This document shows positions 1-64,000 of a stretch of 64,000 nucleotides of DNA, in pieces (the first letter of the stretch is position 1; each line of letters begins with the position of its first letter). The stretch is from Burkholderia lata (GTDB lineage: Bacteria; Pseudomonadota; Gammaproteobacteria; Burkholderiales; Burkholderiaceae). The position numbers and the translations under genes are program-made. The notes under the pieces are model-generated. The model did no database searches and had not been told where the DNA came from. It saw only the letters and a program-made list of their open reading frames with translations. The stretch lies in NCBI RefSeq assembly GCF_000012945.1, contig NC_007509.1, forward strand, positions 992,001 to 1,056,000. Direction: 5' to 3'.

Positions 1-60
1 GCGGAAGATGACGTGACGGCCGGTGACGGCGACGTCGGCGGGCTGCGTGGCATGAGACAT
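1..60 (-). CDS. N-terminal fragment of an unidentified protein (runs off the left edge)
   Basis: The first 20 codons of a minus-strand gene are visible, starting MSHATQPADVAVTGRH. A GGAGAA ribosome binding site lies 7 bases upstream of the ATG. It lies downstream of azoR on the same strand, 35 bp from the azoR stop, so it is probably the third gene of a yceI-azoR-x operon. Twenty residues are too few to assign a family. Confidence 0.6.
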   Translation of the reverse strand, partial: MSHATQPADVAVTGRHVIFR

Positions 61-95
61 GGTGATTCTCCGGTGGTCAGCTCGATCGCGCGGCA

Positions 96-701
96 TCAGG
101 CCGCGAGCGCGGCCGCTGCTTCCTTCGCCGACGCGATGGCGCCGCTGCGCAGGTCGGGCCCCATCGCCACGCCTTCCGCACGAATGAACGTGATGTCGGT
201 GATGCCCAGGAAACCGAACGCCGCTTTCAGATAGGTTTCCTGATGATCGAAGGCCGCGGCAGGTGACCCTTCGCTGTACACGCCGCCGCGCGACGATGCG
301 ACGACCAGCTTCTTGCCGCCGCACAACCCGACCGGCCCGTTCTCGCCGTAACGAAACGTCGTGCCGGCCACCGAGATGCGGTCGATCCACGCTTTCAGTT
401 GCGACGCGATGCCGAAGTTGTACATCGGCGCGCCGATCACCACGATATCCGCGGCGAGAAATTCGGCGAGGGCGCGCTGGCCGATCTCGACGTCCGCCTT
501 CAGCGCGTCGGAAATCGGGGCGCCCTGCGCGGCGGCCAGATGTTCAGCGCTCAGATGGCCGATCGGCGTGGCGGCGAGATCGAGGCGCGTGACCGTGAGG
601 CCCGGATCGCGGGCACGGAACGTCGCGACGACTTCCGCCGACAGTTCGCGGCTGACGGAGCCCTGGCCGAGGATGCTGGAATCGATATGGAGCAGTTTCA
701 T
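96..701 (-). CDS. azoR: FMN-dependent NADH-azoreductase
   Basis: Flavodoxin-fold quinone/azo reductase of 201 aa, the usual size for AzoR (about 200). Family enzymes are cytoplasmic FMN dimers that reduce quinones and azo compounds with NADH. Visible marks are the FMN-phosphate loop near the N-terminus (Ser9 and GSVSR, 14-18), the APMYNFGI segment (91-98) and the SSRGG segment (136-140), both of which contact FMN in this family. A GGAGAA site precedes the ATG. It follows yceI by 21 bp on the same strand, and the pair is divergent from a LysR regulator, a common arrangement in which the regulator controls a quinone- or electrophile-responsive reductase. The regulator link is inference. Confidence 0.93.
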
Positions 702-722
702 GCGTGTGTTCTCCGAACGGGA

Positions 723-1301
723 TTACTGTTTGAGCGCTTCGGCCGTGATCAGCAGCTTCGTCTTCATCTTGAAGCCGTACTGCTTGCCGTAGTCGAGGCC
801 GAAATCGCTGCGGTCGAATTCGCCGACGGCGTCGACACCGCACACTTCACGCTTGAGCATCGGGTGCGGCATGCACTTGAACGAATCGATCTTCAGCGTG
901 ACCGGCTTCGTGACGCCATGCAGCGTCAAGTTGCCGACCACCGACACCGGCTTGTCGCCGTCGAACTTGATCGCGCCCTTGTAGTTCGCCTGCGGGAACT
1001 TGGCGACGTCGAAGAACTCGGCCGTCTGCAGATGCTCGTCGAGCTTCGCGCTGCCGGTGTGGATCGACGCGATGTCGGTCGTCACGTCGACCGTGCCCGT
1101 CTTCGCCGCGCGGTCGAGCGTCACGGTGCCGCTCGACTTGTCGAACTTGCCGCGCCAGACCGACAGGCCGCCCATGTGGTCAGCCTCGAAGCTCGGGTAC
1201 GTGTGGCTCGGGTCGAACTGGTAGGTCGTGCTTTCGGCAAAGGCCGACAGCGACAGCGAAGCGGCCAGTGCGCCCGCTGCAATCATCCAATGCTTCTTCA
1301 A
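723..1301 (-). CDS. YceI-family periplasmic polyisoprenoid-binding protein
   Basis: 192 aa with a clear Sec signal peptide (MKKHW, then a hydrophobic run, cleavage predicted after AFA at residue 22). The mature part starts with [21 protein letters not shown], typical of the YceI lipocalin-like barrel, and the gene has the usual family length. YceI proteins bind long isoprenoid chains such as ubiquinone precursors in the periplasm; the physiological role is poorly defined. It is the first gene of the minus-strand operon with azoR, which suggests a shared link to quinone or oxidative stress. The promoter must lie in the 117-bp gap to the divergent LysR gene. Confidence 0.92.
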
Positions 1302-1418
1302 CTCTTTCTCCCTGGAACGTAAAGGTTCGTCTGTAGCGTGAGAGCAGTATGGAGAGGGACGCTGATTTACACTAGACGGATAAATAGGATTTGATTAATC
1401 CATTTTTGGAGGAATCCG
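1302..1418. promoter_or_regulatory. Divergent promoter region yceI/LysR with inverted repeat
   Basis: The 117-bp gap between divergent yceI and the LysR gene is AT-rich compared with its surroundings. It contains GGATT-N5-AATCC, a perfect inverted repeat at 1387-1401, a plausible LysR-type operator next to the regulator's own start. A strong GGAGGA site precedes the LysR ATG. Promoter hexamers were not assigned. Confidence 0.5.
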
Positions 1419-2342
1419 ATGCTCGATCTGAATGACCTTGCGCTGTTCGTCCAGGTCGTCCGTGCCGGCAGCTTCTCGGAGGCCGCGCGCCGCCTGCGCA
1501 TGCCGGCCAATACGCTGAGCCGGCGCATCGACCAGCTCGAAGGGCAGCTCGGCACGCGCCTGCTGCACCGCTCGACCCGCAAGCTCGCGCCGAGCACGGA
1601 GGGGCAGGCGCTGTTCGAGCGCTATGCGCCGGCGCTCGACCGGATCTTCGAGATCGAGCGGCTGCATGCGGACGGGCAGGAGCCGTCCGGCACGGTGCGC
1701 GTGACGGCGATGGCCGGCCTGTTCGAAATTTTCCGGCTGGAATGGCTGGCGGAGTTCTATGCGCGCTACCCGCAGATCAGCATCGACTTCCTGCTCGACG
1801 ACACGCCGTCCGACCTGATCGGCGAGCGCATCGACCTGGCCTTGCGCATGGGGATCGAGACCGGCGGCAGCTTCCGCGTGCGCCGGATTGCACCGGGCAC
1901 GATGATCCTTGCCGCCAGTCCCGCGTATCTCGAACGGCGCGGGGCGCCGCGCACGCCGCGCGAGCTCGCCGATCACGACTGCCTGACGGTGTCCGGCCGC
2001 CAGGGCCGCGCCATGTGGCGCCTGCAGGGGCCGCGCGGCACGCAGGAAATCTCGATCGACAGCCGCTTCTCGGTCAACGACATGCGCGTGGTGGTGCAGG
2101 CCTGCATCGCCGGGCTCGGGGTGGCGCTGCTGCCGCAGTTGCTCGCGGAACCGGGCATCGAGCAGGGAAAGCTCGTGCGCGTGCTGCCTTCCTACCGACG
2201 TTCGAGCAGCGACCTCGGGCTGCAACTCGTCTATACGAGCCGGCCGCCGTTGGCGCCCGCTGTCACGGTGTTTGCCGATTTCCTGCTGGAAAAGCTGGGC
2301 GAAGCGATGCCCGGGCAGTTGAAGGATTCTGCTGGCCGATAG
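1419..2342 (+). CDS. LysR-family transcriptional regulator (YafC/DsdC-like subgroup)
   Basis: 307 aa, standard LTTR length. The N-terminal winged helix-turn-helix (about residues 1-60) reads LNDLALFVQVVRAGSFSEAA, followed by RRLRMPANTLSRRIDQLE. The rest is the substrate-binding effector domain, including the SLTP/IGERIDLALRMG stretch common in regulators beside oxidoreductases. It is transcribed away from yceI-azoR, so it most likely controls that operon and itself through the shared gap. The effector cannot be read from sequence. Confidence 0.92.
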   Translation: MLDLNDLALFVQVVRAGSFSEAARRLRMPANTLSRRIDQLEGQLGTRLLHRSTRKLAPSTEGQALFERYAPALDRIFEIERLHADGQEPSGTVRVTAMAGLFEIFRLEWLAEFYARYPQISIDFLLDDTPSDLIGERIDLALRMGIETGGSFRVRRIAPGTMILAASPAYLERRGAPRTPRELADHDCLTVSGRQGRAMWRLQGPRGTQEISIDSRFSVNDMRVVVQACIAGLGVALLPQLLAEPGIEQGKLVRVLPSYRRSSSDLGLQLVYTSRPPLAPAVTVFADFLLEKLGEAMPGQLKDSAGR

Positions 2343-2549
2343 CGGGTCGTTGCTGCGACGGCAGCGCGGACGTCGCGGTTCAGCGACGATCCGCGAGTCG
2401 TTCGCTCAGCTCAGTTCGCGCAACTGCTTGGCGGTGACGGCGCCGATCGCCCACGGCAACGCACCACCCAGCTGCCGACAATCGGCAGGCAACCCGTTCG
2501 TCAGATCAACGACGCCGTACGCGCCGACGCCCCTGACGCCGTTACGCGC

Positions 2550-2858
2550 TCAACCGGCGTTGCGCTCGATCAGGAAGCGTTCCCGGCGGCCTCCCTTGAT
2601 CCAGCCGGGTTCGCGACCGCGTCCGTTCCAGGTCGCGCCGGTCTTCGGATCGCGATACCTGGGCGCGGACGCGATCCCTCGCGCGCCCCGCTTTGCGGTG
2701 CCGCCCGGGCGGCCGAATATCTGACTCGCGGTCAGCCCGTATTCGGCGACACGGATGCGAACCTCCTGTATGACGGCATCGAGTTCGGCGAGCCGCGCTT
2801 CCTCGACGCGCTTCATCAACTCGTCGGCTTGCGCCTTCAATTCGCGATAACCGGACAT
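2550..2858 (-). CDS. Small H-NS-family DNA-binding protein
   Basis: 102 aa starting MSGYRELKAQ, with GGAGGA 5 bases before the ATG. Residues 1-40 form a charged helix suited to H-NS-type dimerisation. The C-terminus carries the H-NS DNA-binding core: YRDPKTGATWNGRGREPGWI (about 68-87), with the GRGREPGW loop that inserts into AT-rich minor grooves. A basic linker (GRPGGTAKRGARG) precedes it. It is slightly longer than typical Burkholderia plasmid-type H-NS paralogues. The presence of long AT-rich non-coding tracts elsewhere in the window (23.1-24.8 kb and 28.3-28.9 kb) makes local silencing plausible, but that is inference. Confidence 0.9.
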   Translation of the reverse strand: MSGYRELKAQADELMKRVEEARLAELDAVIQEVRIRVAEYGLTASQIFGRPGGTAKRGARGIASAPRYRDPKTGATWNGRGREPGWIKGGRRERFLIERNAG

Positions 2859-2988
2859 GCACTTCCTCCACACTTTCATTGCGTTATAAAAGACCGAATG
2901 GGCGCGACCGTCGTGGCGCCGGCGATGCGCAACGCGGTGTCGCGAATCGCGGGGCCGGAACGTCCATTCGAGAAACCCGGAGAACGGA

Positions 2989-3222
2989 TCACGCGCGCCC
3001 CGGCGCGTGCTCGATGCGAAATTCACAGAACAACTCGCCGCTCGCCGCAATTGCATCGATCTGATCGGGCGTCAATGCGACGATGGACGCGGCAATGTCG
3101 TCCGAGATCCCCAATTGCCGCTTGCCCTGCTCGTAATCGCCACGCAACATGCGCTGCGCCAGTACGAGATACGCGCGGTTGAATTCCGCGATTGCATCGA
3201 AGATATCGCCCTGTCCAGTCAT
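2989..3222 (-). CDS. Short FlhD-like transcriptional regulator
   Basis: 77 aa with convincing similarity to flagellar master regulator Flh[17 protein letters not shown] (helix 1), [20 protein letters not shown] (helix-turn-helix region) and LFCEFRIE match the equivalent FlhD segments in order and spacing. FlhD is normally about 105-120 aa; this protein stops just after the LxCxFRxE strand, so the C-terminal third is missing. No FlhC gene is adjacent. It could act as a partner or competitor of full FlhD, or as an independent regulator. It is on the same strand as the H-NS-like gene, 130 bp upstream of it. Confidence 0.8.
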
Positions 3223-3579
3223 GGCCGCTCCCGAGCCGACGGCGGTTCCGTGGCCGCCAAGCGTGGCGCCGCGACCGGTCCGTCCAATAGTAGATGCCCG
3301 AATCTATGTCATGCGGCCGGCGTCATGCCGACAATTCCTAGATGGCATCCGACACACTGGAAATCGGCATTCGCATTTCGCGAATCGACATTCGCCGCTG
3401 TCGGATTCAGCCTAGATTCGGTCACCTCCCGAAACCCAAGCGCCCGTACGATTTTCCGACGGCGTGCGAATCCATTCGCGCGATCGGCGCAGCGCCGGCG
3501 ACCGACTACGGTATTCGCGCGTCGCCGCCTGCCATCGGCATTGTTGGTAACATTCCTGAACGGATGGAATCCGAAAATC
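3223..3579. promoter_or_regulatory. Divergent intergenic region between FlhD-like gene and galU
   Basis: 357 bp with no credible gene. It should hold the promoters of the FlhD-like gene (minus) and of galU and the plus-strand polysaccharide genes. Around 3365-3405 the hexamer ATTCGC is repeated (CATTCGCATTTCGCGAATCG then ACATTCGCC), with a TTCGCGAA palindrome in the middle; this could be an operator. Base composition is lower in GC than the flanking genes. Confidence 0.35.
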
Positions 3580-4464
3580 ATGTTGAAAGTGACGAAAGCC
3601 GTATTTCCGGTTGCCGGTCTCGGCACGCGATTTCTGCCTGCGACCAAGGCCAGCCCGAAAGAGATGCTGCCTGTCGTGGACAAACCGCTCATTCAATATG
3701 CGGTCGAAGAAGCCATCGACGCCGGCATCACCGAAATGATCTTCGTGACCGGCCGCAGCAAGCGGGCGATCGAAGACCACTTCGACAAATCCTATGAGAT
3801 CGAGGCCGAACTCGAAGCGCGCGGCAAGGAAAAACTGCTGTCGCTCGTGCGCAGCATCAAACCGAGCCACGTCGACTGCTTTTACGTTCGCCAGGCCGAA
3901 GCGCTGGGGCTCGGCCATGCCGTGCTGTGCGCGGAAAAGCTCGTCGGCGACCAGCCGTTCGCGGTCATCCTCGCGGACGACTTGCTGGACGGTCCCACGC
4001 CGGTGCTGCGCCAGATGATCGACGTATTCGATCACTATCACGCGTCGGTGATCGGCGTGGAAGAGATCGCGCCCGAGGCATCGAAATCCTATGGCGTCAT
4101 CGACGGCAAACGCTGGGAGGACAACCTCTTCAAGCTGTCCGGGATCGTCGAGAAACCGGAGCCCGCGAAAGCGCCGTCGAATTTCGGCGTCGTCGGCCGC
4201 TACGTGCTGAAGCCGAAGGTGTTCGAACATCTGCGTGCGCTGCGGCCGGGCGCCGGCGGCGAACTGCAGCTGACGGACGCGATCCAGTCGCTGCTGACCG
4301 ACGAGCAGGTGCTCGCGCATCGCTACGACGGCACGCGCTTCGATTGCGGCAGCAAGCTCGGCTATCTGAAGGCGACGGTCGAGTTCGCGTTGCGCCACCC
4401 GGAAGTGGCCGCGGATTTCGAGAGCTATCTGGCCATGCGCATGTCGGCGCTGCAGGCCGCCTGA
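3580..4464 (+). CDS. galU: UTP-glucose-1-phosphate uridylyltransferase (GalU family)
   Basis: 294 aa, the family norm. It makes UDP-glucose from UTP and glucose-1-phosphate in the cytoplasm, feeding surface polysaccharides. The nucleotide-binding loop [21 protein letters not shown] (11-31) is intact, as are the LGHAVLCAE and ILADDLLD segments. The reading frame is open much further upstream, but family alignment begins at [13 protein letters not shown], so the ATG at 3580 is chosen; its ribosome site is weak. It is the first gene of the plus-strand arm of the exopolysaccharide locus and may be a second copy dedicated to this polymer, because Burkholderia normally has a housekeeping galU elsewhere. 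Confidence 0.93.
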
Positions 4465-4489
4465 GCGCGCGTCCGTCGGGCACGCAGTC

Positions 4490-5077
4490 ATGTGGGCGGC
4501 CGTCAGCGATCTCGGTGACGCGGCATTGACCCTGCCGCTTGCCGTCGCCTGCATCGTCTGGCTGACGCGCTCGAGCGCCGGGCCGCATGGCGCGGCGGCG
4601 TGGACGCTGATGCTTGCCGCGGGCATGGCGCTGGTCGGCGCCACCAAGTTGCTGTACGCCGGCTGCGGCATCCAGGTTCGCGCGCTCGATTTCCGCGTGA
4701 TCAGCGGCCACACGATGCTCGCGTCGGCGGTATGGCCGATGACCTGCGCGTTTGCGCTGGCCGGCTGCGCGCCGATCCGGCCGAGCACGTCGCTGTCGCT
4801 CGGGCTGGCGCTCGGAGCGCTGATCGGCGTCGCCCGCGTGTTCGACGATGCGCACACGCCGTCGGAAGTCGTCGCCGGCTGGATCGTCGGTTCCACGGTC
4901 GCGCTGTCGTTCGCGTGGCGGCACGGTGCACCGCGTGTCGACGCCCGGTATCGCGTGCTCGCCGCCGGTTCGCTGATTGCCGTGTCGGCCGTCGCCTATG
5001 GTCGTCACGCGCCGATCCAGGCCGCGATCGAACTGTATTCGCCATTTCTGTGCGGGCGCTTCGTCATGCCGCCATGA
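4490..5077 (+). CDS. PAP2-superfamily membrane phosphatase
   Basis: 195 aa, mostly hydrophobic with about five membrane segments. The PAP2 motifs are present in order: Lys53 region, ISGH (71-74, the PSGH motif) and ARVFDDAHTPSEVVAGW (115-131, the SR-x5-H-x3-D motif). The last acidic residue is Glu rather than Asp. Family members dephosphorylate lipid pyrophosphates or phosphatidic acid at the membrane; next to polysaccharide genes the likely substrate is undecaprenyl pyrophosphate released by the Wzy polymerase. It starts 25 bp after galU. Confidence 0.8.
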   Translation: MWAAVSDLGDAALTLPLAVACIVWLTRSSAGPHGAAAWTLMLAAGMALVGATKLLYAGCGIQVRALDFRVISGHTMLASAVWPMTCAFALAGCAPIRPSTSLSLGLALGALIGVARVFDDAHTPSEVVAGWIVGSTVALSFAWRHGAPRVDARYRVLAAGSLIAVSAVAYGRHAPIQAAIELYSPFLCGRFVMPP

Positions 5078-5355
5078 CGGTCGCGGCTCCAAGTCGCTGC
5101 GAAGTATCCGGCCGACCAGCGAGCGCGCACCCTATCCGCGTGTCCGATCCCGCCGGAAAAAGACAGAATCCCGCCGCGATCGGACAACCGGTCTCACCCG
5201 GCCGTCCAGCCATCTATGCTTGATCGCCTGTATGCGCGCCGCCGTGCCGAACCGCGGGCGCGCATGCCTCGTGCGAACCGGCGAGCCAGCCCTGCCTGAC
5301 GGGCATCCCGCCCGCGTCGCACGGCCACTCGCCGCGCGGCGCCGGAACGACCGGC

Positions 5356-6591
5356 ATGCGGCACATCCGGATTCCCCGATCGGGCGCACGCATGTCGACC
5401 TTGCTATTTTCAGCCAGCGTACTGTTCTTCTCCCTCAATGCGTTCAGCGTACGGGCGACCTTCGCCGCGTATTTCCTGCTCTGCGCGCTCGCGTTTCTCC
5501 GGGCGCCGACCTTGATGACGCGCCAGCGCCACCTGTTTCCGGTTTGCGCGTACTGGCTGATCAGCACCTGTCTCGCGTTCATCCTGTCCGCGTTCGGCGA
5601 TTTCTACGTGAACTTCTACATCAAGTTCCTGCTGATCCAGACGTACATCGCGCTGAGCTACTGGATGTTTGCCGGCGGCGTACTCACGCGGCACGCGCTC
5701 GACACGGCATGCAGGACGCTGATTTACATCCACGCCGCGTTCTTCACGTTTCAACTCGTCTATTACCTCGCGACGGGCAACTTCATCGACTTCGACAGCT
5801 ATATCCGCGAATCGGACTCCGAAGCGCTCTACGCGACCAAGGCACTGAGCGACAGCCTGATTTCGATCCGCGCGTTGGGCCTGTATTCCGAACCGTCGTT
5901 CTATGCGATGACCGTCGTGCCGAGCGCGGTGCTCCTGCTGCTGTCGCAGCGACGCATCACGCTCGCCCCCATCGTCGGGTTCGCCACCGCGCTACTCAGC
6001 TTCTCGGTCGCATCGATGGCCGTATGCGCGGCGCTATGCGGGCTGCACGTGCTCACCGGGCGCGGGCGGCTGCGGACCCGAATCGCCGTCATCGTCGTCG
6101 CGCTCGCCTGCGTGCCGTGGCTCTATAGCGTGTACGACCAGCGCGTCAACCAGTCCGTCGACTACGATGCGGTCGGCAGCCGGACGCTCGTGCTGACCGA
6201 ACTGACCGAGCGCGACGCGATTGCCGGCGTGTTCGGCGGCGGCCTGTTCTGGGACGAGCGGAACAACGTCGGGAAAACGCATCTGCGCGGCTACCAGGTG
6301 CGGGACAGCTCGTTCTACATCTACCTCGTGTTCGCCGCGGGCGCCGGCGGTTTCGCCGCGTTCTTCGGTACGCTATTCGTGCTGTTTCGCCGCAAAGGCA
6401 GACGGAAATACCTGCTCTATCTGTTGCCGATCCTGCTGTTCAAGTATCACGTCCTGTATGGCATGCTCTGGCTCACGCTGCTGCTGTTCGTCGTGCTGGC
6501 CGACCAGGACGCGCCACGCAGGCGCATCGTCGAGCGCCCGAACCCGAACCCGAACGCGCCCGGCGGCAAACCGCTGGTACACATGACATGA
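5356..6591 (+). CDS. Wzy-like polysaccharide polymerase (polytopic membrane protein)
   Basis: 411 aa with about ten to eleven hydrophobic segments and a large extracytoplasmic loop (about residues 130-170, containing FDSYIRESDSEALYATKALSD, and SEPSFYAM just after). This topology, together with a second loop carrying a RTLVLTELTERD segment, is typical of Wzy/O-antigen polymerases, whose sequences are otherwise poorly conserved. It lies in the locus that supplies Wzx, Wza, Wzb and Wzc but no other candidate polymerase, so the assignment rests on topology plus context. Met13 (5392) is an alternative start. Its stop overlaps the next gene by ATGA. Confidence 0.65.
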   Translation: MRHIRIPRSGARMSTLLFSASVLFFSLNAFSVRATFAAYFLLCALAFLRAPTLMTRQRHLFPVCAYWLISTCLAFILSAFGDFYVNFYIKFLLIQTYIALSYWMFAGGVLTRHALDTACRTLIYIHAAFFTFQLVYYLATGNFIDFDSYIRESDSEALYATKALSDSLISIRALGLYSEPSFYAMTVVPSAVLLLLSQRRITLAPIVGFATALLSFSVASMAVCAALCGLHVLTGRGRLRTRIAVIVVALACVPWLYSVYDQRVNQSVDYDAVGSRTLVLTELTERDAIAGVFGGGLFWDERNNVGKTHLRGYQVRDSSFYIYLVFAAGAGGFAAFFGTLFVLFRRKGRRKYLLYLLPILLFKYHVLYGMLWLTLLLFVVLADQDAPRRRIVERPNPNPNAPGGKPLVHMT

Positions 6592-7790
6592 CCTCATTTC
6601 CCTACCCGCCGTCCCTGGTCGCGGTGAAGCGGTCGATCCTCGCGGTGCTGTGTGCGTGCTGCACGGTGACGGCATCGAACGCCGAGCCCGTGCCCGCGCC
6701 GCCGGGCCAGGTCGTCGCGCACAGCCGGGCGGCCACACGCGTCTATCTCGGCTCGCCGTCGCTGGCCGTGCTGCCGAACGGCGACTATGTCGCGACCTTC
6801 GACACGTTCGGCGCCGCCGCGTCGCAGAACCATGTATCCGTGTTCACGTCGCACGACAAAGGCGCGACGTGGTCCAGGCTCGGCGACGTGCCGGATCAAT
6901 ACTGGTCGTCGCTGTTCGTGCTGAACGGCGCGCTGTACCTGATGGGCACCAACCGCTCGATGGGCACGCCGTCCATTCGCCGATCCGACGACGGCGGCGC
7001 AACCTGGACCACACCGGTCGATGCGGCCACCGGGATGCTGCCGTATCCGGGCCGCTATATCACCGGGCCGGTTCCGGTGCTCGTCGACCGCGGGCGGGTC
7101 TGGCGCGCGTACGAAAGCGTCGAGGACGGCGACCTGCGCGCGCTGGTGATGTCGGCGCCGGCCGATCGCGATCTGCTCGATGCGCGCAACTGGCGCGCGT
7201 CCGTTCATCTGGCGTCGGACAAGCGCTGGCTCGACGGCACATTCGAGTCGTGGGAAGAAGGCAACGTCGTCGGCAGGCCAGGCGCTGCGCCCGCCGTCAT
7301 GCTTCGCGTGAATACCGCGAACGGCCCGGAGAAGGCCGCGCTGGTCGCGACCGGCGGGGACGGCCGGACGCTGTCGTTCGACCCGGCGCACGACTTCGTC
7401 GACCTGCCGGGCGCCGGAAAAAAATTCACGATTCGCTTCGACCCGCGGTCGAAACAGTACTGGACGATCACGAACGCGGTGCCGAAAAGCGTCGGGTCGA
7501 CGAACCTCGAGCGCGTCCGCAACACGCTGGTGCTGTTGTCGTCCGCCGATCTCAGGCAGTGGACCGCGCGGCGGATCCTGCTGCAGCACGCCGACGCGAA
7601 ACGGCACGGCTTCCAGTACGTCGACTGGCAATTCGACGGCGACGACCTCATCGCGGTGCTCCGCGTCGCATTCGACGACCCGGAAGGCGGTGCCGCCAGC
7701 CAGCACGACTCGAATTTCATCACGTTCCTGCGCGTCCCCCGCTTCCGCCAGGACGCCGCGTCCAGGGCGCTGACGCAAAGCCTGCAGTAG
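6588..7790 (+). CDS. Secreted Asp-box (sialidase-fold) protein, possible exopolysaccharide hydrolase
   Basis: 400 aa with a signal peptide (basic MTSFPYPPSLVAVKR, hydrophobic core, cleavage near residue 32). Two Asp-box/BNR repeats are visible: SHDKGATWS (88-96) and SDDGGATW (133-140), marks of the six-bladed sialidase beta-propeller. The canonical sialidase arginine triad was not identified. The gene overlaps the polymerase by 4 bp, so it belongs to the same operon and probably acts on this polysaccharide outside the cytoplasm, for example trimming or releasing the polymer, or cleaving Kdo links (Kdo and sialic acid are both nonulosonic-type ketosidic sugars). The substrate is inference. Confidence 0.7.
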   Translation: MTSFPYPPSLVAVKRSILAVLCACCTVTASNAEPVPAPPGQVVAHSRAATRVYLGSPSLAVLPNGDYVATFDTFGAAASQNHVSVFTSHDKGATWSRLGDVPDQYWSSLFVLNGALYLMGTNRSMGTPSIRRSDDGGATWTTPVDAATGMLPYPGRYITGPVPVLVDRGRVWRAYESVEDGDLRALVMSAPADRDLLDARNWRASVHLASDKRWLDGTFESWEEGNVVGRPGAAPAVMLRVNTANGPEKAALVATGGDGRTLSFDPAHDFVDLPGAGKKFTIRFDPRSKQYWTITNAVPKSVGSTNLERVRNTLVLLSSADLRQWTARRILLQHADAKRHGFQYVDWQFDGDDLIAVLRVAFDDPEGGAASQHDSNFITFLRVPRFRQDAASRALTQSLQ

Positions 7791-7805
7791 CACGCCGCCG
7801 CCCGC

Positions 7806-7832
7806 GCACGGGCGCGCGTCGAGCGCCCGTGC
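7806..7832. terminator. Bidirectional terminator hairpin between convergent polysaccharide arms
   Basis: GCACGGGCGC, a 7-base loop, then GCGCCCGTGC: a perfect 10-bp stem exactly between the plus-strand Asp-box gene and the minus-strand kdsD stop codon at 7833. There is no T tract on either side, so it is hairpin-only. Confidence 0.7.
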
Positions 7833-8765
7833 CTACTTCTTGAATACGCCGACGATGCGCGTGCCGTCGGACACCAGCAACGCGCCGATCCGCTGCTGCT
7901 GCATCAGCAGCAGCGCATCCTCGACCCGCGTGCCGGGCGGCACCGTGGACGGCTCGATCGACATCATGTCGGCCGCCGTGCGCCGCAGGACGCCATCGCC
8001 GTGCCGCTCGATCGCGCGGCGGACATCGCCGTCGGTCACGATGCCCCAGCCGGCATCCCGCTTCACGATGGCGAGCCCGAGCCGACCGCGCGTCATCGCA
8101 TCCAGCACGTCGAGCGTCGACGTGTCCTCCGTCACGAACGGCAGATCCCGGCACGCCATTTCGTCGTCGACGGTGGACAGCAGCCGGCGGCCGAGCGAGC
8201 CGCCGGGATGGAAGCGCGCGAAGTGTTCGGGCTGGAAGCCGCGCGCCCGCATCAGCGTGACCGCCAGCGCATCGCCCATCGCGAGCGTCGCCGTCGTCGA
8301 CGCGGTCGGCGCGAGCTGCAACGGGCACGCCTCGCGTTCGACGCCGATGTCGAGATGGACCCGCGCGGCGCTCGCGAGCGTCGACGACGGATTGCCGGTC
8401 AGCGCGATCAGATCGTTGCCGTTGTTCCGCAGGAACGGAATCAGCTTGATCACCTCGTCGGTTTCCCCCGAATTCGAGATCGCGAGAAACGTATCGTCCG
8501 GCGTCACCATGCCCAGATCGCCGTGATAGGCCTCGCCCGGATGCATGAAGAAGCCGGGCGTCCCCGTGCTCGACAGCGTCGCGGCGATCTTCCGGCCGAC
8601 GATGCCGGACTTGCCCATGCCGCACACGACAACGCGGCCGCGCGACCCGAGGATGGTCTCGACCGCCGCGTCGAAATTCGCGTCGAGACGCGCGGCGACG
8701 CCGGCCAGTGCCCGCGACTCGATCTCGAAGACCTGCCGGGCGGATTCAATATGGTTCTGTCTCAT
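7833..8765 (-). CDS. kdsD: D-arabinose 5-phosphate isomerase (KdsD/KpsF family)
   Basis: 310 aa. It converts D-ribulose 5-phosphate to D-arabinose 5-phosphate, the first step of Kdo synthesis. The SIS sugar-isomerase domain occupies about 30-170 ([27 protein letters not shown] and SNSGETDEV are intact); two CBS repeats follow to the C-terminus, ending [13 protein letters not shown]. The start is set at MRQNHIESA; upstream codons are the end of kdsB, which it overlaps by 20 bp. As last gene of the long minus-strand operon it is a cluster-dedicated paralogue of the kind known as KpsF in capsule loci. A perfect 23-bp inverted repeat at 7892-7914 encodes LLLMQQQ. Confidence 0.93.
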
Positions 8766-9526
8766 CTTGGGTTTGCCGTTTGAGAAGGGAAACGACGCGC
8801 GCCACGTCGTCGGGCGTATCGACGCCGGCCGGCGGCGCATCGGGCCAGCGCATCACGTCGATCGGCATGCCGAGCCACAGCGCGCGCAGTTGCTCGAGCT
8901 GCTCCAGCTGCTCGAGTTCGCACGGCGCGGTATGCGCCAGTGCCTGCAACGCCGCATTCGAATAACCGTAAAGACCGATATGTCGCAGGTGCCCGCCGAG
9001 GTCCGCACCCGCCGACCGGCCATCGCGACAGAACGGGATCGCCGCGCGCGAGAAGTACAGCGCACGGCCGCGGCGATCGACGACGAGCTTGACGATGCCC
9101 GGTTCGTCGAGCAGCGCGGCATCGCCGACCGGGCATGCGACCGTCGCGATGCCGAGGTCCGGCGCGGCCACGCAGAAATCCGCGAACGCCTTCAGCAGCG
9201 CCTCGGGCACGAGCGGCTCGTCGCCCTGCACGTTCAGCACCACGTCGGTGTCGTGCCAGCCGGACACCCGCGCGAGTTCCGCCGCGCGGTCGGTGCCCGA
9301 CGCATGATGAGCGCCGGTCATCGCGAAGCGGATGCCGCGCGCGTCGAGCGCTGCCGCAATGCGTGCGTCGTCGATCGCGACGACGATGTCCGCACCGGGC
9401 AGCGCACGGCTCACCCGCGCATGCACGCGAGCGATCATCGGCTCGCCGGCCAGGTCGACGAGCGGCTTGCCCGGCAGTCGGGTCGAACCGTACCGGGCCG
9501 GAATCACGACATGTACCGGGCGCCCG

Positions 9527-9543
<17 letters not shown>
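8746..9543 (-). CDS. kdsB: CMP-Kdo synthetase (3-deoxy-manno-octulosonate cytidylyltransferase)
   Basis: 265 aa, slightly longer than the usual 245-255. It activates Kdo with CTP for glycosyl transfer. The start [18 protein letters not shown] carries the nucleotide-binding motif; [15 protein letters not shown] and [10 protein letters not shown] are the standard family signatures. Near the C-terminus a 9-nt unit is repeated three times (8891-8917), giving LEQLEQLEQ; this run accounts for part of the extra length. It overlaps kdsC by 17 bp. Confidence 0.95.
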
Positions 9544-12096
<2,553 letters not shown>

Positions 12097-12100
<4 letters not shown>

Positions 12101-13041
12101 GAGCGATGCGCCGCGGCCGAGCCGATATACGCGAGCACGCCCGAGCGCTCGATGACGCGCCCCCATTCGAGCGCCCTCATCGCGGCCGGATCGGCGCCGT
12201 TCGCGCGAATCCGCGACAGCGGAAACAGCTCGTCGAAGATCGTCGCGCCGGTGACGTGGCACTGGATGCCGAGCTCGTTCGCAGTACGCACGTTCGACGG
12301 CGCGTCGTTGCAGACGATCTTCTTGCCGAGCGACGCGTATTCGAGCAGCTTCGTCGGCGTCTGGAAGCAGTGCGGCCGGTGATACGGAAAGAAGCACACC
12401 GCGTATTCGCTGTCGCGGACGATACGTAGCGCCTCCGGCTGCGGCACGCGGCCGACGAACCGGATGCCCGGCGTATCGCCGAACGCCGCGCGGATCCCGG
12501 GCTCCGGCTGGCCGACCAGCACGAGCGTGTCCGTCTCGTCGCGCCGCGCGTCGCGATAGGCCGCCAGCACCTTGTGAAAGCCGCGCTCGCGGCTCATTTC
12601 GCCGATGTAGCAGAACCGGCCCGACGGCGTGTGCGCGGCATCTGCGTCGGCGCCGGCCGAATCGAAGATCCAGTCCGGCACGCCCATCGGCAGCAACAAC
12701 GTCCGCACGTCGTCGCGGAACGCCATCGCTTCGCGCATCTGCGCGTTCTGGAAAATCCGCAGATCGGGCCGGACATTGAGCACGCGCTTCACGCGATCCT
12801 TGACGGCGGCGAGCCGCCCGACCGACAGCGAGCGATAGTCGTGAATCACGTACCGGGCAGGCGGCAACGCGCGATAGAAACCCATGATGCACCACAGGAT
12901 GCAGGCGTCCCGATCCGGAAAACGCGCGTACGCGTCGAGATCGCCGTCGAACACCTCGAATCCATGCGCACCCAGGCAATGCCCGTAGGCGGCGATCTCG
13001 GGGTAGTTCGCCTTGCCGGGATGCAGAATGAACACCTTCAT
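12097..13041 (-). CDS. Glycosyltransferase, GT1/GT4-type
   Basis: 314 aa starting MKVFILHPGKANYPEI. The C-terminal half has GT-B features: RFCYIGEMSRERGFHKVLAAY, TLVLVGQPEPGIRAAF and FQTPTKLLEYASLGKKIVCND, the last resembling the donor-site E-x7-E region. It has ATGA overlaps at both ends, so it is translationally coupled to the acetyltransferase and the next glycosyltransferase. It is the second ordinary sugar transferase of the locus. Confidence 0.85.
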
Positions 13042-13568
13042 TGCGGCTCCTGTCCGTTGTCGAGAATGCGCGCCGGGACGCCGACGGCGACGCGGCCGTC
13101 GGGCACGTCCCTCAACACCACGGCCCCGGCGCCGATGCGCACGCGATCGCCGACCCGAATCGGGCCGAGCACGACGCTGTGCACGCCGAACTCCACGTGA
13201 TCGCCGATCGTCGGCACGCCGTCGATCGTGCCGTCCTGCCGGGTGGTGTTGCCGATGGTCACGCCGTGACGCAGCGTGCAGTAGTCGCCGATCACCGCGA
13301 ACCCGTTGATCACGAGGCCGGTGCCGTGATAGATCGTGAGCCCCTTGCCGATCTTCGTCTTCACGGGAATCTCGATGCCCATCAGCCAGTCGCACAGCAG
13401 GATGTACAACACGATGAGCGGCGCACCCGCCAGCAGCGTGAACCGGCTCCTGCATGCGAGGTAATGCACGATCCGGTAGAACACCACGACGCAGCGCGTC
13501 TTGACGAACGCATTGCGGCGGCAGTCTTCGGCGATCGCCTCGGCGGTCTGTCGCAACGTGATGGCCAT
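13038..13568 (-). CDS. Serine-acetyltransferase-like hexapeptide acyltransferase (probable polysaccharide O-acetyltransferase)
   Basis: 176 aa. An N-terminal helical part with a hydrophobic segment (APLIVLYILLCDWLMG) is followed by a left-handed beta-helix: IPVKTKIGKGLTIYHGTGLVI, then GDYCTLRHGVTIGNTT and GDHVEFGVHSVVLGPIRVGDRVRIGAGAVVL. The family (CysE/WcaB-like) transfers acetyl groups from acetyl-CoA; inside a polysaccharide operon the likely target is a sugar hydroxyl. The ATG at 13568 lies one base after the upstream TGA, so it is coupled to the Kdo-transferase gene. Confidence 0.85.
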   Translation of the reverse strand: MAITLRQTAEAIAEDCRRNAFVKTRCVVVFYRIVHYLACRSRFTLLAGAPLIVLYILLCDWLMGIEIPVKTKIGKGLTIYHGTGLVINGFAVIGDYCTLRHGVTIGNTTRQDGTIDGVPTIGDHVEFGVHSVVLGPIRVGDRVRIGAGAVVLRDVPDGRVAVGVPARILDNGQEPQ

Positions 13569-13569
13569 C

Positions 13570-14769
13570 TCAATGGGGCCTCGCGAACACGCGCCGGGCC
13601 GCATCGGCCGGGATGCGCGCGGTGCCGAAGTAGTCGATTCCGTCGATCAGGAACGAATGGATGTACTTCAGCAGGCGCTCGCGGTCGAATTCCTTGTAGA
13701 AGCACCGGCCGAGCGACACCACGCGCTTGCCGTACAGCATCGCCTCCAGACCGACCGTCGAATTGATCGTGACGACCGCGTACGCGTGCTTGAGCAGGTC
13801 CGTGGTCGGTGACGTGACGATTTCGAAGTGGTAGGTGTCCTGCAGGCGCACGATCGCATCGATCTCGGCCGCGTCGGTCTCGGCCGGATGAAGCTTCACG
13901 AACAGGTCGGCGCTCTCGTTCGCCGCGAACTCGAACGCATGACGGATCGCCTCGAGATTGCCGACGTCCGAATGCAGCTTGATCTGCGTATCGCCGGACA
14001 CCTGGAGCGGCAGAAACACGTAGCGGCTGGTCGACAGCGTATCGGTCGACAGATTCGCCGCCTGCCGGGGCGCCGGCATCCCGTTGCGCGCGCGCACGCT
14101 GGCGAGGCGCTTGCGGGCCACCCCGCGGCTGACCACCTTCAGCACGTAGTTGGTCGCGGACATCACCTTGCGGGCCAGCGACGTCCGCGCCTGCGGCAGC
14201 GGCATCCGCTTGTCGCGCTCGTAGCGCGACAGCCATCGCGCATGCGTCTCCTCGTCGGGCAGCGGCAGACCGTCGATGACTTCGGGGTGGTGGCTGATCG
14301 TCGACAGCGCATTGACGCCCAGCGAGTCGACGAACAGCTTGCCCGGGAGATTCGAGATCTCGATGAACCGGGTCGCCACGCCGTACACGGTGCATGCCTG
14401 GCGAACCGCCCTGCACACCAGTTGTTGCCCGTTCCACATCACGCACTGCTCGACTCGCCCGCCGCGCAACAGCTCGGACGCGATATGGAAAATCGCCGCC
14501 GACTCGCGCTTCGCGCGCGCCTCCGTCATTTGCCCGTTCAGCACCTCGATCGACAGCCGGTACGGCGTCCGGTCGGCCGCCTGCCCGTCCGGCATGTCGA
14601 TCGGCATCAGGCGGTTCAGGTACACCGACCGATAGCCGCCCAGCAGCAGGCCGAGATGCGCGACGGGCTCGCTCGTCAGGAACGCGAACTCGTACTCGTG
14701 CCTGACCGGGCTCACCAGACGGTTGACGAAGAAGTACCGCTCGAGGGAATCGATGACTATCAGGATCAT
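13570..14769 (-). CDS. KpsS/KpsC-type capsule Kdo transferase homologue
   Basis: 399 aa. The second half carries the capsular-polysaccharide synthesis signatures: VFLPLQVSGDTQI (251-263), KLHPAE (292-297) and TINSTVGLEAMLYGKRVVSLG (334-354), which match the CMP-Kdo-using KpsS/KpsC fold. In group 2 capsules these enzymes build a Kdo linker on phospholipid. Here the gene sits in a Wzx/Wzy-type locus with its own CMP-Kdo pathway, so it more likely inserts Kdo into the repeating unit. It starts 28 bp after the flippase gene. Confidence 0.8.
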   Translation of the reverse strand: MILIVIDSLERYFFVNRLVSPVRHEYEFAFLTSEPVAHLGLLLGGYRSVYLNRLMPIDMPDGQAADRTPYRLSIEVLNGQMTEARAKRESAAIFHIASELLRGGRVEQCVMWNGQQLVCRAVRQACTVYGVATRFIEISNLPGKLFVDSLGVNALSTISHHPEVIDGLPLPDEETHARWLSRYERDKRMPLPQARTSLARKVMSATNYVLKVVSRGVARKRLASVRARNGMPAPRQAANLSTDTLSTSRYVFLPLQVSGDTQIKLHSDVGNLEAIRHAFEFAANESADLFVKLHPAETDAAEIDAIVRLQDTYHFEIVTSPTTDLLKHAYAVVTINSTVGLEAMLYGKRVVSLGRCFYKEFDRERLLKYIHSFLIDGIDYFGTARIPADAARRVFARPH

Positions 14770-14797
14770 GATGGGTTCGTTCGTCGTAGCGGCACCG

Positions 14798-16030
14798 TCA
14801 CGCCGGTGCCCGGGATCGGGACAGGTTCGCGTCGAGTACCCGGTACGTGAGCGCGATGCCGGCCGCCATCAGCGCCGCGCCCGTCAGCGAGAAGATCTGC
14901 ACGCTTGCGGGCGCCGACAGGTTCATCAGTCTCGCCACGCCCAGCGCGCCGGCGAGACAGGTGCCGCAAGCGAGCTGAAACAGGAAATCGACGCGCTGCG
15001 CGCGCGTGGCGAGGAAGATCTGCGACAGCGGCACGTAGATCAGTTGCAGCGCGAAGAGCGGCATCAGGCTCTGATAGAACCCGACCGCGCCCCGCCAGCT
15101 TTCGCCGAAGAACAGGCCGACCAGCGGCCCGAACAGCAGCAGCCCGCCCGCCATATACACAACCGCAAGCCCCGCGAGCGCGCGGGCGTAGCTGCGGTAC
15201 ACCTGCGGCACCGTCGTGGCCGCATCCGGCCGCGCCATTGCGCCGATGGCATCGCGCCGGAACACCCCGCCGACACTCTGCGCGATCAGTGAAACCGGAA
15301 AGAAGCCGAGCCGGTAAGCCGCGGCGAAGTAGCCGGCGCTTTGCGCGTCGAACCAGTGCGGTATCGCGATCGACAGCGCGTACGTCAGCACCGACGCACA
15401 CAGCGTCGACGGCAGGATGTACAGCGCAAAGCGGCGGTTCCGCACGAAGAAGCCGCGCGACAGCCGGAACGAATGGCCGGCCCGGTAGCCGGTCAGCAGG
15501 ATCGCCCCGGCCATCGCGAGCGAGACCGCCGCGCTCACCCACGCGTACAGGTCGAATACGCCGGTGCCCTCGCAGGCGCGACACGCCAGCGCCAGCACGA
15601 GCCCGACGAGAAACGCGCCGTTGACGACCACACGCGACAGCGCGATCCAGCCGTACCGCCTCATGCTGTTCAGGTACGAAGCCGCGGCCAGTTGCACGAA
15701 CGACGCCAGCGCATAGACCGCGACGATGACCAGGTCGGGGCGATCGGCGATGCCGATCGCCGCCACCGACACGGCCACGACGGCCAGGCCCAGCGCCGTC
15801 ACGTTGACGAACGCATTGAACGACTCGCGCGGATCGTCGTCGACGCACGCGAGCTCGTAGCGGAAGGCGAGCAGCGTGCCGCCGAAGGTCGCCAGTGCGA
15901 GCAGGTAGTTGAAGTGGCCGAGCGATTCCGGCCCGAACCGTCGCCCGATCACGAAGATGCACGCGAACAGCGCAATCTGCCCGATCACGACACCGGCCAG
16001 CGAAACGACCGAATCCCTGGGATTGATCAT
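14798..16030 (-). CDS. Wzx-like polysaccharide flippase
   Basis: 410 aa with about twelve membrane segments; start MINPRDSVVSLAGVVIGQIALF, with GGAGAG 4 bases before the ATG. The N-terminal GRRFGPESLGHFNYLLALATF stretch is typical of the MATE-like polysaccharide transporter family (RfbX/Wzx), and the length is normal. It would flip the undecaprenyl-linked repeat unit to the periplasm for Wzy. Confidence 0.88.
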   Translation of the reverse strand: MINPRDSVVSLAGVVIGQIALFACIFVIGRRFGPESLGHFNYLLALATFGGTLLAFRYELACVDDDPRESFNAFVNVTALGLAVVAVSVAAIGIADRPDLVIVAVYALASFVQLAAASYLNSMRRYGWIALSRVVVNGAFLVGLVLALACRACEGTGVFDLYAWVSAAVSLAMAGAILLTGYRAGHSFRLSRGFFVRNRRFALYILPSTLCASVLTYALSIAIPHWFDAQSAGYFAAAYRLGFFPVSLIAQSVGGVFRRDAIGAMARPDAATTVPQVYRSYARALAGLAVVYMAGGLLLFGPLVGLFFGESWRGAVGFYQSLMPLFALQLIYVPLSQIFLATRAQRVDFLFQLACGTCLAGALGVARLMNLSAPASVQIFSLTGAALMAAGIALTYRVLDANLSRSRAPA

Positions 16031-16081
16031 CGCGCTCTCCTGCTGCGCTCGCGCGCCGCGCCGCCTGCGGTCATGCGCGCG

Positions 16082-18319
16082 TCACGCATCGTGCATCCCG
16101 TATTCGTAAGCGACGTACCGGTACCCGCCGTACTTCGAGCCGTACCCGTACTGGCCGAGCCGCGGATTGACGCCGTTGAAGATGACGCCGTTCAGGCGGA
16201 TGCCGTTCTGCGCGAATCGTTTCGACGATTCGCCGATCTCGCCGAGCTTCGTCTTGCCCGCCATCGCGACGAGCAGCGTCGTGCCGGCGAACGCACCGAG
16301 GATCCCGGCATCGGGCACGGCAAGGACCGGCGCCGAGTCGACGATGACGATGTCGTAACGCGACGACAGATCGGCGACCAGCGACGCGAGGTTCCGGTTC
16401 AGCAGCAGTTCGGCGGGGTTCTTCGGCATCGTCCCGGTCGTGACGAAATCGAGGCCCTCGACCACCTCGCGATGCAGCACGTCATCCACGCGCGCACTGC
16501 CCGCGATCAGCTCCGTCAAGCCCCGGCCGCGTGAAAAGCCGAGATAGTCGTGCAGGCGTCCCTTGCGGATGTCGCCGTCGATCAGCAGCACGCGCTTGCC
16601 GGCACTGGCCATCACGACCGCGAGGTTCGACGAGATGAACGTCTTGCCGACGCCCGGCGCCGGGCCGGCGATCAGCACGACGTTGTTCTTCGCCTCGAGC
16701 ATCGCGAACTGCAGCGCGGTCCGCAGGCTCCTCAGGCACTCGACCGCCGGCTCGTTCGGGAAGTCGATCGACAGGATCGACTTGTGGCCGCTCTTGCGCG
16801 CGGCCTCTTCGGCCAGGTCGCGCTGGTGGTCGCTGATCGGCACGGTCGTGTAGACCGCGAGGCCGAGCCGGCGCTCGATCTCGTTGTGGTCCGAGATGCC
16901 GTGGAACAGCATCGAGCGGACGACTGCGGTGCCGCCGCCGGCGAGCAGCCCGAGCAGCAGCGCGGCCACCGCGACCAGTGCCTTCTTCGGCCGCACCGCC
17001 ACTTCCGGCACCGCCGCGGTATCGACGAGGCGTACGTTGCCGACCTTGCCGGCCTGCACGAGCTGCAGCTGCTGCATGTTGTTCAGCAAGGCCGTGTAGA
17101 GATCGGTGTTGACCCTCACGTCGAGCATCAGGCGCACGGTTTCCTGCTGCAGGTCCGGCAGGCGCCGGATCTGTTGCTCCGCAGCGTTCCGATAGCCGCT
17201 CAGCGCCGCGATCTGCTCGTCGATCGCGGTCACGCTCGGATGCCGTTCGGTAAAGCGGGACATCAGCTCCTGCCGCTTCTGCTGCAGTTCGAGCAGGCGC
17301 GTCTTCGCATCCGCGGTCTGGGCCAGCGCGAGCTTCGCTTCCTCGGTCAGGTCGACCGTCCCGCGCTCGTTTCGCACCTTCGTCAGACGCGCTTCGGAAT
17401 CGGTCAATTGCTGCTTGAGCTGCGGCAGTTGCGCGTTGAGGAATTCGAGCGACTGCGCGGCCTCGGCCGACTTCCGCTCGATGTTCTGGCGGACGTACTG
17501 GCGGCCGATCTCGTTCATCGTGTCGCTTACCCATTTCGGATCGGTGTCCTGCAGGCTCGCGACGACGACGTCCGATTGCTTGACGCGCTCCTGGACGTTG
17601 AGGCGGTCCCGGATATCCTCGATCGTCTTCAACCGCGAATTGCGAACGAGCACGAACACGGCGCCGGGCTTCGCGGCGATCGCATCGACGCGCAGCAGGA
17701 TCGGGCCGCGCGGCGACCGGAACCGCTCGAGCGTACCGACCGTGCCCTCGACCGGAGCGTCGAAATCGCCGCCTTCGAGCCGGTAGCGCTTGCCGTCCAG
17801 GTTCGTCAGCGTGAACGTGTCGCCCTCGTTCTTTCGCGGCACGTCGAACTGCGGCACGTCGATGCGCTCGCGGCCCCATGCGTATCCGCCGATTCCGGCG
17901 AGGCCGGGATCGGACAGGCCGTCGCTGTGGCGCGCGATCCAGTCGCCGATCACCGGAAAACGCTTGGGCGACGCGTCGATGAAGAGGTGGAGCTTGTCCA
18001 CCGCGCGTTCGACGACGAGCCTCGACGCCAGAATCTGCTGCTCGGCGGCGGCCGACGACTTGACGTCGAACAGCGCGGACACGTCGCCCAGCAACGACTT
18101 GGCGGCGGACGTATCGGGGCTGTCCTCGACCTGGACCATGATGTTCGCTTCGAACACCGGCTTGCCGAGCACCGCGTACGCCAGGCCCGCGGCCAGGACG
18201 ATGCACGTGATGGTCGCGATCAGCCAGCGGCTTTCCATCAGGATGTCGAGCACCGCGACGAAATCGGTCTCGCTGCCGTCTTCGGCGGCTTGCTGCGGCG
18301 GGGCGGAGGGTTGAGTCAT
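16082..18319 (-). CDS. wzc: Wzc-like polysaccharide co-polymerase / BY tyrosine kinase
   Basis: 745 aa inner-membrane protein controlling chain length and export. N-terminal Wzz domain between two membrane helices (about 33-53 and 465-485), long coiled-coil periplasmic part with the usual QxxLxxR-type repeats, then a cytoplasmic BY-kinase: Walker A GPAPGVGKTF (about 550), Walker A' VLLIDGDIRKG, Walker B IVIVDSAPVLAVPDAG. The last 20 residues form the tyrosine cluster (YGYGSKYGGYRYVAYEYG) that is autophosphorylated in this family. Partner of Wza (channel) and Wzb (phosphatase) directly upstream. Confidence 0.95.
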   Translation of the reverse strand: MTQPSAPPQQAAEDGSETDFVAVLDILMESRWLIATITCIVLAAGLAYAVLGKPVFEANIMVQVEDSPDTSAAKSLLGDVSALFDVKSSAAAEQQILASRLVVERAVDKLHLFIDASPKRFPVIGDWIARHSDGLSDPGLAGIGGYAWGRERIDVPQFDVPRKNEGDTFTLTNLDGKRYRLEGGDFDAPVEGTVGTLERFRSPRGPILLRVDAIAAKPGAVFVLVRNSRLKTIEDIRDRLNVQERVKQSDVVVASLQDTDPKWVSDTMNEIGRQYVRQNIERKSAEAAQSLEFLNAQLPQLKQQLTDSEARLTKVRNERGTVDLTEEAKLALAQTADAKTRLLELQQKRQELMSRFTERHPSVTAIDEQIAALSGYRNAAEQQIRRLPDLQQETVRLMLDVRVNTDLYTALLNNMQQLQLVQAGKVGNVRLVDTAAVPEVAVRPKKALVAVAALLLGLLAGGGTAVVRSMLFHGISDHNEIERRLGLAVYTTVPISDHQRDLAEEAARKSGHKSILSIDFPNEPAVECLRSLRTALQFAMLEAKNNVVLIAGPAPGVGKTFISSNLAVVMASAGKRVLLIDGDIRKGRLHDYLGFSRGRGLTELIAGSARVDDVLHREVVEGLDFVTTGTMPKNPAELLLNRNLASLVADLSSRYDIVIVDSAPVLAVPDAGILGAFAGTTLLVAMAGKTKLGEIGESSKRFAQNGIRLNGVIFNGVNPRLGQYGYGSKYGGYRYVAYEYGMHDA

Positions 18320-18371
18320 GGCAACGATAGGGAGCGAATGGGTTCCAGTGGAGCGTCGACCGGCGGCCGGT

Positions 18372-18806
18372 TCAGACGATGCGAAGGCGCTTCGACCACT
18401 CGGACACGCCGAGCTCGATCAGTCGCGCGCAGCGTTCGAAGACGAATCGCGGCTGGCGGTAAGGGTCGTGCACGTCGAAATCCGTGTACTCGCCGATGCG
18501 GAACACGCGGCCGCGCACGAACGGGAACCGGCCTTCAAGCGACGTGCGCTGGCGCCGGTCCATCACGAGAATCAGGTCGGCGTCGGTACACAGCGACAGG
18601 CCGATTTGCTGCGCGCGATGCGTCGACACGTCGAATCCGCGCAGCCGCATCACGTCGTGCACATACGGCGCGACCGGCATGCCGACGAGCGCGTTCAGGC
18701 CGGCGGACACGATGCGGCGCCCGGGCATCGCCCGGCGCAGCATCGCTTCGGCCATCGGGCTGCGGCAGATGTTTCCCTCGCAGACGATCAGGATGGATTC
18801 GATCAT
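18372..18806 (-). CDS. wzb: Low-molecular-weight protein tyrosine phosphatase, Wzb-like
   Basis: 144 aa, usual length. The P-loop CEGNICRS (9-16) has the C-x5-R signature with nucleophile Cys9 and Arg15; the general acid Asp is in DFDVHDPYRQP near residue 110. It should dephosphorylate the tyrosine tail of the neighbouring Wzc, cycling it during polymer export. ATGA overlap with wza. Confidence 0.95.
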   Translation of the reverse strand: MIESILIVCEGNICRSPMAEAMLRRAMPGRRIVSAGLNALVGMPVAPYVHDVMRLRGFDVSTHRAQQIGLSLCTDADLILVMDRRQRTSLEGRFPFVRGRVFRIGEYTDFDVHDPYRQPRFVFERCARLIELGVSEWSKRLRIV

Positions 18807-19978
18807 TTGGTCGCAATCGCCGCGGTCAGGCCGGCATTGATGGCCGGCAACAACAGGCTGAGCACGCGACTGAACCGGACGAGCCCGTTGCCGTCGACAT
18901 ACACGACGTCCTTCGGCTTCAGCTGGAACTGGTTCGCCAGCACCATCGCCACCGGCGATCGGGCATCGAGGTGATAGACCTGCGGCTGCTCGTCCTGCAT
19001 GCCGCGCACCACGTACAGTTGCGCGGCATCGGCCGTATTCGCATTGAGGCTGCCGGCCTGCGAGATCGCCTCGCTCAGCGTCAGGCGGCCATTGCGCATC
19101 GGCAATGCCGTCACCGGCTTGTTGACCTCGCCCATCACGAACACGCCGCTTTCATCGCGCGGCAGCACGCGCACCAGGTCGCCGTTCCTTAGCACGATCT
19201 TCGACGGATTGCGTCCTTGCTCCGCCATCTCGGTCAGGTCGATCCGGCGCTCGACACCGTCGCGCACGAGGACGATCCGGCTCTGGTCGGCCGTCGCCGC
19301 AAAGCCGCCCGCGCGGCCGATCGCGTCGTACAGCGTCATCGGTATGTCGTTCACCGGCTGCGAGCCCGGCGTGTGCACTTCGCCCTCGATATAGACCTGC
19401 TTCGCGCGAAACGACGCGATGCGCACCGTCACCTGCGGATTCCTGAAGGTCTTGTCGAGACGGCGCGTGAACTGCGTCTGCACCTGCTCGGCCGTCAATC
19501 CGGCGACCTGCACCCGGCCCGCATAGGGAAACTGCAGCGTGCCGTCCTGGTCGACGACGAAACCCGGCGGCGCATCCGCCGCTCGCGGCGCGGCCTGTGC
19601 CGGTGCGCCGAGCGCGGCCGCCAGTTCGGGGTGGTCCCATACGGTGATCTGCAGCACGTCGCCACGCCCGATGGTGTACGCATCCGGCGACGCGCCGATA
19701 TCGTGCGCGTCACCGCGCTGGCCGCGTTCCGCGTCGCGCATGCGCCGGATCAGCGACACGTCGATGTTCGTGACCGGAACCGGCAGCGCGGTACTGTCGG
19801 CCGGCGTCGCACCGCTCTGCAGCGGAATCGACGCAGGCTGCTCCATGCGCATGCCCGGCGCGATGCCACATGCGCCAAGCAATGCACACAGCGGCAGGAT
19901 CGCCGCCAGCGACCCGACACGCACCGGCCATCGCTGCGCGGACACGCGCACCGGCTCCATTTGACGCAACCTCTGCAT
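18803..19978 (-). CDS. wza: Wza-like outer-membrane polysaccharide export lipoprotein
   Basis: 391 aa. Signal peptide with lipobox LLGAC (lipidated Cys37). The polysaccharide export (Poly_export) domain begins at DAYTIGRGDVLQITVWDHPEL, followed by SLBB domains (VYIEGEVHTPGSQPVNDIPM; VFVMGEVNKPV). It forms the octameric outer-membrane channel for the polymer. GAGG ribosome site upstream of ATG. A terminator-like hairpin lies about 100 bp upstream, so it may have its own promoter or be subject to attenuation. Confidence 0.95.
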   Translation of the reverse strand: MQRLRQMEPVRVSAQRWPVRVGSLAAILPLCALLGACGIAPGMRMEQPASIPLQSGATPADSTALPVPVTNIDVSLIRRMRDAERGQRGDAHDIGASPDAYTIGRGDVLQITVWDHPELAAALGAPAQAAPRAADAPPGFVVDQDGTLQFPYAGRVQVAGLTAEQVQTQFTRRLDKTFRNPQVTVRIASFRAKQVYIEGEVHTPGSQPVNDIPMTLYDAIGRAGGFAATADQSRIVLVRDGVERRIDLTEMAEQGRNPSKIVLRNGDLVRVLPRDESGVFVMGEVNKPVTALPMRNGRLTLSEAISQAGSLNANTADAAQLYVVRGMQDEQPQVYHLDARSPVAMVLANQFQLKPKDVVYVDGNGLVRFSRVLSLLLPAINAGLTAAIATK

Positions 19979-20080
19979 GACGACCTCACACCTGTTTTAA
20001 TTGGAAAATGCTCCGATCGCCGCGCGCCGTGTCGACGCGCGTACAGCACCCCTGTCGAGATCGGACCTGCTGCCTGCACT

Positions 20081-20103
20081 AAAAAAATCGGCGCTTGCCG
20101 CCG
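20081..20103 (-). terminator. Intrinsic terminator or attenuator between wbaP-like gene and wza
   Basis: On the minus strand: CGGCG, loop GCAAG, CGCCG, one A, then seven T. It lies 45 bp after the stop of the initiating-transferase gene and 100 bp before wza. A larger GC stem (GCCGCCGG/CCGGCGGC) lies just before it. The T tract makes it the best classical terminator in the window. Confidence 0.7.
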
Positions 20104-20147
20104 CGACGCGCCGCCGGTGTGCATTCCGCCCGGCGGCCCCGCAGCGC

Positions 20148-21236
20148 CTAGTACGCGCCCGACCCTCGCAACACCACGTTGATCGTCCTGAACAGAATCC
20201 CGATGTCGCGACGCAGCGACCATTCGCGCACGTAGGACACATCGAGCGATACACGCGTCGAATAGTCGATGTCGTTTCTGCCGCTGACCTGCCAGAGCCC
20301 GGTCATGCCCGGCTTCGCCATCAGGTAGTAGCGCACGTCGGTCCCGTAACGCTCGAGCTCGGCTTCGACAATCGGGCGCGGCCCGACCAGGCTCATGTCG
20401 CCTTTCAGCACGTTCATCAGTTGCGGCAACTCGTCGAGACTGGTCTTGCGCAGAAACCGGCCGATGGGCGTGATGCGGACGTCGTTCTTCAGCTTGAACT
20501 CGCGATCCCATTCCGCGCGCGCGTCGGGGTCGCGCTCCAGCAGCGCCTTGAGCACCACATCGGCGTTCGCCACCATCGAACGGAACTTCAGGCATTTGAA
20601 CGGCCGGCCATTGCGGCCGACCCGCTCGTGACCGAAGATCGCCGGGCCACCGTCGCGCCGCACGGCCCATGCAATGCCCAGCAACACGGGCGTCAGCAAC
20701 ACGAGAAGCAGCGACGCACCGACCAGGTCGAAGCTCCGCTTGACCGTCCGCCTGACCACCCGCTTGAATCGCGCAGCCGGCCGGTGCACGCGCGCCTGCT
20801 GGCCGTGCCGGTCTGCGTGCGCGATCGCCGCCGCGCGAACCTGGCCGCCTGCCCGCGCGATCATCCCGAAGATCGCAAGCGTCAGCGCACGGAACGCGAT
20901 CAGGCCGATCCCGCTCGCGAGCGTCCAGTACACGAACCATTCATTCGACAGCACGTGTGCACGATGCAGCACGTACAGAAGCGCAGTGCTCATGCCCTGC
21001 ACGACGATCCACGCGAGCACGGTCCGGCCGAGCACGCGCAACAGCGATCGCGTCCGCACCGGCTCGTAGATGCCGCAGGCGGGGAACACCGACAACGCCA
21101 GCGCCGCGGCGAATGCAACCAGCGCACCGTCGAACAGGGATCCTCGCGCACCGCCAGTGGCACCGATCAACGCCGGAATGAACGCGCCCAGCACGATCAG
21201 TCCGATATCGGTCGCTCGATTGATCAACGAATTCAT
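20148..21236 (-). CDS. Undecaprenyl-phosphate sugar-1-phosphate transferase (WbaP-like, shortened)
   Basis: 362 aa. N-terminal membrane region (four to five helices to about residue 145), then the bacterial sugar transferase catalytic domain: KRSFDLVGASLLLVLLTPVLL (re-entrant helix), VGRNGRPFKCLKFRSM, TSLDELPQLMNVLKGDMSLVGPRP and GMTGLWQVSGRNDIDY. It attaches the first sugar phosphate (galactose- or glucose-1-phosphate) to undecaprenyl phosphate. WbaP is normally about 475 aa; the nucleotide-binding-like domain between membrane region and catalytic domain is nearly absent here. It is the first gene of the minus-strand operon; AGGAG precedes the ATG. Confidence 0.92.
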   Translation of the reverse strand: MNSLINRATDIGLIVLGAFIPALIGATGGARGSLFDGALVAFAAALALSVFPACGIYEPVRTRSLLRVLGRTVLAWIVVQGMSTALLYVLHRAHVLSNEWFVYWTLASGIGLIAFRALTLAIFGMIARAGGQVRAAAIAHADRHGQQARVHRPAARFKRVVRRTVKRSFDLVGASLLLVLLTPVLLGIAWAVRRDGGPAIFGHERVGRNGRPFKCLKFRSMVANADVVLKALLERDPDARAEWDREFKLKNDVRITPIGRFLRKTSLDELPQLMNVLKGDMSLVGPRPIVEAELERYGTDVRYYLMAKPGMTGLWQVSGRNDIDYSTRVSLDVSYVREWSLRRDIGILFRTINVVLRGSGAY

Positions 21237-22045
21237 TGATATGAACTCCTAATTCATCGTCCAACACCCGTTCGCGTGGCGCATCGGCGCCTCACGTCTT
21301 CACCTCATGCCGCTCGAATCCTGCGTGGCCGATCCGGCCGGATGCGAAGCGCATTCGACGCGACGCGACCGTCGCGACGTCGTTGCTTCAATGTTTCCGC
21401 AGCGCATCATATTCGTCGCGATTCGCGCTTTTATCGCTTGCGTCCGAATTCGCCTTGTTGATGGCGGAAGAAATCAAGGCGGGTTTCCACTCAATATCAT
21501 TCGATCCGTTTCACGCATGACGCGATGAAATTCCGGACGAGAATGGCGAGCGATCGCGATGCGAAATTCCCGAATCGGGTTCGCCATCACGACGTGCGAT
21601 TGACTGTCGAAGCTGGATTGATCGCGCCGGTTATCTCGGCGCATCGGGCGGCGATCGCATCACTGGATCGCCGCCCGGAACATGCGGGCAAGCATCGACC
21701 GAATGCGCTCGGCGCGAATGCTGGCTCGACGAATAAAAAGGCCTGCGCAGTGCGCTCACGACGACACGGCAGGCAAAATTCCGAGGAGTACCGGGGTGCC
21801 GCCTCCTCGAAAGGCCAGTCGATAACTTAATCCAGTGGAAGCGCGCTTTTGACGCGCCGTGTCGGACTGCGCCACGATTGTGGCTGAATCCGCCTGCGTC
21901 GCATTTCGCTTAGCCGATTTCCGGGTCTTGATTCCGGATTGGCGGCGCTGTCATTCGAACGAAACACGAATATCCCGATAGGGATGACATGCACGGTATT
22001 GAATTCCGCGGATCGATCTCGGGTAACGAGCCGCGATTGCGCGAC
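21237..22045. promoter_or_regulatory. 809-bp non-coding region upstream of the exopolysaccharide operon
   Basis: No credible gene. It must hold the promoter of the wbaP-wza-wzc-kds operon (reading minus) and the 3' end of the GlxA-type regulator. Visible structures are CGAGGAG-N14-CTCCTCG at 21782-21809 and ATCCC-GATA-GGGAT at 21971-21984. A GCGACCT-AAG-AGGTCGC hairpin at 22041-22057 spans the regulator's stop codon. No sigma-54 -24/-12 element was recognised. Confidence 0.45.
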
Positions 22046-23113
22046 CTAAGAGGTCGCACCGCTCATCCAGCCGCTCAGATCCGATGCGTACAACATCTCT
22101 GCCGATGCGTCGCCGCCTTTTCGCGCGGCGGCCCGGTATTCGGTCGGCGAGGTCTGCAAGTGCTGCCGAAACAGCTTGGCCATCCGGTCGCCGCTGCCCA
22201 GGCCGGTGCGTCTCGCGACCTTGTCCGCCGGAAGATCCGTCTCGATCAGCATGCGGCATGCTTTTTCGAGGCGGATTCGCAACACGAACTCGGTGGGCGT
22301 CACGCCGATTTCATTCTTGAAGCGCCGCAGGAAATTGCGCTCGCTCATCGCCGCGGCCTGCGCCGCATCGGCAATGGAGATGCGGTTTTCGCTGTTCACG
22401 CGCAGATGATGTGCCGCCATGCGAATCAGCGTGCTCGCTCGTGCGACACGTGCGCCGAACAGCACGTCGGTCAGCTTCCGGTTCGCGCCGGACACCATGC
22501 ACATCACGATTTCCTGCGCGATTTCGTAACCCATGTCCACCCGGACGATCGACAGCGCATCCGAGAACGGGCCGTCGTCCTCGTCGCCCGCGTATTCGGC
22601 GTCGTCACGCCTGACTTGCAATGCGCCGCCGGCGTCCATCTCGGGCGACGCCCGCTCCACCTCTTTTTGGGGCAGGTGAATCTGCGTGAGCAACTTCCGG
22701 CCGCCACTGCTGCCCCTCACGACGCGCGCTCGCTGATGCGCATACCTCAGCCATGCGATCAGCTGCTCGTCGAGTTTGTCGATGCCGCCCTGACCGCTCA
22801 GAACGAACATCGCATGCACGGTGCTGGCGTCCAGCGTACTGGCCGCCTCCGTCCAGATCCCGACACCCGACGACGAGCGAACCGGCCCGCCATGCACGGA
22901 ATAGAGCCGTAATTCGTAGTGGTCGACGAATGCGCCATCCTCACGGCCGAGCTGATTGGCGAGTTCGAAAACCGCGGCCAGCTTGCCCATCTGCATAATG
23001 GGAAAACCCTCGAGCAACAGTACGATTACGCTTGCCCGTTGATGCCCGTTTCCGGGGCCTCTGCCACGATTCACGCTTAACCCCGTCGATGAATGATTCG
23101 ACACTGTCTGCAT
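22046..23113 (-). CDS. GlxA-family transcriptional regulator (DJ-1/PfpI plus AraC domain)
   Basis: 355 aa from the ATG at 23113 (MQTVSNHSS), preceded by AAAGG; the frame is open 40 codons further to a TTG, which is less likely. N-terminal DJ-1/PfpI amidotransferase-like domain (SVIVLLLEGFPIMQMGKLAAVFELAN; FVLSGQGG), which binds ligands without amidase function. The C-terminal AraC domain has two helix-turn-helix units (ISIADAAQAAAMSERNFLRRFKNEIGVTPTEFV and ADKVARRTGLGSGDRMAKLFRQHLQTSPTEYR). It faces the exopolysaccharide operon on the same strand and is a reasonable candidate activator of it, by proximity only. Confidence 0.88.
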   Translation of the reverse strand: MQTVSNHSSTGLSVNRGRGPGNGHQRASVIVLLLEGFPIMQMGKLAAVFELANQLGREDGAFVDHYELRLYSVHGGPVRSSSGVGIWTEAASTLDASTVHAMFVLSGQGGIDKLDEQLIAWLRYAHQRARVVRGSSGGRKLLTQIHLPQKEVERASPEMDAGGALQVRRDDAEYAGDEDDGPFSDALSIVRVDMGYEIAQEIVMCMVSGANRKLTDVLFGARVARASTLIRMAAHHLRVNSENRISIADAAQAAAMSERNFLRRFKNEIGVTPTEFVLRIRLEKACRMLIETDLPADKVARRTGLGSGDRMAKLFRQHLQTSPTEYRAAARKGGDASAEMLYASDLSGWMSGATS

Positions 23114-24767
23114 TATTACGGACCTTTGACAATTTCTTACATTTCTGGTTTTCTGCGCCGCATCATATGGGCGGCCCTTGTCCGCCGATTTGTCAATGTC
23201 TGTTTTCGCCGTGTTGTTGTCGGAATCAATCAAGCAGACGGTATGGCCCCCTTTTTAAAGATTCTTCATATCAACGACAACGCATTCATTCAAATCCAGC
23301 AAAAATAGAGGTAGCTCAATGATTCGGAATTAGTGTCGTGATAGCGACGGTGGATCGACCTCCGGATGAATGTCAGGAACGCGATTCCGATGAATGCACC
23401 GCAATTGCCGGCTGGCACGGCCCGCACGAATGAAAGCGCAATCAACGCACAGGCACGGCCACGCCGTGCGCGAATCGCGCATTGCCTTTGGTCGCTCGTG
23501 TTCGGAAAGCCGCACGCCGTGCGGCGCCTTTCGCCGCGTGCCGCCGGACCTCGATCCCCATCGCTGTTCCGGTCAATCACGCATTTCGGAAAGTTTTATG
23601 TCAACACCGGGCACGCCGTAATTTGGCGTAATGCTGCAGCAGTCGTTGGCGTTGACCAGGCGCCATCCGGAATCGCTGAATGCGAATCGGCAATGGCGTG
23701 TCGGCATCGTACACACTTCGATTTCATGAATGCGTTCGTGACAGGAATTTTCATCGAACGTTATTGGCCATTCAAATCGTCCACGGCTTCACATCGGCAA
23801 TGAAATGCCGGTTTCATCGTCGAATATTCCAGCATAGCGACACGCAAACGTTCGCATTTATGAAAATTCGCGAATGAGCGAGTGCGCGGGTTCGTGCGGT
23901 GCGAAATTTCTCGCCATTTATCGCGATCACCGACGCCTATTCTTCATACAAAACACGCGCACTGACCGATCGGACGGACGGCCCTGAACCCCTGCCGCGT
24001 CGCGCCAGGGGTTGTCACGCTGCTGTCGAATATCTCGCAACCGTGCGTCGCCGCGAAACCTGTTGAACACGACGTTGTCATGCACGGATGTGCTTGAACC
24101 ACCGCTGTCGCCCATTCGACAGCGCAAGGCCATCGGCACCCGTTACTGCCAGGCGAGGGCCGCTGCACAGGACGAGCAGGTCGCTACGGTCAATCGCCAG
24201 GCTGCAACGAACATCGAGCGCGGGATCGACAATGCGTGCGGTGGCAACCGGCACGACTGCCGGCGCGAGCCTCGGGATCTGCCGCATGTTCCGATGCGGG
24301 AATGTCAGCCCGTCCGATCCACACTCACCGGCCTCCGTTTAATATTCGCATTCCGAATTAACTTTAAAATTCCATCGTGCACTGGAAAATCGTTGCGCGA
24401 GCATGCATTCGTACCGGCGCATCGCGCACGACTTCTTTCTGCGCCGTGCCGCTCCTCATCGTATTCCACGAAAAGACGCGGTCGTCTTGCATGCGCGACC
24501 GCATGAACCAGCCCAGCCATTCCTGGCGTTCTCGGGCGACGTCGTCGATGTCGTTTACAACCGGGTTCCAGGCGCATGACCGATAGTCGGCTGCGTCCGT
24601 TTCTCTAAACTGGTTCTCACAACAAACCTGCCCGGTGTCGCCCGCAACGCGCGTCACTCCACCGACATCGCGGCGCCCCGAGACACCCGCCTTCGCTGTC
24701 CATCGGCCCGCACGACTCCACTGCACACCCGCCCGGCCGGCTGCCAAGGCAATTCCAGGAGAGTTCT
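23114..24767. other. 1.65-kb region without a confident gene
   Basis: Between the GlxA-type regulator and the plus-strand transporter. Composition is clearly less GC-rich than coding DNA here, especially 23100-23900. Short open frames exist on both strands but none has Burkholderia-like codon bias or a family I recognise. Two minus-strand frames (24078-24287 and 24364-24747) look marginally protein-like and could be remnants. The region should hold promoters of both flanking genes; TTGACA occurs at 23126. Confidence 0.4.
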
Positions 24768-26237
24768 TTGAGCCCGTCGCAAGCGCACCCCGCGAAAGCC
24801 CGGTCTTCGCGCAAGTCCGTCAAGCTGGATGACATCACGATCGTCGACCCCGCCGTCCTCAAGCGCGCGGTCGGCGCCATGGCGTTCGGCAACGCGATGG
24901 AATGGTTCGACTTCGGCGTGTACAGCTACATCGCCGTCACGCTCGGCAAGGTGTTCTTCCCGTCCAGCAGCCCGTCCGCGCAGCTGCTCGCGACCTTCGG
25001 CACGTTCGCGGCCGCGTTCCTCGTACGCCCGCTCGGCGGCATGGTGTTCGGCCCGCTCGGCGACCGCATCGGCCGCCAGCGCGTGCTCGCCGCCACGATG
25101 ATCATGATGGCCGTCGGCACCTTCGCGATCGGCCTGATCCCCAGCTACGCGTCGATCGGCATCATGGCGCCCGTGCTGCTGCTCGTCGCCCGCCTCGTGC
25201 AGGGTTTCTCGACCGGCGGCGAATACGGCGGCGCAGCCACCTTCATCGCCGAATTCTCGACCGACAGGCGCCGCGGCTTCATGGGCAGTTTCCTCGAATT
25301 CGGCACGCTGATCGGCTATACGCTCGGCGCGGCAACGGTCGCGCTGCTCACCGCGTCGCTGTCGCAGGAAGCGCTGCTGTCATGGGGCTGGCGCGTGCCG
25401 TTCTTCATCGCCGGCCCGCTCGGTCTCGTGGGCCTCTACGTCCGGCTGAAACTCGAGGAAACGCCCGCCTTCAAGAAGGAAGCCGAAGCACGCGAAGCGG
25501 ACGAACGGTCGCGACCGAAACAACGCTTCGCGGCGCTGCTCGTCGAACAGTGGCGGCCGCTGCTGCAATGCGTCGGCCTCGTGCTGATCTTCAACGTGAC
25601 CGACTACATGGCGCTGTCGTACCTGCCGAGCTACCTGTCGGCGACGCTGCACTTCCGCGAATCGCACGGCCTGTTCCTGGTGCTGCTCGTGATGGTGCTG
25701 ATGATGCCGATGACGCTCTACGCCGGGCACCTGTCGGACAAGGTCGGCCGCAAGCCGGTGATGATGGCCGGCTGCGTGGGCCTGCTCGTGCTGGCCGTGC
25801 CGGCGCTGATGCTGATCCGCACCGGCGGCATGCTGCCCGTGTTCGGCGGGATGCTGATCTACGGCGTGCTGCTGTCGACGTTCACCGGCGTGATGCCATC
25901 GGCGCTGCCCGCGCTGTTCCCCACGCGCATCCGCTACGGCGCGCTCGCGATCGGCTTCAACGTGTCGGTGTCGCTGTTCGGCGGCACGACGCCGCTCGTC
26001 ACCGCATGGCTGGTCGATCGCACCGGCGACCTGATGATGCCCGCGTACTACCTGATGGGCGCCTCGTTCATCGGCATCGTGTCGGTGCTCGCGTTGCGCG
26101 AGACCGCTCGCCAGCCGCTGCCCGGCTCCGCGCCGTGCGTGGCGAGCCGCGCGGAGGCGCTGAGCCTCGTTCGCGGCGGGGCCGACGAAGCACACGGGCG
26201 GGACAGGAAGCTCACGCCGGTCAGCGAACGCGCGTGA
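24768..26237 (+). CDS. Metabolite:H+ symporter (MHS family, ProP-like)
   Basis: 489 aa major-facilitator protein with twelve membrane helices. MHS signatures: AMEWFDFGVYSYIA in helix 1, GDRIGRQRVL between helices 2 and 3, and LVQGFSTGGEYGGAATFIAE in helix 5; DKVGRKPVM marks the second half. ProP-type members import proline/betaine or organic acids with protons. Start is TTG at 24768, supported by AGGAGAG five bases upstream. The N-terminal tail and C-terminal tail are hydrophilic. Substrate unknown. Confidence 0.9.
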   Translation: MSPSQAHPAKARSSRKSVKLDDITIVDPAVLKRAVGAMAFGNAMEWFDFGVYSYIAVTLGKVFFPSSSPSAQLLATFGTFAAAFLVRPLGGMVFGPLGDRIGRQRVLAATMIMMAVGTFAIGLIPSYASIGIMAPVLLLVARLVQGFSTGGEYGGAATFIAEFSTDRRRGFMGSFLEFGTLIGYTLGAATVALLTASLSQEALLSWGWRVPFFIAGPLGLVGLYVRLKLEETPAFKKEAEAREADERSRPKQRFAALLVEQWRPLLQCVGLVLIFNVTDYMALSYLPSYLSATLHFRESHGLFLVLLVMVLMMPMTLYAGHLSDKVGRKPVMMAGCVGLLVLAVPALMLIRTGGMLPVFGGMLIYGVLLSTFTGVMPSALPALFPTRIRYGALAIGFNVSVSLFGGTTPLVTAWLVDRTGDLMMPAYYLMGASFIGIVSVLALRETARQPLPGSAPCVASRAEALSLVRGGADEAHGRDRKLTPVSERA

Positions 26238-26266
26238 TGCGGGCGCTGGTCGCGTTGGCTCGCGTG

Positions 26267-26280
26267 GCGTGGCGCCACGC
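26267..26280. terminator. Palindrome between convergent genes
   Basis: GCGTGGCGCCACGC, a perfect 14-bp palindrome extended by imperfect CGCGTG/CACGCG flanks, sits between the transporter stop (26237) and the hydrolase stop (26295). No T tract; likely a shared 3' hairpin. Confidence 0.4.
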
Positions 26281-26294
26281 GACACGCGCCGGCG

Positions 26295-27119
26295 TCAGCC
26301 CGCCGACAGCCGCTGCGCGTCGAACCAGTCGAGCAGCGCGCGCGTGACGAACGCGGGATTTTCCAGATTCGAGATGTGGCCGGCGTCCGGCACCAGCGCA
26401 TGCGGGCACCCGATCACGCTCGCCATCTTCACGGTTTCCGACGGCGGGCGCGCCATGTCGCCCGCACCGCACATCAGCAGCGTGCGTTCGGCGTCCAGTT
26501 CGGCGAGTGCCGACAGCGTGTCGGGCCGGCCGAAGATCAGCCGGCCGAGCGGGACGATCGATTGACGCAACCGGTCGGCCGGCAGGTTCGCGAGCGCGTC
26601 GCGAAACGCGGACGGCACCGGGCCCGCGAGATTGACATCCGGCCGGAAGAACAGCGGCACGATCGCATCGAGCAACGGCGGTGCGATACGGCCCGCGGCG
26701 GCGATGGCGTCGAGCATCCCGAAGTAGCGCAGCCGCGTCGCTTCGGGCTCGGCCTCGAGCGACGCATCCATCAGCACGAGCGCGCGCACGCGCTGCGGTT
26801 CGCGCAACGCAAGCCGCGCGCCCCACATGCCGCCGACGCTGAGCCCGACGAGTGCACACTGTTCGATCTCCAGCGCGTCGAGCAACGCACTCGCCTGCGC
26901 GGCGAGATCGTCGAGCGTCTGCGTGCCTTCCGGCAGCGCGCCCGATGCGCCATGTCCCCACAGGTCCGGCACGATGACACGATACCGGCGCGACAGCGCG
27001 TCGATCTGCGGCGCCCACATCGCCGAATCCCACAGATAGCTGTGCCCGAGCAACACCGGAAACCCGGTACCGTGATCCTGGTAATGCAGGGTGCTGCCAT
27101 GAATGTTCACTGCGGGCAT
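26295..27119 (-). CDS. Alpha/beta hydrolase (3-oxoadipate enol-lactonase-like)
   Basis: 274 aa from MPAVNIHGSTLHYQDHG, with GGAGA five bases before the ATG. Alpha/beta-hydrolase marks: oxyanion segment LLGHSYLWDSAMW, nucleophile elbow GLSVGG (Ser94), and catalytic His in DAGHISNLE near the C-terminus. Overall pattern resembles PcaD-type enol-lactonases and non-haem haloperoxidases, but no catabolic genes are adjacent. It lies downstream of the LysR gene on the same strand with a 204-bp gap. Confidence 0.87.
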   Translation of the reverse strand: MPAVNIHGSTLHYQDHGTGFPVLLGHSYLWDSAMWAPQIDALSRRYRVIVPDLWGHGASGALPEGTQTLDDLAAQASALLDALEIEQCALVGLSVGGMWGARLALREPQRVRALVLMDASLEAEPEATRLRYFGMLDAIAAAGRIAPPLLDAIVPLFFRPDVNLAGPVPSAFRDALANLPADRLRQSIVPLGRLIFGRPDTLSALAELDAERTLLMCGAGDMARPPSETVKMASVIGCPHALVPDAGHISNLENPAFVTRALLDWFDAQRLSAG

Positions 27120-27323
27120 GTCGTCTCCGGTGTCGGCGCGATCGGCAGCGGCCCCGAACCGGGCGCCGCGGTCAGCGGCGTGCTGCAACGAATGCGAAGC
27201 GGCGCATCATCGCACAGGTTGCAGGCGCGACGCATGACGACTCGCACGCGCCCACGCATCGGAGCTGCCGCATGACACCCTCGACACGCACGCGCGATGG
27301 CGCGACGGCGTGACGCGACCGTC

Positions 27324-28316
27324 CTATCCGACCCGATACATCGGCACCACGTTGCTGCCGCCCGTTTCCTGGTCCGACGCGAGCGGATGACTCGCCTGTT
27401 CGAGCAGCCAGTTGGTCAGCACCGCGATATCGAACTCGTTGCACGCATCCGGGTTCTGCACCAGCACGTAGCTGCCCGATGCAACCGTGCAGTGCGGGAA
27501 CAACTCCACGAGCCGGCCCTGCTTCAGCAGCCCGTCGACCAGCGGCCGCCGCCCGATCGCGATGCCGTGCCCGTCGACCGCCGCCTGCACCAGCTGGTCG
27601 TACTGGCTGAAATGCAGCGCGCCGGCAGGCCGCAGGCGCGGCACGCCCAGCTCCTTCAGCAGATGGCTCCACCCGTGCCACGGCCACTCGCCGCGCGGAT
27701 CGTCGAGATGCAGCAGCACGTGCTTGTCGAGGTCCTCCGGCTTCATCGACGCAGCGTCGCCCGCCGCCGACATCAGGCTCGGGCTGCAGACCGCCACGAC
27801 GCGCTCGCGAAACAGCACGTCCGTCTCGTCCGTCGACGTATACGGGCCTGCATATCGCACGGCCAGGTGCAAACGTTTGCGTTTAAGATCTTCAATTTCG
27901 CTCGTTGCCGATACGCGTACATCGATGTCGGGATAGCTTGCGCGAAACGAACCGAGACGCGGAATCAGCCACAGCGCCGCGAACGAAACAGTGGTCGACA
28001 ACGAGATCGCACGCTGGCCGACACTCGACGACAGCTTGCCGATCACCGATTCCAGGTCGGACAACGCGAACGAGATCGCGTCGTACAGCTCCCGCCCCTT
28101 GTCGGTCAGCGTCAGGGAACGAATGTGCCGGTGAAAGAGCTCGATCCGGAGCTGCTCCTCGAGCGCCTTGACCTGGCGACTCACGGCGGATTGCGTGACG
28201 TTCAGTTCCTGCCCCGCACGCGTAAAGCTCAAATGACGCGCCGCGCATTCGAAGCCTCTCAGGAAATCCAGCGAAGGCATACTTCTCAATCGCTTTGCCA
28301 ATCTCACATTAGCCAT
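27324..28316 (-). CDS. shvR: LysR-type regulator beside the afc-like cluster (probable ShvR)
   Basis: 330 aa. The N-terminal HTH (about 14-75: MPSLDFLRGFECAARHLSFTRAGQELNVTQSAVSRQVKALEEQL) is of the GcvA/AmpR subgroup; the remainder is the effector domain. It is immediately beside a cluster of lipid-biosynthesis type genes with a desaturase, acyl-CoA dehydrogenase and FAD oxidase. From memory this is the arrangement of ShvR, which in B. cenocepacia affects colony morphology, virulence and the adjacent afc genes. The name rests on family plus context; no sequence comparison was possible. The AT-rich 614-bp gap upstream is its promoter region. Confidence 0.75.
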   Translation of the reverse strand: MANVRLAKRLRSMPSLDFLRGFECAARHLSFTRAGQELNVTQSAVSRQVKALEEQLRIELFHRHIRSLTLTDKGRELYDAISFALSDLESVIGKLSSSVGQRAISLSTTVSFAALWLIPRLGSFRASYPDIDVRVSATSEIEDLKRKRLHLAVRYAGPYTSTDETDVLFRERVVAVCSPSLMSAAGDAASMKPEDLDKHVLLHLDDPRGEWPWHGWSHLLKELGVPRLRPAGALHFSQYDQLVQAAVDGHGIAIGRRPLVDGLLKQGRLVELFPHCTVASGSYVLVQNPDACNEFDIAVLTNWLLEQASHPLASDQETGGSNVVPMYRVG

Positions 28317-28930
28317 ACCGCCGCCTCAAAGTTGCACCCACCGACAGGCAAGTCGCCGTTCGTCTCCCTGAATCGTTTCTCCTATTTGGATTCGGGAACG
28401 ATTTTATATTGAAGCATGGATGCAGATCATTCTTATTTTCAATCGTGACACTCGTATTTATCTATCAATTTTGATCGACCCGATATTCTTACATTAGCAT
28501 TATGAAGTAGTGATTTTGTAAATAAATATCCGACCGGAGCGATGCTGGTTATGGCCGCGAAAGGCGCGCAAAAACAGGACATTACGGGCACACATCCACG
28601 CTCCGTCAGCCATCCCGACGCTACAACAGAGGCACAACTCGATTCCTACAATTCAATTTCAATTACCAGACATATTTATTCATTTACCGGATTGCAAAAA
28701 GAATACGCATCTCAACATTCACGCGGAATACTATTTAAACCCGCAATTTTATGTTTATGAAAATATACTAAACGCATGAAATTGAATTGCGCCATGCAAT
28801 CCCCGGAAATTGATGAACCAATTATGTCCGGAATTGAATATTCCGCCGACCGGAAACGGCAATCGGCATGCATGACGCCGCCACGCCGTCCGGAATCGGT
28901 TCCGCCTATTACTGGACAGGATGCGTGTCG
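28317..28930. promoter_or_regulatory. AT-rich intergenic region upstream of the LysR gene
   Basis: 614 bp, strikingly AT-rich for this genome, notably 28380-28540 and 28640-28790. It contains the shvR-like promoter and the 3' flank of the diiron gene. Near that gene are two small hairpins, TTCCG-N5-CGGAA at 28841-28855 and CGGAA-TCGG-TTCCG at 28891-28904, which may end the minus-strand operon. A 72-codon plus-strand frame (28542-28760) was not accepted. AT-rich tracts of this kind are typical H-NS targets. Confidence 0.5.
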
Positions 28931-29794
28931 CTATACGCTGTCCACCACGCCGTCCGCCACACGGTTCGTCCGCGCGGTCACTTCGCGGCGATAGCGGTTC
29001 AGTTCCTGCGCGGACGTGAGCGTGCGCTCGAACAGGATCGACAGGTTGTGCAGGATCCGCTCGACAACCTTCTTTTCCCACTCGCCGTCGAACCGGATCT
29101 GCTCGTCGAGCCAGCGCTCGAGCCATTCCGGATCGGGCAGGCGCGACTGCACGGTGTCGCGCGGGAACAGCGCCTGGTTCACGTGCAGGTTGGTCGGGTG
29201 CAACGGCTTCTCGGTGCGGCGCGCCGACGCCATCAGCACGCCGATCTTCGCGAACGCGGCACGCGCGACGTCGCCGCAATCGTTCAGTGCCTTCTTCATG
29301 TAACGCAGGTATGCGCCGCCGTGGCGCGCTTCGTCGCGCGAGATCGTTTCGTAGATCAGCTTGATGACCGGCTCGGTGTGCCAGTCGGCCGCGCAGCGGT
29401 ACCAGTGATTCAGGCGGATCTCGCCGCAGAAATGCAGCATCAGCGTCTCGAGCGGCGGCGCCGGATCGAATTCGAAGCGCACCGCGTGCAGCTCCGCTTC
29501 GGTCGGCACCCTTTCCGGCTTGAAGCGGCGCAGGTATTCCATCAGCACGAGCGAATGCTTCTGCTCTTCAAAGAACCACACGCTCATGAACGCGGAAAAG
29601 TCGCTGTCGTGCCGGTTGTCGCGCAGGAACATTTCCGTCGCAGGCAACGCCGACCATTCGGTGATCGCATTCATCCTGATCGTCTCGGCCTGCTCGTCGG
29701 TGAGCCGCGACGCGTCGAACCGGTTCCACGGGATGTCCTTCTCCATGTCCCAGCGCACCGCTTCCAGCGACCTGAAAAGTTCCGGATAGAGCAT
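28931..29794 (-). CDS. Soluble diiron acyl-ACP desaturase-like protein
   Basis: 287 aa from MLYPELFRSLEAVRWD. Ferritin-like helices with two metal-binding repeats: EEQKH (76-80) and DEARH (154-158), plus Glu47 and Glu125 (GEIRLNHWY) as further ligands; this is the E/ExxH plus E/ExxH set of the acyl-ACP desaturase and ferritin-like oxygenase superfamily. Such enzymes activate oxygen to desaturate or hydroxylate acyl chains on a carrier protein. It follows the membrane desaturase by 61 bp on the same strand, forming the two-gene minus operon of the afc-like cluster. The exact reaction is not determined. Confidence 0.82.
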   Translation of the reverse strand: MLYPELFRSLEAVRWDMEKDIPWNRFDASRLTDEQAETIRMNAITEWSALPATEMFLRDNRHDSDFSAFMSVWFFEEQKHSLVLMEYLRRFKPERVPTEAELHAVRFEFDPAPPLETLMLHFCGEIRLNHWYRCAADWHTEPVIKLIYETISRDEARHGGAYLRYMKKALNDCGDVARAAFAKIGVLMASARRTEKPLHPTNLHVNQALFPRDTVQSRLPDPEWLERWLDEQIRFDGEWEKKVVERILHNLSILFERTLTSAQELNRYRREVTARTNRVADGVVDSV

Positions 29795-29855
29795 CGTCGT
29801 CACCGTCGTTGAAAAACATTCGGGCGCGGCACGCACGCGGGCAGCACCGCCTCGG

Positions 29856-30851
29856 TCATGCCGATTGCGTGGACGCCGGCGCCGCCGCTTCCGCGTCGGG
29901 CGCACGGTCGTCCGCGTCGTCGTCCACCGTACGCGGCGACAGCCTGCCGCGCAGCAGCGCGTAATAGAACTGCCGGTACGTGCGGTGGTAGTAGCGAATG
30001 CGCGGCCCGATTGCGCCATGCAGGTCGTGCAACCGTTCGATCGGCAAGTTCGGCATCATGTGGTGCTCGACGTGATAGTTGTTGCCGTTCGTGAACCACG
30101 TCATGAACGCATTGCTCTCGATCGTCCGCGTGTTGCGGAACGGATCGGTGCTCGTCAGGTCGCAGCGGTAATGCTCGGGCATCTCGACCAGCGCATGCAC
30201 GGGTGCGGCCACGAACACGAGCGGCACGACCCACACCCACACGACGAACCACGTGTGCAGCGCGAACGACACGCCGGCGAGCAGCGCGATCGCCGCGACC
30301 ATCAGCAGGTGATCGCGGCGGATCGCGCGCGACACCAGCGGGTTGTCGCCGAAGCGTGCGCCCGGCACGACGAGCTTCGCGACGTTCTTCGCGAACTGGA
30401 TATAGTGCGCGGCCATCGACAGCCGCCACACCCACAGCCCGAGATTCACGACGGGACTCGCGCCGTACTGGTCGCCGTAGTCGAAGAACTCCTTGTTCTC
30501 CGGCGTGCCGAGCAGCCGGTGATGGCGCAGGTGGCTGTCCTGGTACGCATGGAACGACACGAGCATCGGCATGCCGAGCAGCACACCGAACACCATGTTG
30601 AGCCGCTTGCTCCTGAACCCCTGGTAATGCAGCGCCTGGTGCTGCAGCTCGACGCCGTGCGCGTACATCGCGCCGATCAGCAGGATGCCGACGACCTTCA
30701 GGACCACAACCGTCGACAGCGCGAACAGCATGCCGTGCGCGATGAGCGCGACGTAGACCGCGAGCTTCAGTGAGAAGACGACGCCGCTCGGGCGGCTCTT
30801 CATGTCGGCAACCGGTTTCTGACGGGCGAGAAGCGATGAGGTGACGGACAA
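29856..30851 (-). CDS. Membrane fatty acid desaturase
   Basis: 331 aa. Three histidine boxes of integral-membrane desaturases are visible: HQALH (71-75), HAYQDSHLRHH (101-111) and YHVEHH (259-264). Membrane helices lie between them. TTG at 30851 is chosen as start because AAGGAGAG precedes it by six bases; Met17 is an in-frame ATG alternative. It would introduce a double bond in an acyl chain at the inner membrane. First gene of the divergent minus operon; one of the original afc genes is, as I recall, desaturase-like. Confidence 0.88.
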   Translation of the reverse strand: MSVTSSLLARQKPVADMKSRPSGVVFSLKLAVYVALIAHGMLFALSTVVVLKVVGILLIGAMYAHGVELQHQALHYQGFRSKRLNMVFGVLLGMPMLVSFHAYQDSHLRHHRLLGTPENKEFFDYGDQYGASPVVNLGLWVWRLSMAAHYIQFAKNVAKLVVPGARFGDNPLVSRAIRRDHLLMVAAIALLAGVSFALHTWFVVWVWVVPLVFVAAPVHALVEMPEHYRCDLTSTDPFRNTRTIESNAFMTWFTNGNNYHVEHHMMPNLPIERLHDLHGAIGPRIRYYHRTYRQFYYALLRGRLSPRTVDDDADDRAPDAEAAAPASTQSA

Positions 30852-31221
30852 AATGCTCTCCTTGGCCGGACCCTGCCCGGCACGATGACGCGGCGACACT
30901 GGCGCGCTGCCGGGTTGCAATTCTTCTGTGAGTCGATGCTTCGGACAAGCGAATTTTCCGAACGCATTGCATGACGCCCGCGCATGAGCGCACCACATCG
31001 TGAACTAGACGACCGGTCGAATGCGTACCGACCATTCACCTCGCGCGGGCTCACACGTATACGCACATGGCAACGCCGAGTGGATGCGTGCTGCTCATGC
31101 ATAGCCTGCAAATATTCCGTTTGTCGCGTCATGTCGATCCGGCAAGAATCCCCCTCACTCGACGAACGGCGCCGCCGGCACCGTGGCGCGAGCGGCCGTG
31201 TTCCTCAAGGGGAGAATCCTC
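30852..31221. promoter_or_regulatory. Divergent promoter region of the afc-like cluster
   Basis: 370 bp between the desaturase gene (minus) and the acyl-AMP ligase gene (plus). It must contain both operon promoters. It holds the inverted repeat listed separately. No clear lux-type box (CTGT-N10-ACAG) was found in it. Confidence 0.6.
30940..30962. promoter_or_regulatory. LysR-type operator candidate in the divergent promoter
   Basis: TTCGGA-N11-TCCGAA: a perfect 6-11-6 inverted repeat, the classic LTTR recognition geometry, about 90 bp upstream of the desaturase start and 260 bp upstream of the ligase start. The spacer is AT-rich (GCGAATT). The natural ligand is the adjacent ShvR-like regulator. 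Confidence 0.55.
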
Positions 31222-32985
31222 GTGACGAAGTGCGCATCCACCATTCATCGCCTGATCGAATCGCTCGAGGACGTCGCGGGCGCCATGCATCGCATGACGT
31301 TCGTCGACGACGCCGGCAACGAGGCGAGCATCACGTACCGGCGCTTCGCGGAAGAAGTGTTTCGCCAGGCCGGCGCGCTGCGCGAACTCGATGTGCGCGA
31401 GAACGACCTGGTGATGCTGGCCTTGCCCGCGTCGGTCGAGCACGCAGCCGCGATGATGGCCTGCGTGATGACGGGCGCACTGCCCTGCACCGTGCCCGTT
31501 CCCGCGCGCCGCGCCACCACCGGGCGCCAGGTGATCGACGTCGCTTGCGAGCTGTACCGGCCGCGCCTCGTCATCGCCGCGGACGCGCAATCGGCCGCAT
31601 GGCGCGACGACGCGTTTCCCGCTTCATCCACGCGGGTCGTCGATCTCGACACGCTGTCGATCGTCGCGGATGCCGGTGCACGTGCGCTGATCAGCGGGAA
31701 GCATGGCCGCGATCCGCATCATGTCCAGCTCACGTCGGGCTCGACATCGCATCCGAAGGCCGCGGTACTCAGCCACGAGAACGTGATCGCGAACGTGCTC
31801 GGCATCGGCGGGTCGGTGCGGTTCGACCTCGCGGCCGGCGACGGCACCGCGTCGTGGCTGCCGCTCTATCACGACATGGGGCTGCTCACGCTGCTGTCGA
31901 ACATGCATTACCGCGCGCCGCTGCTGATGATGCAGCCGAACAGCTTTATCCGGAATCCGCTCGGCTGGTTGAAGCGCATCGCGTCGGCACGCGCAACGAC
32001 GACGTCGGTGCCGACCTTCGCGCTGCGCTATTGCGTGCGCCGTTTCAATGCCGCCGCGATGGAAGGCGTTGATCTTTCCGCGTGCCGCAACATCTTCATC
32101 GGCGGCGAACGCGTGGACGACGCGACGCTGCGCGACTTCACCGCGACGTTCGAACCGTACGGCCTCGCGGCATCGGCGCTGCAGCCGTGCTACGGAATGG
32201 CCGAATCGACGCTTGCGGTGTCGATGCATCGTGCGTGGCACGAAGGCACGGTCGATGGCGCGCCGTACGTGATCGCCGATACGCTCGACCGGCGCGCGCT
32301 GATCGAGCGCCGCGACGCGCAACCGGCCGCCGCGAACGACGGCGCCGACACCGACACCGAAACCGTGCTCGCGATGGGCACGCCGATCGAAGGCATGGCG
32401 TTCCGGATCCTGGACGACGGCGACCACCCGCTGGCGAACCGCGCGGTCGGCGAAGTCGCGATCCGCGGCACGTCGGTGATGCTCGGCTACCTGAATCCCG
32501 ACGATGGCTCGATCGCCGCACCGCTGACGGCCGACGGCTGGTTCCGCACCGGCGACATCGGCTACGTCGCCGACGGCCAGCTCCATATCCTCGGGCGCAA
32601 GAAGGAAGTCATCATCATTCGCGGCAGCAACTACTTCCCGCATGAAATCGAGGAAGCGCTGGCCTCCCATCGCACACTGCGCAAGAGCACCTGCATCGCG
32701 TTCGGGCTGCCCGACCCCGAGACCGGCACCGAGCGGCTGGTCGTCGCGATCGAGGCGCGGCCGGTCGATGCGACGCCGCAGACGCGCGCCGAGTGCCAGC
32801 AGCTGCTCGCATCGCGGATCGGTTTCGCCGCGCAGGATCTGTGCTTCGTCGAACCCGGCTCGCTGCCGCGCACGACGAGCGGCAAGCTGCAACGCCTGAA
32901 GTGCCGCGACCTCTATGCGAACGGCGCGCTGTCCGTCATCCACGCAACGGCCGCCGCCGAAGCCGGCCAGGGAGCGTACGCATGA
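31222..32985 (+). CDS. Fatty acyl-AMP ligase (FAAL-like)
   Basis: 587 aa from GTG at 31222 (TKCASTIHRLIES), preceded by AAGGGGAG; upstream in-frame starts lack a site. ANL superfamily signatures: QLTSGSTSHPKAAVLSHEN (about 169-187), the core motif with the non-canonical STSHPK form common in FAALs, YGMAESTLAVS, WFRTGDIGYVADGQL and C-terminal TTSGKLQRLK. FAALs activate free fatty acids as adenylates and load them on acyl carrier proteins; the ACP at 38111 is the obvious acceptor. First gene of the plus-strand operon. Confidence 0.9.
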   Translation: MTKCASTIHRLIESLEDVAGAMHRMTFVDDAGNEASITYRRFAEEVFRQAGALRELDVRENDLVMLALPASVEHAAAMMACVMTGALPCTVPVPARRATTGRQVIDVACELYRPRLVIAADAQSAAWRDDAFPASSTRVVDLDTLSIVADAGARALISGKHGRDPHHVQLTSGSTSHPKAAVLSHENVIANVLGIGGSVRFDLAAGDGTASWLPLYHDMGLLTLLSNMHYRAPLLMMQPNSFIRNPLGWLKRIASARATTTSVPTFALRYCVRRFNAAAMEGVDLSACRNIFIGGERVDDATLRDFTATFEPYGLAASALQPCYGMAESTLAVSMHRAWHEGTVDGAPYVIADTLDRRALIERRDAQPAAANDGADTDTETVLAMGTPIEGMAFRILDDGDHPLANRAVGEVAIRGTSVMLGYLNPDDGSIAAPLTADGWFRTGDIGYVADGQLHILGRKKEVIIIRGSNYFPHEIEEALASHRTLRKSTCIAFGLPDPETGTERLVVAIEARPVDATPQTRAECQQLLASRIGFAAQDLCFVEPGSLPRTTSGKLQRLKCRDLYANGALSVIHATAAAEAGQGAYA

Positions 32986-33692
32986 CGGCCACCCCACTCA
33001 CGCCGGTGCTCGAACTGCGCGACGTCTCGCGCGTGTACGAGGGCGCGGGCCGCGTCGTCGCGGTGCGCGGCGCGACGATCTCGATCGGCCAACGCGATGT
33101 CGTCGCGCTCGTCGGCCCGTCGGGCAGCGGCAAGAGCACGCTGCTCAACCTGGCCGGCTTTCTCGACGTGCCGAGCAGCGGCGAACGCTGGCTCGAAGGC
33201 CGCCGGATCGACGATGCGCCGGACACGCTCGAACGGATTCGCCGCGAGCGCATCGGCTTCGTGTTCCAGCAGTTCAACCTGATACCGGTGATGTCGGCGC
33301 TCGAGAACGTCGAGCTCGGCTGCTTCGCGTGGGGCACGCCGCGCACGCGCCGCGAGCGCGCCCGCGCGATGCTCGACGCGGTGGGGCTCGCCGCGCGCGA
33401 ACGCCATCTCCCCGGCGAGCTGTCCGGCGGCGAGCAGCAACGGGTCGCGCTGGCCCGCGCGCTCGCCAAGGAGCCGGCGATCGTGATCGCGGACGAACCG
33501 ACCGCCAGCCTCGACAGTACCAACGCACGCGCGGTGGCCGAGCTGATCCTCGACACCAACCGCACGCTGGGCACCGCCTTTCTGATTGCGTCGCACGACG
33601 ATCGTCTGTGCGCGCACCTGCCGCGTCGCATCGAGATGCGAGACGGCGTACCGGGAGAGAATCGTGAACTGGTCGACGTTTGCGTGGCGTAA
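32982..33692 (+). CDS. ABC transporter ATPase, LolD/MacB type
   Basis: 236 aa. Walker A GPSGSGKST (45-53), Q-loop FVFQQFNLIP, signature LSGGEQQRVALARAL, Walker B IVIADEPTASLD and the H-loop IASHDD. The subfamily works with FtsX-type permeases to move lipoproteins, lipids or small molecules out of the inner membrane rather than importing. ATGA overlap with the ligase; its stop lies 29 bp inside the permease gene. Confidence 0.93.
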   Translation: MTATPLTPVLELRDVSRVYEGAGRVVAVRGATISIGQRDVVALVGPSGSGKSTLLNLAGFLDVPSSGERWLEGRRIDDAPDTLERIRRERIGFVFQQFNLIPVMSALENVELGCFAWGTPRTRRERARAMLDAVGLAARERHLPGELSGGEQQRVALARALAKEPAIVIADEPTASLDSTNARAVAELILDTNRTLGTAFLIASHDDRLCAHLPRRIEMRDGVPGENRELVDVCVA

Positions 33693-34881
33693 CCTCTGGC
33701 GCAACAAGCGCCGCACCGTGCTGACGATGGCGATGATCGGCGTCGCCGCGTTCGCGTCGAGCCTCGCGCTCGGCTATGTGATCGCGACCTTCGACGCGGT
33801 GCGCGAAGGGTCGATCGACAGTGGCGTCGGCCACGTGCAGGTGCTGCACCACGGCTATCTCGACCTGATCGGCGAGCGGCCGCTGCAGTACGGGCTGACC
33901 GCCGACGAACAGGCCACCGCGACGCACGCGATCGCGGCGCTGCCCGGCGTCGCGACCACCGCGCGCGGCATCGACTTCGACGGGCTGATCTCGAACGGCG
34001 ATCTCAGCTACGGCTTCGTCGGCGAAGGCATCGAGCCGAACCGCGAGCCGCCCGGGTTCTTCGACTATCACACGGTGCTGTCGGGCCGCTACCTGTCGCC
34101 AACGAATCCCGGCACCGAAGTCGTCGTCGGCGCGGAACTCGCGCGCAAGCTCGGCGTGCACGTCGGTTCGGTCGTGCAGCTGATGGCGTCGACCGCGCAT
34201 GGCGGCATCAACGCGACCGATGCGCAGATCGTCGGCGTGATGAGCACCGGCAACAAGGACGTCGACGAGCGGATCGTCAACGTGACGTTCACCGCCGCGC
34301 AGGCGCTGCTGCGCACCGACCGCGCGTCGCGCATCGCGGTGTTCCTGTCGGACACCGCACACACGCCGGCCGCCGCCGCGACGCTACGCGCCGCGCTGCC
34401 GACGCTCGACGTGAAGACCTGGGACCAGCTCGTGTCGCTCTATCACCAGGTCGTCGCGCTGTACAAGAACCAGTTCTCGGTGTTCGGCGCGATTCTCTGC
34501 CTGACGATCCTGCTGTCGATGAGCAACTGGATCCTGATGAGCATCGTCGAACGCCGCCGCGAGATCTCGACGCTGCGCGCGCTCGGCGTGCCGGCCGCCA
34601 CGGTGCGTGGCGTGCTGATCCAGGAGACCGCCTTCCTCGGCCTGCTTGGCGCGGCCGCCGGCATCGCGGTGGCGCTGCTGACGATGGTCGCGCTCAATCA
34701 CGCGCAGATCCACCTGCCCCCGCCGCCCGGCCGCGTGAAGTCGATCCTGCTCGAATTCACGGTCTCGCCGGCCGCCGTGGCCGCCGTCGAAGGCGCGTTC
34801 GTCGTGCTCGGGGTGGCTGCCGCGCTGCTCGCGACGCTCGGGCTCGCCAAACGCAACATCCTCGAAGGACTCGCCCCATGA
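33664..34881 (+). CDS. FtsX/LolE-type ABC permease
   Basis: 405 aa from GTG at 33664 with GGGAGAGA upstream. One N-terminal helix (about 18-40), a periplasmic domain of about 230 residues, then three C-terminal helices. MSNWILMSIVERRREISTLRALGVPAATVRGVLIQE is the FtsX-domain signature of LolC/E and MacB. With the ATPase and the downstream LolA-like protein this forms a Lol-like extraction device, probably for the lipid product of the cluster. Confidence 0.92.
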   Translation: MNWSTFAWRNLWRNKRRTVLTMAMIGVAAFASSLALGYVIATFDAVREGSIDSGVGHVQVLHHGYLDLIGERPLQYGLTADEQATATHAIAALPGVATTARGIDFDGLISNGDLSYGFVGEGIEPNREPPGFFDYHTVLSGRYLSPTNPGTEVVVGAELARKLGVHVGSVVQLMASTAHGGINATDAQIVGVMSTGNKDVDERIVNVTFTAAQALLRTDRASRIAVFLSDTAHTPAAAATLRAALPTLDVKTWDQLVSLYHQVVALYKNQFSVFGAILCLTILLSMSNWILMSIVERRREISTLRALGVPAATVRGVLIQETAFLGLLGAAAGIAVALLTMVALNHAQIHLPPPPGRVKSILLEFTVSPAAVAAVEGAFVVLGVAAALLATLGLAKRNILEGLAP

Positions 34882-35618
34882 TTCGCATTCGCCACCTGGC
34901 CGCCGCGCTCGTCGCATGCGCGCCGCTCGTTCATGCCGCCGACGCCCCGACGGCCCAGACCATGCTCGCCCGTGCCGACGCGTACCGCAGCACGGCCGCC
35001 GATACGCAGACGAACATCCAGATCACGAACGAAGTCGGCGGACAGTCCGGCGATGCGACGCGTTATCTCGTCTACACGCGCGGCAACGGCGACACGCTCG
35101 CGCTGACGCGCAGCGGCGAGAACGACGGGCAGAAATACCTCGCGACGACGCGTGGCCACTGGTTCTACGTGCCGAACACACGCAGCGCGGTCCGCATCAA
35201 CGGGATGCAGCGGCTGCAGGGCGAGGTCGTGATCAGCGACATCACGCGCACGCACTGGGCGGACAGCTATCACGCAGCGGCAGCGGCCGGCGCGACGACG
35301 ATCGCCGGCAAACCGGCCACCGAGCTCGACCTGACCGCGACCGATCCCGACAACGTCTACCCGACGATCAAGCTGTGGGTCACGCCCGACACCGACGTGC
35401 CGGTGCGCGCGCAGTTCTTTCTTGCCAGCGGCCTGCTGTTTCGCAGTGCAGATTTCTCGACACCGGTCGATGCCAACGGGCGCAAGGTGATTCGCAAGAT
35501 CACGTATCGCAACGAGATCGAAAAGCAGCGCGCGAGCGTCGTCGACATCCTCGACGGCCAGCCGCGCAAGATTCCGTCGGGCTGGTTCAACCCCGACACG
35601 CTTGCCGATGGCCAGTGA
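34878..35618 (+). CDS. LolA-like periplasmic protein (outer membrane lipoprotein-sorting family)
   Basis: 246 aa with a signal peptide (cleavage near residue 20, LVHA-AD). TMLARADAYRSTAADTQTNIQI and KYLATTRGHWFYVPNTRSAVRI, followed by repeated beta-strands and KLWVTPDTDVPVRAQFFLASG, fit the LolA/LolB half-barrel fold of the 'outer membrane lipoprotein-sorting protein' group. Family members carry acylated cargo across the periplasm. ATGA overlap with the permease supports a joint function. Confidence 0.82.
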   Translation: MIRIRHLAAALVACAPLVHAADAPTAQTMLARADAYRSTAADTQTNIQITNEVGGQSGDATRYLVYTRGNGDTLALTRSGENDGQKYLATTRGHWFYVPNTRSAVRINGMQRLQGEVVISDITRTHWADSYHAAAAAGATTIAGKPATELDLTATDPDNVYPTIKLWVTPDTDVPVRAQFFLASGLLFRSADFSTPVDANGRKVIRKITYRNEIEKQRASVVDILDGQPRKIPSGWFNPDTLADGQ

Positions 35619-36927
35619 CCACGACGCCCATGTCGACGCCCATCGTGACCGCCTCCGTCCATCATCCGGCCGCATCTGGCCCGCCGCCGTGCTCGCCGTC
35701 CCGCTCGCGCTCGGCTGCACGCTCGCGCACGGAGAATCGCTGATGGAACAGTTGAGCACGCTGAACGGCATCGCTTACGCACGCACCGTCGACAGCATGG
35801 ACGGGCACGCGCTGCTAGGGAACCTGATCGGCGACCAGCCGCGCAACCTGCAGGAAGCGGGCCTGCTCGCACGCATCGACGGCGAGAACCTGTTCATGAA
35901 CGCGCGTGCCGTGGCCAGCAACCACTCGCTCGGCGCGCAGGCCACCCGCTTCAACGAGGCCGGCGTGCGCTATGCGTTCGACAACGGCATCACGCTGACC
36001 GCCGGCAAGCGGATCGATCCGCTCGACACGTCGCAAGCGTTCTTTCCGCTCGGCTTCTTCCAGAAGCGCGCCGCGACGGCCGACATCTACGACCGCTACG
36101 GCGACGTCGAAGGCACGCCGCTCGTCGAAGCGAAATGGGCCGGTGAACAGACCACGCTGCAGATCATCGCCGGTGAAAACCGCACGCTGCGCAGCGACGT
36201 CGACAACCGCGACGTGCAGGGCGCGACGCAGCTCGTGCGCGGTGCGTACAACTGGTCGGGCGGCTCGGCCGCGTTGCTCGCCGGCCGGCATGCGGGCCGT
36301 GGCGGCGCCGGTGCGACGCTGTCGTTCGACGTCGCGCGCTCGAACACCGTCTATGCGAGCGCGTGGCTCGAGCGCGGCACGACGCGGCCGCTGCCGGCCT
36401 TCATCGCGAACGGCACGCCACTCGATTCGCCCGCCGCGTACGACGCGGTCGATCGCCGCAATGACCGCCAATACATGTGGCGCAGCGCGGTCGGCATGCA
36501 AAGCGCGCTGCCCGGCAACTTCTCGCTGATCGTCGAGTGGTCGCACGACGAGGCACGTTACGACGCGAACCAGTGGCGCCAGATGGTCGGCGCGGTCCGC
36601 GCGAACAATGCGCTGCTGCCTGTCGCACCCGGCGCCGCGTTGGGCGGCCTCGGCGGCACGGCCGATTTCGTGAGCGTCGACGGCAACCTGCGCGACTACC
36701 TGTTCGCACGGCTCGGCAAGAAGATCGGCCGCGTCGAGTACTCGCTGCGCGGCGTCTATTCGCCGCAGGACAAGGGCCTGCTTGCGATCGCGCAGGTCGT
36801 CGCCGACGTGAACAAGCGCGTAAGCGTCGATGTCGCGGTCACCCGCGCGTTCTCCGACAGCAACTCCGAGTACCGGATGGTCGGTCTCGGCACCCGTATC
36901 GACGCCGCCGTGCGCGTGCGCTTCTGA
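35608..36927 (+). CDS. Outer-membrane beta-barrel protein
   Basis: 439 aa from ATG at 35608. Hydrophobic segment AAVLAVPLALGCTLAHGES after a 25-residue hydrophilic lead is a long signal sequence. The mature part has alternating strands with aromatic girdle residues (NLFMNARAVASNHSL, GVRYAFDNGITLTAGKRIDP, VEYSLRGVYSPQ) and ends RVRF, a C-terminal phenylalanine typical of barrel insertion by BAM. It overlaps the LolA-like gene by 11 bp, giving a route inner membrane-periplasm-outer membrane. No named family was recognised. Confidence 0.72.
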   Translation: MASDHDAHVDAHRDRLRPSSGRIWPAAVLAVPLALGCTLAHGESLMEQLSTLNGIAYARTVDSMDGHALLGNLIGDQPRNLQEAGLLARIDGENLFMNARAVASNHSLGAQATRFNEAGVRYAFDNGITLTAGKRIDPLDTSQAFFPLGFFQKRAATADIYDRYGDVEGTPLVEAKWAGEQTTLQIIAGENRTLRSDVDNRDVQGATQLVRGAYNWSGGSAALLAGRHAGRGGAGATLSFDVARSNTVYASAWLERGTTRPLPAFIANGTPLDSPAAYDAVDRRNDRQYMWRSAVGMQSALPGNFSLIVEWSHDEARYDANQWRQMVGAVRANNALLPVAPGAALGGLGGTADFVSVDGNLRDYLFARLGKKIGRVEYSLRGVYSPQDKGLLAIAQVVADVNKRVSVDVAVTRAFSDSNSEYRMVGLGTRIDAAVRVRF

Positions 36928-36942
36928 CAGGAACCCTGCCCC

Positions 36943-38052
36943 ATGTCCACGCTTTCCGTTCCCGCTTCGTCCGCCGACCCGCTCGCGACTGCACCGCTGC
37001 TGCTGCGCGTGGCCGACCAGGCCGCGTATCCGGTACTGCGCCACTTCGACACGATCGCGTCGCTCGGCACGCCGCCGCGCGCGGCCGCCCGGCTGGTTGA
37101 AGCCGCCGCCGTGCGGCTGCTCGACAGCGAGATGGTGATCGCGCTGCATGCGGCCACGCCGGACGTGCTGCCCGATTCGTCCGCGTCGACGCCGCTGCAA
37201 CACGACGAAGCGCCGCTCACCGAAGCGCTGCTCGAACAGATCGGCCGCGAGGGCTTCCATCACCTGTTCAAGCCGTTCATGCGCGCATTCATCCGCATCA
37301 TGTTCGGGTTGTTCTTCTCGGACGACCAGAACCGTCGCGCATGCGACTGCATCGACAGCGGCCACAACTTCGCGTTCCTGATGAGCGACGGCGGCGGCCC
37401 GACGCTCGCCGCATGGCGCACGGTCGTGCGCAGCGACGACAACGGCCTCGCGCTCACCGTCGACAAGGTATGGGGCATCGAAGCGCATCGCGACTGCATG
37501 GCGGTGGTCGCCGCGCGGTTGCCGGGCGTGATGTTCCCGGCCGCCTACCTCGTGTGGCCCGACGAGTACCGCAAGCTGAAACGCATGACCTGCGGCGCGC
37601 CGTTCCTCGCGGGCAACCTGCAGCTCGCGAACGTCGGCGGCCAGGTGCGCGTGAGCGCCGAGGATCGCCTGCGGATCGGCGGCCCGACCGTGTTCAACAA
37701 ATACCTGACCGTCGTGCGCCCCTACTTCGTCCGCGCGCTGATGGCGCACGTCGACTGGCTCGAACGCACCGGCCGCGTCGAACTCGATGCCGACGCACGC
37801 GCCGTACACCAGTTCATCGCCGACGCCGCCCGTAGCCAGACCGACGACGCGCACTACAGCTTCGGCAAGGTGCAGCGCGTGCTCGCGATCAAGCTGCTGT
37901 CGAACGAGTTCCTGACGGCGCTCGTGCGCGACGGCAGGGTCGCCACTTTCGACGACCAGCGCGACCTGCTGGCGTTTTCGAAGATGGAAGGCAGTTCGTA
38001 CCGTTGTTATCACGAGCTTCGCAAGAGCCTGCGCTGCGAAGCCGGCAGTTGA
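36943..38052 (+). CDS. Divergent acyl-CoA dehydrogenase-like protein
   Basis: 369 aa. The middle part (DGGGPTLAAWRTVVRSDDNGLALTVDKVWGIEAHRDCMAVVAARL) resembles the acyl-CoA dehydrogenase beta-domain, where 'T-x-A ... G-x-K-x-W-I' contacts FAD and substrate. GGPTVFNKYLTVVRPYFVRALM begins the helical C-terminal domain. The usual catalytic glutamate motif near the C-terminus was not found, so it may be inactive or use another base. It is the sixth gene of the plus operon, just before the ACP. Confidence 0.55.
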   Translation: MSTLSVPASSADPLATAPLLLRVADQAAYPVLRHFDTIASLGTPPRAAARLVEAAAVRLLDSEMVIALHAATPDVLPDSSASTPLQHDEAPLTEALLEQIGREGFHHLFKPFMRAFIRIMFGLFFSDDQNRRACDCIDSGHNFAFLMSDGGGPTLAAWRTVVRSDDNGLALTVDKVWGIEAHRDCMAVVAARLPGVMFPAAYLVWPDEYRKLKRMTCGAPFLAGNLQLANVGGQVRVSAEDRLRIGGPTVFNKYLTVVRPYFVRALMAHVDWLERTGRVELDADARAVHQFIADAARSQTDDAHYSFGKVQRVLAIKLLSNEFLTALVRDGRVATFDDQRDLLAFSKMEGSSYRCYHELRKSLRCEAGS

Positions 38053-38110
38053 CCCACGCGACAGGCCGATCGATCCCGATCAACCCACTTCATTATCAGG
38101 AGCTCCTCTC

Positions 38111-38365
38111 ATGACGACCCAGAACGTTCCGGCCGACGCGCTCGACATCCTGTCCCGCGAAGTCGCGAAGATCCTCAATGTCGAGACCGTCGACACCGAC
38201 GCCGGCATCGGCGAACTCGGCATCGATTCGCTGAACATCGTCGAACTGATCGTGTTCTGCGAACAGCTCTACGGTTCGATCGATCCGGAAGCGCTGAACA
38301 TCACGCAGTACACGACGCTGCAGCAGCTCGACGCGCAACTGCGCCGCCAGCAGCACGCCGCCTGA
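38111..38365 (+). CDS. Acyl carrier protein
   Basis: 84 aa. The phosphopantetheine site is LGIDSLNIVEL with Ser40; acidic helix II follows. Stand-alone type II carrier, preceded by AGGAGCTCCTCTC before the ATG. It most likely holds the acyl chain activated by the FAAL at 31222 while desaturases and KAS III-like enzymes work on it. Confidence 0.93.
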   Translation: MTTQNVPADALDILSREVAKILNVETVDTDAGIGELGIDSLNIVELIVFCEQLYGSIDPEALNITQYTTLQQLDAQLRRQQHAA

Positions 38366-38372
38366 CACGACG

Positions 38373-39257
38373 ATGCTCGCGCCCCTTGCGACCGTGGCGG
38401 CCCCCGCCGCCGAGCCGGCCCCGGCGACCGCGCTGACCGTGCAGGCGCTCGCGTACCGGCGCGTCGCGCCGTCGCGCGACGGCGCGGCCGTGCCGCTCGA
38501 CGACACGGCCCGCGCGATCGGCACGCTCGCGTGTGCCGAACGCGAGCGGCTGTGCGGCGCGGTCGGCGCGGACGACTACGTGGTCAGCTCGACGATCCTG
38601 TCGATGCTGCTGATGAACGATTCGCCGCAGCATCGCGTGTTCGCGCAGGCGCTTGCCGGTGCGAACGACTACACGCCCGACTGGATGACCTGCTCGTACG
38701 AATGCGCGGGCTGGGGCTACGTGTTGCGCCGCACACTCGCGACCGCGGCCGAAACCGGGCCGCGCACGCTGCTGCTGCAGATCGTCGACATCGACGTGCA
38801 CGGCTTCACGTACTGGCACGGCAACCCCGCCTGGGGACGTTCGGGCTTCGGCGTGTGCTCGCTGCTCGTCGACGTCGGCCGCGAAGCGGCGCCGTCCATG
38901 ACGTCGGTGCTGGCCGATGCCGCACCACCGGCCAGCGCGGTCGTGCGGCTGGGCCGCGACATCCGCACCTTCTGCGCGGCCCGCCCCGGCTTGCAGGCGG
39001 CGCTGCCGTTCTTTCCGGCCACGTCGCGCCGCGCGCTGCTCGCGTCCGTCGGCAAGACGCCGCTGCTGCCGGACGGTCACGGGCTGTTCGGTCATGCGTT
39101 CGGCAGCGATCCGTGGCTGTCGGTGCTGCTCGCGCATCGCGACGGCGACACGCCGCGCCGTGCGGCCGTTTGCTCGCTCGCGCTGAACGGCTATTACGCG
39201 GTTGCCGACGTCGCGTTCGCGCCGGACGCGACGTTCTCTCTCGACGACGAGGCGTGA
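38373..39257 (+). CDS. KAS III-like (thiolase-fold) condensing protein, divergent
   Basis: 294 aa. SYECAGWGYVLRRTLATAAETGPRTLLLQIVDID aligns well with the FabH active-site helix (ACAGF... LVVGSDV), placing Cys111 as nucleophile. SGFGVCSLLVDVGR matches the FGDGAGAAVL segment, and AAVCSLALNGYYAVADVAF matches the last strands of FabH. In the place of the FabH Asn motif (GNTSA) it reads GHAFGS, so the catalytic Asn is replaced by His. It is shorter than FabH. It starts 8 bp after the ACP gene. Confidence 0.6.
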   Translation: MLAPLATVAAPAAEPAPATALTVQALAYRRVAPSRDGAAVPLDDTARAIGTLACAERERLCGAVGADDYVVSSTILSMLLMNDSPQHRVFAQALAGANDYTPDWMTCSYECAGWGYVLRRTLATAAETGPRTLLLQIVDIDVHGFTYWHGNPAWGRSGFGVCSLLVDVGREAAPSMTSVLADAAPPASAVVRLGRDIRTFCAARPGLQAALPFFPATSRRALLASVGKTPLLPDGHGLFGHAFGSDPWLSVLLAHRDGDTPRRAAVCSLALNGYYAVADVAFAPDATFSLDDEA

Positions 39258-39258
39258 C

Positions 39259-39882
39259 ATGGTGCGACCCGTTCACTTCACCTACCGGATCGAGCGCGAT
39301 GCGCAGCAGCCGGTCGCGGTCGCCGCGAGCGCGTACCGGATGCCGCTCGACACGCCGGCGGACTATGCGCGCGCCGCGCTCGCGGAAAGCGCGGGCAACG
39401 CTTACGACGCCGGCGATGCGCTCGGCGGCGATCACCGCGTGCTGCTCGACCACGTCCAGTATTTCGCGTTCCTTGCCGACATCACCACGCGGATCCGCGA
39501 CGTCGTGCATCCGGACGCCCGCGTGTTCATCGAAGTCTGCGCGCCGTACTTCGGCGCGCTGCCGGCCGAACTGCTCGCGCCGCACGTGCTGCTCGGCGTG
39601 CACCTGTACGACGAAGCGTTACGCGATGCTGCGCGGGGCGCCCCCGTCGTGTGGATCGGCGACCGCATCCTGCGCGATGCGGAGTTCGCCGGCGACAACC
39701 GCGTGTGCTGCGCGATCTGGCCCGCGCGGCTCGCCGACGCCTTCGACGCGCAATTGCGCGGCCCGTGGCCGTCGTATGCGATCCGCCTCGACCCTCACCC
39801 GGCCACACCACGCGGCGCCCCCGCGACGCTTACCGATTCCGCCCATCATTCCGGCGCCGCCGCGCAGCCGGGGAGACCTTGA
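39259..39882 (+). CDS. Unrecognised protein of the afc-like cluster
   Basis: 207 aa, soluble, acidic, rich in Ala. The start ATG overlaps nothing but follows the preceding stop by 1 base, so it is translationally coupled to the KAS III-like gene and may be its partner subunit. Visible sequences such as DHVQYFAFLADITTRIRDVV and PHVLLGVHLYDEAL do not match a family I know. The last 25 residues are low-complexity. Confidence 0.75.
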   Translation: MVRPVHFTYRIERDAQQPVAVAASAYRMPLDTPADYARAALAESAGNAYDAGDALGGDHRVLLDHVQYFAFLADITTRIRDVVHPDARVFIEVCAPYFGALPAELLAPHVLLGVHLYDEALRDAARGAPVVWIGDRILRDAEFAGDNRVCCAIWPARLADAFDAQLRGPWPSYAIRLDPHPATPRGAPATLTDSAHHSGAAAQPGRP

Positions 39883-39883
39883 A

Positions 39884-40867
39884 ATGACTGACACGCTCAC
39901 CGTTATGCAGGACACGGCCGACATCCGCTGGTCGATGCCCGTCGACGCGCTGATGTCGAACGACTACGAACTGCGCGAAGAGGCGCTGAACCGGTTGTAC
40001 GAAAAGGCGAAGGCCGCGCAGTGGGATGTCGCGACCGATGTCGACTGGAGCCACGACCTCGACCCGGCGAATCCGCTCGGCATGCCCGACCCGACGCTGC
40101 TGATCTACGGCACGGAGCTGTGGAGCAAGCTGTCCGACGCCGACAAGCGCGAGGTGCGCCATCACGCGCAGGGCTGGCTGCTGTCGCAGATCCTGCACGG
40201 CGAGCAGGCCGCGCTGATCTGCGCGTCGAAGCTCGCATCGGCCGAGGACGGCCTGAGCGCGCGGCTGTGCGCGGCCGCGCAGATGATGGACGAAGCGCGC
40301 CACGTCGAGGCCTACGCGAAGCTCGTCAACGAGAAGCTCGACGTCAGCTACCCGATGAGCCGCTCGCTGAAGGGGCTGCTGCACGACACGATCACGAGCA
40401 GCGCGCTCGACATGACGAACCTCGGGATGCAGGTGCTCGTCGAGGGCATCGCGCTGTCGATCTTCCAGAGCGTGGTCGCGTACAGCACCGATCCGTTCAT
40501 CAAGGACCTGTTCTTGCGGATCCAGCGCGACGAAGCGCGTCACTTCGCGGTCGGCCGGATCACGCTGTGCCGCGTGTATGCGGAGATGAGCGCGGTCGAA
40601 CTGCGCGAACGCGAGGAGTTCGTCTGCGAAGGCGCGGCCGTGCTGTACGAGCACCTGTGCGCGGACGACATCTGGGAACCGATGGGGCTGTCGAAGCGCG
40701 AGTGCAGCGCGATGGTGCGCGAATCACCGGTCTCCAGCTCGATCCGCCGCTCGATCTTCCGGCGCCTGGTGCCGACGATCCGCGAGATGGGCCTGCTCAC
40801 GCCGACCGTGCAGGCGACCTTCGAAAAACTCGACGTCCTCGACTACGCGGCGATGCCGCTCAACTGA
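39884..40867 (+). CDS. Ferritin-like diiron oxygenase (AurF/R2-like)
   Basis: 327 aa from MTDTLTVMQD with GGGAGA upstream. Metal ligands are seen in the order Glu107 (HGEQAAL), DEARH 136-140, Glu187 (VEGIALS), DEARH 216-220, the E-ExxH-E-ExxH arrangement of ferritin-like diiron oxygenases such as AurF-type N-oxygenases and R2-like proteins. It differs from the minus-strand diiron protein and is not a close copy. Possible reactions are N-oxygenation, hydroxylation or oxidative C-C cleavage; sequence alone does not decide. Confidence 0.8.
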   Translation: MTDTLTVMQDTADIRWSMPVDALMSNDYELREEALNRLYEKAKAAQWDVATDVDWSHDLDPANPLGMPDPTLLIYGTELWSKLSDADKREVRHHAQGWLLSQILHGEQAALICASKLASAEDGLSARLCAAAQMMDEARHVEAYAKLVNEKLDVSYPMSRSLKGLLHDTITSSALDMTNLGMQVLVEGIALSIFQSVVAYSTDPFIKDLFLRIQRDEARHFAVGRITLCRVYAEMSAVELREREEFVCEGAAVLYEHLCADDIWEPMGLSKRECSAMVRESPVSSSIRRSIFRRLVPTIREMGLLTPTVQATFEKLDVLDYAAMPLN

Positions 40868-40870
40868 ACC

Positions 40871-41860
40871 ATGACGACGAACGCCTCCCAAGCATCCCGC
40901 GACGCCGGCTTCTGGATCGGCATCGACGCGGTGGCCTACGAGCTGCCGGGCCTGCCCGTCGATATCGAGGCCTGGGCCGCCGAGCGCGACTACCCGGCGC
41001 AGCGGGCCGCGGCGATCGCGCACTCCGGCAGCCGCTATTTCCACATGGCGCTCGACACGAGCGAGACCGATCTCGCGATCGCGGCGGCTGGCCGCCTGCT
41101 CGACACCGCGCGCGTGCATCCGTCCGACATCGGCGCGATCGTGCACGTGCACACGCAGCAGTTCAGCGTGCCGCCCGCGCCGCGCAGCCTGCCGCACGAG
41201 CTGGCCGCCCAGCTCGGCATCGAGCCGCTGTGGCTCGGCTCGGTCGCGCAGCTGAACTGCGTGTCGGTCGCGGCCGGCATCGAGACCGTGCGCGCGCTGA
41301 TGCGCCGTTATCCGCAAATGGATGCGGCGCTCGTCGTGTCGTCCGACCGCGTGTACGGCGAGGATTACCGGATGCGGCAGATGACGGGCGTGCAGTGCGA
41401 CGGCGCGGCCGCGATGCTGATCGCGCGCAACAGCACGAAGAACCGGCTCGGCGGCATCGCGATCGAGACGCATGCGAAATGGCACCGTGGCTCGGACACC
41501 GTCGCCGCGAACGAGGCCGACCTGATCATGATGGAGTGGCCGTACACGCGCAAGGCGATCGACGCGGCGGTCGCGCTCGAACCGCACGCGCTCGACGCGT
41601 ACGAACTCGTGCTCCCGCACAACGCCGACCTGCCCGGCTGGAATGCGCTGTGCCGCGCGATGCGCGTGCCCGCCGAGCGACTCTATGCGGAAAACATCCA
41701 TGCGCGCGGCCATGCGTGCTGTTCGGATTTCCCGATCAACCTGGCCGACGTCGGGCTCGACGCGGTCGCGCGCGGCCAGCGCGTGCTAGGCGTGATGCAG
41801 TCGAACTGCGGCGCGTACGCGGCCGCCACGCTCCATCCGGTGGGCCGCCATGACGCCTGA
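40871..41860 (+). CDS. 3-oxoacyl-ACP synthase III-like enzyme
   Basis: 329 aa, FabH length. Active-site Cys130 in AQLNCVSVAAG; His250 in LPHNAD corresponds to the FabH His; the third position reads RGHACC (His281) where FabH has GN. KAS III relatives with such changes often act as acyltransferases making esters, amides or 2-alkyl-quinolone type bonds rather than ordinary ketoacyl-ACP. It lies 3 bp after the diiron gene and overlaps the decarboxylase by 11 bp. Confidence 0.85.
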   Translation: MTTNASQASRDAGFWIGIDAVAYELPGLPVDIEAWAAERDYPAQRAAAIAHSGSRYFHMALDTSETDLAIAAAGRLLDTARVHPSDIGAIVHVHTQQFSVPPAPRSLPHELAAQLGIEPLWLGSVAQLNCVSVAAGIETVRALMRRYPQMDAALVVSSDRVYGEDYRMRQMTGVQCDGAAAMLIARNSTKNRLGGIAIETHAKWHRGSDTVAANEADLIMMEWPYTRKAIDAAVALEPHALDAYELVLPHNADLPGWNALCRAMRVPAERLYAENIHARGHACCSDFPINLADVGLDAVARGQRVLGVMQSNCGAYAAATLHPVGRHDA

Positions 41861-43025
41861 GCGCCCGCTTCCGCCCGCCGGCGACCATGCGTGGATCGCC
41901 GATCTGCGCACGCCGTGCTACGTGTACGAGCCGGAAGTCGCGATCGCGCGCTACCGGTCGCTGAAGGCGCGGCTCGGCACGCGGCTGATCGTGTCGCTGA
42001 AGGCGAACCCGAACCAGGACATGCTCGCGCGCTGCGCGCATGCGTACGAGGACGGCGTCGAACTCGCGAGCCGTGGCGAACTCGATGCGGTGATCGGCAG
42101 GATCAAGACGCCGCGCTACCTGAACAACCCGTCGATGGACGAGATGTTCATGCGCGCCGGGCTCGCGTCGCGCTGCCATTTCGTGCTCGACAACCCGGAC
42201 GCGGTCGCGCGCTTCGTGCCGCTGGCGCGCGAAGCGGCAGCCGGCGGCAGCACGCCGGGCTCGGTCCTGCTGCGCGTGAATGCCGGCGCGCTGGCCGGCG
42301 ACGATGCCCGGGCACTGTGGCACGACCACTTCGGGATGACGCCGAACGAGGCGCACGACGCGGTGCGCACGCTCGCCGCTGCCAGCCTGCCGGTAGCCGG
42401 GCTACACGTGTTCTCCGGCCCGCATTCGTTCATCCGCCAGGACGCGACGCAGCCCGACACGCTCGTGCTGCCCGAACGGCTCGCGGCGCTCGCCCGCGAT
42501 CTCGCGCCCGCCAACGGCGCCCCGCTCGGGTCGCTGAGTCTCGGCGGCGGCTTTGCCGACGATCACCCGGGCGACGCCGCGTTCGAGCGCTATGCCACCG
42601 CGCTCGCGCCACTGTCCGGCCAGTACTCGCTCGCGCATGAATCCGGCCGCGCGATCTTCGCCGACGCGGGCGTGTTCGCGACGCGCGTCGTCGCGGTCAA
42701 GACGTGGCAGGACCGCACGATCGCCGTCTGCGACGGCGGGCTGTCGCACGCGTTCCTGCTTGCGCAGACCGAATCGGTGATGCGCCGGCTGGCGGCGCCG
42801 TCGCTCGTGCGCCGCACGCCAGCACCGCCCGAACGCGGCGTGCCGACGATCTATGTCGGCAGTACCTGCAGCCGTGCGGACGTGATCGGCCGCGACGACA
42901 CGGGCGCACCGCCGCAGGTCGGCGACATCGCCGTGTTTGCGCGCTGCGGCGCGTATCACCGCACGTACTCGATGGCGCATTTCCTGTCCCACGAAGCCGC
43001 GCACGTGTACGTGCGGCCCGCCTAG
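41850..43025 (+). CDS. PLP-dependent decarboxylase, type III fold (LysA/ODC family)
   Basis: 391 aa. N-terminal TIM barrel with PLP lysine in VSLKANPN (Lys51), HVFSGPHSF, LGGGFADD and the phosphate-site HESGR; C-terminal beta-domain with GSTCSRADVIGRDD, the dimer-interface Cys-x-x-x-D of diaminopimelate/ornithine decarboxylases, and ARCGAYHRTYSMAHF. The closest group I recognise is the exosortase-A-associated decarboxylase, whose genes are paired with an AMP-ligase as here. Substrate unknown: an amino acid or an aminoacyl-carrier. Confidence 0.88.
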   Translation: MTPERPLPPAGDHAWIADLRTPCYVYEPEVAIARYRSLKARLGTRLIVSLKANPNQDMLARCAHAYEDGVELASRGELDAVIGRIKTPRYLNNPSMDEMFMRAGLASRCHFVLDNPDAVARFVPLAREAAAGGSTPGSVLLRVNAGALAGDDARALWHDHFGMTPNEAHDAVRTLAAASLPVAGLHVFSGPHSFIRQDATQPDTLVLPERLAALARDLAPANGAPLGSLSLGGGFADDHPGDAAFERYATALAPLSGQYSLAHESGRAIFADAGVFATRVVAVKTWQDRTIAVCDGGLSHAFLLAQTESVMRRLAAPSLVRRTPAPPERGVPTIYVGSTCSRADVIGRDDTGAPPQVGDIAVFARCGAYHRTYSMAHFLSHEAAHVYVRPA

Positions 43026-43049
43026 TCCAACCTGAGAGAGGAGCCGATC

Positions 43050-44624
43050 ATGAACGCCCTGATCAGCGTCGCCGACCTGCTCGAACACGGCGCCGCGCGC
43101 TGGCCGCAGCATCCCGCGTATGCCGACGGCGGCGGCACGATGACCTACGAACAGCTTGCGCGCGCGGTCCGCCGCGCCGCCGCCGCGCTCGCGTCGCGCG
43201 GTGTGCAGCCCGGCGAGCGCGTCGCCATCTACGCGCCGAAACGCATCGAAACCGTGGTCGCGATGCTCGCGACCAACGCGCTCGGTGCGATCTTCGTGCC
43301 GGTCAATCCGCAGTTGAAGGAAGCGCAGATCGAACACATCGTCGCCGACAGCGGCGCGGCGCTGTTCATGACCGGCGCGCAGCGGTTGAAGCGCCTGTCG
43401 GCGCTCGCCGCGCTCGTCGGCGCCCGCGCGATGCTGATCGAGGAACTGGCCGATGCGATCAACGCGCCCGGCACCGACACATCGGCGCCGGCTCACACCG
43501 GCCGGCCGGTGGACGACGATCCCGCCGCGCTGCTCTACACGTCCGGCTCGACCGGCAAGCCGAAAGGCGTGGTCGTGTCGCACCGTAACCTGGTATCGGG
43601 CGCGTTCAGCGTCGCCGCATACCAGGGGCTGGCCAGTGACGACGTCGTGCTCGGCGTGCTGCCGCTCAGCTTCGACGCGGGCCTGAGCCAGCTCACCACC
43701 GCGCTGGCGTCCGGCGCGTGCTATGCGCCGCTCGACTTCCTGCAGCCGGCCGAAGTGCCGCGCCATTGCGACGCGTTCGGCGTGACGTCGATCACCGGCG
43801 TGCCGCCGTTGTGGATGCAGCTCGCCTCGGCCGGCTGGAGCGATACGGCGCGCACGCGGATCCGCCGCTTCGCGAACACCGGCGGCCATCTGGCGACGCC
43901 GCTGCTGCACCGCCTGCAGGCGGTGTTCACGAACGCCGCGCCGTACCTGATGTACGGATTGACCGAAGCATTTCGCTCGACGTACCTGCCCCCGGCCGAC
44001 GCCGCACTGCGCCCGACATCGATCGGCAAGGCCGTGCCGAACGCCGACATCCTCGTGCTGCGCGCGGACGGCAGCGAATGCGCGGCCGACGAACCGGGCG
44101 AACTCGTGCATCGCGGCGCGTTCGTCACACTCGGCTACTGGAACCGGCCCGAGCTGACCGCGCAGCGCTTTCGCCCGCTGCCGCGCCGGCACGGCGAGAT
44201 CCCGCGCCCCGACGTCGCCGTGTGGTCCGGCGACATCGTGCGCCGCGACGCGGACGGCTACCTGTACTTCGTCGCGCGCGGCGACGACATGATCAAGACG
44301 TCCGGCTATCGCGTGAGCCCGACCGAAGTCGAGGACGTGCTGTTCGCGCTGCCCCACATCCGCGAGGCCGCGGTGTTCGGTGTCCCGCACGCGTCGCTGG
44401 GCGAAGCGATCGCCGCATGCGTCGTGTCGACGCTCGACGCCGACGCGTGCCGCGCCGACATCGCACGCGCGTGCCGCGACGCATTGCCGACCTACATGAG
44501 CCCGCTCGTCGTCGAGCCGCTGCCGGCGTTGCCGCGCAACCCGAACGGCAAGATCGACCGACCCGCGCTGAAAAACCAGTATCGCGACGCGTTCGCGCGC
44601 ACGAACGAGGAGACCGCCGCATGA
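43050..44624 (+). CDS. AMP-forming acyl/aminoacyl ligase
   Basis: 524 aa ANL enzyme. A3 core motif LLYTSGSTGKPKGVVVSH, A5 YGLTEAFRSTYL, A7/A8 WSGDIVRRDADGYLYFVARGDDMIKTSGYRVSP and catalytic Lys in NPNGKIDRP. AGAGAGGAG precedes the ATG. It resembles the exosortase-A-associated AMP ligases that are found next to a PLP decarboxylase. It differs clearly from the FAAL at 31222, so the cluster activates two different acids. Probably loads the second building block. Confidence 0.9.
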   Translation: MNALISVADLLEHGAARWPQHPAYADGGGTMTYEQLARAVRRAAAALASRGVQPGERVAIYAPKRIETVVAMLATNALGAIFVPVNPQLKEAQIEHIVADSGAALFMTGAQRLKRLSALAALVGARAMLIEELADAINAPGTDTSAPAHTGRPVDDDPAALLYTSGSTGKPKGVVVSHRNLVSGAFSVAAYQGLASDDVVLGVLPLSFDAGLSQLTTALASGACYAPLDFLQPAEVPRHCDAFGVTSITGVPPLWMQLASAGWSDTARTRIRRFANTGGHLATPLLHRLQAVFTNAAPYLMYGLTEAFRSTYLPPADAALRPTSIGKAVPNADILVLRADGSECAADEPGELVHRGAFVTLGYWNRPELTAQRFRPLPRRHGEIPRPDVAVWSGDIVRRDADGYLYFVARGDDMIKTSGYRVSPTEVEDVLFALPHIREAAVFGVPHASLGEAIAACVVSTLDADACRADIARACRDALPTYMSPLVVEPLPALPRNPNGKIDRPALKNQYRDAFARTNEETAA

Positions 44625-45712
44625 CCCTGTCGACGCTCGATGAAACCTGCCTCGGCGCGCGCCGCGTCGCCGAGCCCGGCACGCTGGCCCTGTCCGGCGG
44701 CGTCGTGGTGCTGCCGCCCGCCGTCGTGTTCAGCGCGATCCAGGCGCAGGAACGCCATCCCGGCTACCGGCACCTGCTGCTGCCGCAGGCCCGCTTTGCC
44801 CGCCCGCGCGGGATGGGCGCGCTGACGCCCGACGAAGGCACGCGCCTCGCGCCGGGCGGCCGGCCCACGTTGCGGGTCGCGCCGCCCGGCCGCAGCCTCG
44901 CCGACCTCGCCGCCGATGCCGCCCTCGACCTGCGCGACCAGCTCGGCTCCGGGCAACTGGCCCGCACGACCCACGTGATCGTCGCCAGTTGCGCACTCAA
45001 CGAAGGCATCGGCGATTCGGTCGTCGGCCGCATGCAGTACGAGCTCGGCCTGCAGCGCGTGACGCCGTTCGCGCTCGGCCAGAACGGCACGCTCGGCTGG
45101 TATTCGGCGCTGATGCTGCTCGACGGGCTGCTCGACGAAGGCGACCAGGCGCTCGTGATCCTCAGCGACAAGTGGCTCTACCCGTTCTTCCGCCAGTTCG
45201 GCGACCTGGTCGGCTACGGCGACGCGGCGGCCGCGCTGCTCGTATCGCGTGCCGGCCCGGCGCCCGAGCCGGCCGACTGGGGCGGCGTGCGGTCCGTCGC
45301 GGTCGAGTTCGGGCCGTCGATCGCCGATCCGTGGGCCGACGCGCCGGGCACATTGCGCGACACGCTCGCGCCGGTCGCCGCGCGGGCGATCCGCCGCGCG
45401 CTCGACATGGCCGGGCTGCGCGCCGGCCAGATCGACTGGTGCGTGCCGCCCGGCTTCGATCCCGGCCTCGCGGCACGCGTGGCCGACGCCGCGTCGATCC
45501 CGGTCGCCGCCCGCATCCAGCATGAAGCCGCCGGCCACCTGTCGTCGGCCGAATCGGCGGCCGCGCTGATCCGGCTCGCGGGCGCGCTCGACGAAGGCGA
45601 ACGCCGCACGGTGCTCGTGTGGGATGCGGCACTGCATGGTGCAGCGGCGGCAGCCGTCGTCGACCTCGCCGGCGGCCTCGATGCCGCACTCGATATCGAA
45701 GGAGACGCGTGA
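44621..45712 (+). CDS. KAS III-like protein lacking the catalytic cysteine
   Basis: 363 aa thiolase-fold protein. The helix that carries Cys in FabH reads GQNGTLGWYSALMLL (from 153), with Thr or Gly where Cys is expected; the later motif reads AGHLSSAES, again GH rather than GN. VGYGDAAAALLVSR is the conserved GDGAGA-like turn. It may be a structural partner of the Cys-containing KAS III at 40871, as PqsB is for PqsC, or an acyltransferase with a different mechanism. ATGA overlap with the ligase gene. Confidence 0.7.
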   Translation: MTLSTLDETCLGARRVAEPGTLALSGGVVVLPPAVVFSAIQAQERHPGYRHLLLPQARFARPRGMGALTPDEGTRLAPGGRPTLRVAPPGRSLADLAADAALDLRDQLGSGQLARTTHVIVASCALNEGIGDSVVGRMQYELGLQRVTPFALGQNGTLGWYSALMLLDGLLDEGDQALVILSDKWLYPFFRQFGDLVGYGDAAAALLVSRAGPAPEPADWGGVRSVAVEFGPSIADPWADAPGTLRDTLAPVAARAIRRALDMAGLRAGQIDWCVPPGFDPGLAARVADAASIPVAARIQHEAAGHLSSAESAAALIRLAGALDEGERRTVLVWDAALHGAAAAAVVDLAGGLDAALDIEGDA

Positions 45713-47562
45713 TGAGCGCCTACAAGGTGAGCCTGCGCGAATTGCGCTTCTTTCTGTGGGAACTGTTCGAAGCCGACAAGCGGTTCCTGGCGGAACACAG
45801 CCTGTACGGTACGCACGACCGCGCGTCGATCGACGCGCTGCTCGAACGCGCACGCGATTTCGCACTCGACCTGGGCCGCAGCTACCAGCAGGCGGACGTC
45901 GAGGGCTGCACGCTGCTCGACGACGGCCAGGTACGCATTCCGTCGCATTTCCACGCGCTGTGGGCGCGCTTTCGCGACGAATGGTCGAACACGCTGTTCG
46001 GCACCGCGCACGGGCTGCCGCCGATCGTCACGCAGATGATCTACGAGATGTTCATGGGCGCGAACCCGTCGTTCATGACTTACGGCGGCTTCACGCGCCC
46101 CGCGATCAAGCTGCTGCAGATGCACGGCACGCCGCACCAGAAGGCGCTGATCGCACCGCTCGAGGCGTACCGCTGGGATGCCTGCTTCTGCGCGACCGAA
46201 CCGCAGGCCGGCACCGATCTCACCGCGGTCGCGCTTCGCGCGACGCCGCTCGAACGCGACATCTACGCCGTTGACGGCGAGAAGGTCTACATCTCGGCCG
46301 GCATGCACGAGCTGACCGAGAACACACTGTATTTCGTGCTCGGCCGCATCGACACCGCGTCGCCGGACTCGTTCTCGCTGTCGTGCCTCGTCGTGCCGCG
46401 CTTCTGGCCGGACGAGGAAACGGGCGAACTGCAGTCGAACCATGTCGACTGCATCGGCCTGCCGCGCAAGATGGGGCTCAAGGGCTGCGCGAACACGCAC
46501 CTGGTGTTCGGTTCGAACGGCACGACCAAAGGCTGGCTGCTCGGCGGCCGGCGCAACGTCGGCCTGCTGCAGCTGATGCCGCTGATGAACCAGGCGCGGA
46601 TGAGCACCGGGATGTTCGGCGTCGGCGTCGCGTCGAGCGCGTACCTGCATGCGGTCGAGTATGCGGGCCGCCGGCTGCAGGGCCGGCCGATCGAGCGCGC
46701 GTCGAACACCAATGCGGCACGCGTCGCGATCGTCGAGCACGCGGACGTGCAGCGCATGCTGGTCGACATGAAGAGCCGCGTCGACGGCTGCCGCGGCCTG
46801 CTCGGCAAGCTCGCCGCGACCGCCACGCGCGCGGCGATGCTCGAAGCGACGCCCGACGCCGACCCGGCCGAGATCGAGCGTCACCGCAAGCTCCAGTTGC
46901 TGCTCACGCCGATCTGCAAGGCGTTCATCTCCGACCAGGCGTGGCGGATCTGCGAATCCGCGATCCAGGTGCACGGCGGGCTCGGTTATACCGATGCGAG
47001 CCCCGTCGAGCAGAACGCGCGAGACGTGAAGATCCTGTCGATCTGGGAAGGCACGAACTACATCCAGGCGCAGGATCTCGTGCGCGACAAGCTCGGCTTC
47101 GGCCGTCATTCGCGACTGATCCAGTACTACCGCGACGAACTCGACGTGTTCCTCGCGCGCCAGCATCACACCGGCACGCATGCGGAGCTGCGCCCGCTGT
47201 TCGATGCGCTGCGCACGGGCGCCGACCGGATCGCCGCCGCGCTCGACGACATTGCGCGCGACGTGCAGGACGGTCACACGCACCGCAGCAGCCAGTTCTA
47301 CACGCGCTTTCTCGAGATGTTCGGCGTCGTCACGTCGGCGTGGGTGCTGCTCGAATCGGCGACGATCGCCGCGCGCCGGCTCGACGCGCCGGACACCGCC
47401 GACACGCCGGCCGAACTCGCGTTCTATCGCGGCAAGCTGAAAAGCGCGCGCTACTACTTCGCGAACGTGCTGCCCGTCGTCGACCAGCACGCGGCCGTGA
47501 TCGCCGCGATGGCGCATGCGGCGATCAGCGTCAGCAGCGAAGAACTCGCGCAGGTGGAATGA
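45712..47562 (+). CDS. Acyl-CoA dehydrogenase (large, FadE/DmdC-like)
   Basis: 616 aa. ACFCATEPQAGTDLT is the FAD/substrate beta-domain motif; MGLKGCANTHLVF and a C-terminal catalytic segment VEQNARDVKILSIWEGTNYIQAQDLV follow; the extra C-terminal helical domain (about 460-616) is that of DmdC-like, 600-residue dehydrogenases. Family members oxidise acyl-CoA at alpha-beta; here an ACP-bound chain is possible. Start codon overlaps the previous stop (TGATG). From memory, AfcE of B. cenocepacia is described as an acyl-CoA dehydrogenase and would correspond to this or the 36943 gene. Confidence 0.9.
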   Translation: MSAYKVSLRELRFFLWELFEADKRFLAEHSLYGTHDRASIDALLERARDFALDLGRSYQQADVEGCTLLDDGQVRIPSHFHALWARFRDEWSNTLFGTAHGLPPIVTQMIYEMFMGANPSFMTYGGFTRPAIKLLQMHGTPHQKALIAPLEAYRWDACFCATEPQAGTDLTAVALRATPLERDIYAVDGEKVYISAGMHELTENTLYFVLGRIDTASPDSFSLSCLVVPRFWPDEETGELQSNHVDCIGLPRKMGLKGCANTHLVFGSNGTTKGWLLGGRRNVGLLQLMPLMNQARMSTGMFGVGVASSAYLHAVEYAGRRLQGRPIERASNTNAARVAIVEHADVQRMLVDMKSRVDGCRGLLGKLAATATRAAMLEATPDADPAEIERHRKLQLLLTPICKAFISDQAWRICESAIQVHGGLGYTDASPVEQNARDVKILSIWEGTNYIQAQDLVRDKLGFGRHSRLIQYYRDELDVFLARQHHTGTHAELRPLFDALRTGADRIAAALDDIARDVQDGHTHRSSQFYTRFLEMFGVVTSAWVLLESATIAARRLDAPDTADTPAELAFYRGKLKSARYYFANVLPVVDQHAAVIAAMAHAAISVSSEELAQVE

Positions 47563-47563
47563 C

Positions 47564-48802
47564 ATGGACACGACTCTTGATTCCGCCACGACCACCCCGG
47601 CCGGCGAAGCCCCGCGCAACCTGCTCGGCCGCCCGGCAACCCGCCATCGAGGCACCGACATCGACGGCGCGACGCTCGAACCCGAAGCGCTGCGCGTGCG
47701 CGATCTCGACCTGAACGCGCTGATCGGCTCAACCACGTTCGAAGGCGCGCTCGCGCACCTGTGGTTCGACGTCGCACCCGGCAGTACCGCTCATCGCGCG
47801 CACGAAACGGCAATCGGCACGCGGCTCGCGGCATTCGCCGACGCGCTGGCGTCCGGCTCGGCCGCGCAATCCGTCGCTGCGGATCTCGGCGCAGCGGGTG
47901 TCGCGCCGGTGTTCGCGGCCGCGTCCGGCCTGCTGCGCGGCTTCGACGACGTGACGGCACGCGTGCACGGCGAAGCGCCGGACGACGCCGATCTCGATAC
48001 GATGCTGCTATGCGCGGCCGCCGCACCGTTCCTGCTGCATGCGGCAATCGAGGGCCGTCCGTTCGTGGCACGCCATGACTCGATCGGCGCATCGCTCGCC
48101 GGTACGTCGAGTCACGCGCAACGCATGCTCGTGCTGACCGGCGCGACGCGCACCGATGCACCGGCGCAAGCCGCGATGGACATGCTGCTCGTCGCGTGGC
48201 ACGCCGGCTTCGGCTACATCACGCCGACCGTGCTTGCGCCGCGTGTCGCGATCGGCACCGGCGTCACGCTCACGCAGGCGATCGCATCCGGTTTTCTCGC
48301 GAGCGGGCCGTCGCACGTCGGCGCCGCGCTCGAGGCGATGCAGTGGCTCGCCGCGCTCGCGCAGTCGGTCCCGGGCGGCACCGGCGCACCGCCTGCCGCG
48401 CTCGCCGCCACCGGACACGCGGCGATCGATGCCACGTTCGACGCGAAACGCACGCTGTACGGCTTCGGCCATCCGCTGTTCGTCGCGGACCCGCGTCCGC
48501 CGCACATGCGCGGCCTCTTCTCGACGCACGGCTTCGACGGCGCCTACGTCACGCTGTTCGACGCGTGTTGCGCCCAAGCCGACGCCCGCCGATCGCTGCG
48601 CCCGAACATCGATTTCCTGACGGCCGCGACGCTGCTCGAACTCGGTGTCGCCGCACCGTCATGGGGCATCGGCGTCGGGCTCGGCGCCCGCATCGCGGCG
48701 ATGGCCGCGCATGCGGTCGAACGCCGCCGCCGCCCGGCTTTCGGCGTCAACAGCGCGACTGCGCGACGGCTGCTGGCCGCCGTGCCGGTCGGCTGGCTGT
48801 GA
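47564..48802 (+). CDS. Citrate synthase-family protein
   Basis: 412 aa. The catalytic triad of citrate synthase can be placed: His in SGPSHVGAALEAM (about 250), His in YGFGHPLFVADPRP (about 303) and Asp in RPNIDFLTAATLLELG (about 350). Sequence is otherwise far from housekeeping GltA. The family condenses acetyl-CoA with a 2-oxoacid or cleaves the product. In this cluster a short or long acyl-CoA/ACP may be condensed with oxaloacetate or a related keto acid, giving a polar multi-carboxylate head; that is inference. It follows the dehydrogenase by 1 base. Confidence 0.82.
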   Translation: MDTTLDSATTTPAGEAPRNLLGRPATRHRGTDIDGATLEPEALRVRDLDLNALIGSTTFEGALAHLWFDVAPGSTAHRAHETAIGTRLAAFADALASGSAAQSVAADLGAAGVAPVFAAASGLLRGFDDVTARVHGEAPDDADLDTMLLCAAAAPFLLHAAIEGRPFVARHDSIGASLAGTSSHAQRMLVLTGATRTDAPAQAAMDMLLVAWHAGFGYITPTVLAPRVAIGTGVTLTQAIASGFLASGPSHVGAALEAMQWLAALAQSVPGGTGAPPAALAATGHAAIDATFDAKRTLYGFGHPLFVADPRPPHMRGLFSTHGFDGAYVTLFDACCAQADARRSLRPNIDFLTAATLLELGVAAPSWGIGVGLGARIAAMAAHAVERRRRPAFGVNSATARRLLAAVPVGWL

Positions 48803-48842
48803 TCCCTTCATCCCTTCGGCACCCTTCTGCAAAAGGAACGTC

Positions 48843-49505
48843 ATGCTGCTCAAGAACCTGCGCCCGGCGAACGACTACGATCGCTTCGCCACCGAAACGC
48901 TCGAACCGTGGGACCTGCTGTTCATCAGCCGCATCCGCCAGCTTGCGCGCGGGATGACGCCCGGCGTGATCGCCGACATCGGCACGGCCACCGGCGTCGT
49001 GCCGGTGCGGCTCGCGACCGATCCGGCGATGCGCGGCTGGCGCTACGTCGGCATCGACCTCGATCCGGCGATGCTCGACGAAGGCCGCCCGCGCATCCAC
49101 GAACTCGATCTCGACGACACGATCGAGATGCGCGTCGGCGACGCGCTCGCGCTGCCGTTCGACGACGGCACGCTGACGATGGCGGTCGGCCGCGCGACGC
49201 TGCACCACCTGCCTGACAAGGCGTTGAGCCTCACCGAGATGTATCGCGTGCTGGAACCGGGCGGCATCGCGCTCGTGCACGACATGCGCCGCGACGCGCC
49301 GCAGCACCTGCTCGACCGCTTCACCGCGATGCGCGCCGCCGCCGACTATCCGCCGACCCACGTCGAGGAAAAGATCACGCTCGACGAAGCGCATGCGCTC
49401 GTCGCCGAAGCCGGTCTCGCGGAAGTCGCGTCGATCTACAGCCCGAGCGCCGGGCTCGGCGCGCTCGGCTTCGAGATCCTGCTGAAGAAACCGGCGCTGG
49501 CCTGA
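48843..49505 (+). CDS. SAM-dependent methyltransferase, class I
   Basis: 220 aa. Motif I VIADIGTATGVVPVRLA (about 42-58), acidic motif II YVGIDLDPAML, motif post-II MRVGDALALPFDDGTLTMAVGRATLHHL. UbiE/Methyltransf_11 type fold. AAAAGGAA precedes the ATG. Likely methylates the carboxylate, hydroxyl or nitrogen of the cluster product. Confidence 0.9.
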   Translation: MLLKNLRPANDYDRFATETLEPWDLLFISRIRQLARGMTPGVIADIGTATGVVPVRLATDPAMRGWRYVGIDLDPAMLDEGRPRIHELDLDDTIEMRVGDALALPFDDGTLTMAVGRATLHHLPDKALSLTEMYRVLEPGGIALVHDMRRDAPQHLLDRFTAMRAAADYPPTHVEEKITLDEAHALVAEAGLAEVASIYSPSAGLGALGFEILLKKPALA

Positions 49506-49508
49506 GTG

Positions 49509-50582
49509 ATGACCGACCTCGCCTTCCTCGCCGCGCACGCCGCCGCACGGCTCGGCGCCGACGACGTGCACTGCTCGGCGGTCGCGTCCGGCGCGACGCT
49601 GCCGCTGTGCGTGACGCCGCGCAGCGCCGAACTCGCGACCTCGCCGGAGATGTTCGTCGCGTGGTACCGCTCGCGGCTCGACACGATCGACACGCTGCTC
49701 GACGCGTGCGGCGCGCTGCTGTGGCGCGGCTTCGCGGTGCCCGACACCGCCGCGTTCGGCTGCCTTGGCTCGCTGTATCCGGCGCACGCGAACGGCTACA
49801 CCGCGGGCGCCGCGCCGCGCAAGCAGATCGACGGCCAGGTGTACGAGTCGACCCGCATGCCGCCGCCGTTCAAGATCGGGCTGCATCAGGAGATGGCCTA
49901 CATGCCCGCGTTCCCGCGCCTCGTCGCGTTCTATTGCCGGCAGCCGGCCGATGCGGGCGGCGAGACGCCGATCTGCGACATGCGGCGCGTGACGGCGCGC
50001 GTGCCGGCCGCGCTGCGCGAACGATTCGCCGAACGCGGCGTGATGTACCTGCGCAATTTCGCGGCGCCCGGCGAGCGCGCGGACGGCCTCGCCGCCAATC
50101 CGGGCATGCCGTTCGCCGAATACCACCGGCCGTGGGATGACGCATTCGGCACGAGCGAGCGCGACGAGGTCGAGCGGCTGTGCGCGGAACGCGGCGTCGG
50201 CTGCCGCTGGCTCGACGACGGCAGCGTGACCGTGTCGCACGTCGGCAGCGCGCTGCGCGCGCATCCGCGCACCGGCGAAACCGTGTGGTTCAACCAGGCG
50301 AGTGCGCAGCATCCGAACCCGCGCTCGATGGGCGAGCTCAGTTACCGCTACCTGCAGCGCATGTACGGCGGGCGCGCCGCGTTCCCGTACGAGATCCGCT
50401 ATGGCGACGGGTCGCCGATGCCGTTCGACGATCTCGTCGCGATCTACGACGCGTTCGACGACGAGGAGCTTGCGTTCCCGTGGCACGTCGGCGACGTGCT
50501 CGTCGTCGACAACATGCTGGTCGCGCACGGCCGCAACCCGTACCGGGGCGCGCGCGACACGCAGGTCATGCTGTTCGACTGA
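49509..50582 (+). CDS. Fe(II)/2-oxoglutarate oxygenase (TauD/AsnO-like)
   Basis: 357 aa. GALLWRGFAVPD near the N-terminus, metal triad HQE (His126, Glu128) and His in VDNMLVAHGRNPYRG (about 345), with the 2-oxoglutarate Arg in RGARDTQVM. ADAGGETPICD completes the family pattern. The HxE variant of the triad and the surrounding sequence are like amino-acid hydroxylases such as AsnO, VioC and SyrP rather than taurine dioxygenase. A hydroxylated amino acid or acid building block is therefore plausible. GTG three bases upstream is an alternative start. Confidence 0.88.
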   Translation: MTDLAFLAAHAAARLGADDVHCSAVASGATLPLCVTPRSAELATSPEMFVAWYRSRLDTIDTLLDACGALLWRGFAVPDTAAFGCLGSLYPAHANGYTAGAAPRKQIDGQVYESTRMPPPFKIGLHQEMAYMPAFPRLVAFYCRQPADAGGETPICDMRRVTARVPAALRERFAERGVMYLRNFAAPGERADGLAANPGMPFAEYHRPWDDAFGTSERDEVERLCAERGVGCRWLDDGSVTVSHVGSALRAHPRTGETVWFNQASAQHPNPRSMGELSYRYLQRMYGGRAAFPYEIRYGDGSPMPFDDLVAIYDAFDDEELAFPWHVGDVLVVDNMLVAHGRNPYRGARDTQVMLFD

Positions 50583-50595
50583 CGGGATGCCGACG

Positions 50596-51609
50596 ATGAA
50601 CCCCTCGTTCCTCGCTTCCGTGCGCGCGATGGTCGGCCCGCACACTGCATTCGACCGGCCGCAGCGCTCGGGCACGCAGCCGCTGCCCGATGCGCACGCG
50701 CCCGGCGCGGCGCTCGGCGCACGCGCGATCGACGTCGCGGCCGGCGATTTCCGTTTTTCCGCGCGGCATGTGCGGTTCCGGCTCGGCGCGATCACCGCGA
50801 TCGTCGGGCCGAACGGCTCCGGCAAGACCACGCTGCTCGAAACGCTGCTCGGCTTCCGGCGCGGCGGCACCGACGTGCGCGTGCTCGACGTGCCGGCCAC
50901 CCGCTTCATGCGCGATACGCCGTCGCTGCGGCGCATCGGCGCACAATTGCAGAAGGTCGAATATCCCGACCATCTCCGCGTGTCGGAGATCGTCGCGCTG
51001 CACCGCGCGATGTACGTGCGCGCGGACGCCGCGGTCACGGATGCGCTCGGCATCGCCGAACTGCTCGACAAGCCGTGTCGCGCGCTGTCGAAGGGGCAAC
51101 GCCAGCGCGTCGATCTCTACGTCGCGCTCGCGCACCGGCCCGAACTGGCCGTGCTCGACGAACCGTTCACCGGCCTCGACCGTCGTTATGCGGGTGTCGT
51201 GATCGACCTGCTGCGCCACCGTGCGCACGGCGCGAGCGTCGCGATGATCTGCCACGCCGAGGAAGAACTCGCCGTCGTCGACGATCTCGTATGGGTGCGT
51301 GACGGCGGCGTGCGCTACCAGGGCGACAAGGACGCGCTGCGTGCCGAACTCGTCGGCGAAGCGCGCGCGGTCCTGCATTGCCGCGACGAAGCCGACGCGC
51401 GTGCGTTGCGCAAGCGGCTCGCCGCGCTGCCGGGCGTGACCGGCGTGCGCGTGTCGGCCGCGCATGTCGTCGAGGTGTTCGGCGATGCGACGCTGCATCC
51501 GAACGTGCACCGGATCGTCGGCGAACAGGGCATCCAGCATCTCGCGCTCGCGCCGAGCACGCCGGGCGACCTGCTGCGCCTCTGTACCGAGGGCCCTTCC
51601 CATGACTAA
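50596..51609 (+). CDS. ABC transporter ATPase (ABC-2 exporter type)
   Basis: 337 aa. Walker A IVGPNGSGKTT, signature LSKGQRQRVDLYVAL (Gly-Gly replaced by Lys-Gly), Walker B LAVLDEPFTGLD, and H-loop reduced to ICHAEEE. The first 40 residues and the C-terminal 85 residues are extensions; the C-terminal part (VLHCRDEADARALRKRLAALPGVTGV) resembles the DrrA/CcmA-type regulatory tail. ATG at 50587 is an alternative start. It overlaps the permease by 8 bp. Confidence 0.9.
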   Translation: MNPSFLASVRAMVGPHTAFDRPQRSGTQPLPDAHAPGAALGARAIDVAAGDFRFSARHVRFRLGAITAIVGPNGSGKTTLLETLLGFRRGGTDVRVLDVPATRFMRDTPSLRRIGAQLQKVEYPDHLRVSEIVALHRAMYVRADAAVTDALGIAELLDKPCRALSKGQRQRVDLYVALAHRPELAVLDEPFTGLDRRYAGVVIDLLRHRAHGASVAMICHAEEELAVVDDLVWVRDGGVRYQGDKDALRAELVGEARAVLHCRDEADARALRKRLAALPGVTGVRVSAAHVVEVFGDATLHPNVHRIVGEQGIQHLALAPSTPGDLLRLCTEGPSHD

Positions 51610-52681
51610 GGTGTTCCTGATTCTCGTGCGCAACGAGCTGCTCGGCTACCTGCGCAGCCGTTCGTCGCTGTTCTGGACGCTCGTGTTCCCGGTGTTTCTG
51701 CTGAGCGTGATGCTGTTCGCGTTCGGCGGATCGGGTTCGCTCGGCACGGCAGACATCGCGTTCGACGTACCCGGCGGCGCGACGCCGTACAGTCGCGCGT
51801 GCGAAGCGCAGATCGTCGCGAGCCTCACGCACAGCGACACGGTGAAGGCGACGTTCGACGGCCGCGGCGCGGCGGCCGATCGCGTGACCGTCGTGCTCGG
51901 CGCCGACGAGCGCACGCCGACGACGATCCGCTACGACTTCAACGGTTCGCTCGCGGTCAAGGCCGCGTCGCGCGTGGTCGAGATCGCGCTCGCGCGCTGC
52001 GCCGCGCAGCGGCTCGGGCTGCCCGCCGCGCAGGCCCGCTTCGAGAACGCGGCACCCGCGCGCCGCCCGTTCGACTATGGCGCATTTTTCGCGACCGGCA
52101 TTCTCGTGATGGCCTTCATGGCGATCGGCCTAAACTCGACGACGACCGCGATCGCGTCGCTGCGCGAACGCAATACGTTCAAGCTGTATGTGTGCTTTCC
52201 CGTCTCGCGCGGCGTGTTCCTCGCCGCGCTGATCGTCGCGCGGATGATCATGATGGCGCTGTCGGCGCTCGTGCTGCTGACGGTCGCACGCGTCGCGTTC
52301 GGCATCGCGCTGCCGATCGCGACGCCGGACGGGCTGCGTGCGTTGCCGATCGTGCTGCTCGGCGCGGCGATGGTGCTCAGCATCGGCGTGCTGCTCGCGA
52401 GCCGCACCAAGTCGCTGGCCGCCGCCGAACTCGCGTGCAACGTCACCTACTACCCGCTGCTGTTCTTCAGCGACCTGACGATCCCGATGCACGACGCACC
52501 GGCCTGGCTGAAGTCGGTGCTCGCGTTCCTGCCGACCAACCAGTTCGCGGTCGCGCTGCGCGGCGCGCTGGTCGACGGCGCCCCGTATGCGCAGCTCGCG
52601 CCGCAACTGCTCGGCATGACCGCGAGCACGGCGCTGTTCCTGTTCGCCGCCGCGCGGCTGTTCCGCTGGCACGACGCGTAA
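51602..52681 (+). CDS. ABC-2 type permease
   Basis: 359 aa. One N-terminal helix (LFWTLVFPVFLLSVMLFAFGG), a soluble extracytoplasmic domain (about 45-155), and five C-terminal helices with FLPTNQFAVALRGALVDG near the end, as in drug and polysaccharide ABC-2 exporters (YhhJ/DrrB type). Together with the ATPase it is the second export system in the cluster. Confidence 0.9.
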   Translation: MTKVFLILVRNELLGYLRSRSSLFWTLVFPVFLLSVMLFAFGGSGSLGTADIAFDVPGGATPYSRACEAQIVASLTHSDTVKATFDGRGAAADRVTVVLGADERTPTTIRYDFNGSLAVKAASRVVEIALARCAAQRLGLPAAQARFENAAPARRPFDYGAFFATGILVMAFMAIGLNSTTTAIASLRERNTFKLYVCFPVSRGVFLAALIVARMIMMALSALVLLTVARVAFGIALPIATPDGLRALPIVLLGAAMVLSIGVLLASRTKSLAAAELACNVTYYPLLFFSDLTIPMHDAPAWLKSVLAFLPTNQFAVALRGALVDGAPYAQLAPQLLGMTASTALFLFAAARLFRWHDA

Positions 52682-52739
52682 CACCGCACCGTGTCCGATG
52701 TTTCGACGTTACGACGTTTCGACGAAGGAGAATCCCCCG

Positions 52740-53282
52740 ATGAAATCGAGCAATCCCATCACTGACTACCTGCTGCACGCGAGCAACTTCCTGCCGGCGA
52801 TCGTGTTCCTGTTCTACGGCCGGCTCGGCCCCGAACAGCCGGACGTACGCTGGACGCACGCGTTCCTGATCGGCGGCGTGCTCGCGCTCGTGCACGGCGC
52901 ATGGCTGATCCGCCGCGCGGACCGCAACAGCATTGCGATCGGCGTCGACCTGTTCCTCGTGATCGGCGCGGTGCTGGCACTCGTGTCGCCGACAGGTAGC
53001 CGTTTGTGGGGCGAGGAACTCGGGCCGGCCGCGATGCTCGTCTGCGTGCTGGTCGTCGGCATCGTGCATACCGCGTGGTCGGAAGGCGGTTTCGTCGACG
53101 GCGCGTTCGTCGACCACGGACGCGTGCGTTCGCTGTCGATCGTGCTGCTCGCGGTCACCGTCGTCGCGCTCGCGGTGTCGATCACGATGCGCCACAGCCC
53201 GCTGTGGGGCGGCGTCGTGCCGCTGATCGCGCTGGTCGTCGTGCGCGGCCGCCTGCGCAAGCAGCTCGTGCGGGCCGGCTGA
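52740..53282 (+). CDS. Small integral membrane protein
   Basis: 180 aa with five or six hydrophobic helices (FLPAIVFLFYG; AFLIGGVLALVHGAWLI; SIAIGVDLFLVIGAVLALV; AAMLVCVLVVGIVHTAW; LSIVLLAVTVVALAVSI). AAGGAGAA precedes the ATG. No named family recognised. Its place between exporter and oxidase genes suggests a membrane-bound role in tailoring or export. Confidence 0.8.
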   Translation: MKSSNPITDYLLHASNFLPAIVFLFYGRLGPEQPDVRWTHAFLIGGVLALVHGAWLIRRADRNSIAIGVDLFLVIGAVLALVSPTGSRLWGEELGPAAMLVCVLVVGIVHTAWSEGGFVDGAFVDHGRVRSLSIVLLAVTVVALAVSITMRHSPLWGGVVPLIALVVVRGRLRKQLVRAG

Positions 53283-53284
53283 CG

Positions 53285-54703
53285 ATGAGCGCGCTGCCCG
53301 ACCGCGCCGCGCAGCGGCATGCGCTCGCCGCGACGCTCGGCGACGGCTGGCTCGACGGTGCATCTTCTGACGCGTGTTCTTCGTATGTAACGGATGTGGC
53401 ACTCCACGGCGGCATCGCGCTCGGCGTCGCGCGGCCGGCCTCGACCGCCGACACGAGCGCGCTCGCGCGGGTCGCCGTCGCGCACCGCATCGCGCTCGTC
53501 GCGCAGGGCGCGCGCACCGGGCTCGTCGGCGCCGCGGTGCCCGATCGCAGCGGCACGCAATGCGTGGTGTCGTTCGACCGGATGCGCACCGTGCGCGCGT
53601 TCGATGCGGCGAATCGCAGCATCACGGTCGAAGCCGGCGCGCGGCTGTCGGACATCAACCGCGTGGCGGCCGAAGCCGGCCTCTGCCTGCCGATCGACCT
53701 CGGCAGCGATCCGTCGGCCGGCGGCCTCGTCGGCGCCAACGCGGGCGGCAGCCGCCTGATCAAGTACGGCGACGTGCGCCGCAACGTGCTCGGCGTCGAA
53801 GTCGTGCTCGCCGACGCGGCGGGTACCGTGATCGACGCGCTCGCGCCGCTGCGCAAGCGCAACACGGGCTTCGACGTCACGCAATGCTTCATCGGCGCGA
53901 ACGGCGCCAACGGGCTCGTGACGGCCGTGTCGTTCGCGCTCGCGCCGCTCGAACGGTCGTCGTGCGCGGCGTTCGTTGCGTTTGCGTCGTACGACGCGGC
54001 GCTCGCCGGCCTGCTCGCGTTCGAGCGTGCGTTCGGCGAGATGCTGTCGGCGTTTGAATTCATGTCGGCGGCGGCCGTCGGCTGCGTCGCCGCCGCGTAT
54101 CCCGCGGCGCGCATTCCGTTCGAAGCCGACGCTGCCGCATGCTACGCGCTTGTCGAGATCGCGACCGGCATGCCGGGGCTCGATGCGCTGCTCGAGGAAC
54201 GCACGATCGCGACGCTCGACGCGCTGGCGAGCGAGCGCGTAGTGCTCGACGCCGCCTGCGCACCGGCCGAACGATTCTGGCGGATCCGCGACGCACTGCC
54301 GGCCGCGGTTGCGCAGGACGGCCTTCCGCTGTCGTTCGACGTGTCGTTTCCGCGCGGCGCACTGGCTGCTTTCGTCACCGATGCCGAGCAGTGGCTCGCA
54401 GCCGCGCATCCGTCACTGCGCTGTCACACGTTCGGCCATTTCGGCGACGGCGGCTGCCATCTCGTCGTGTCGATCCCGCACGCCAGTGCGGACCGCTACG
54501 GGCCGCTGCAGCAGGTGGCGCTGCGCGGCGCGCTGTACGACCGCGTGGTGCGGGCCGGAGGCTGCTTCAGCGCCGAGCATGGCGTCGGGCCGGTCAACGT
54601 CGCGTACTACCGCAAGCATGTGCCGGCCGCACAACGGCAGGTCGCCGCCGCTATCCAGCATGCCGTCGACCCGCTGGGTCTGATCGGGCGTGTCCGCTAT
54701 TGA
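53285..54703 (+). CDS. FAD-linked oxidase (GlcD / D-2-hydroxyacid dehydrogenase type)
   Basis: 472 aa. FAD-binding PCMH domain: VAQGARTGLVGAAVP, then DPSAGGLVGANAGGSRLIKYGDVRRNVLGVEVVL; C-terminal cap with the metal/active-site motif HTFGHFGDGGCHLVVSIP and SAEHGVGPVN. These are marks of D-lactate and D-2-hydroxyglutarate dehydrogenases, which oxidise 2-hydroxyacids to 2-oxoacids. It starts 2 bases after the membrane protein gene. From memory AfcF of B. cenocepacia is an FAD-dependent oxidase at the end of the cluster, which fits this gene. Confidence 0.9.
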   Translation: MSALPDRAAQRHALAATLGDGWLDGASSDACSSYVTDVALHGGIALGVARPASTADTSALARVAVAHRIALVAQGARTGLVGAAVPDRSGTQCVVSFDRMRTVRAFDAANRSITVEAGARLSDINRVAAEAGLCLPIDLGSDPSAGGLVGANAGGSRLIKYGDVRRNVLGVEVVLADAAGTVIDALAPLRKRNTGFDVTQCFIGANGANGLVTAVSFALAPLERSSCAAFVAFASYDAALAGLLAFERAFGEMLSAFEFMSAAAVGCVAAAYPAARIPFEADAAACYALVEIATGMPGLDALLEERTIATLDALASERVVLDAACAPAERFWRIRDALPAAVAQDGLPLSFDVSFPRGALAAFVTDAEQWLAAAHPSLRCHTFGHFGDGGCHLVVSIPHASADRYGPLQQVALRGALYDRVVRAGGCFSAEHGVGPVNVAYYRKHVPAAQRQVAAAIQHAVDPLGLIGRVRY

Positions 54704-54735
54704 TGCGCCGTTGCGCGGCGCCACGGAGAATTCGC

Positions 54736-54978
54736 ATGATCCTTCGACATCCGCCCGGCCCGGGTACCGCCTCCGAACCGGATGCCGACCCGCCGTACTC
54801 CGGCATCCCGGCCACGCTGCCCGCCTCGGGGGTCGTGGTCAACGTGCGAGGGGTGGCGTACGTGATCCAGCTGCCGCCGCGCGATCATGCGCGCCCGGCG
54901 CTGTGGCGCGAACTTGAGGATTGGCGCGACGACCGGTCGGCGGGCGGCAACGGCGAGCCGGAGGCGCGGCAGGATTGA
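54736..54978 (+). CDS. Small protein of unknown function at the operon end
   Basis: 80 aa from MILRHPPGPGTASEPD, with GGAGAA five bases upstream of the ATG. The middle ASGVVVNVRGVAYVIQLPPRDHARPALWRELEDW could form a small beta-hairpin and helix; both ends look disordered. It follows the FAD oxidase by 32 bp and precedes the terminator, so it is probably co-transcribed. No family recognised. Confidence 0.6.
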   Translation: MILRHPPGPGTASEPDADPPYSGIPATLPASGVVVNVRGVAYVIQLPPRDHARPALWRELEDWRDDRSAGGNGEPEARQD

Positions 54979-55018
54979 GCGTTCCGGTGCGTTGAAAGGC
55001 CACCGCAGAAACGACCGC

Positions 55019-55048
55019 GGCGCCGGACAACCTCGGTCGTCCGGCGCC
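55019..55048. terminator. Bidirectional terminator after the afc-like operon
   Basis: GGCGCCGGAC, a 10-base loop, GTCCGGCGCC: a perfect 10-bp stem between the end of the plus-strand operon (54978) and the end of the TRAP permease gene (55077, minus). No T tract. Confidence 0.75.
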
Positions 55049-55076
55049 ACGTCGGGCGAAGCACGCGATTCGACGA

Positions 55077-56429
55077 TCAGAACACCGCGTGCCCGCTGAT
55101 CAGGCTCGGCAGCCAGGTCGAGAAGAACGGCAGGTACGTGACGATGTTGATCGCACTGAAAATCGCGAGGTAGTACGGCCACGCCATCTTCGTGGTCTCG
55201 CCGATCGACACGTTGCCGATCGCGCAGCCGACGAACTGCACTGACCCGATCGGCGGGTGCACGAGGCCGAGCGAGCAGTTCAGCAGCAGCATGATCCCGA
55301 ACTGCACCGGCCCGACGCCGCACGCCATCGCAATCGGCAGGAACAGCGGCGTCGTGATCAGGATGTGCGCGGCCATGTCGACGAACGTGCCGAGGAACAC
55401 CTGGATGATGTTGATGTACAGCAGCATCAGCCATGGCGCGGCGGTCGACTGCTTCAGCAGCCCTTCGATCGCATCCGGAATCTCCAGGTACGACATCTGG
55501 AAGCGCAGCATGTTGGACACCGCGATCAGCAGCAGCACGACGCCCGTCGTGCGCGCCGCATGCGACAGCGCGCGGCGCAGCTTCGCGGCCGTCAGCGTAC
55601 GGTAGACGACCGCGGTCAGCACCAGCGAGTACACGACGGCGATCGCGGCCGCTTCGGTCGCGGTGGCGATCCCCTTCGCGACGCACACGAGGATGATCGC
55701 GATCACCATCAGGCCGGGCACCGCGCCGACGAAGCTGCGCAGCACCGCATACCAGCCGGGGAACGCCGGCAGCGCGGACGAACCGTCTTCACGGCGCGGA
55801 TAGCCGTGACGCACGGCCTGCCAGTATGCGGCGGCGAGCACGAAGCCCATCACCCACAACACCGGCAGCAGCCCCGAGAACAGCAGGTCGCCGATCGACA
55901 CGCCGCTCACCGGCTGGCCGTGCAGCATCCCGGTGATGCCCTGCGCGGCGAACGCGTAGATGATCATGTTGGTCGACGTCGGCATCAGCGCGCCGGCGAG
56001 CGACGCATGCGTCGTCACGTTGACCGCGTACGCGGCGCTGTAGCCTTCGCGCTTCATCAGCGGAATCACCACGCCGCCCATCGCCGACGTATCGGCGGTC
56101 GGCGAGCCCGACACGCCGCCGAACAGCGTGCAGGCGACGACGTTCGCCATCCCGAGGCCGCCGCGGAAGTGGCCGACGGTCGCCTGCGCGAAGCGCAGGA
56201 TCCGGTCCGCGATGCCGCCGTGCAGCATCAGTTCGCCGGAGAAGATGAAGAACGGCACCGCGAGGAACGAGAACGCATTCATCCCCGAGATCATGGCCTG
56301 CATCGCGGTCGCGATCGGCAAGCCTTCGACCATATAGGTCAGCACGCAGGCTATCCCGAGCGCGAACGACACGGGCACGCCCAGCACGAGGAAAATCAGA
56401 AAACTGACGGACAGGATCGCGAGTTCCAT
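55077..56429 (-). CDS. dctM: TRAP transporter large permease (DctM)
   Basis: 450 aa, about twelve helices. Typical DctM sequences: FAQATVGHFRGGLGMANVVACTLFGGVSGSPTADTSAMG and TTHASLAGALMPTSTNMIIYAF, and the C-terminal GLVHPPIGSVQFVGCAIG loop. It is the ion-coupled transport subunit. Starts 4 bp after dctQ. Confidence 0.95.
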   Translation of the reverse strand: MELAILSVSFLIFLVLGVPVSFALGIACVLTYMVEGLPIATAMQAMISGMNAFSFLAVPFFIFSGELMLHGGIADRILRFAQATVGHFRGGLGMANVVACTLFGGVSGSPTADTSAMGGVVIPLMKREGYSAAYAVNVTTHASLAGALMPTSTNMIIYAFAAQGITGMLHGQPVSGVSIGDLLFSGLLPVLWVMGFVLAAAYWQAVRHGYPRREDGSSALPAFPGWYAVLRSFVGAVPGLMVIAIILVCVAKGIATATEAAAIAVVYSLVLTAVVYRTLTAAKLRRALSHAARTTGVVLLLIAVSNMLRFQMSYLEIPDAIEGLLKQSTAAPWLMLLYINIIQVFLGTFVDMAAHILITTPLFLPIAMACGVGPVQFGIMLLLNCSLGLVHPPIGSVQFVGCAIGNVSIGETTKMAWPYYLAIFSAINIVTYLPFFSTWLPSLISGHAVF

Positions 56430-56433
56430 GGCG

Positions 56434-58898
<2,465 letters not shown>

Positions 58899-61013
58899 AT
58901 GATTGGCGCCGTGATTGCGACAATGGCTGCCCGGAGACTGGAATTGCTCAAAAACTACCTCAACAAGGATGGTGTGGACCTCTTCGCCTCATTCAAGTCG
59001 GATGCGGATCGTGAGTGGACCTGGCGGGTGATAGAGTGCATACGCGAACGTTACCCCGATGCCGATCAGTGGACGACAGGTGGGCCAAACTATCAGTACA
59101 CCGACTTGCGATTCGGGCGACGCAAGTTCGGCCATTCAGCGTGGCGTGTCAGTTTTCGAATTCGGCTGAGGGCAGGACGACCTGCTTGTGAGCTTGCCAA
59201 GTGGCTCTGCAAGGGTTTGGCGAACCGTCCGGCGATGTCGCCTATGACGCATCCTGATTCGACCGCCATGAATCGCTGGCTCGACGAGTGGGCGCCGCGC
59301 ATCGCCCCCTACGCGAACGACTTGATAGGGGAAGGCTACCGTCCGTCGGACTACGGCACTTCAGCGTCTCCTGACATTGACCCGGACGAGTCCGATCCAA
59401 TCGAGCGGACGCCACGCGGTATGCATCCAGATGCCCGCCTTATGAACACCATTCTGTACGGTCCCCCGGGAACCGGCAAGACGTATGCCACGATTGACGA
59501 AACATTGCGCGTCTTGGATCCCGAGTTGCTGGCGCAGTATCCAGAGCCTGTCAGCAACGCTGCGGCTGACAATCTAAATCGACGTTCTGCGTTGAAGACA
59601 AGGTTCGACGAATTGGCTCAGGCCGGGCGCGTGCGCTTCGTCACCTTCCACCAAAGCTTCAGCTACGAGGACTTCGTGGAGGGAATACGTGCGGTTAGCC
59701 ACAGCAATGGACAAATCAGCTATCAAGTCGTTGACGGGGTGTTCAAGGCGCTGTGCGATCGGGCACGGGGGGCCGCCGCAACCAACACATCCGTCGAGAC
59801 CGAGCCGCCAATCAAACTCTCCGGACGCCGCATCTGGAAGATGTCTTTAGGTGCGGCTGAAGGCGATGACGCATACGTCTACGATGACTGCATCAAGCAA
59901 GGGATGGCGCTGCTGGGCTATGGTTACGCGCTCGACTACACCGGCTGCGTCTCACGAGCTGACGTCTCTGCACGGATGCGCGAACACGGGCATCAACCCG
60001 ATGTCAACGACTACGCCGCAACGGCGGTTAACATCTTCATAAACGTGATGAAGATGGGCGACCTGCTCGTCGTTACGGACGGGAATCTGAAGTTCCGGGC
60101 ACTTGGCGAGATCACGGGACCCTACCGACATATCGAACGGGAGGAAGGCGACGACTACAGGCAGAGCCGTGCTGTACGATGGCTACGGTCCTATGAGCCG
60201 TCCCTGGCCTTCGGTGAATTGATGAACAATCGCTTCAGCCAGATGACGCTTTATGAACTGCGTGACGGCTCAATCGACATGACGAAACTCGATGCCTTGC
60301 TGGCACCGGCGCCGCCACCGACTGGAGTCGACGCGACGCCTTATGTGTTGATCATTGACGAGATTAATCGGGGAAATGTGTCGCGTATCTTTGGCGAACT
60401 GATTACGCTCATCGAGCCCAGCAAACGGGCTGGCAATCCAGAAGCGTTGACGGTTACGTTGCCGTATTCGCAGACGCCATTCACGGTGCCGGACAATGTC
60501 TATCTGCTCGGTACGATGAACACGGCTGACCGCTCCCTAACGGGTCTGGATATCGCTTTGCGTCGACGCTTCACTTTCAGGGAAATGGCGCCCCGGCCAG
60601 ATTTTCTGGATGACGTAGACGTTGCCGGCGTCAACATCGGCCGAATGCTTGCGGTCATGAATGAGCGCATTGAGCTATTACTTGATCGCGACCACATGCT
60701 GGGCCACGCGTACTTCATGCCGCTGGCCGCCGAAGGTGGCAACACACTGGAGACGCTGGCTCGAATCTTCAGACATCAGGTATTTCCGCTGCTTCAGGAA
60801 TATTTCTTTGAGGATTGGGAGCGAATCATCTGGGTGTTGAACGATCATCGCAAGGCTGATGAATTGCGCTTCATCCGACAGCGCGGCGCGCCACTCGCAC
60901 AACTCTTTGGCGCGGAGCTGGTCGGCATGCTGCGCGAAAAACGTTGGGAAGTGAACACAAAAGCCTTCGATAACGTTGAAAGCTATGCGGGCATCCTGTC
61001 GACCGAAGCATGA
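58899..61013 (+). CDS. mcrB: McrB-like AAA+ GTPase of a type IV restriction system
   Basis: 704 aa. N-terminal domain (1-150) presumably reads modified DNA. The AAA+ motor has Walker A GPPGTGKT (188-195), Walker B IIDEINRGN (485-493) and the McrB GTP-specificity signature MNTADRS (540-546), then LDIALRRRFTF. Between residues about 311 and 430 there is an additional domain (IWKMSLGAAEGDDAYVYDDCI, LLGYGYALDYTG, MGDLLVVTDGNLKFRALGEI) with EVE/PUA-like character, a fold that binds modified bases. McrB forms hexamers that translocate DNA with McrC. ATG at 58923 (MAARRLEL) is an alternative start. Codon use is less GC-biased than in neighbouring operons. ATGA overlap with mcrC. Confidence 0.9.
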   Translation: MIGAVIATMAARRLELLKNYLNKDGVDLFASFKSDADREWTWRVIECIRERYPDADQWTTGGPNYQYTDLRFGRRKFGHSAWRVSFRIRLRAGRPACELAKWLCKGLANRPAMSPMTHPDSTAMNRWLDEWAPRIAPYANDLIGEGYRPSDYGTSASPDIDPDESDPIERTPRGMHPDARLMNTILYGPPGTGKTYATIDETLRVLDPELLAQYPEPVSNAAADNLNRRSALKTRFDELAQAGRVRFVTFHQSFSYEDFVEGIRAVSHSNGQISYQVVDGVFKALCDRARGAAATNTSVETEPPIKLSGRRIWKMSLGAAEGDDAYVYDDCIKQGMALLGYGYALDYTGCVSRADVSARMREHGHQPDVNDYAATAVNIFINVMKMGDLLVVTDGNLKFRALGEITGPYRHIEREEGDDYRQSRAVRWLRSYEPSLAFGELMNNRFSQMTLYELRDGSIDMTKLDALLAPAPPPTGVDATPYVLIIDEINRGNVSRIFGELITLIEPSKRAGNPEALTVTLPYSQTPFTVPDNVYLLGTMNTADRSLTGLDIALRRRFTFREMAPRPDFLDDVDVAGVNIGRMLAVMNERIELLLDRDHMLGHAYFMPLAAEGGNTLETLARIFRHQVFPLLQEYFFEDWERIIWVLNDHRKADELRFIRQRGAPLAQLFGAELVGMLREKRWEVNTKAFDNVESYAGILSTEA

Positions 61014-62347
61014 GCGCACGCACGCTGACCGTCCGTGAATTCGCTCGTTTAACGACGGGCGCTGTGCCCACGTCGCTAGATCAGGCGCAAGTTACGAACG
61101 CCGACTTCGAATGGCTATGCGAGATTTCGGCGCGTATGCGCGGGCGAACTGGCGCGCAGGTTCTGCATGTCGAAAGCCAGCGGTGGCTACGTCTGGACAA
61201 TTATGTCGGCGTACTCGAATCGCCTGGCGGCCTGCGTCTCGAGATCCTGCCCAAGCATGTAAGCCGCGCCGACAACCAGACTGTCGAACAGGCCCGAGCG
61301 TTACTGCGCCGCATGCTTGAAGTGGCAATGGAAATTACGCCGCGCGAAGGCGACGAGGCTACCCTTCAATGCTTTGATCACCCTATCACCGAATGGATGA
61401 TGCGACGGTTTCTACAGGCACTCGAGCATGTGATCAAACGAGGCATGAGACGCGACTATCTTCGTATCGAAGAAGAGCAGCGCTATTTGCGCGGCCAACT
61501 GAACATCGCAAAGCAAATGCGCGCGTCGCCTGCTCACGCCGATCTGCTGAACATCCGGTATGACGTGTTCTCGCCAGACCGTGCCGAGAACAGGCTACTC
61601 AAGTCCGGGTTGATACGCGTGAGCAAAAGCACCCGAGATGCCGATAACTGGCGCGTTGCCAATGAATTGCTGCACATCCTTCACGAGGTCCCTGCCAGTC
61701 GAAACGCGTCGGCGGATTTCCGGGCGTGGCGCACGGACCGCCTGATGGCGCATTACGTCCAGGCCAGGCCCTGGTGTCAGATCGTGTTGGGCGACCAGGT
61801 GCCGTTGGCGCTAACCGGTGAGACGCAAGGGATCAGTCTGCTGTTCCCCATGGAGAGGCTTTTCGAGCGTTACGTAGGCCACGCGTTACGCATACTTTTA
61901 CCTGTTCACTACCGACTGACGGAGCAAGGTTCGCGACATTGGCTCTGCAACCATGACGGCACCGGCATCTTCAAACTCAAGCCGGATTATTTGATCGAGG
62001 GCCCAGATGCTCCGAGGATCCTCGACGCCAAGTGGAAACTGATTGACGGAGCGGACCGTACCAACAACTATGGGCTTAAACAGGCCGATTTCTATCAACT
62101 CTATGCCTACGGCCAGAAGTATCTCGGTGGCGTTGGCGAATTGAATTTGATCTATCCGCGCACGCGGCAGTTCGAGGCGGCGCTGAAGCCATTCTATTTC
62201 ACTCCCGAGTTGCGCTTGCAAGTACTGCCGTTTGACCTAGACACTGCAACACTGCATGGCCTGAATTGGCTTGCGCCGGACTCTGAATTTCCCCCCAGTT
62301 ATTTAGATTTGCAAGCCTATCCGCCCGGGGAGGCTGCTTACCGGTGA
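61010..62347 (+). CDS. mcrC: McrC-like nuclease subunit
   Basis: 445 aa. N-terminal part (about 1-130) is the McrBC-C beta-rich region; RGMRRDYLRIEEEQRYLRGQLNIAKQM and FDVFSPDRAENRLLKSGL-like segments follow. The PD-(D/E)xK nuclease site is LKPDYLI (Asp about 325) and ILDAKWK (Asp339, Lys341). It supplies DNA cleavage to the McrB motor, restricting phage or plasmid DNA with modified cytosines. Translationally coupled to mcrB. Confidence 0.92.
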   Translation: MSARTLTVREFARLTTGAVPTSLDQAQVTNADFEWLCEISARMRGRTGAQVLHVESQRWLRLDNYVGVLESPGGLRLEILPKHVSRADNQTVEQARALLRRMLEVAMEITPREGDEATLQCFDHPITEWMMRRFLQALEHVIKRGMRRDYLRIEEEQRYLRGQLNIAKQMRASPAHADLLNIRYDVFSPDRAENRLLKSGLIRVSKSTRDADNWRVANELLHILHEVPASRNASADFRAWRTDRLMAHYVQARPWCQIVLGDQVPLALTGETQGISLLFPMERLFERYVGHALRILLPVHYRLTEQGSRHWLCNHDGTGIFKLKPDYLIEGPDAPRILDAKWKLIDGADRTNNYGLKQADFYQLYAYGQKYLGGVGELNLIYPRTRQFEAALKPFYFTPELRLQVLPFDLDTATLHGLNWLAPDSEFPPSYLDLQAYPPGEAAYR

Positions 62348-62762
62348 TTCGATACACGCGAAGTCAGACCGTCACCTTCTGGGGTTCCTTTACATCCCGC
62401 GTCCTCCGCCGTATGGAAAACGTCACATACGGAACACGCTAGTAGCAGTAGCGAAGTAGGCATGGATGACATTTATGCGCTAGAGAACAGCCGTTCCTGG
62501 AATGCTGACGTGAAGGACCGCAACGGGTCGGTATCCGCTAGTCGGCCGCCACTGGATACCAACCGGCCGGGTTCGGCCATCATGCGACGGTCGCGAGAGA
62601 TGCTAGCCGATCATTCGAGCGGCAGCCGCATCTCCATAGCGGCCATCCATCCGATCTCTCAAGATTGGCGGGCGGCTAGCCGGATAGGGATTCTGGTCGA
62701 ATGCTGGTCGCAGAGAAGAGCCCTGATATCCTGCATGGGTCGGGTACTGGGCCATCCTCCTC
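62348..62762. other. 415-bp region between mcrC and the next gene
   Basis: No confident gene; a 102-codon frame (62462-62770) lacks codon bias. CCGTATG-N10-CATACGG at 62409-62432 is a perfect 7-bp hairpin about 60 bp after the mcrC stop and may end that transcript. GCTAGCCG-type repeats occur at 62602 and 62672. Confidence 0.4.
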
Positions 62763-63881
62763 ATGTTTGACGAATTCGTGTTGCAGTTGACGCTCTCGAT
62801 GACCGGGAAGCGGCCCGGACCGCTATTTTCGGCCGCGACTGGGCTGCCAGTGCGAACTGGCCGGAAATTACTCGCTTATCCTAATGGGGCAGAGAAAATT
62901 CGTGGGGCGATCGTCGCAGAATATGCTCGCGCGAATAAGTGCTTGATAGACGAGGCAGTGCGGCACTTTGACCGGTTTCCGGGCACACGTGCGCAGTGGC
63001 CGTCCCCTCTGGCCGATTGTGTTGCACTTACTCCACGATATGACCCGAAGCTTGGCAACTATGCTCGCTCGCTGAAACTGAGTCGCGAGTTAGATGAATG
63101 TGCGGCAACATTCAGGCGCTTGCGCGAGCTCGATGATGGTTTCGCAAAATTTCGGGAATTTCTGCTCGAAACCGACTACGTAACGGCCTCGTTTTTCCGG
63201 GATTTGAACGAGGACAATGTCGACGTTCCGCGACTCTGGTCGGCGTTTCTGGAATCGCATAGTTGGGAAGATGCGGATGAGCCTCTACGCGCTTTCGGCC
63301 TGAATGCCATCATGGATTGGTTAGCATGTTGGGACCTTGAATTCTGTATGGACTGGATCCCCAGGCTGACGCCGAATCCACTATTCACGCTTGTCGTGCC
63401 GTTCGTATCGCCGGAAGTGCTGGAGCAGAGGACGACGACTCTAAATGGGATGCGGGGCTGGTATCGGTTGCCTGTTGCGCGGCTTATCGATATCACTTCC
63501 GTATTGGCAAGCGGCGTTCTGAGCAGATCTATCCCCAAGCGAAAGCCATTTCTCGGAACTTTTGCCGTGTGGGCCAAAGTCACACCGCAATGGCTCGCGA
63601 ATCTGCGGACTGGCGAGCGCAAACTCACGTTGCGGTATTTCTCCGACATGTGGGAAAACGCAGTGGGCGATAAAGGCTCGGATATCGGCGCGCCCATCCC
63701 GCTGTTCGTGGCAGCCCATGCATTTACCGTACTGTGCGTCCGACAAAATGGGTCTCGCGTTGCCCAAATCGTAACTGTGGATGTAGACCGATACCGGGCG
63801 ATGTGGAACAGGCATCTGGATGCGGCAATTGCGGCGGGTGCCAAGCCTGGCACCCGTCCGTGGCCGCTGGTTTTGCAATAG
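62763..63881 (+). CDS. Unrecognised protein beside McrBC
   Basis: 372 aa from MFDEFVLQLTLSMTGKRPG. Soluble, no signal peptide or membrane helix. Visible segments include GLPVRTGRKLLAYPNGAEKIRGAIVAEYARANKC, LRELDDGFAKFREFLLETDY and a Trp-rich centre (IMDWLACWDLEFCMDWIP). I do not recognise a family and see no nuclease, ATPase or methylase motif. Base composition matches the less GC-rich mcrBC genes, so it probably arrived with them and could be an accessory defence gene; that is context only. Confidence 0.75.
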   Translation: MFDEFVLQLTLSMTGKRPGPLFSAATGLPVRTGRKLLAYPNGAEKIRGAIVAEYARANKCLIDEAVRHFDRFPGTRAQWPSPLADCVALTPRYDPKLGNYARSLKLSRELDECAATFRRLRELDDGFAKFREFLLETDYVTASFFRDLNEDNVDVPRLWSAFLESHSWEDADEPLRAFGLNAIMDWLACWDLEFCMDWIPRLTPNPLFTLVVPFVSPEVLEQRTTTLNGMRGWYRLPVARLIDITSVLASGVLSRSIPKRKPFLGTFAVWAKVTPQWLANLRTGERKLTLRYFSDMWENAVGDKGSDIGAPIPLFVAAHAFTVLCVRQNGSRVAQIVTVDVDRYRAMWNRHLDAAIAAGAKPGTRPWPLVLQ

Positions 63882-63896
63882 CCCGCGTCGAGTCGC

Positions 63897-64000
63897 TTAT
63901 TTCTTGCCGCCAGTCGGTTTTCCGGTACTGCGAGCGGCTGTAGACGTGGCACGGGCAGCAAAGCTTCCAGGGGCGACCTTCCCCCCATTGGCTCGAGCCG
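63897..64000 (-). CDS. C-terminal fragment of a protein with basic, Ala/Thr/Gly-rich tail (runs off the right edge)
   Basis: The last 34 codons of a minus-strand gene, ending TGKPTGGKK before TAA; the visible part (ARANGGKVAPGSFAARATST...) is a low-complexity basic tail. Too little to assign a family. Convergent with the unrecognised gene at 62763, with 15 bp between stops. Confidence 0.6.
   Translation of the reverse strand, partial: ARANGGKVAPGSFAARATSTAARSTGKPTGGKK

What the first reader, a model, noticed from the sequence alone, without database searches (positions are those of the whole stretch)
28931..54978. Large afc-like lipid biosynthesis and export cluster with an undefined product
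About 25 contiguous genes combine a fatty acyl-AMP ligase, stand-alone ACP, three KAS III-like proteins, three desaturase/diiron proteins, a decarboxylase-ligase pair, citrate-synthase-like, methyltransferase, 2OG oxygenase and FAD oxidase with two exporters, but no NRPS or modular PKS. From memory this is the ShvR-regulated afc locus linked to antifungal activity and colony morphology, for which I know no settled structure. The enzyme set predicts an unsaturated acyl chain joined to an oxidised, possibly methylated polar head.
Basis: partly seen in the sequence, partly recalled or inferred. Interest (0 to 1): 0.85.

Follow-up and report, generated by a model that had tools for sequence, protein, structure and literature searches.

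The report
Known antifungal lipopeptide (afc) gene cluster
This is the known afc gene cluster of Burkholderia, which makes the antifungal lipopeptide AFC-BC11 (structure published in 2025) without a normal peptide synthetase; comparison with relatives shows clusters of the same design in Pseudomonas, Chromobacterium and Trinickia and suggests roles for some of its unassigned enzymes.

Summary
The gene inventory is right: 24 afc genes plus an 80-aa ORF lie at exactly 28931-54978, beside shvR, in a Burkholderia genome. 'Undefined product' is out of date: AFC-BC11 was solved in 2025 (PMC12186527) as an N-acyl tetrapeptide (methoxy-malate-ended unsaturated acyl chain, three dehydro-beta-alanines, dehydro-lysine), built by a stand-alone A domain, one carrier protein, a fatty acyl-AMP ligase and a KAS III-like transferase. 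Published AfcK Ser40 and AfcL Cys111 sit at the same positions here. The locus itself is already known.

The parts
   Evidence: PF00126 and PF03466; 88-99% identical copies in 16 other afc-bearing genomes of the genus
28931..29794 (-). afcD, acyl-ACP-desaturase-like diiron protein
   Evidence: PF03405; 89% identical to its bol counterpart
29856..30803 (-). afcC, membrane fatty-acid-desaturase-fold enzyme; lysine desaturation in the published knockout
   Evidence: PF00487; best NCBIfam match GntB L-arginine gamma-hydroxylase, far below its cut-off
31183..32985 (+). afcA, fatty acyl-AMP ligase that acylates the tri-beta-alanyl carrier (published assay with myristate)
   Evidence: PF00501; PDB matches include fatty acyl-adenylate ligase
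32982..33692 (+). afcB, ABC ATPase (BCAS0221 equivalent)
   Evidence: PF00005; naming from PMC2753556 passages. Called 'G' in the matrix
33664..34881 (+). afcG (letter by order), FtsX/MacB-like permease
   Evidence: PF12704, PF02687. Called 'H' in the matrix
34878..35618 (+). afcH (letter by order), LolA-like periplasmic protein
   Evidence: PF17131. Called 'B' in the matrix
35689..36927 (+). afcI, outer-membrane protein (published label)
   Evidence: no Pfam or NCBIfam hit; present in 13 clusters including the window
36943..38052 (+). afcJ, divergent acyl-CoA-dehydrogenase-fold protein; inferred second carrier-tethered dehydrogenase
   Evidence: no Pfam or NCBIfam hit; AlphaFold model pLDDT 74.9; best Foldseek PDB match TcsD, E 5e-8, TM 0.54, then FkbI and ColB1 among acyl-CoA dehydrogenases
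38111..38365 (+). afcK, sole acyl/peptidyl carrier protein, Ser40
   Evidence: PF00550; Ser40 in 25 of 25 aligned sequences
38373..39257 (+). afcL, KAS III-like peptidyl transferase, Cys111
   Evidence: Cys111 in 25 of 25 aligned sequences; role from PMC12186527
39259..39882 (+). afcM, protein of unassigned fold, needed for production (published knockout)
   Evidence: no Pfam, NCBIfam or PDB-sequence hit; model pLDDT 71.5, no Foldseek match at E<=0.001
39884..40867 (+). afcN, AurF-like diiron enzyme
   Evidence: PF11583; 69-99% identical in the other 23 clusters of this design
40871..41860 (+). afcO, KAS III-like enzyme, Cys130
   Evidence: weak KAS III hits; Cys in 25 of 26, Ser only in bol
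41850..43025 (+). afcP, PLP-dependent decarboxylase of aspartyl-AfcK (published assay)
   Evidence: PF02784, PF00278
43050..44624 (+). afcQ, stand-alone A domain, L-Asp specific (published assay)
   Evidence: PF00501; Arg309 and Lys501 here (published Arg311 and Lys503); Arg in 26 of 26, Lys in 25 of 26 with one gap
44621..45712 (+). afcR, KAS III-like protein with Thr157 at the nucleophile position
   Evidence: Thr in 24 of 26 aligned sequences; published label
45712..47562 (+). afcE, acyl-CoA-dehydrogenase-like; dehydro-beta-alanine formation by homology to BolQ
   Evidence: PF00441 and PF12806
47564..48802 (+). afcS, citrate-synthase-like
   Evidence: PF00285; aligned with a 390-aa citrate-synthase-family protein of the same genome
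48843..49505 (+). afcT, SAM O-methyltransferase
   Evidence: PF08241
49509..50582 (+). afcU, TauD-type 2OG oxygenase; inferred 2-hydroxylation of the chain's carboxyl end
   Evidence: PF02668; PDB matches
50587..51609 (+). afcV, ABC ATPase (BCAS0204 equivalent)
   Evidence: PF00005
51602..52681 (+). afcW, ABC-2 permease
   Evidence: PF12698
52740..53282 (+). afcX, small protein of unknown role, membrane(-associated) in the published list
   Evidence: no family hit; conserved next to W or U in relatives
53285..54703 (+). afcF, FAD-linked 2-hydroxyacid-dehydrogenase-like oxidase
   Evidence: PF01565, PF02913; second-best PDB match D-2-hydroxyglutarate dehydrogenase, E 4e-54, after an unnamed oxidoreductase
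54736..54978 (+). 80-aa ORF, probable BCAS0200 equivalent, role unknown
   Evidence: 45% over 40 residues at the same edge in two related clusters; 49% beside a relic shvR-afcC pair

Best explanation
The locus is an intact afc biosynthetic cluster that makes AFC-BC11 or a very close congener. Shown by others (PMC12186527): AfcQ adenylates L-Asp and loads it iteratively onto AfcK; AfcP decarboxylates the bound units to beta-alanine; AfcA acylates the carrier-bound tri-beta-alanine (shown with myristate); AfcL takes oligo-beta-alanine as a thioester and passes it to lysyl-CoA; knockouts show that AfcC desaturates the lysine and that AfcS, AfcF and AfcT are needed for the methoxy-malate end of the acyl chain. 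AfcE is assigned there to dehydro-beta-alanine formation by homology to BolQ, whose deletion leaves beta-alanine in bolagladins (PMC7756342). My inferences: (1) AfcJ is a second carrier-tethered dehydrogenase used with AfcE on the tri-beta-alanine unit, and J, L and M together take the place of an NRPS. (2) The polar end is made in the order 2-hydroxylation (AfcU, or AfcN), oxidation to a 2-oxo acid (AfcF), citrate-synthase-like addition of acetyl-CoA (AfcS), O-methylation (AfcT), probably on the chain or carrier rather than as free citrate. (3) AfcB/G/H/I is a Lol-like route across the envelope and AfcV/W a second ABC exporter. The confidence given is for the identity of the cluster and its product; inferences 1 to 3 are each about 0.5.
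For: Gene set, order, flanks and anchors match. Named residues match. DNA is 91.6-95.4% identical to nine Burkholderia records over about 21 kb of the cluster. shvR and afcC each occur in 19 of 19 genomes with an afc-type afcS in the genus search. Inference 1: afcJ, afcL and afcM are in 24 of 24 clusters of this design, the window included, and absent from the one bol cluster; the AfcJ model matches TcsD, FkbI and ColB1; the published afcJ knockout makes no AFC-BC11. Inference 2: the published afcS and afcF mutants give the same two masses, which equal a C18:1 diacid chain and its monohydroxy form on the same peptide; the keto acid plus acetate plus methyl gives exactly AFC-BC11. AfcF lies in a 2-hydroxyacid dehydrogenase family. 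AfcE-AfcS is one ORF in six of six Pseudomonas records.
Against: No metabolite data exist for this strain. The formulae of inference 2 also fit a citryl or oxaloacetyl starter (PMC7756342) and coupling of citryl-CoA to the finished chain's methyl end (PMC12186527). AfcS keeps the residues that I recall as catalytic and oxaloacetate-binding, and BolR made citrate from free oxaloacetate, so a pocket for a chain-bound substrate is not shown. G035 has afcS, afcT and afcU but no afcF in its cluster; its best AfcF-like protein is 37% identical and elsewhere. The divergent Pseudorhodoferax cluster has AfcL-like proteins but no afcJ or afcM was found in the stretches read. AfcJ's structural matches have TM-scores of only 0.4-0.6. 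AfcM has no assignable fold.
Confidence: 0.93

Rival explanations
1. Rival to inference 2: the acyl head is made first. AfcS makes citryl-CoA, or condenses acetyl-CoA with oxaloacetyl-CoA; a KAS III-like protein (AfcO or AfcR) primes fatty acid synthesis with it; the finished chain is then loaded by AfcA.
For: Proposed for bolagladin (PMC7756342); BolR forms citrate in vitro; AfcO and AfcR are in all 25 clusters that have AfcS; the carbon count fits.
Against: Gives AfcF, a 2-hydroxyacid-dehydrogenase-like enzyme, no role unless it acts on malyl-CoA; the AfcE-AfcS fusion links AfcS to a carrier-bound step; AfcA activates plain C14 acid and not the C14 diacid tested (PMC12186527).
Confidence: 0.4
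2. The locus makes a lipid without a peptide (acyl chain plus modified polar head).
For: No modular NRPS or PKS.
Against: AFC-BC11 is an N-acyl tetrapeptide, and AfcQ, AfcP and AfcK assemble oligo-beta-alanine (PMC12186527); the key residues are conserved here.
Confidence: 0.02
3. The locus is a bolagladin-type cluster.
For: 13 of its 24 afc genes have a counterpart in the bol cluster of G014.
Against: No NRPS; afcJ, L, M, C, B/G/H/I and V/W/X have no counterpart in bol.
Confidence: 0.01

Closest known systems
afc cluster / AFC-BC11 of the Burkholderia cepacia complex (PMC12186527; BCAS0201-0225)
   Same: 24 genes of the same types in the same order in two divergent blocks beside shvR, same flanks, same residues where named.
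   Different: Only sequence divergence seen. afcB, listed as a pseudogene in J2315 (PMC2753556 passage), is an open frame here. Product not measured in this strain.
Bolagladin (bol) cluster (PMC7756342), seen here in genome G014
   Same: Shares A, K, N, F, D, O, P, Q, R, E, S, T, U and a ShvR-like regulator; product has a methoxy-dicarboxylate acyl end and one dehydro-beta-alanine.
   Different: Has a tetramodular NRPS; lacks J, L, M, C and both afc export sets; the AfcO counterpart has Ser instead of Cys, as the paper says for BolM.
B. pseudomallei afc-like cluster of 21 genes (BPSL0493-0473; passages of PMC5964159 and PMC6301696)
   Same: The unnamed Burkholderia genome G035 has a same-strand run of 21 genes, 17 of them afc homologues. 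PMC6301696 counts 15 of 22 shared genes for B. pseudomallei.
   Different: G035 has no C, D, F or B/G/H/I in the cluster and adds a diaminobutyrate aminotransferase, a BolF-type desaturase, an MFS transporter and one further gene. Whether G035 is of that species group was not established.

Membership tests
afc / AFC-BC11 biosynthetic cluster | 24 afc genes in two divergent blocks beside shvR | tested here: met
   anchors from passages. Transcription not tested.
afc / AFC-BC11 biosynthetic cluster | AfcK Ser40, AfcL Cys111, AfcQ substrate Arg and catalytic Lys | tested here: met
   AfcQ numbering is offset by 2.
afc / AFC-BC11 biosynthetic cluster | No condensation domain or modular NRPS | tested here: met
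   Pfam scans of all 24 proteins at E<=0.001.
afc / AFC-BC11 biosynthetic cluster | Lysine desaturase AfcC present | tested here: met
   29856-30803.
afc / AFC-BC11 biosynthetic cluster | Strain makes AFC-BC11 (m/z 734.397) | not testable with these tools
   Needs LC-MS.
bolagladin cluster | Tetramodular NRPS BolH | tested here: not met
   a 4536-aa NRPS-like protein is seen in G014 but not in the window's cluster.
modular NRPS or PKS | Condensation or ketosynthase modules | tested here: not met

The most novel reading that the evidence does not exclude
afc is one member of a family of condensation-domain-free lipopeptide pathways spread over Burkholderia, Trinickia, Pseudomonas and Chromobacterium. 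The conserved core is A, J, K, L, M, N, O, P, Q, R, E, S, T, U, nearly always with F. What varies is a C-terminal diamino-acid cassette: lysine plus the AfcC desaturase in Burkholderia afc clusters, versus a diaminobutyrate aminotransferase (with or without a BolF-type desaturase) in Trinickia, two Chromobacterium species and G035, which should put 2,4-diaminobutyrate at the C-terminus; the Pseudomonas clusters would use something else. The acyl head is built on the chain end by hydroxylation, 2-oxo formation and citrate-synthase-like aldol addition, a use of that fold on a lipopeptide intermediate. Bolagladin arose as a chimera of an afc-type half with a second, more distant half and an NRPS.
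Probability: 0.4. Interest if true: 0.6.

Novelty: already known. Interest (0 to 1): 0.33.

Why it matters
The finding turns out to be explained: the question it raised (what does afc make?) was answered in print in 2025. What that paper leaves open is the chemistry of the acyl head, who dehydrogenates the beta-alanines, why AfcJ and AfcM are essential, and how lysine is activated and released. The comparative results narrow some of this: J, L and M go with the condensation-domain-free route; AfcU and AfcF are good candidates for preparing the 2-oxo acid that AfcS attacks; and Pseudomonas and Chromobacterium species are further places to look for AFC-like antifungals.

Tried and rejected

AfcS pocket test: I expected loss of an oxaloacetate-binding arginine if AfcS acts on a chain end. 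Alignment with a 390-aa citrate-synthase-family protein of the same genome (L102) shows the motif residues retained, so the test does not favour my model. Residue roles are recalled. Row L101 of that alignment was translated in a wrong frame and L103 gave no frame; both were ignored.

Diaminobutyrate cassette: of 12 afcC-less clusters, 4 have a linked aminotransferase (G035, Trinickia, C. sinusclupearum, C. vaccinii; in C. vaccinii it is linked to afcF on a 3.8 kb contig apart from the main cluster contig), 5 do not (P. fragi, P. arsenicoxydans, P. helleri FSL R10-2339, P. saxonica, C. alticapitis) and 3 were not followed (L062, L063, L066).

Promoter scan between shvR and afcA: 0 sigma-70-like sites against 1.2 expected; no use.

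Literature searches that could have shown afc-like clusters outside the genus listed none in the held open-access library. That is no proof of absence in print; supplements could not be opened.

My gene finder, trained on the window, under-called Pseudomonas genes, so presence and absence use tblastn.

Not resolved: how the C8=C9 double bond is made, and the final release from CoA.


Full report
What is there. The window is bases 992001-1056000 of a 1,395,069-base contig in an 8.68 Mb, three-contig genome. Gene calling puts 25 genes exactly in 28931-54978: two on the minus strand, then 23 on the plus strand. A LysR gene lies just left (27324-28280), then an alpha/beta hydrolase (26295-27119) and an MFS transporter (24768-26237); to the right are DctM, DctQ and DctP transporter genes (55077-57989). 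PMC6301696 (passages) describes the same flanks for shvR-afc. PMC2753556 (passages) names BCAS0222 afcA, BCAS0221 AfcB (ABC ATPase, a pseudogene in J2315), BCAS0220 permease and BCAS0204 ABC ATPase; PMC6301696 names BCAS0208 afcE, BCAS0207 citrate synthase and BCAS0225 shvR. Counting along the window, each of these anchors falls on a gene of the right type, so the window corresponds to BCAS0201-BCAS0225. Letters G, H, W and X are assigned by order, because the supplement with the official table could not be read. Cluster DNA is 95.4% identical to Burkholderia lata R-18110 and 91.6-94.8% to eight other Burkholderia records, over the roughly 21 kb held of each; two further Burkholderia replicons cover 30000-54000 in full at 92.1% and 91.8%.

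What it makes. PMC12186527 (text parts 1-4 of 5 read; the rest of the reference list and the supplement not seen) solved AFC-BC11: C36H55N5O11, three dehydro-beta-alanines (Z, Z, E), a C-terminal gamma,delta-dehydro-lysine, and an N-terminal acyl chain with one Z double bond and an O-methyl malate end. That study reconstituted AfcQ/AfcP/AfcK iteration, AfcA acyl transfer and AfcL transfer to lysyl-CoA, and made mutants of several genes. In the window AfcK has Ser40 and AfcL Cys111 at the published positions, and AfcQ has the published Arg and Lys two positions lower. Across aligned relatives Ser40 is kept in 25 of 25, Cys111 in 25 of 25, the Arg in 26 of 26 and the Lys in 25 of 26 with one gap. 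So 'undefined product' is answered in print, while the gene inventory is right.

Relatives. A scan of named genome contigs with an AfcN alignment returned 24 loci: 11 Burkholderia, Trinickia symbiotica, six Pseudomonas, four Chromobacterium, one Pseudorhodoferax and one actinomycete MAG with only a distant AfcN. In the tblastn matrix A, J, K, L, M, N, O, P, Q, R, E and S occur in 24 of 24 clusters of this design: the window (the query itself), 11 Burkholderia, Trinickia, six Pseudomonas, four Chromobacterium and G035; L069 (divergent) and L070 are left out and bol is counted apart. T and U are in 23 of 24, the exception (L066) being cut off by its contig end. AfcF at 51-55% identity is in 8 of 8 Trinickia, Pseudomonas and Chromobacterium genomes searched; in six it lies on the cluster's contig, in C. 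alticapitis and C. vaccinii on a separate small contig. G035 has none in its cluster; its best copy elsewhere is 37%. Sampling with AfcN at E<=1e-80 found 5 of 298 Pseudomonas and 5 of 19 Chromobacterium genomes.

The bolagladin comparison. G014 holds a bol cluster: its gene order and types agree with bolA-T as described in PMC7756342 (parts 1-3 of 5 read). It has counterparts of 13 afc genes and an NRPS, and lacks J, L, M, C, B/G/H/I and V/W/X. Bolagladin has one E-configured dehydro-beta-alanine followed by an NRPS-made peptide; AFC-BC11 has three (Z, Z, E) and a lysine added without an NRPS. J, L and M are therefore natural candidates for the extra work. The AfcJ model has the acyl-CoA dehydrogenase fold, and its best PDB matches include TcsD, FkbI and ColB1, whose titles name acyl-ACP or assembly-line-tethered substrates for TcsD and ColB1. 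Against a strict J-L-M unit: the Pseudorhodoferax cluster has two AfcL-like proteins, but neither J nor M was found in the stretches read.

bol appears chimeric. In FastTree trees rooted on Pseudomonas, for A, K and N the Burkholderia afc sequences group with Trinickia and G035, and for F (8 taxa, no G035) with Trinickia, to the exclusion of bol (support 0.90-1.0). For O, P, Q, R, E, S, T and U bol instead joins the Burkholderia afc sequences, in 8 of 8 trees, with support from 0.45 (R) to 0.955 (P) and above 0.9 only in P, Q, E and U. G014 also carries a relic elsewhere: a ShvR orthologue (72%), AfcC (71%) and the 80-aa ORF (49%) side by side with the rest of afc missing. In the genus search shvR (E<=1e-90) and afcC (E<=1e-60) each occur in 20 of 65 genomes: the 19 with an afc-type cluster and G014.

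C-terminal cassette. Twelve of the 24 clusters lack afcC; in the nine of these whose genomes were searched (G035 and G065-G072) no AfcC homologue was found at E<=1e-15. Four of the twelve have a linked diaminobutyrate aminotransferase: G035, Trinickia symbiotica (74% identical to the G035 copy), C. sinusclupearum (66%) and C. vaccinii (67%, beside afcF and a BolF-type desaturase on a 3.8 kb contig). The three of these that were scanned score over the TIGR00709 cut-off. Five do not: P. fragi has no homologue at E<=1e-60, P. arsenicoxydans, P. helleri and P. saxonica have 51-52% copies on other contigs, and C. alticapitis has a 56% copy on another contig and unrelated genes after afcF. Three were not followed. 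The four genomes with AfcC that were tested had no such aminotransferase (0 of 4). I infer a lysine-to-diaminobutyrate swap in the four linked cases only.

Acyl head. The published afcS and afcF mutants yield the same two masses. Formula arithmetic shows that these equal a C18:1 diacid acyl group (m/z 646.381) and its hydroxylated form (662.376) on the same peptide; the keto acid plus acetate plus methyl gives AFC-BC11, and without methyl the afcT product. The bolR product differs from bolagladin B by the same C3H4O2. AfcF belongs to a 2-hydroxyacid dehydrogenase family, AfcU is a 2OG oxygenase, and AfcE-AfcS form one ORF of 998-1000 aa in six of six Pseudomonas records. I therefore favour hydroxylation, oxidation to a 2-oxo acid, citrate-synthase-like addition and O-methylation on the chain or carrier. 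A citryl or oxaloacetyl starter fits the atoms equally, and AfcS retains oxaloacetate-type active-site residues (roles recalled), so this remains an inference.

Verdict. Observation confirmed; interpretation partly right; the locus is already known. The comparative extensions are leads, with their limits stated.

Noticed in passing
Own genome C1 about 203-227 kb (L042 5968-20000, L043 1-9611); similar genes in G015 and, in part, G026; in G061 only the AfcS-like hit was seen: A second biosynthetic cluster with distant AfcS-like (33%) and AfcT-like (37%) proteins, a Lol-type exporter like AfcB/G/H, two ketosynthases, an ACP, FabG-like, weak dehydratase-like and nicotianamine-synthase-like hits, AMP-ligase-like proteins, MATE, GNAT and two Trp-halogenase-family flavoproteins. 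Product unknown to me.
   Followed up: partly
L106 12455-15995 (G014:C4 about 2732.5-2736.0 kb): Relic of an afc locus: ShvR orthologue, AfcC and the 80-aa ORF adjacent with the other afc genes missing, in a genome that carries bol elsewhere.
   Followed up: yes
L059-L064 (Pseudomonas): AfcE and AfcS encoded as one ORF of 998-1000 aa in six of six records.
   Followed up: yes
L069 and L099 (Pseudorhodoferax sp. Leaf274; first 11 kb of the contig not read): Divergent cluster with K, P, Q, E, N, O, R, two L-like, V and W plus FabI and FabG; no A, J, M, S, T, U or F found in the stretches read. Perhaps another carrier-based beta-alanine pathway.
   Followed up: partly
L095 7206-8807 (P. fragi), L097 12678-14210 (C. 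sinusclupearum): An aldehyde-dehydrogenase-family gene follows afcF (P. fragi) or the aminotransferase after it (C. sinusclupearum); it could oxidise a chain-end aldehyde.
   Followed up: no
window 54736-54978: The 80-aa ORF after afcF recurs at the same cluster edge in two relatives and beside the relic locus, so it is probably a real gene.
   Followed up: partly
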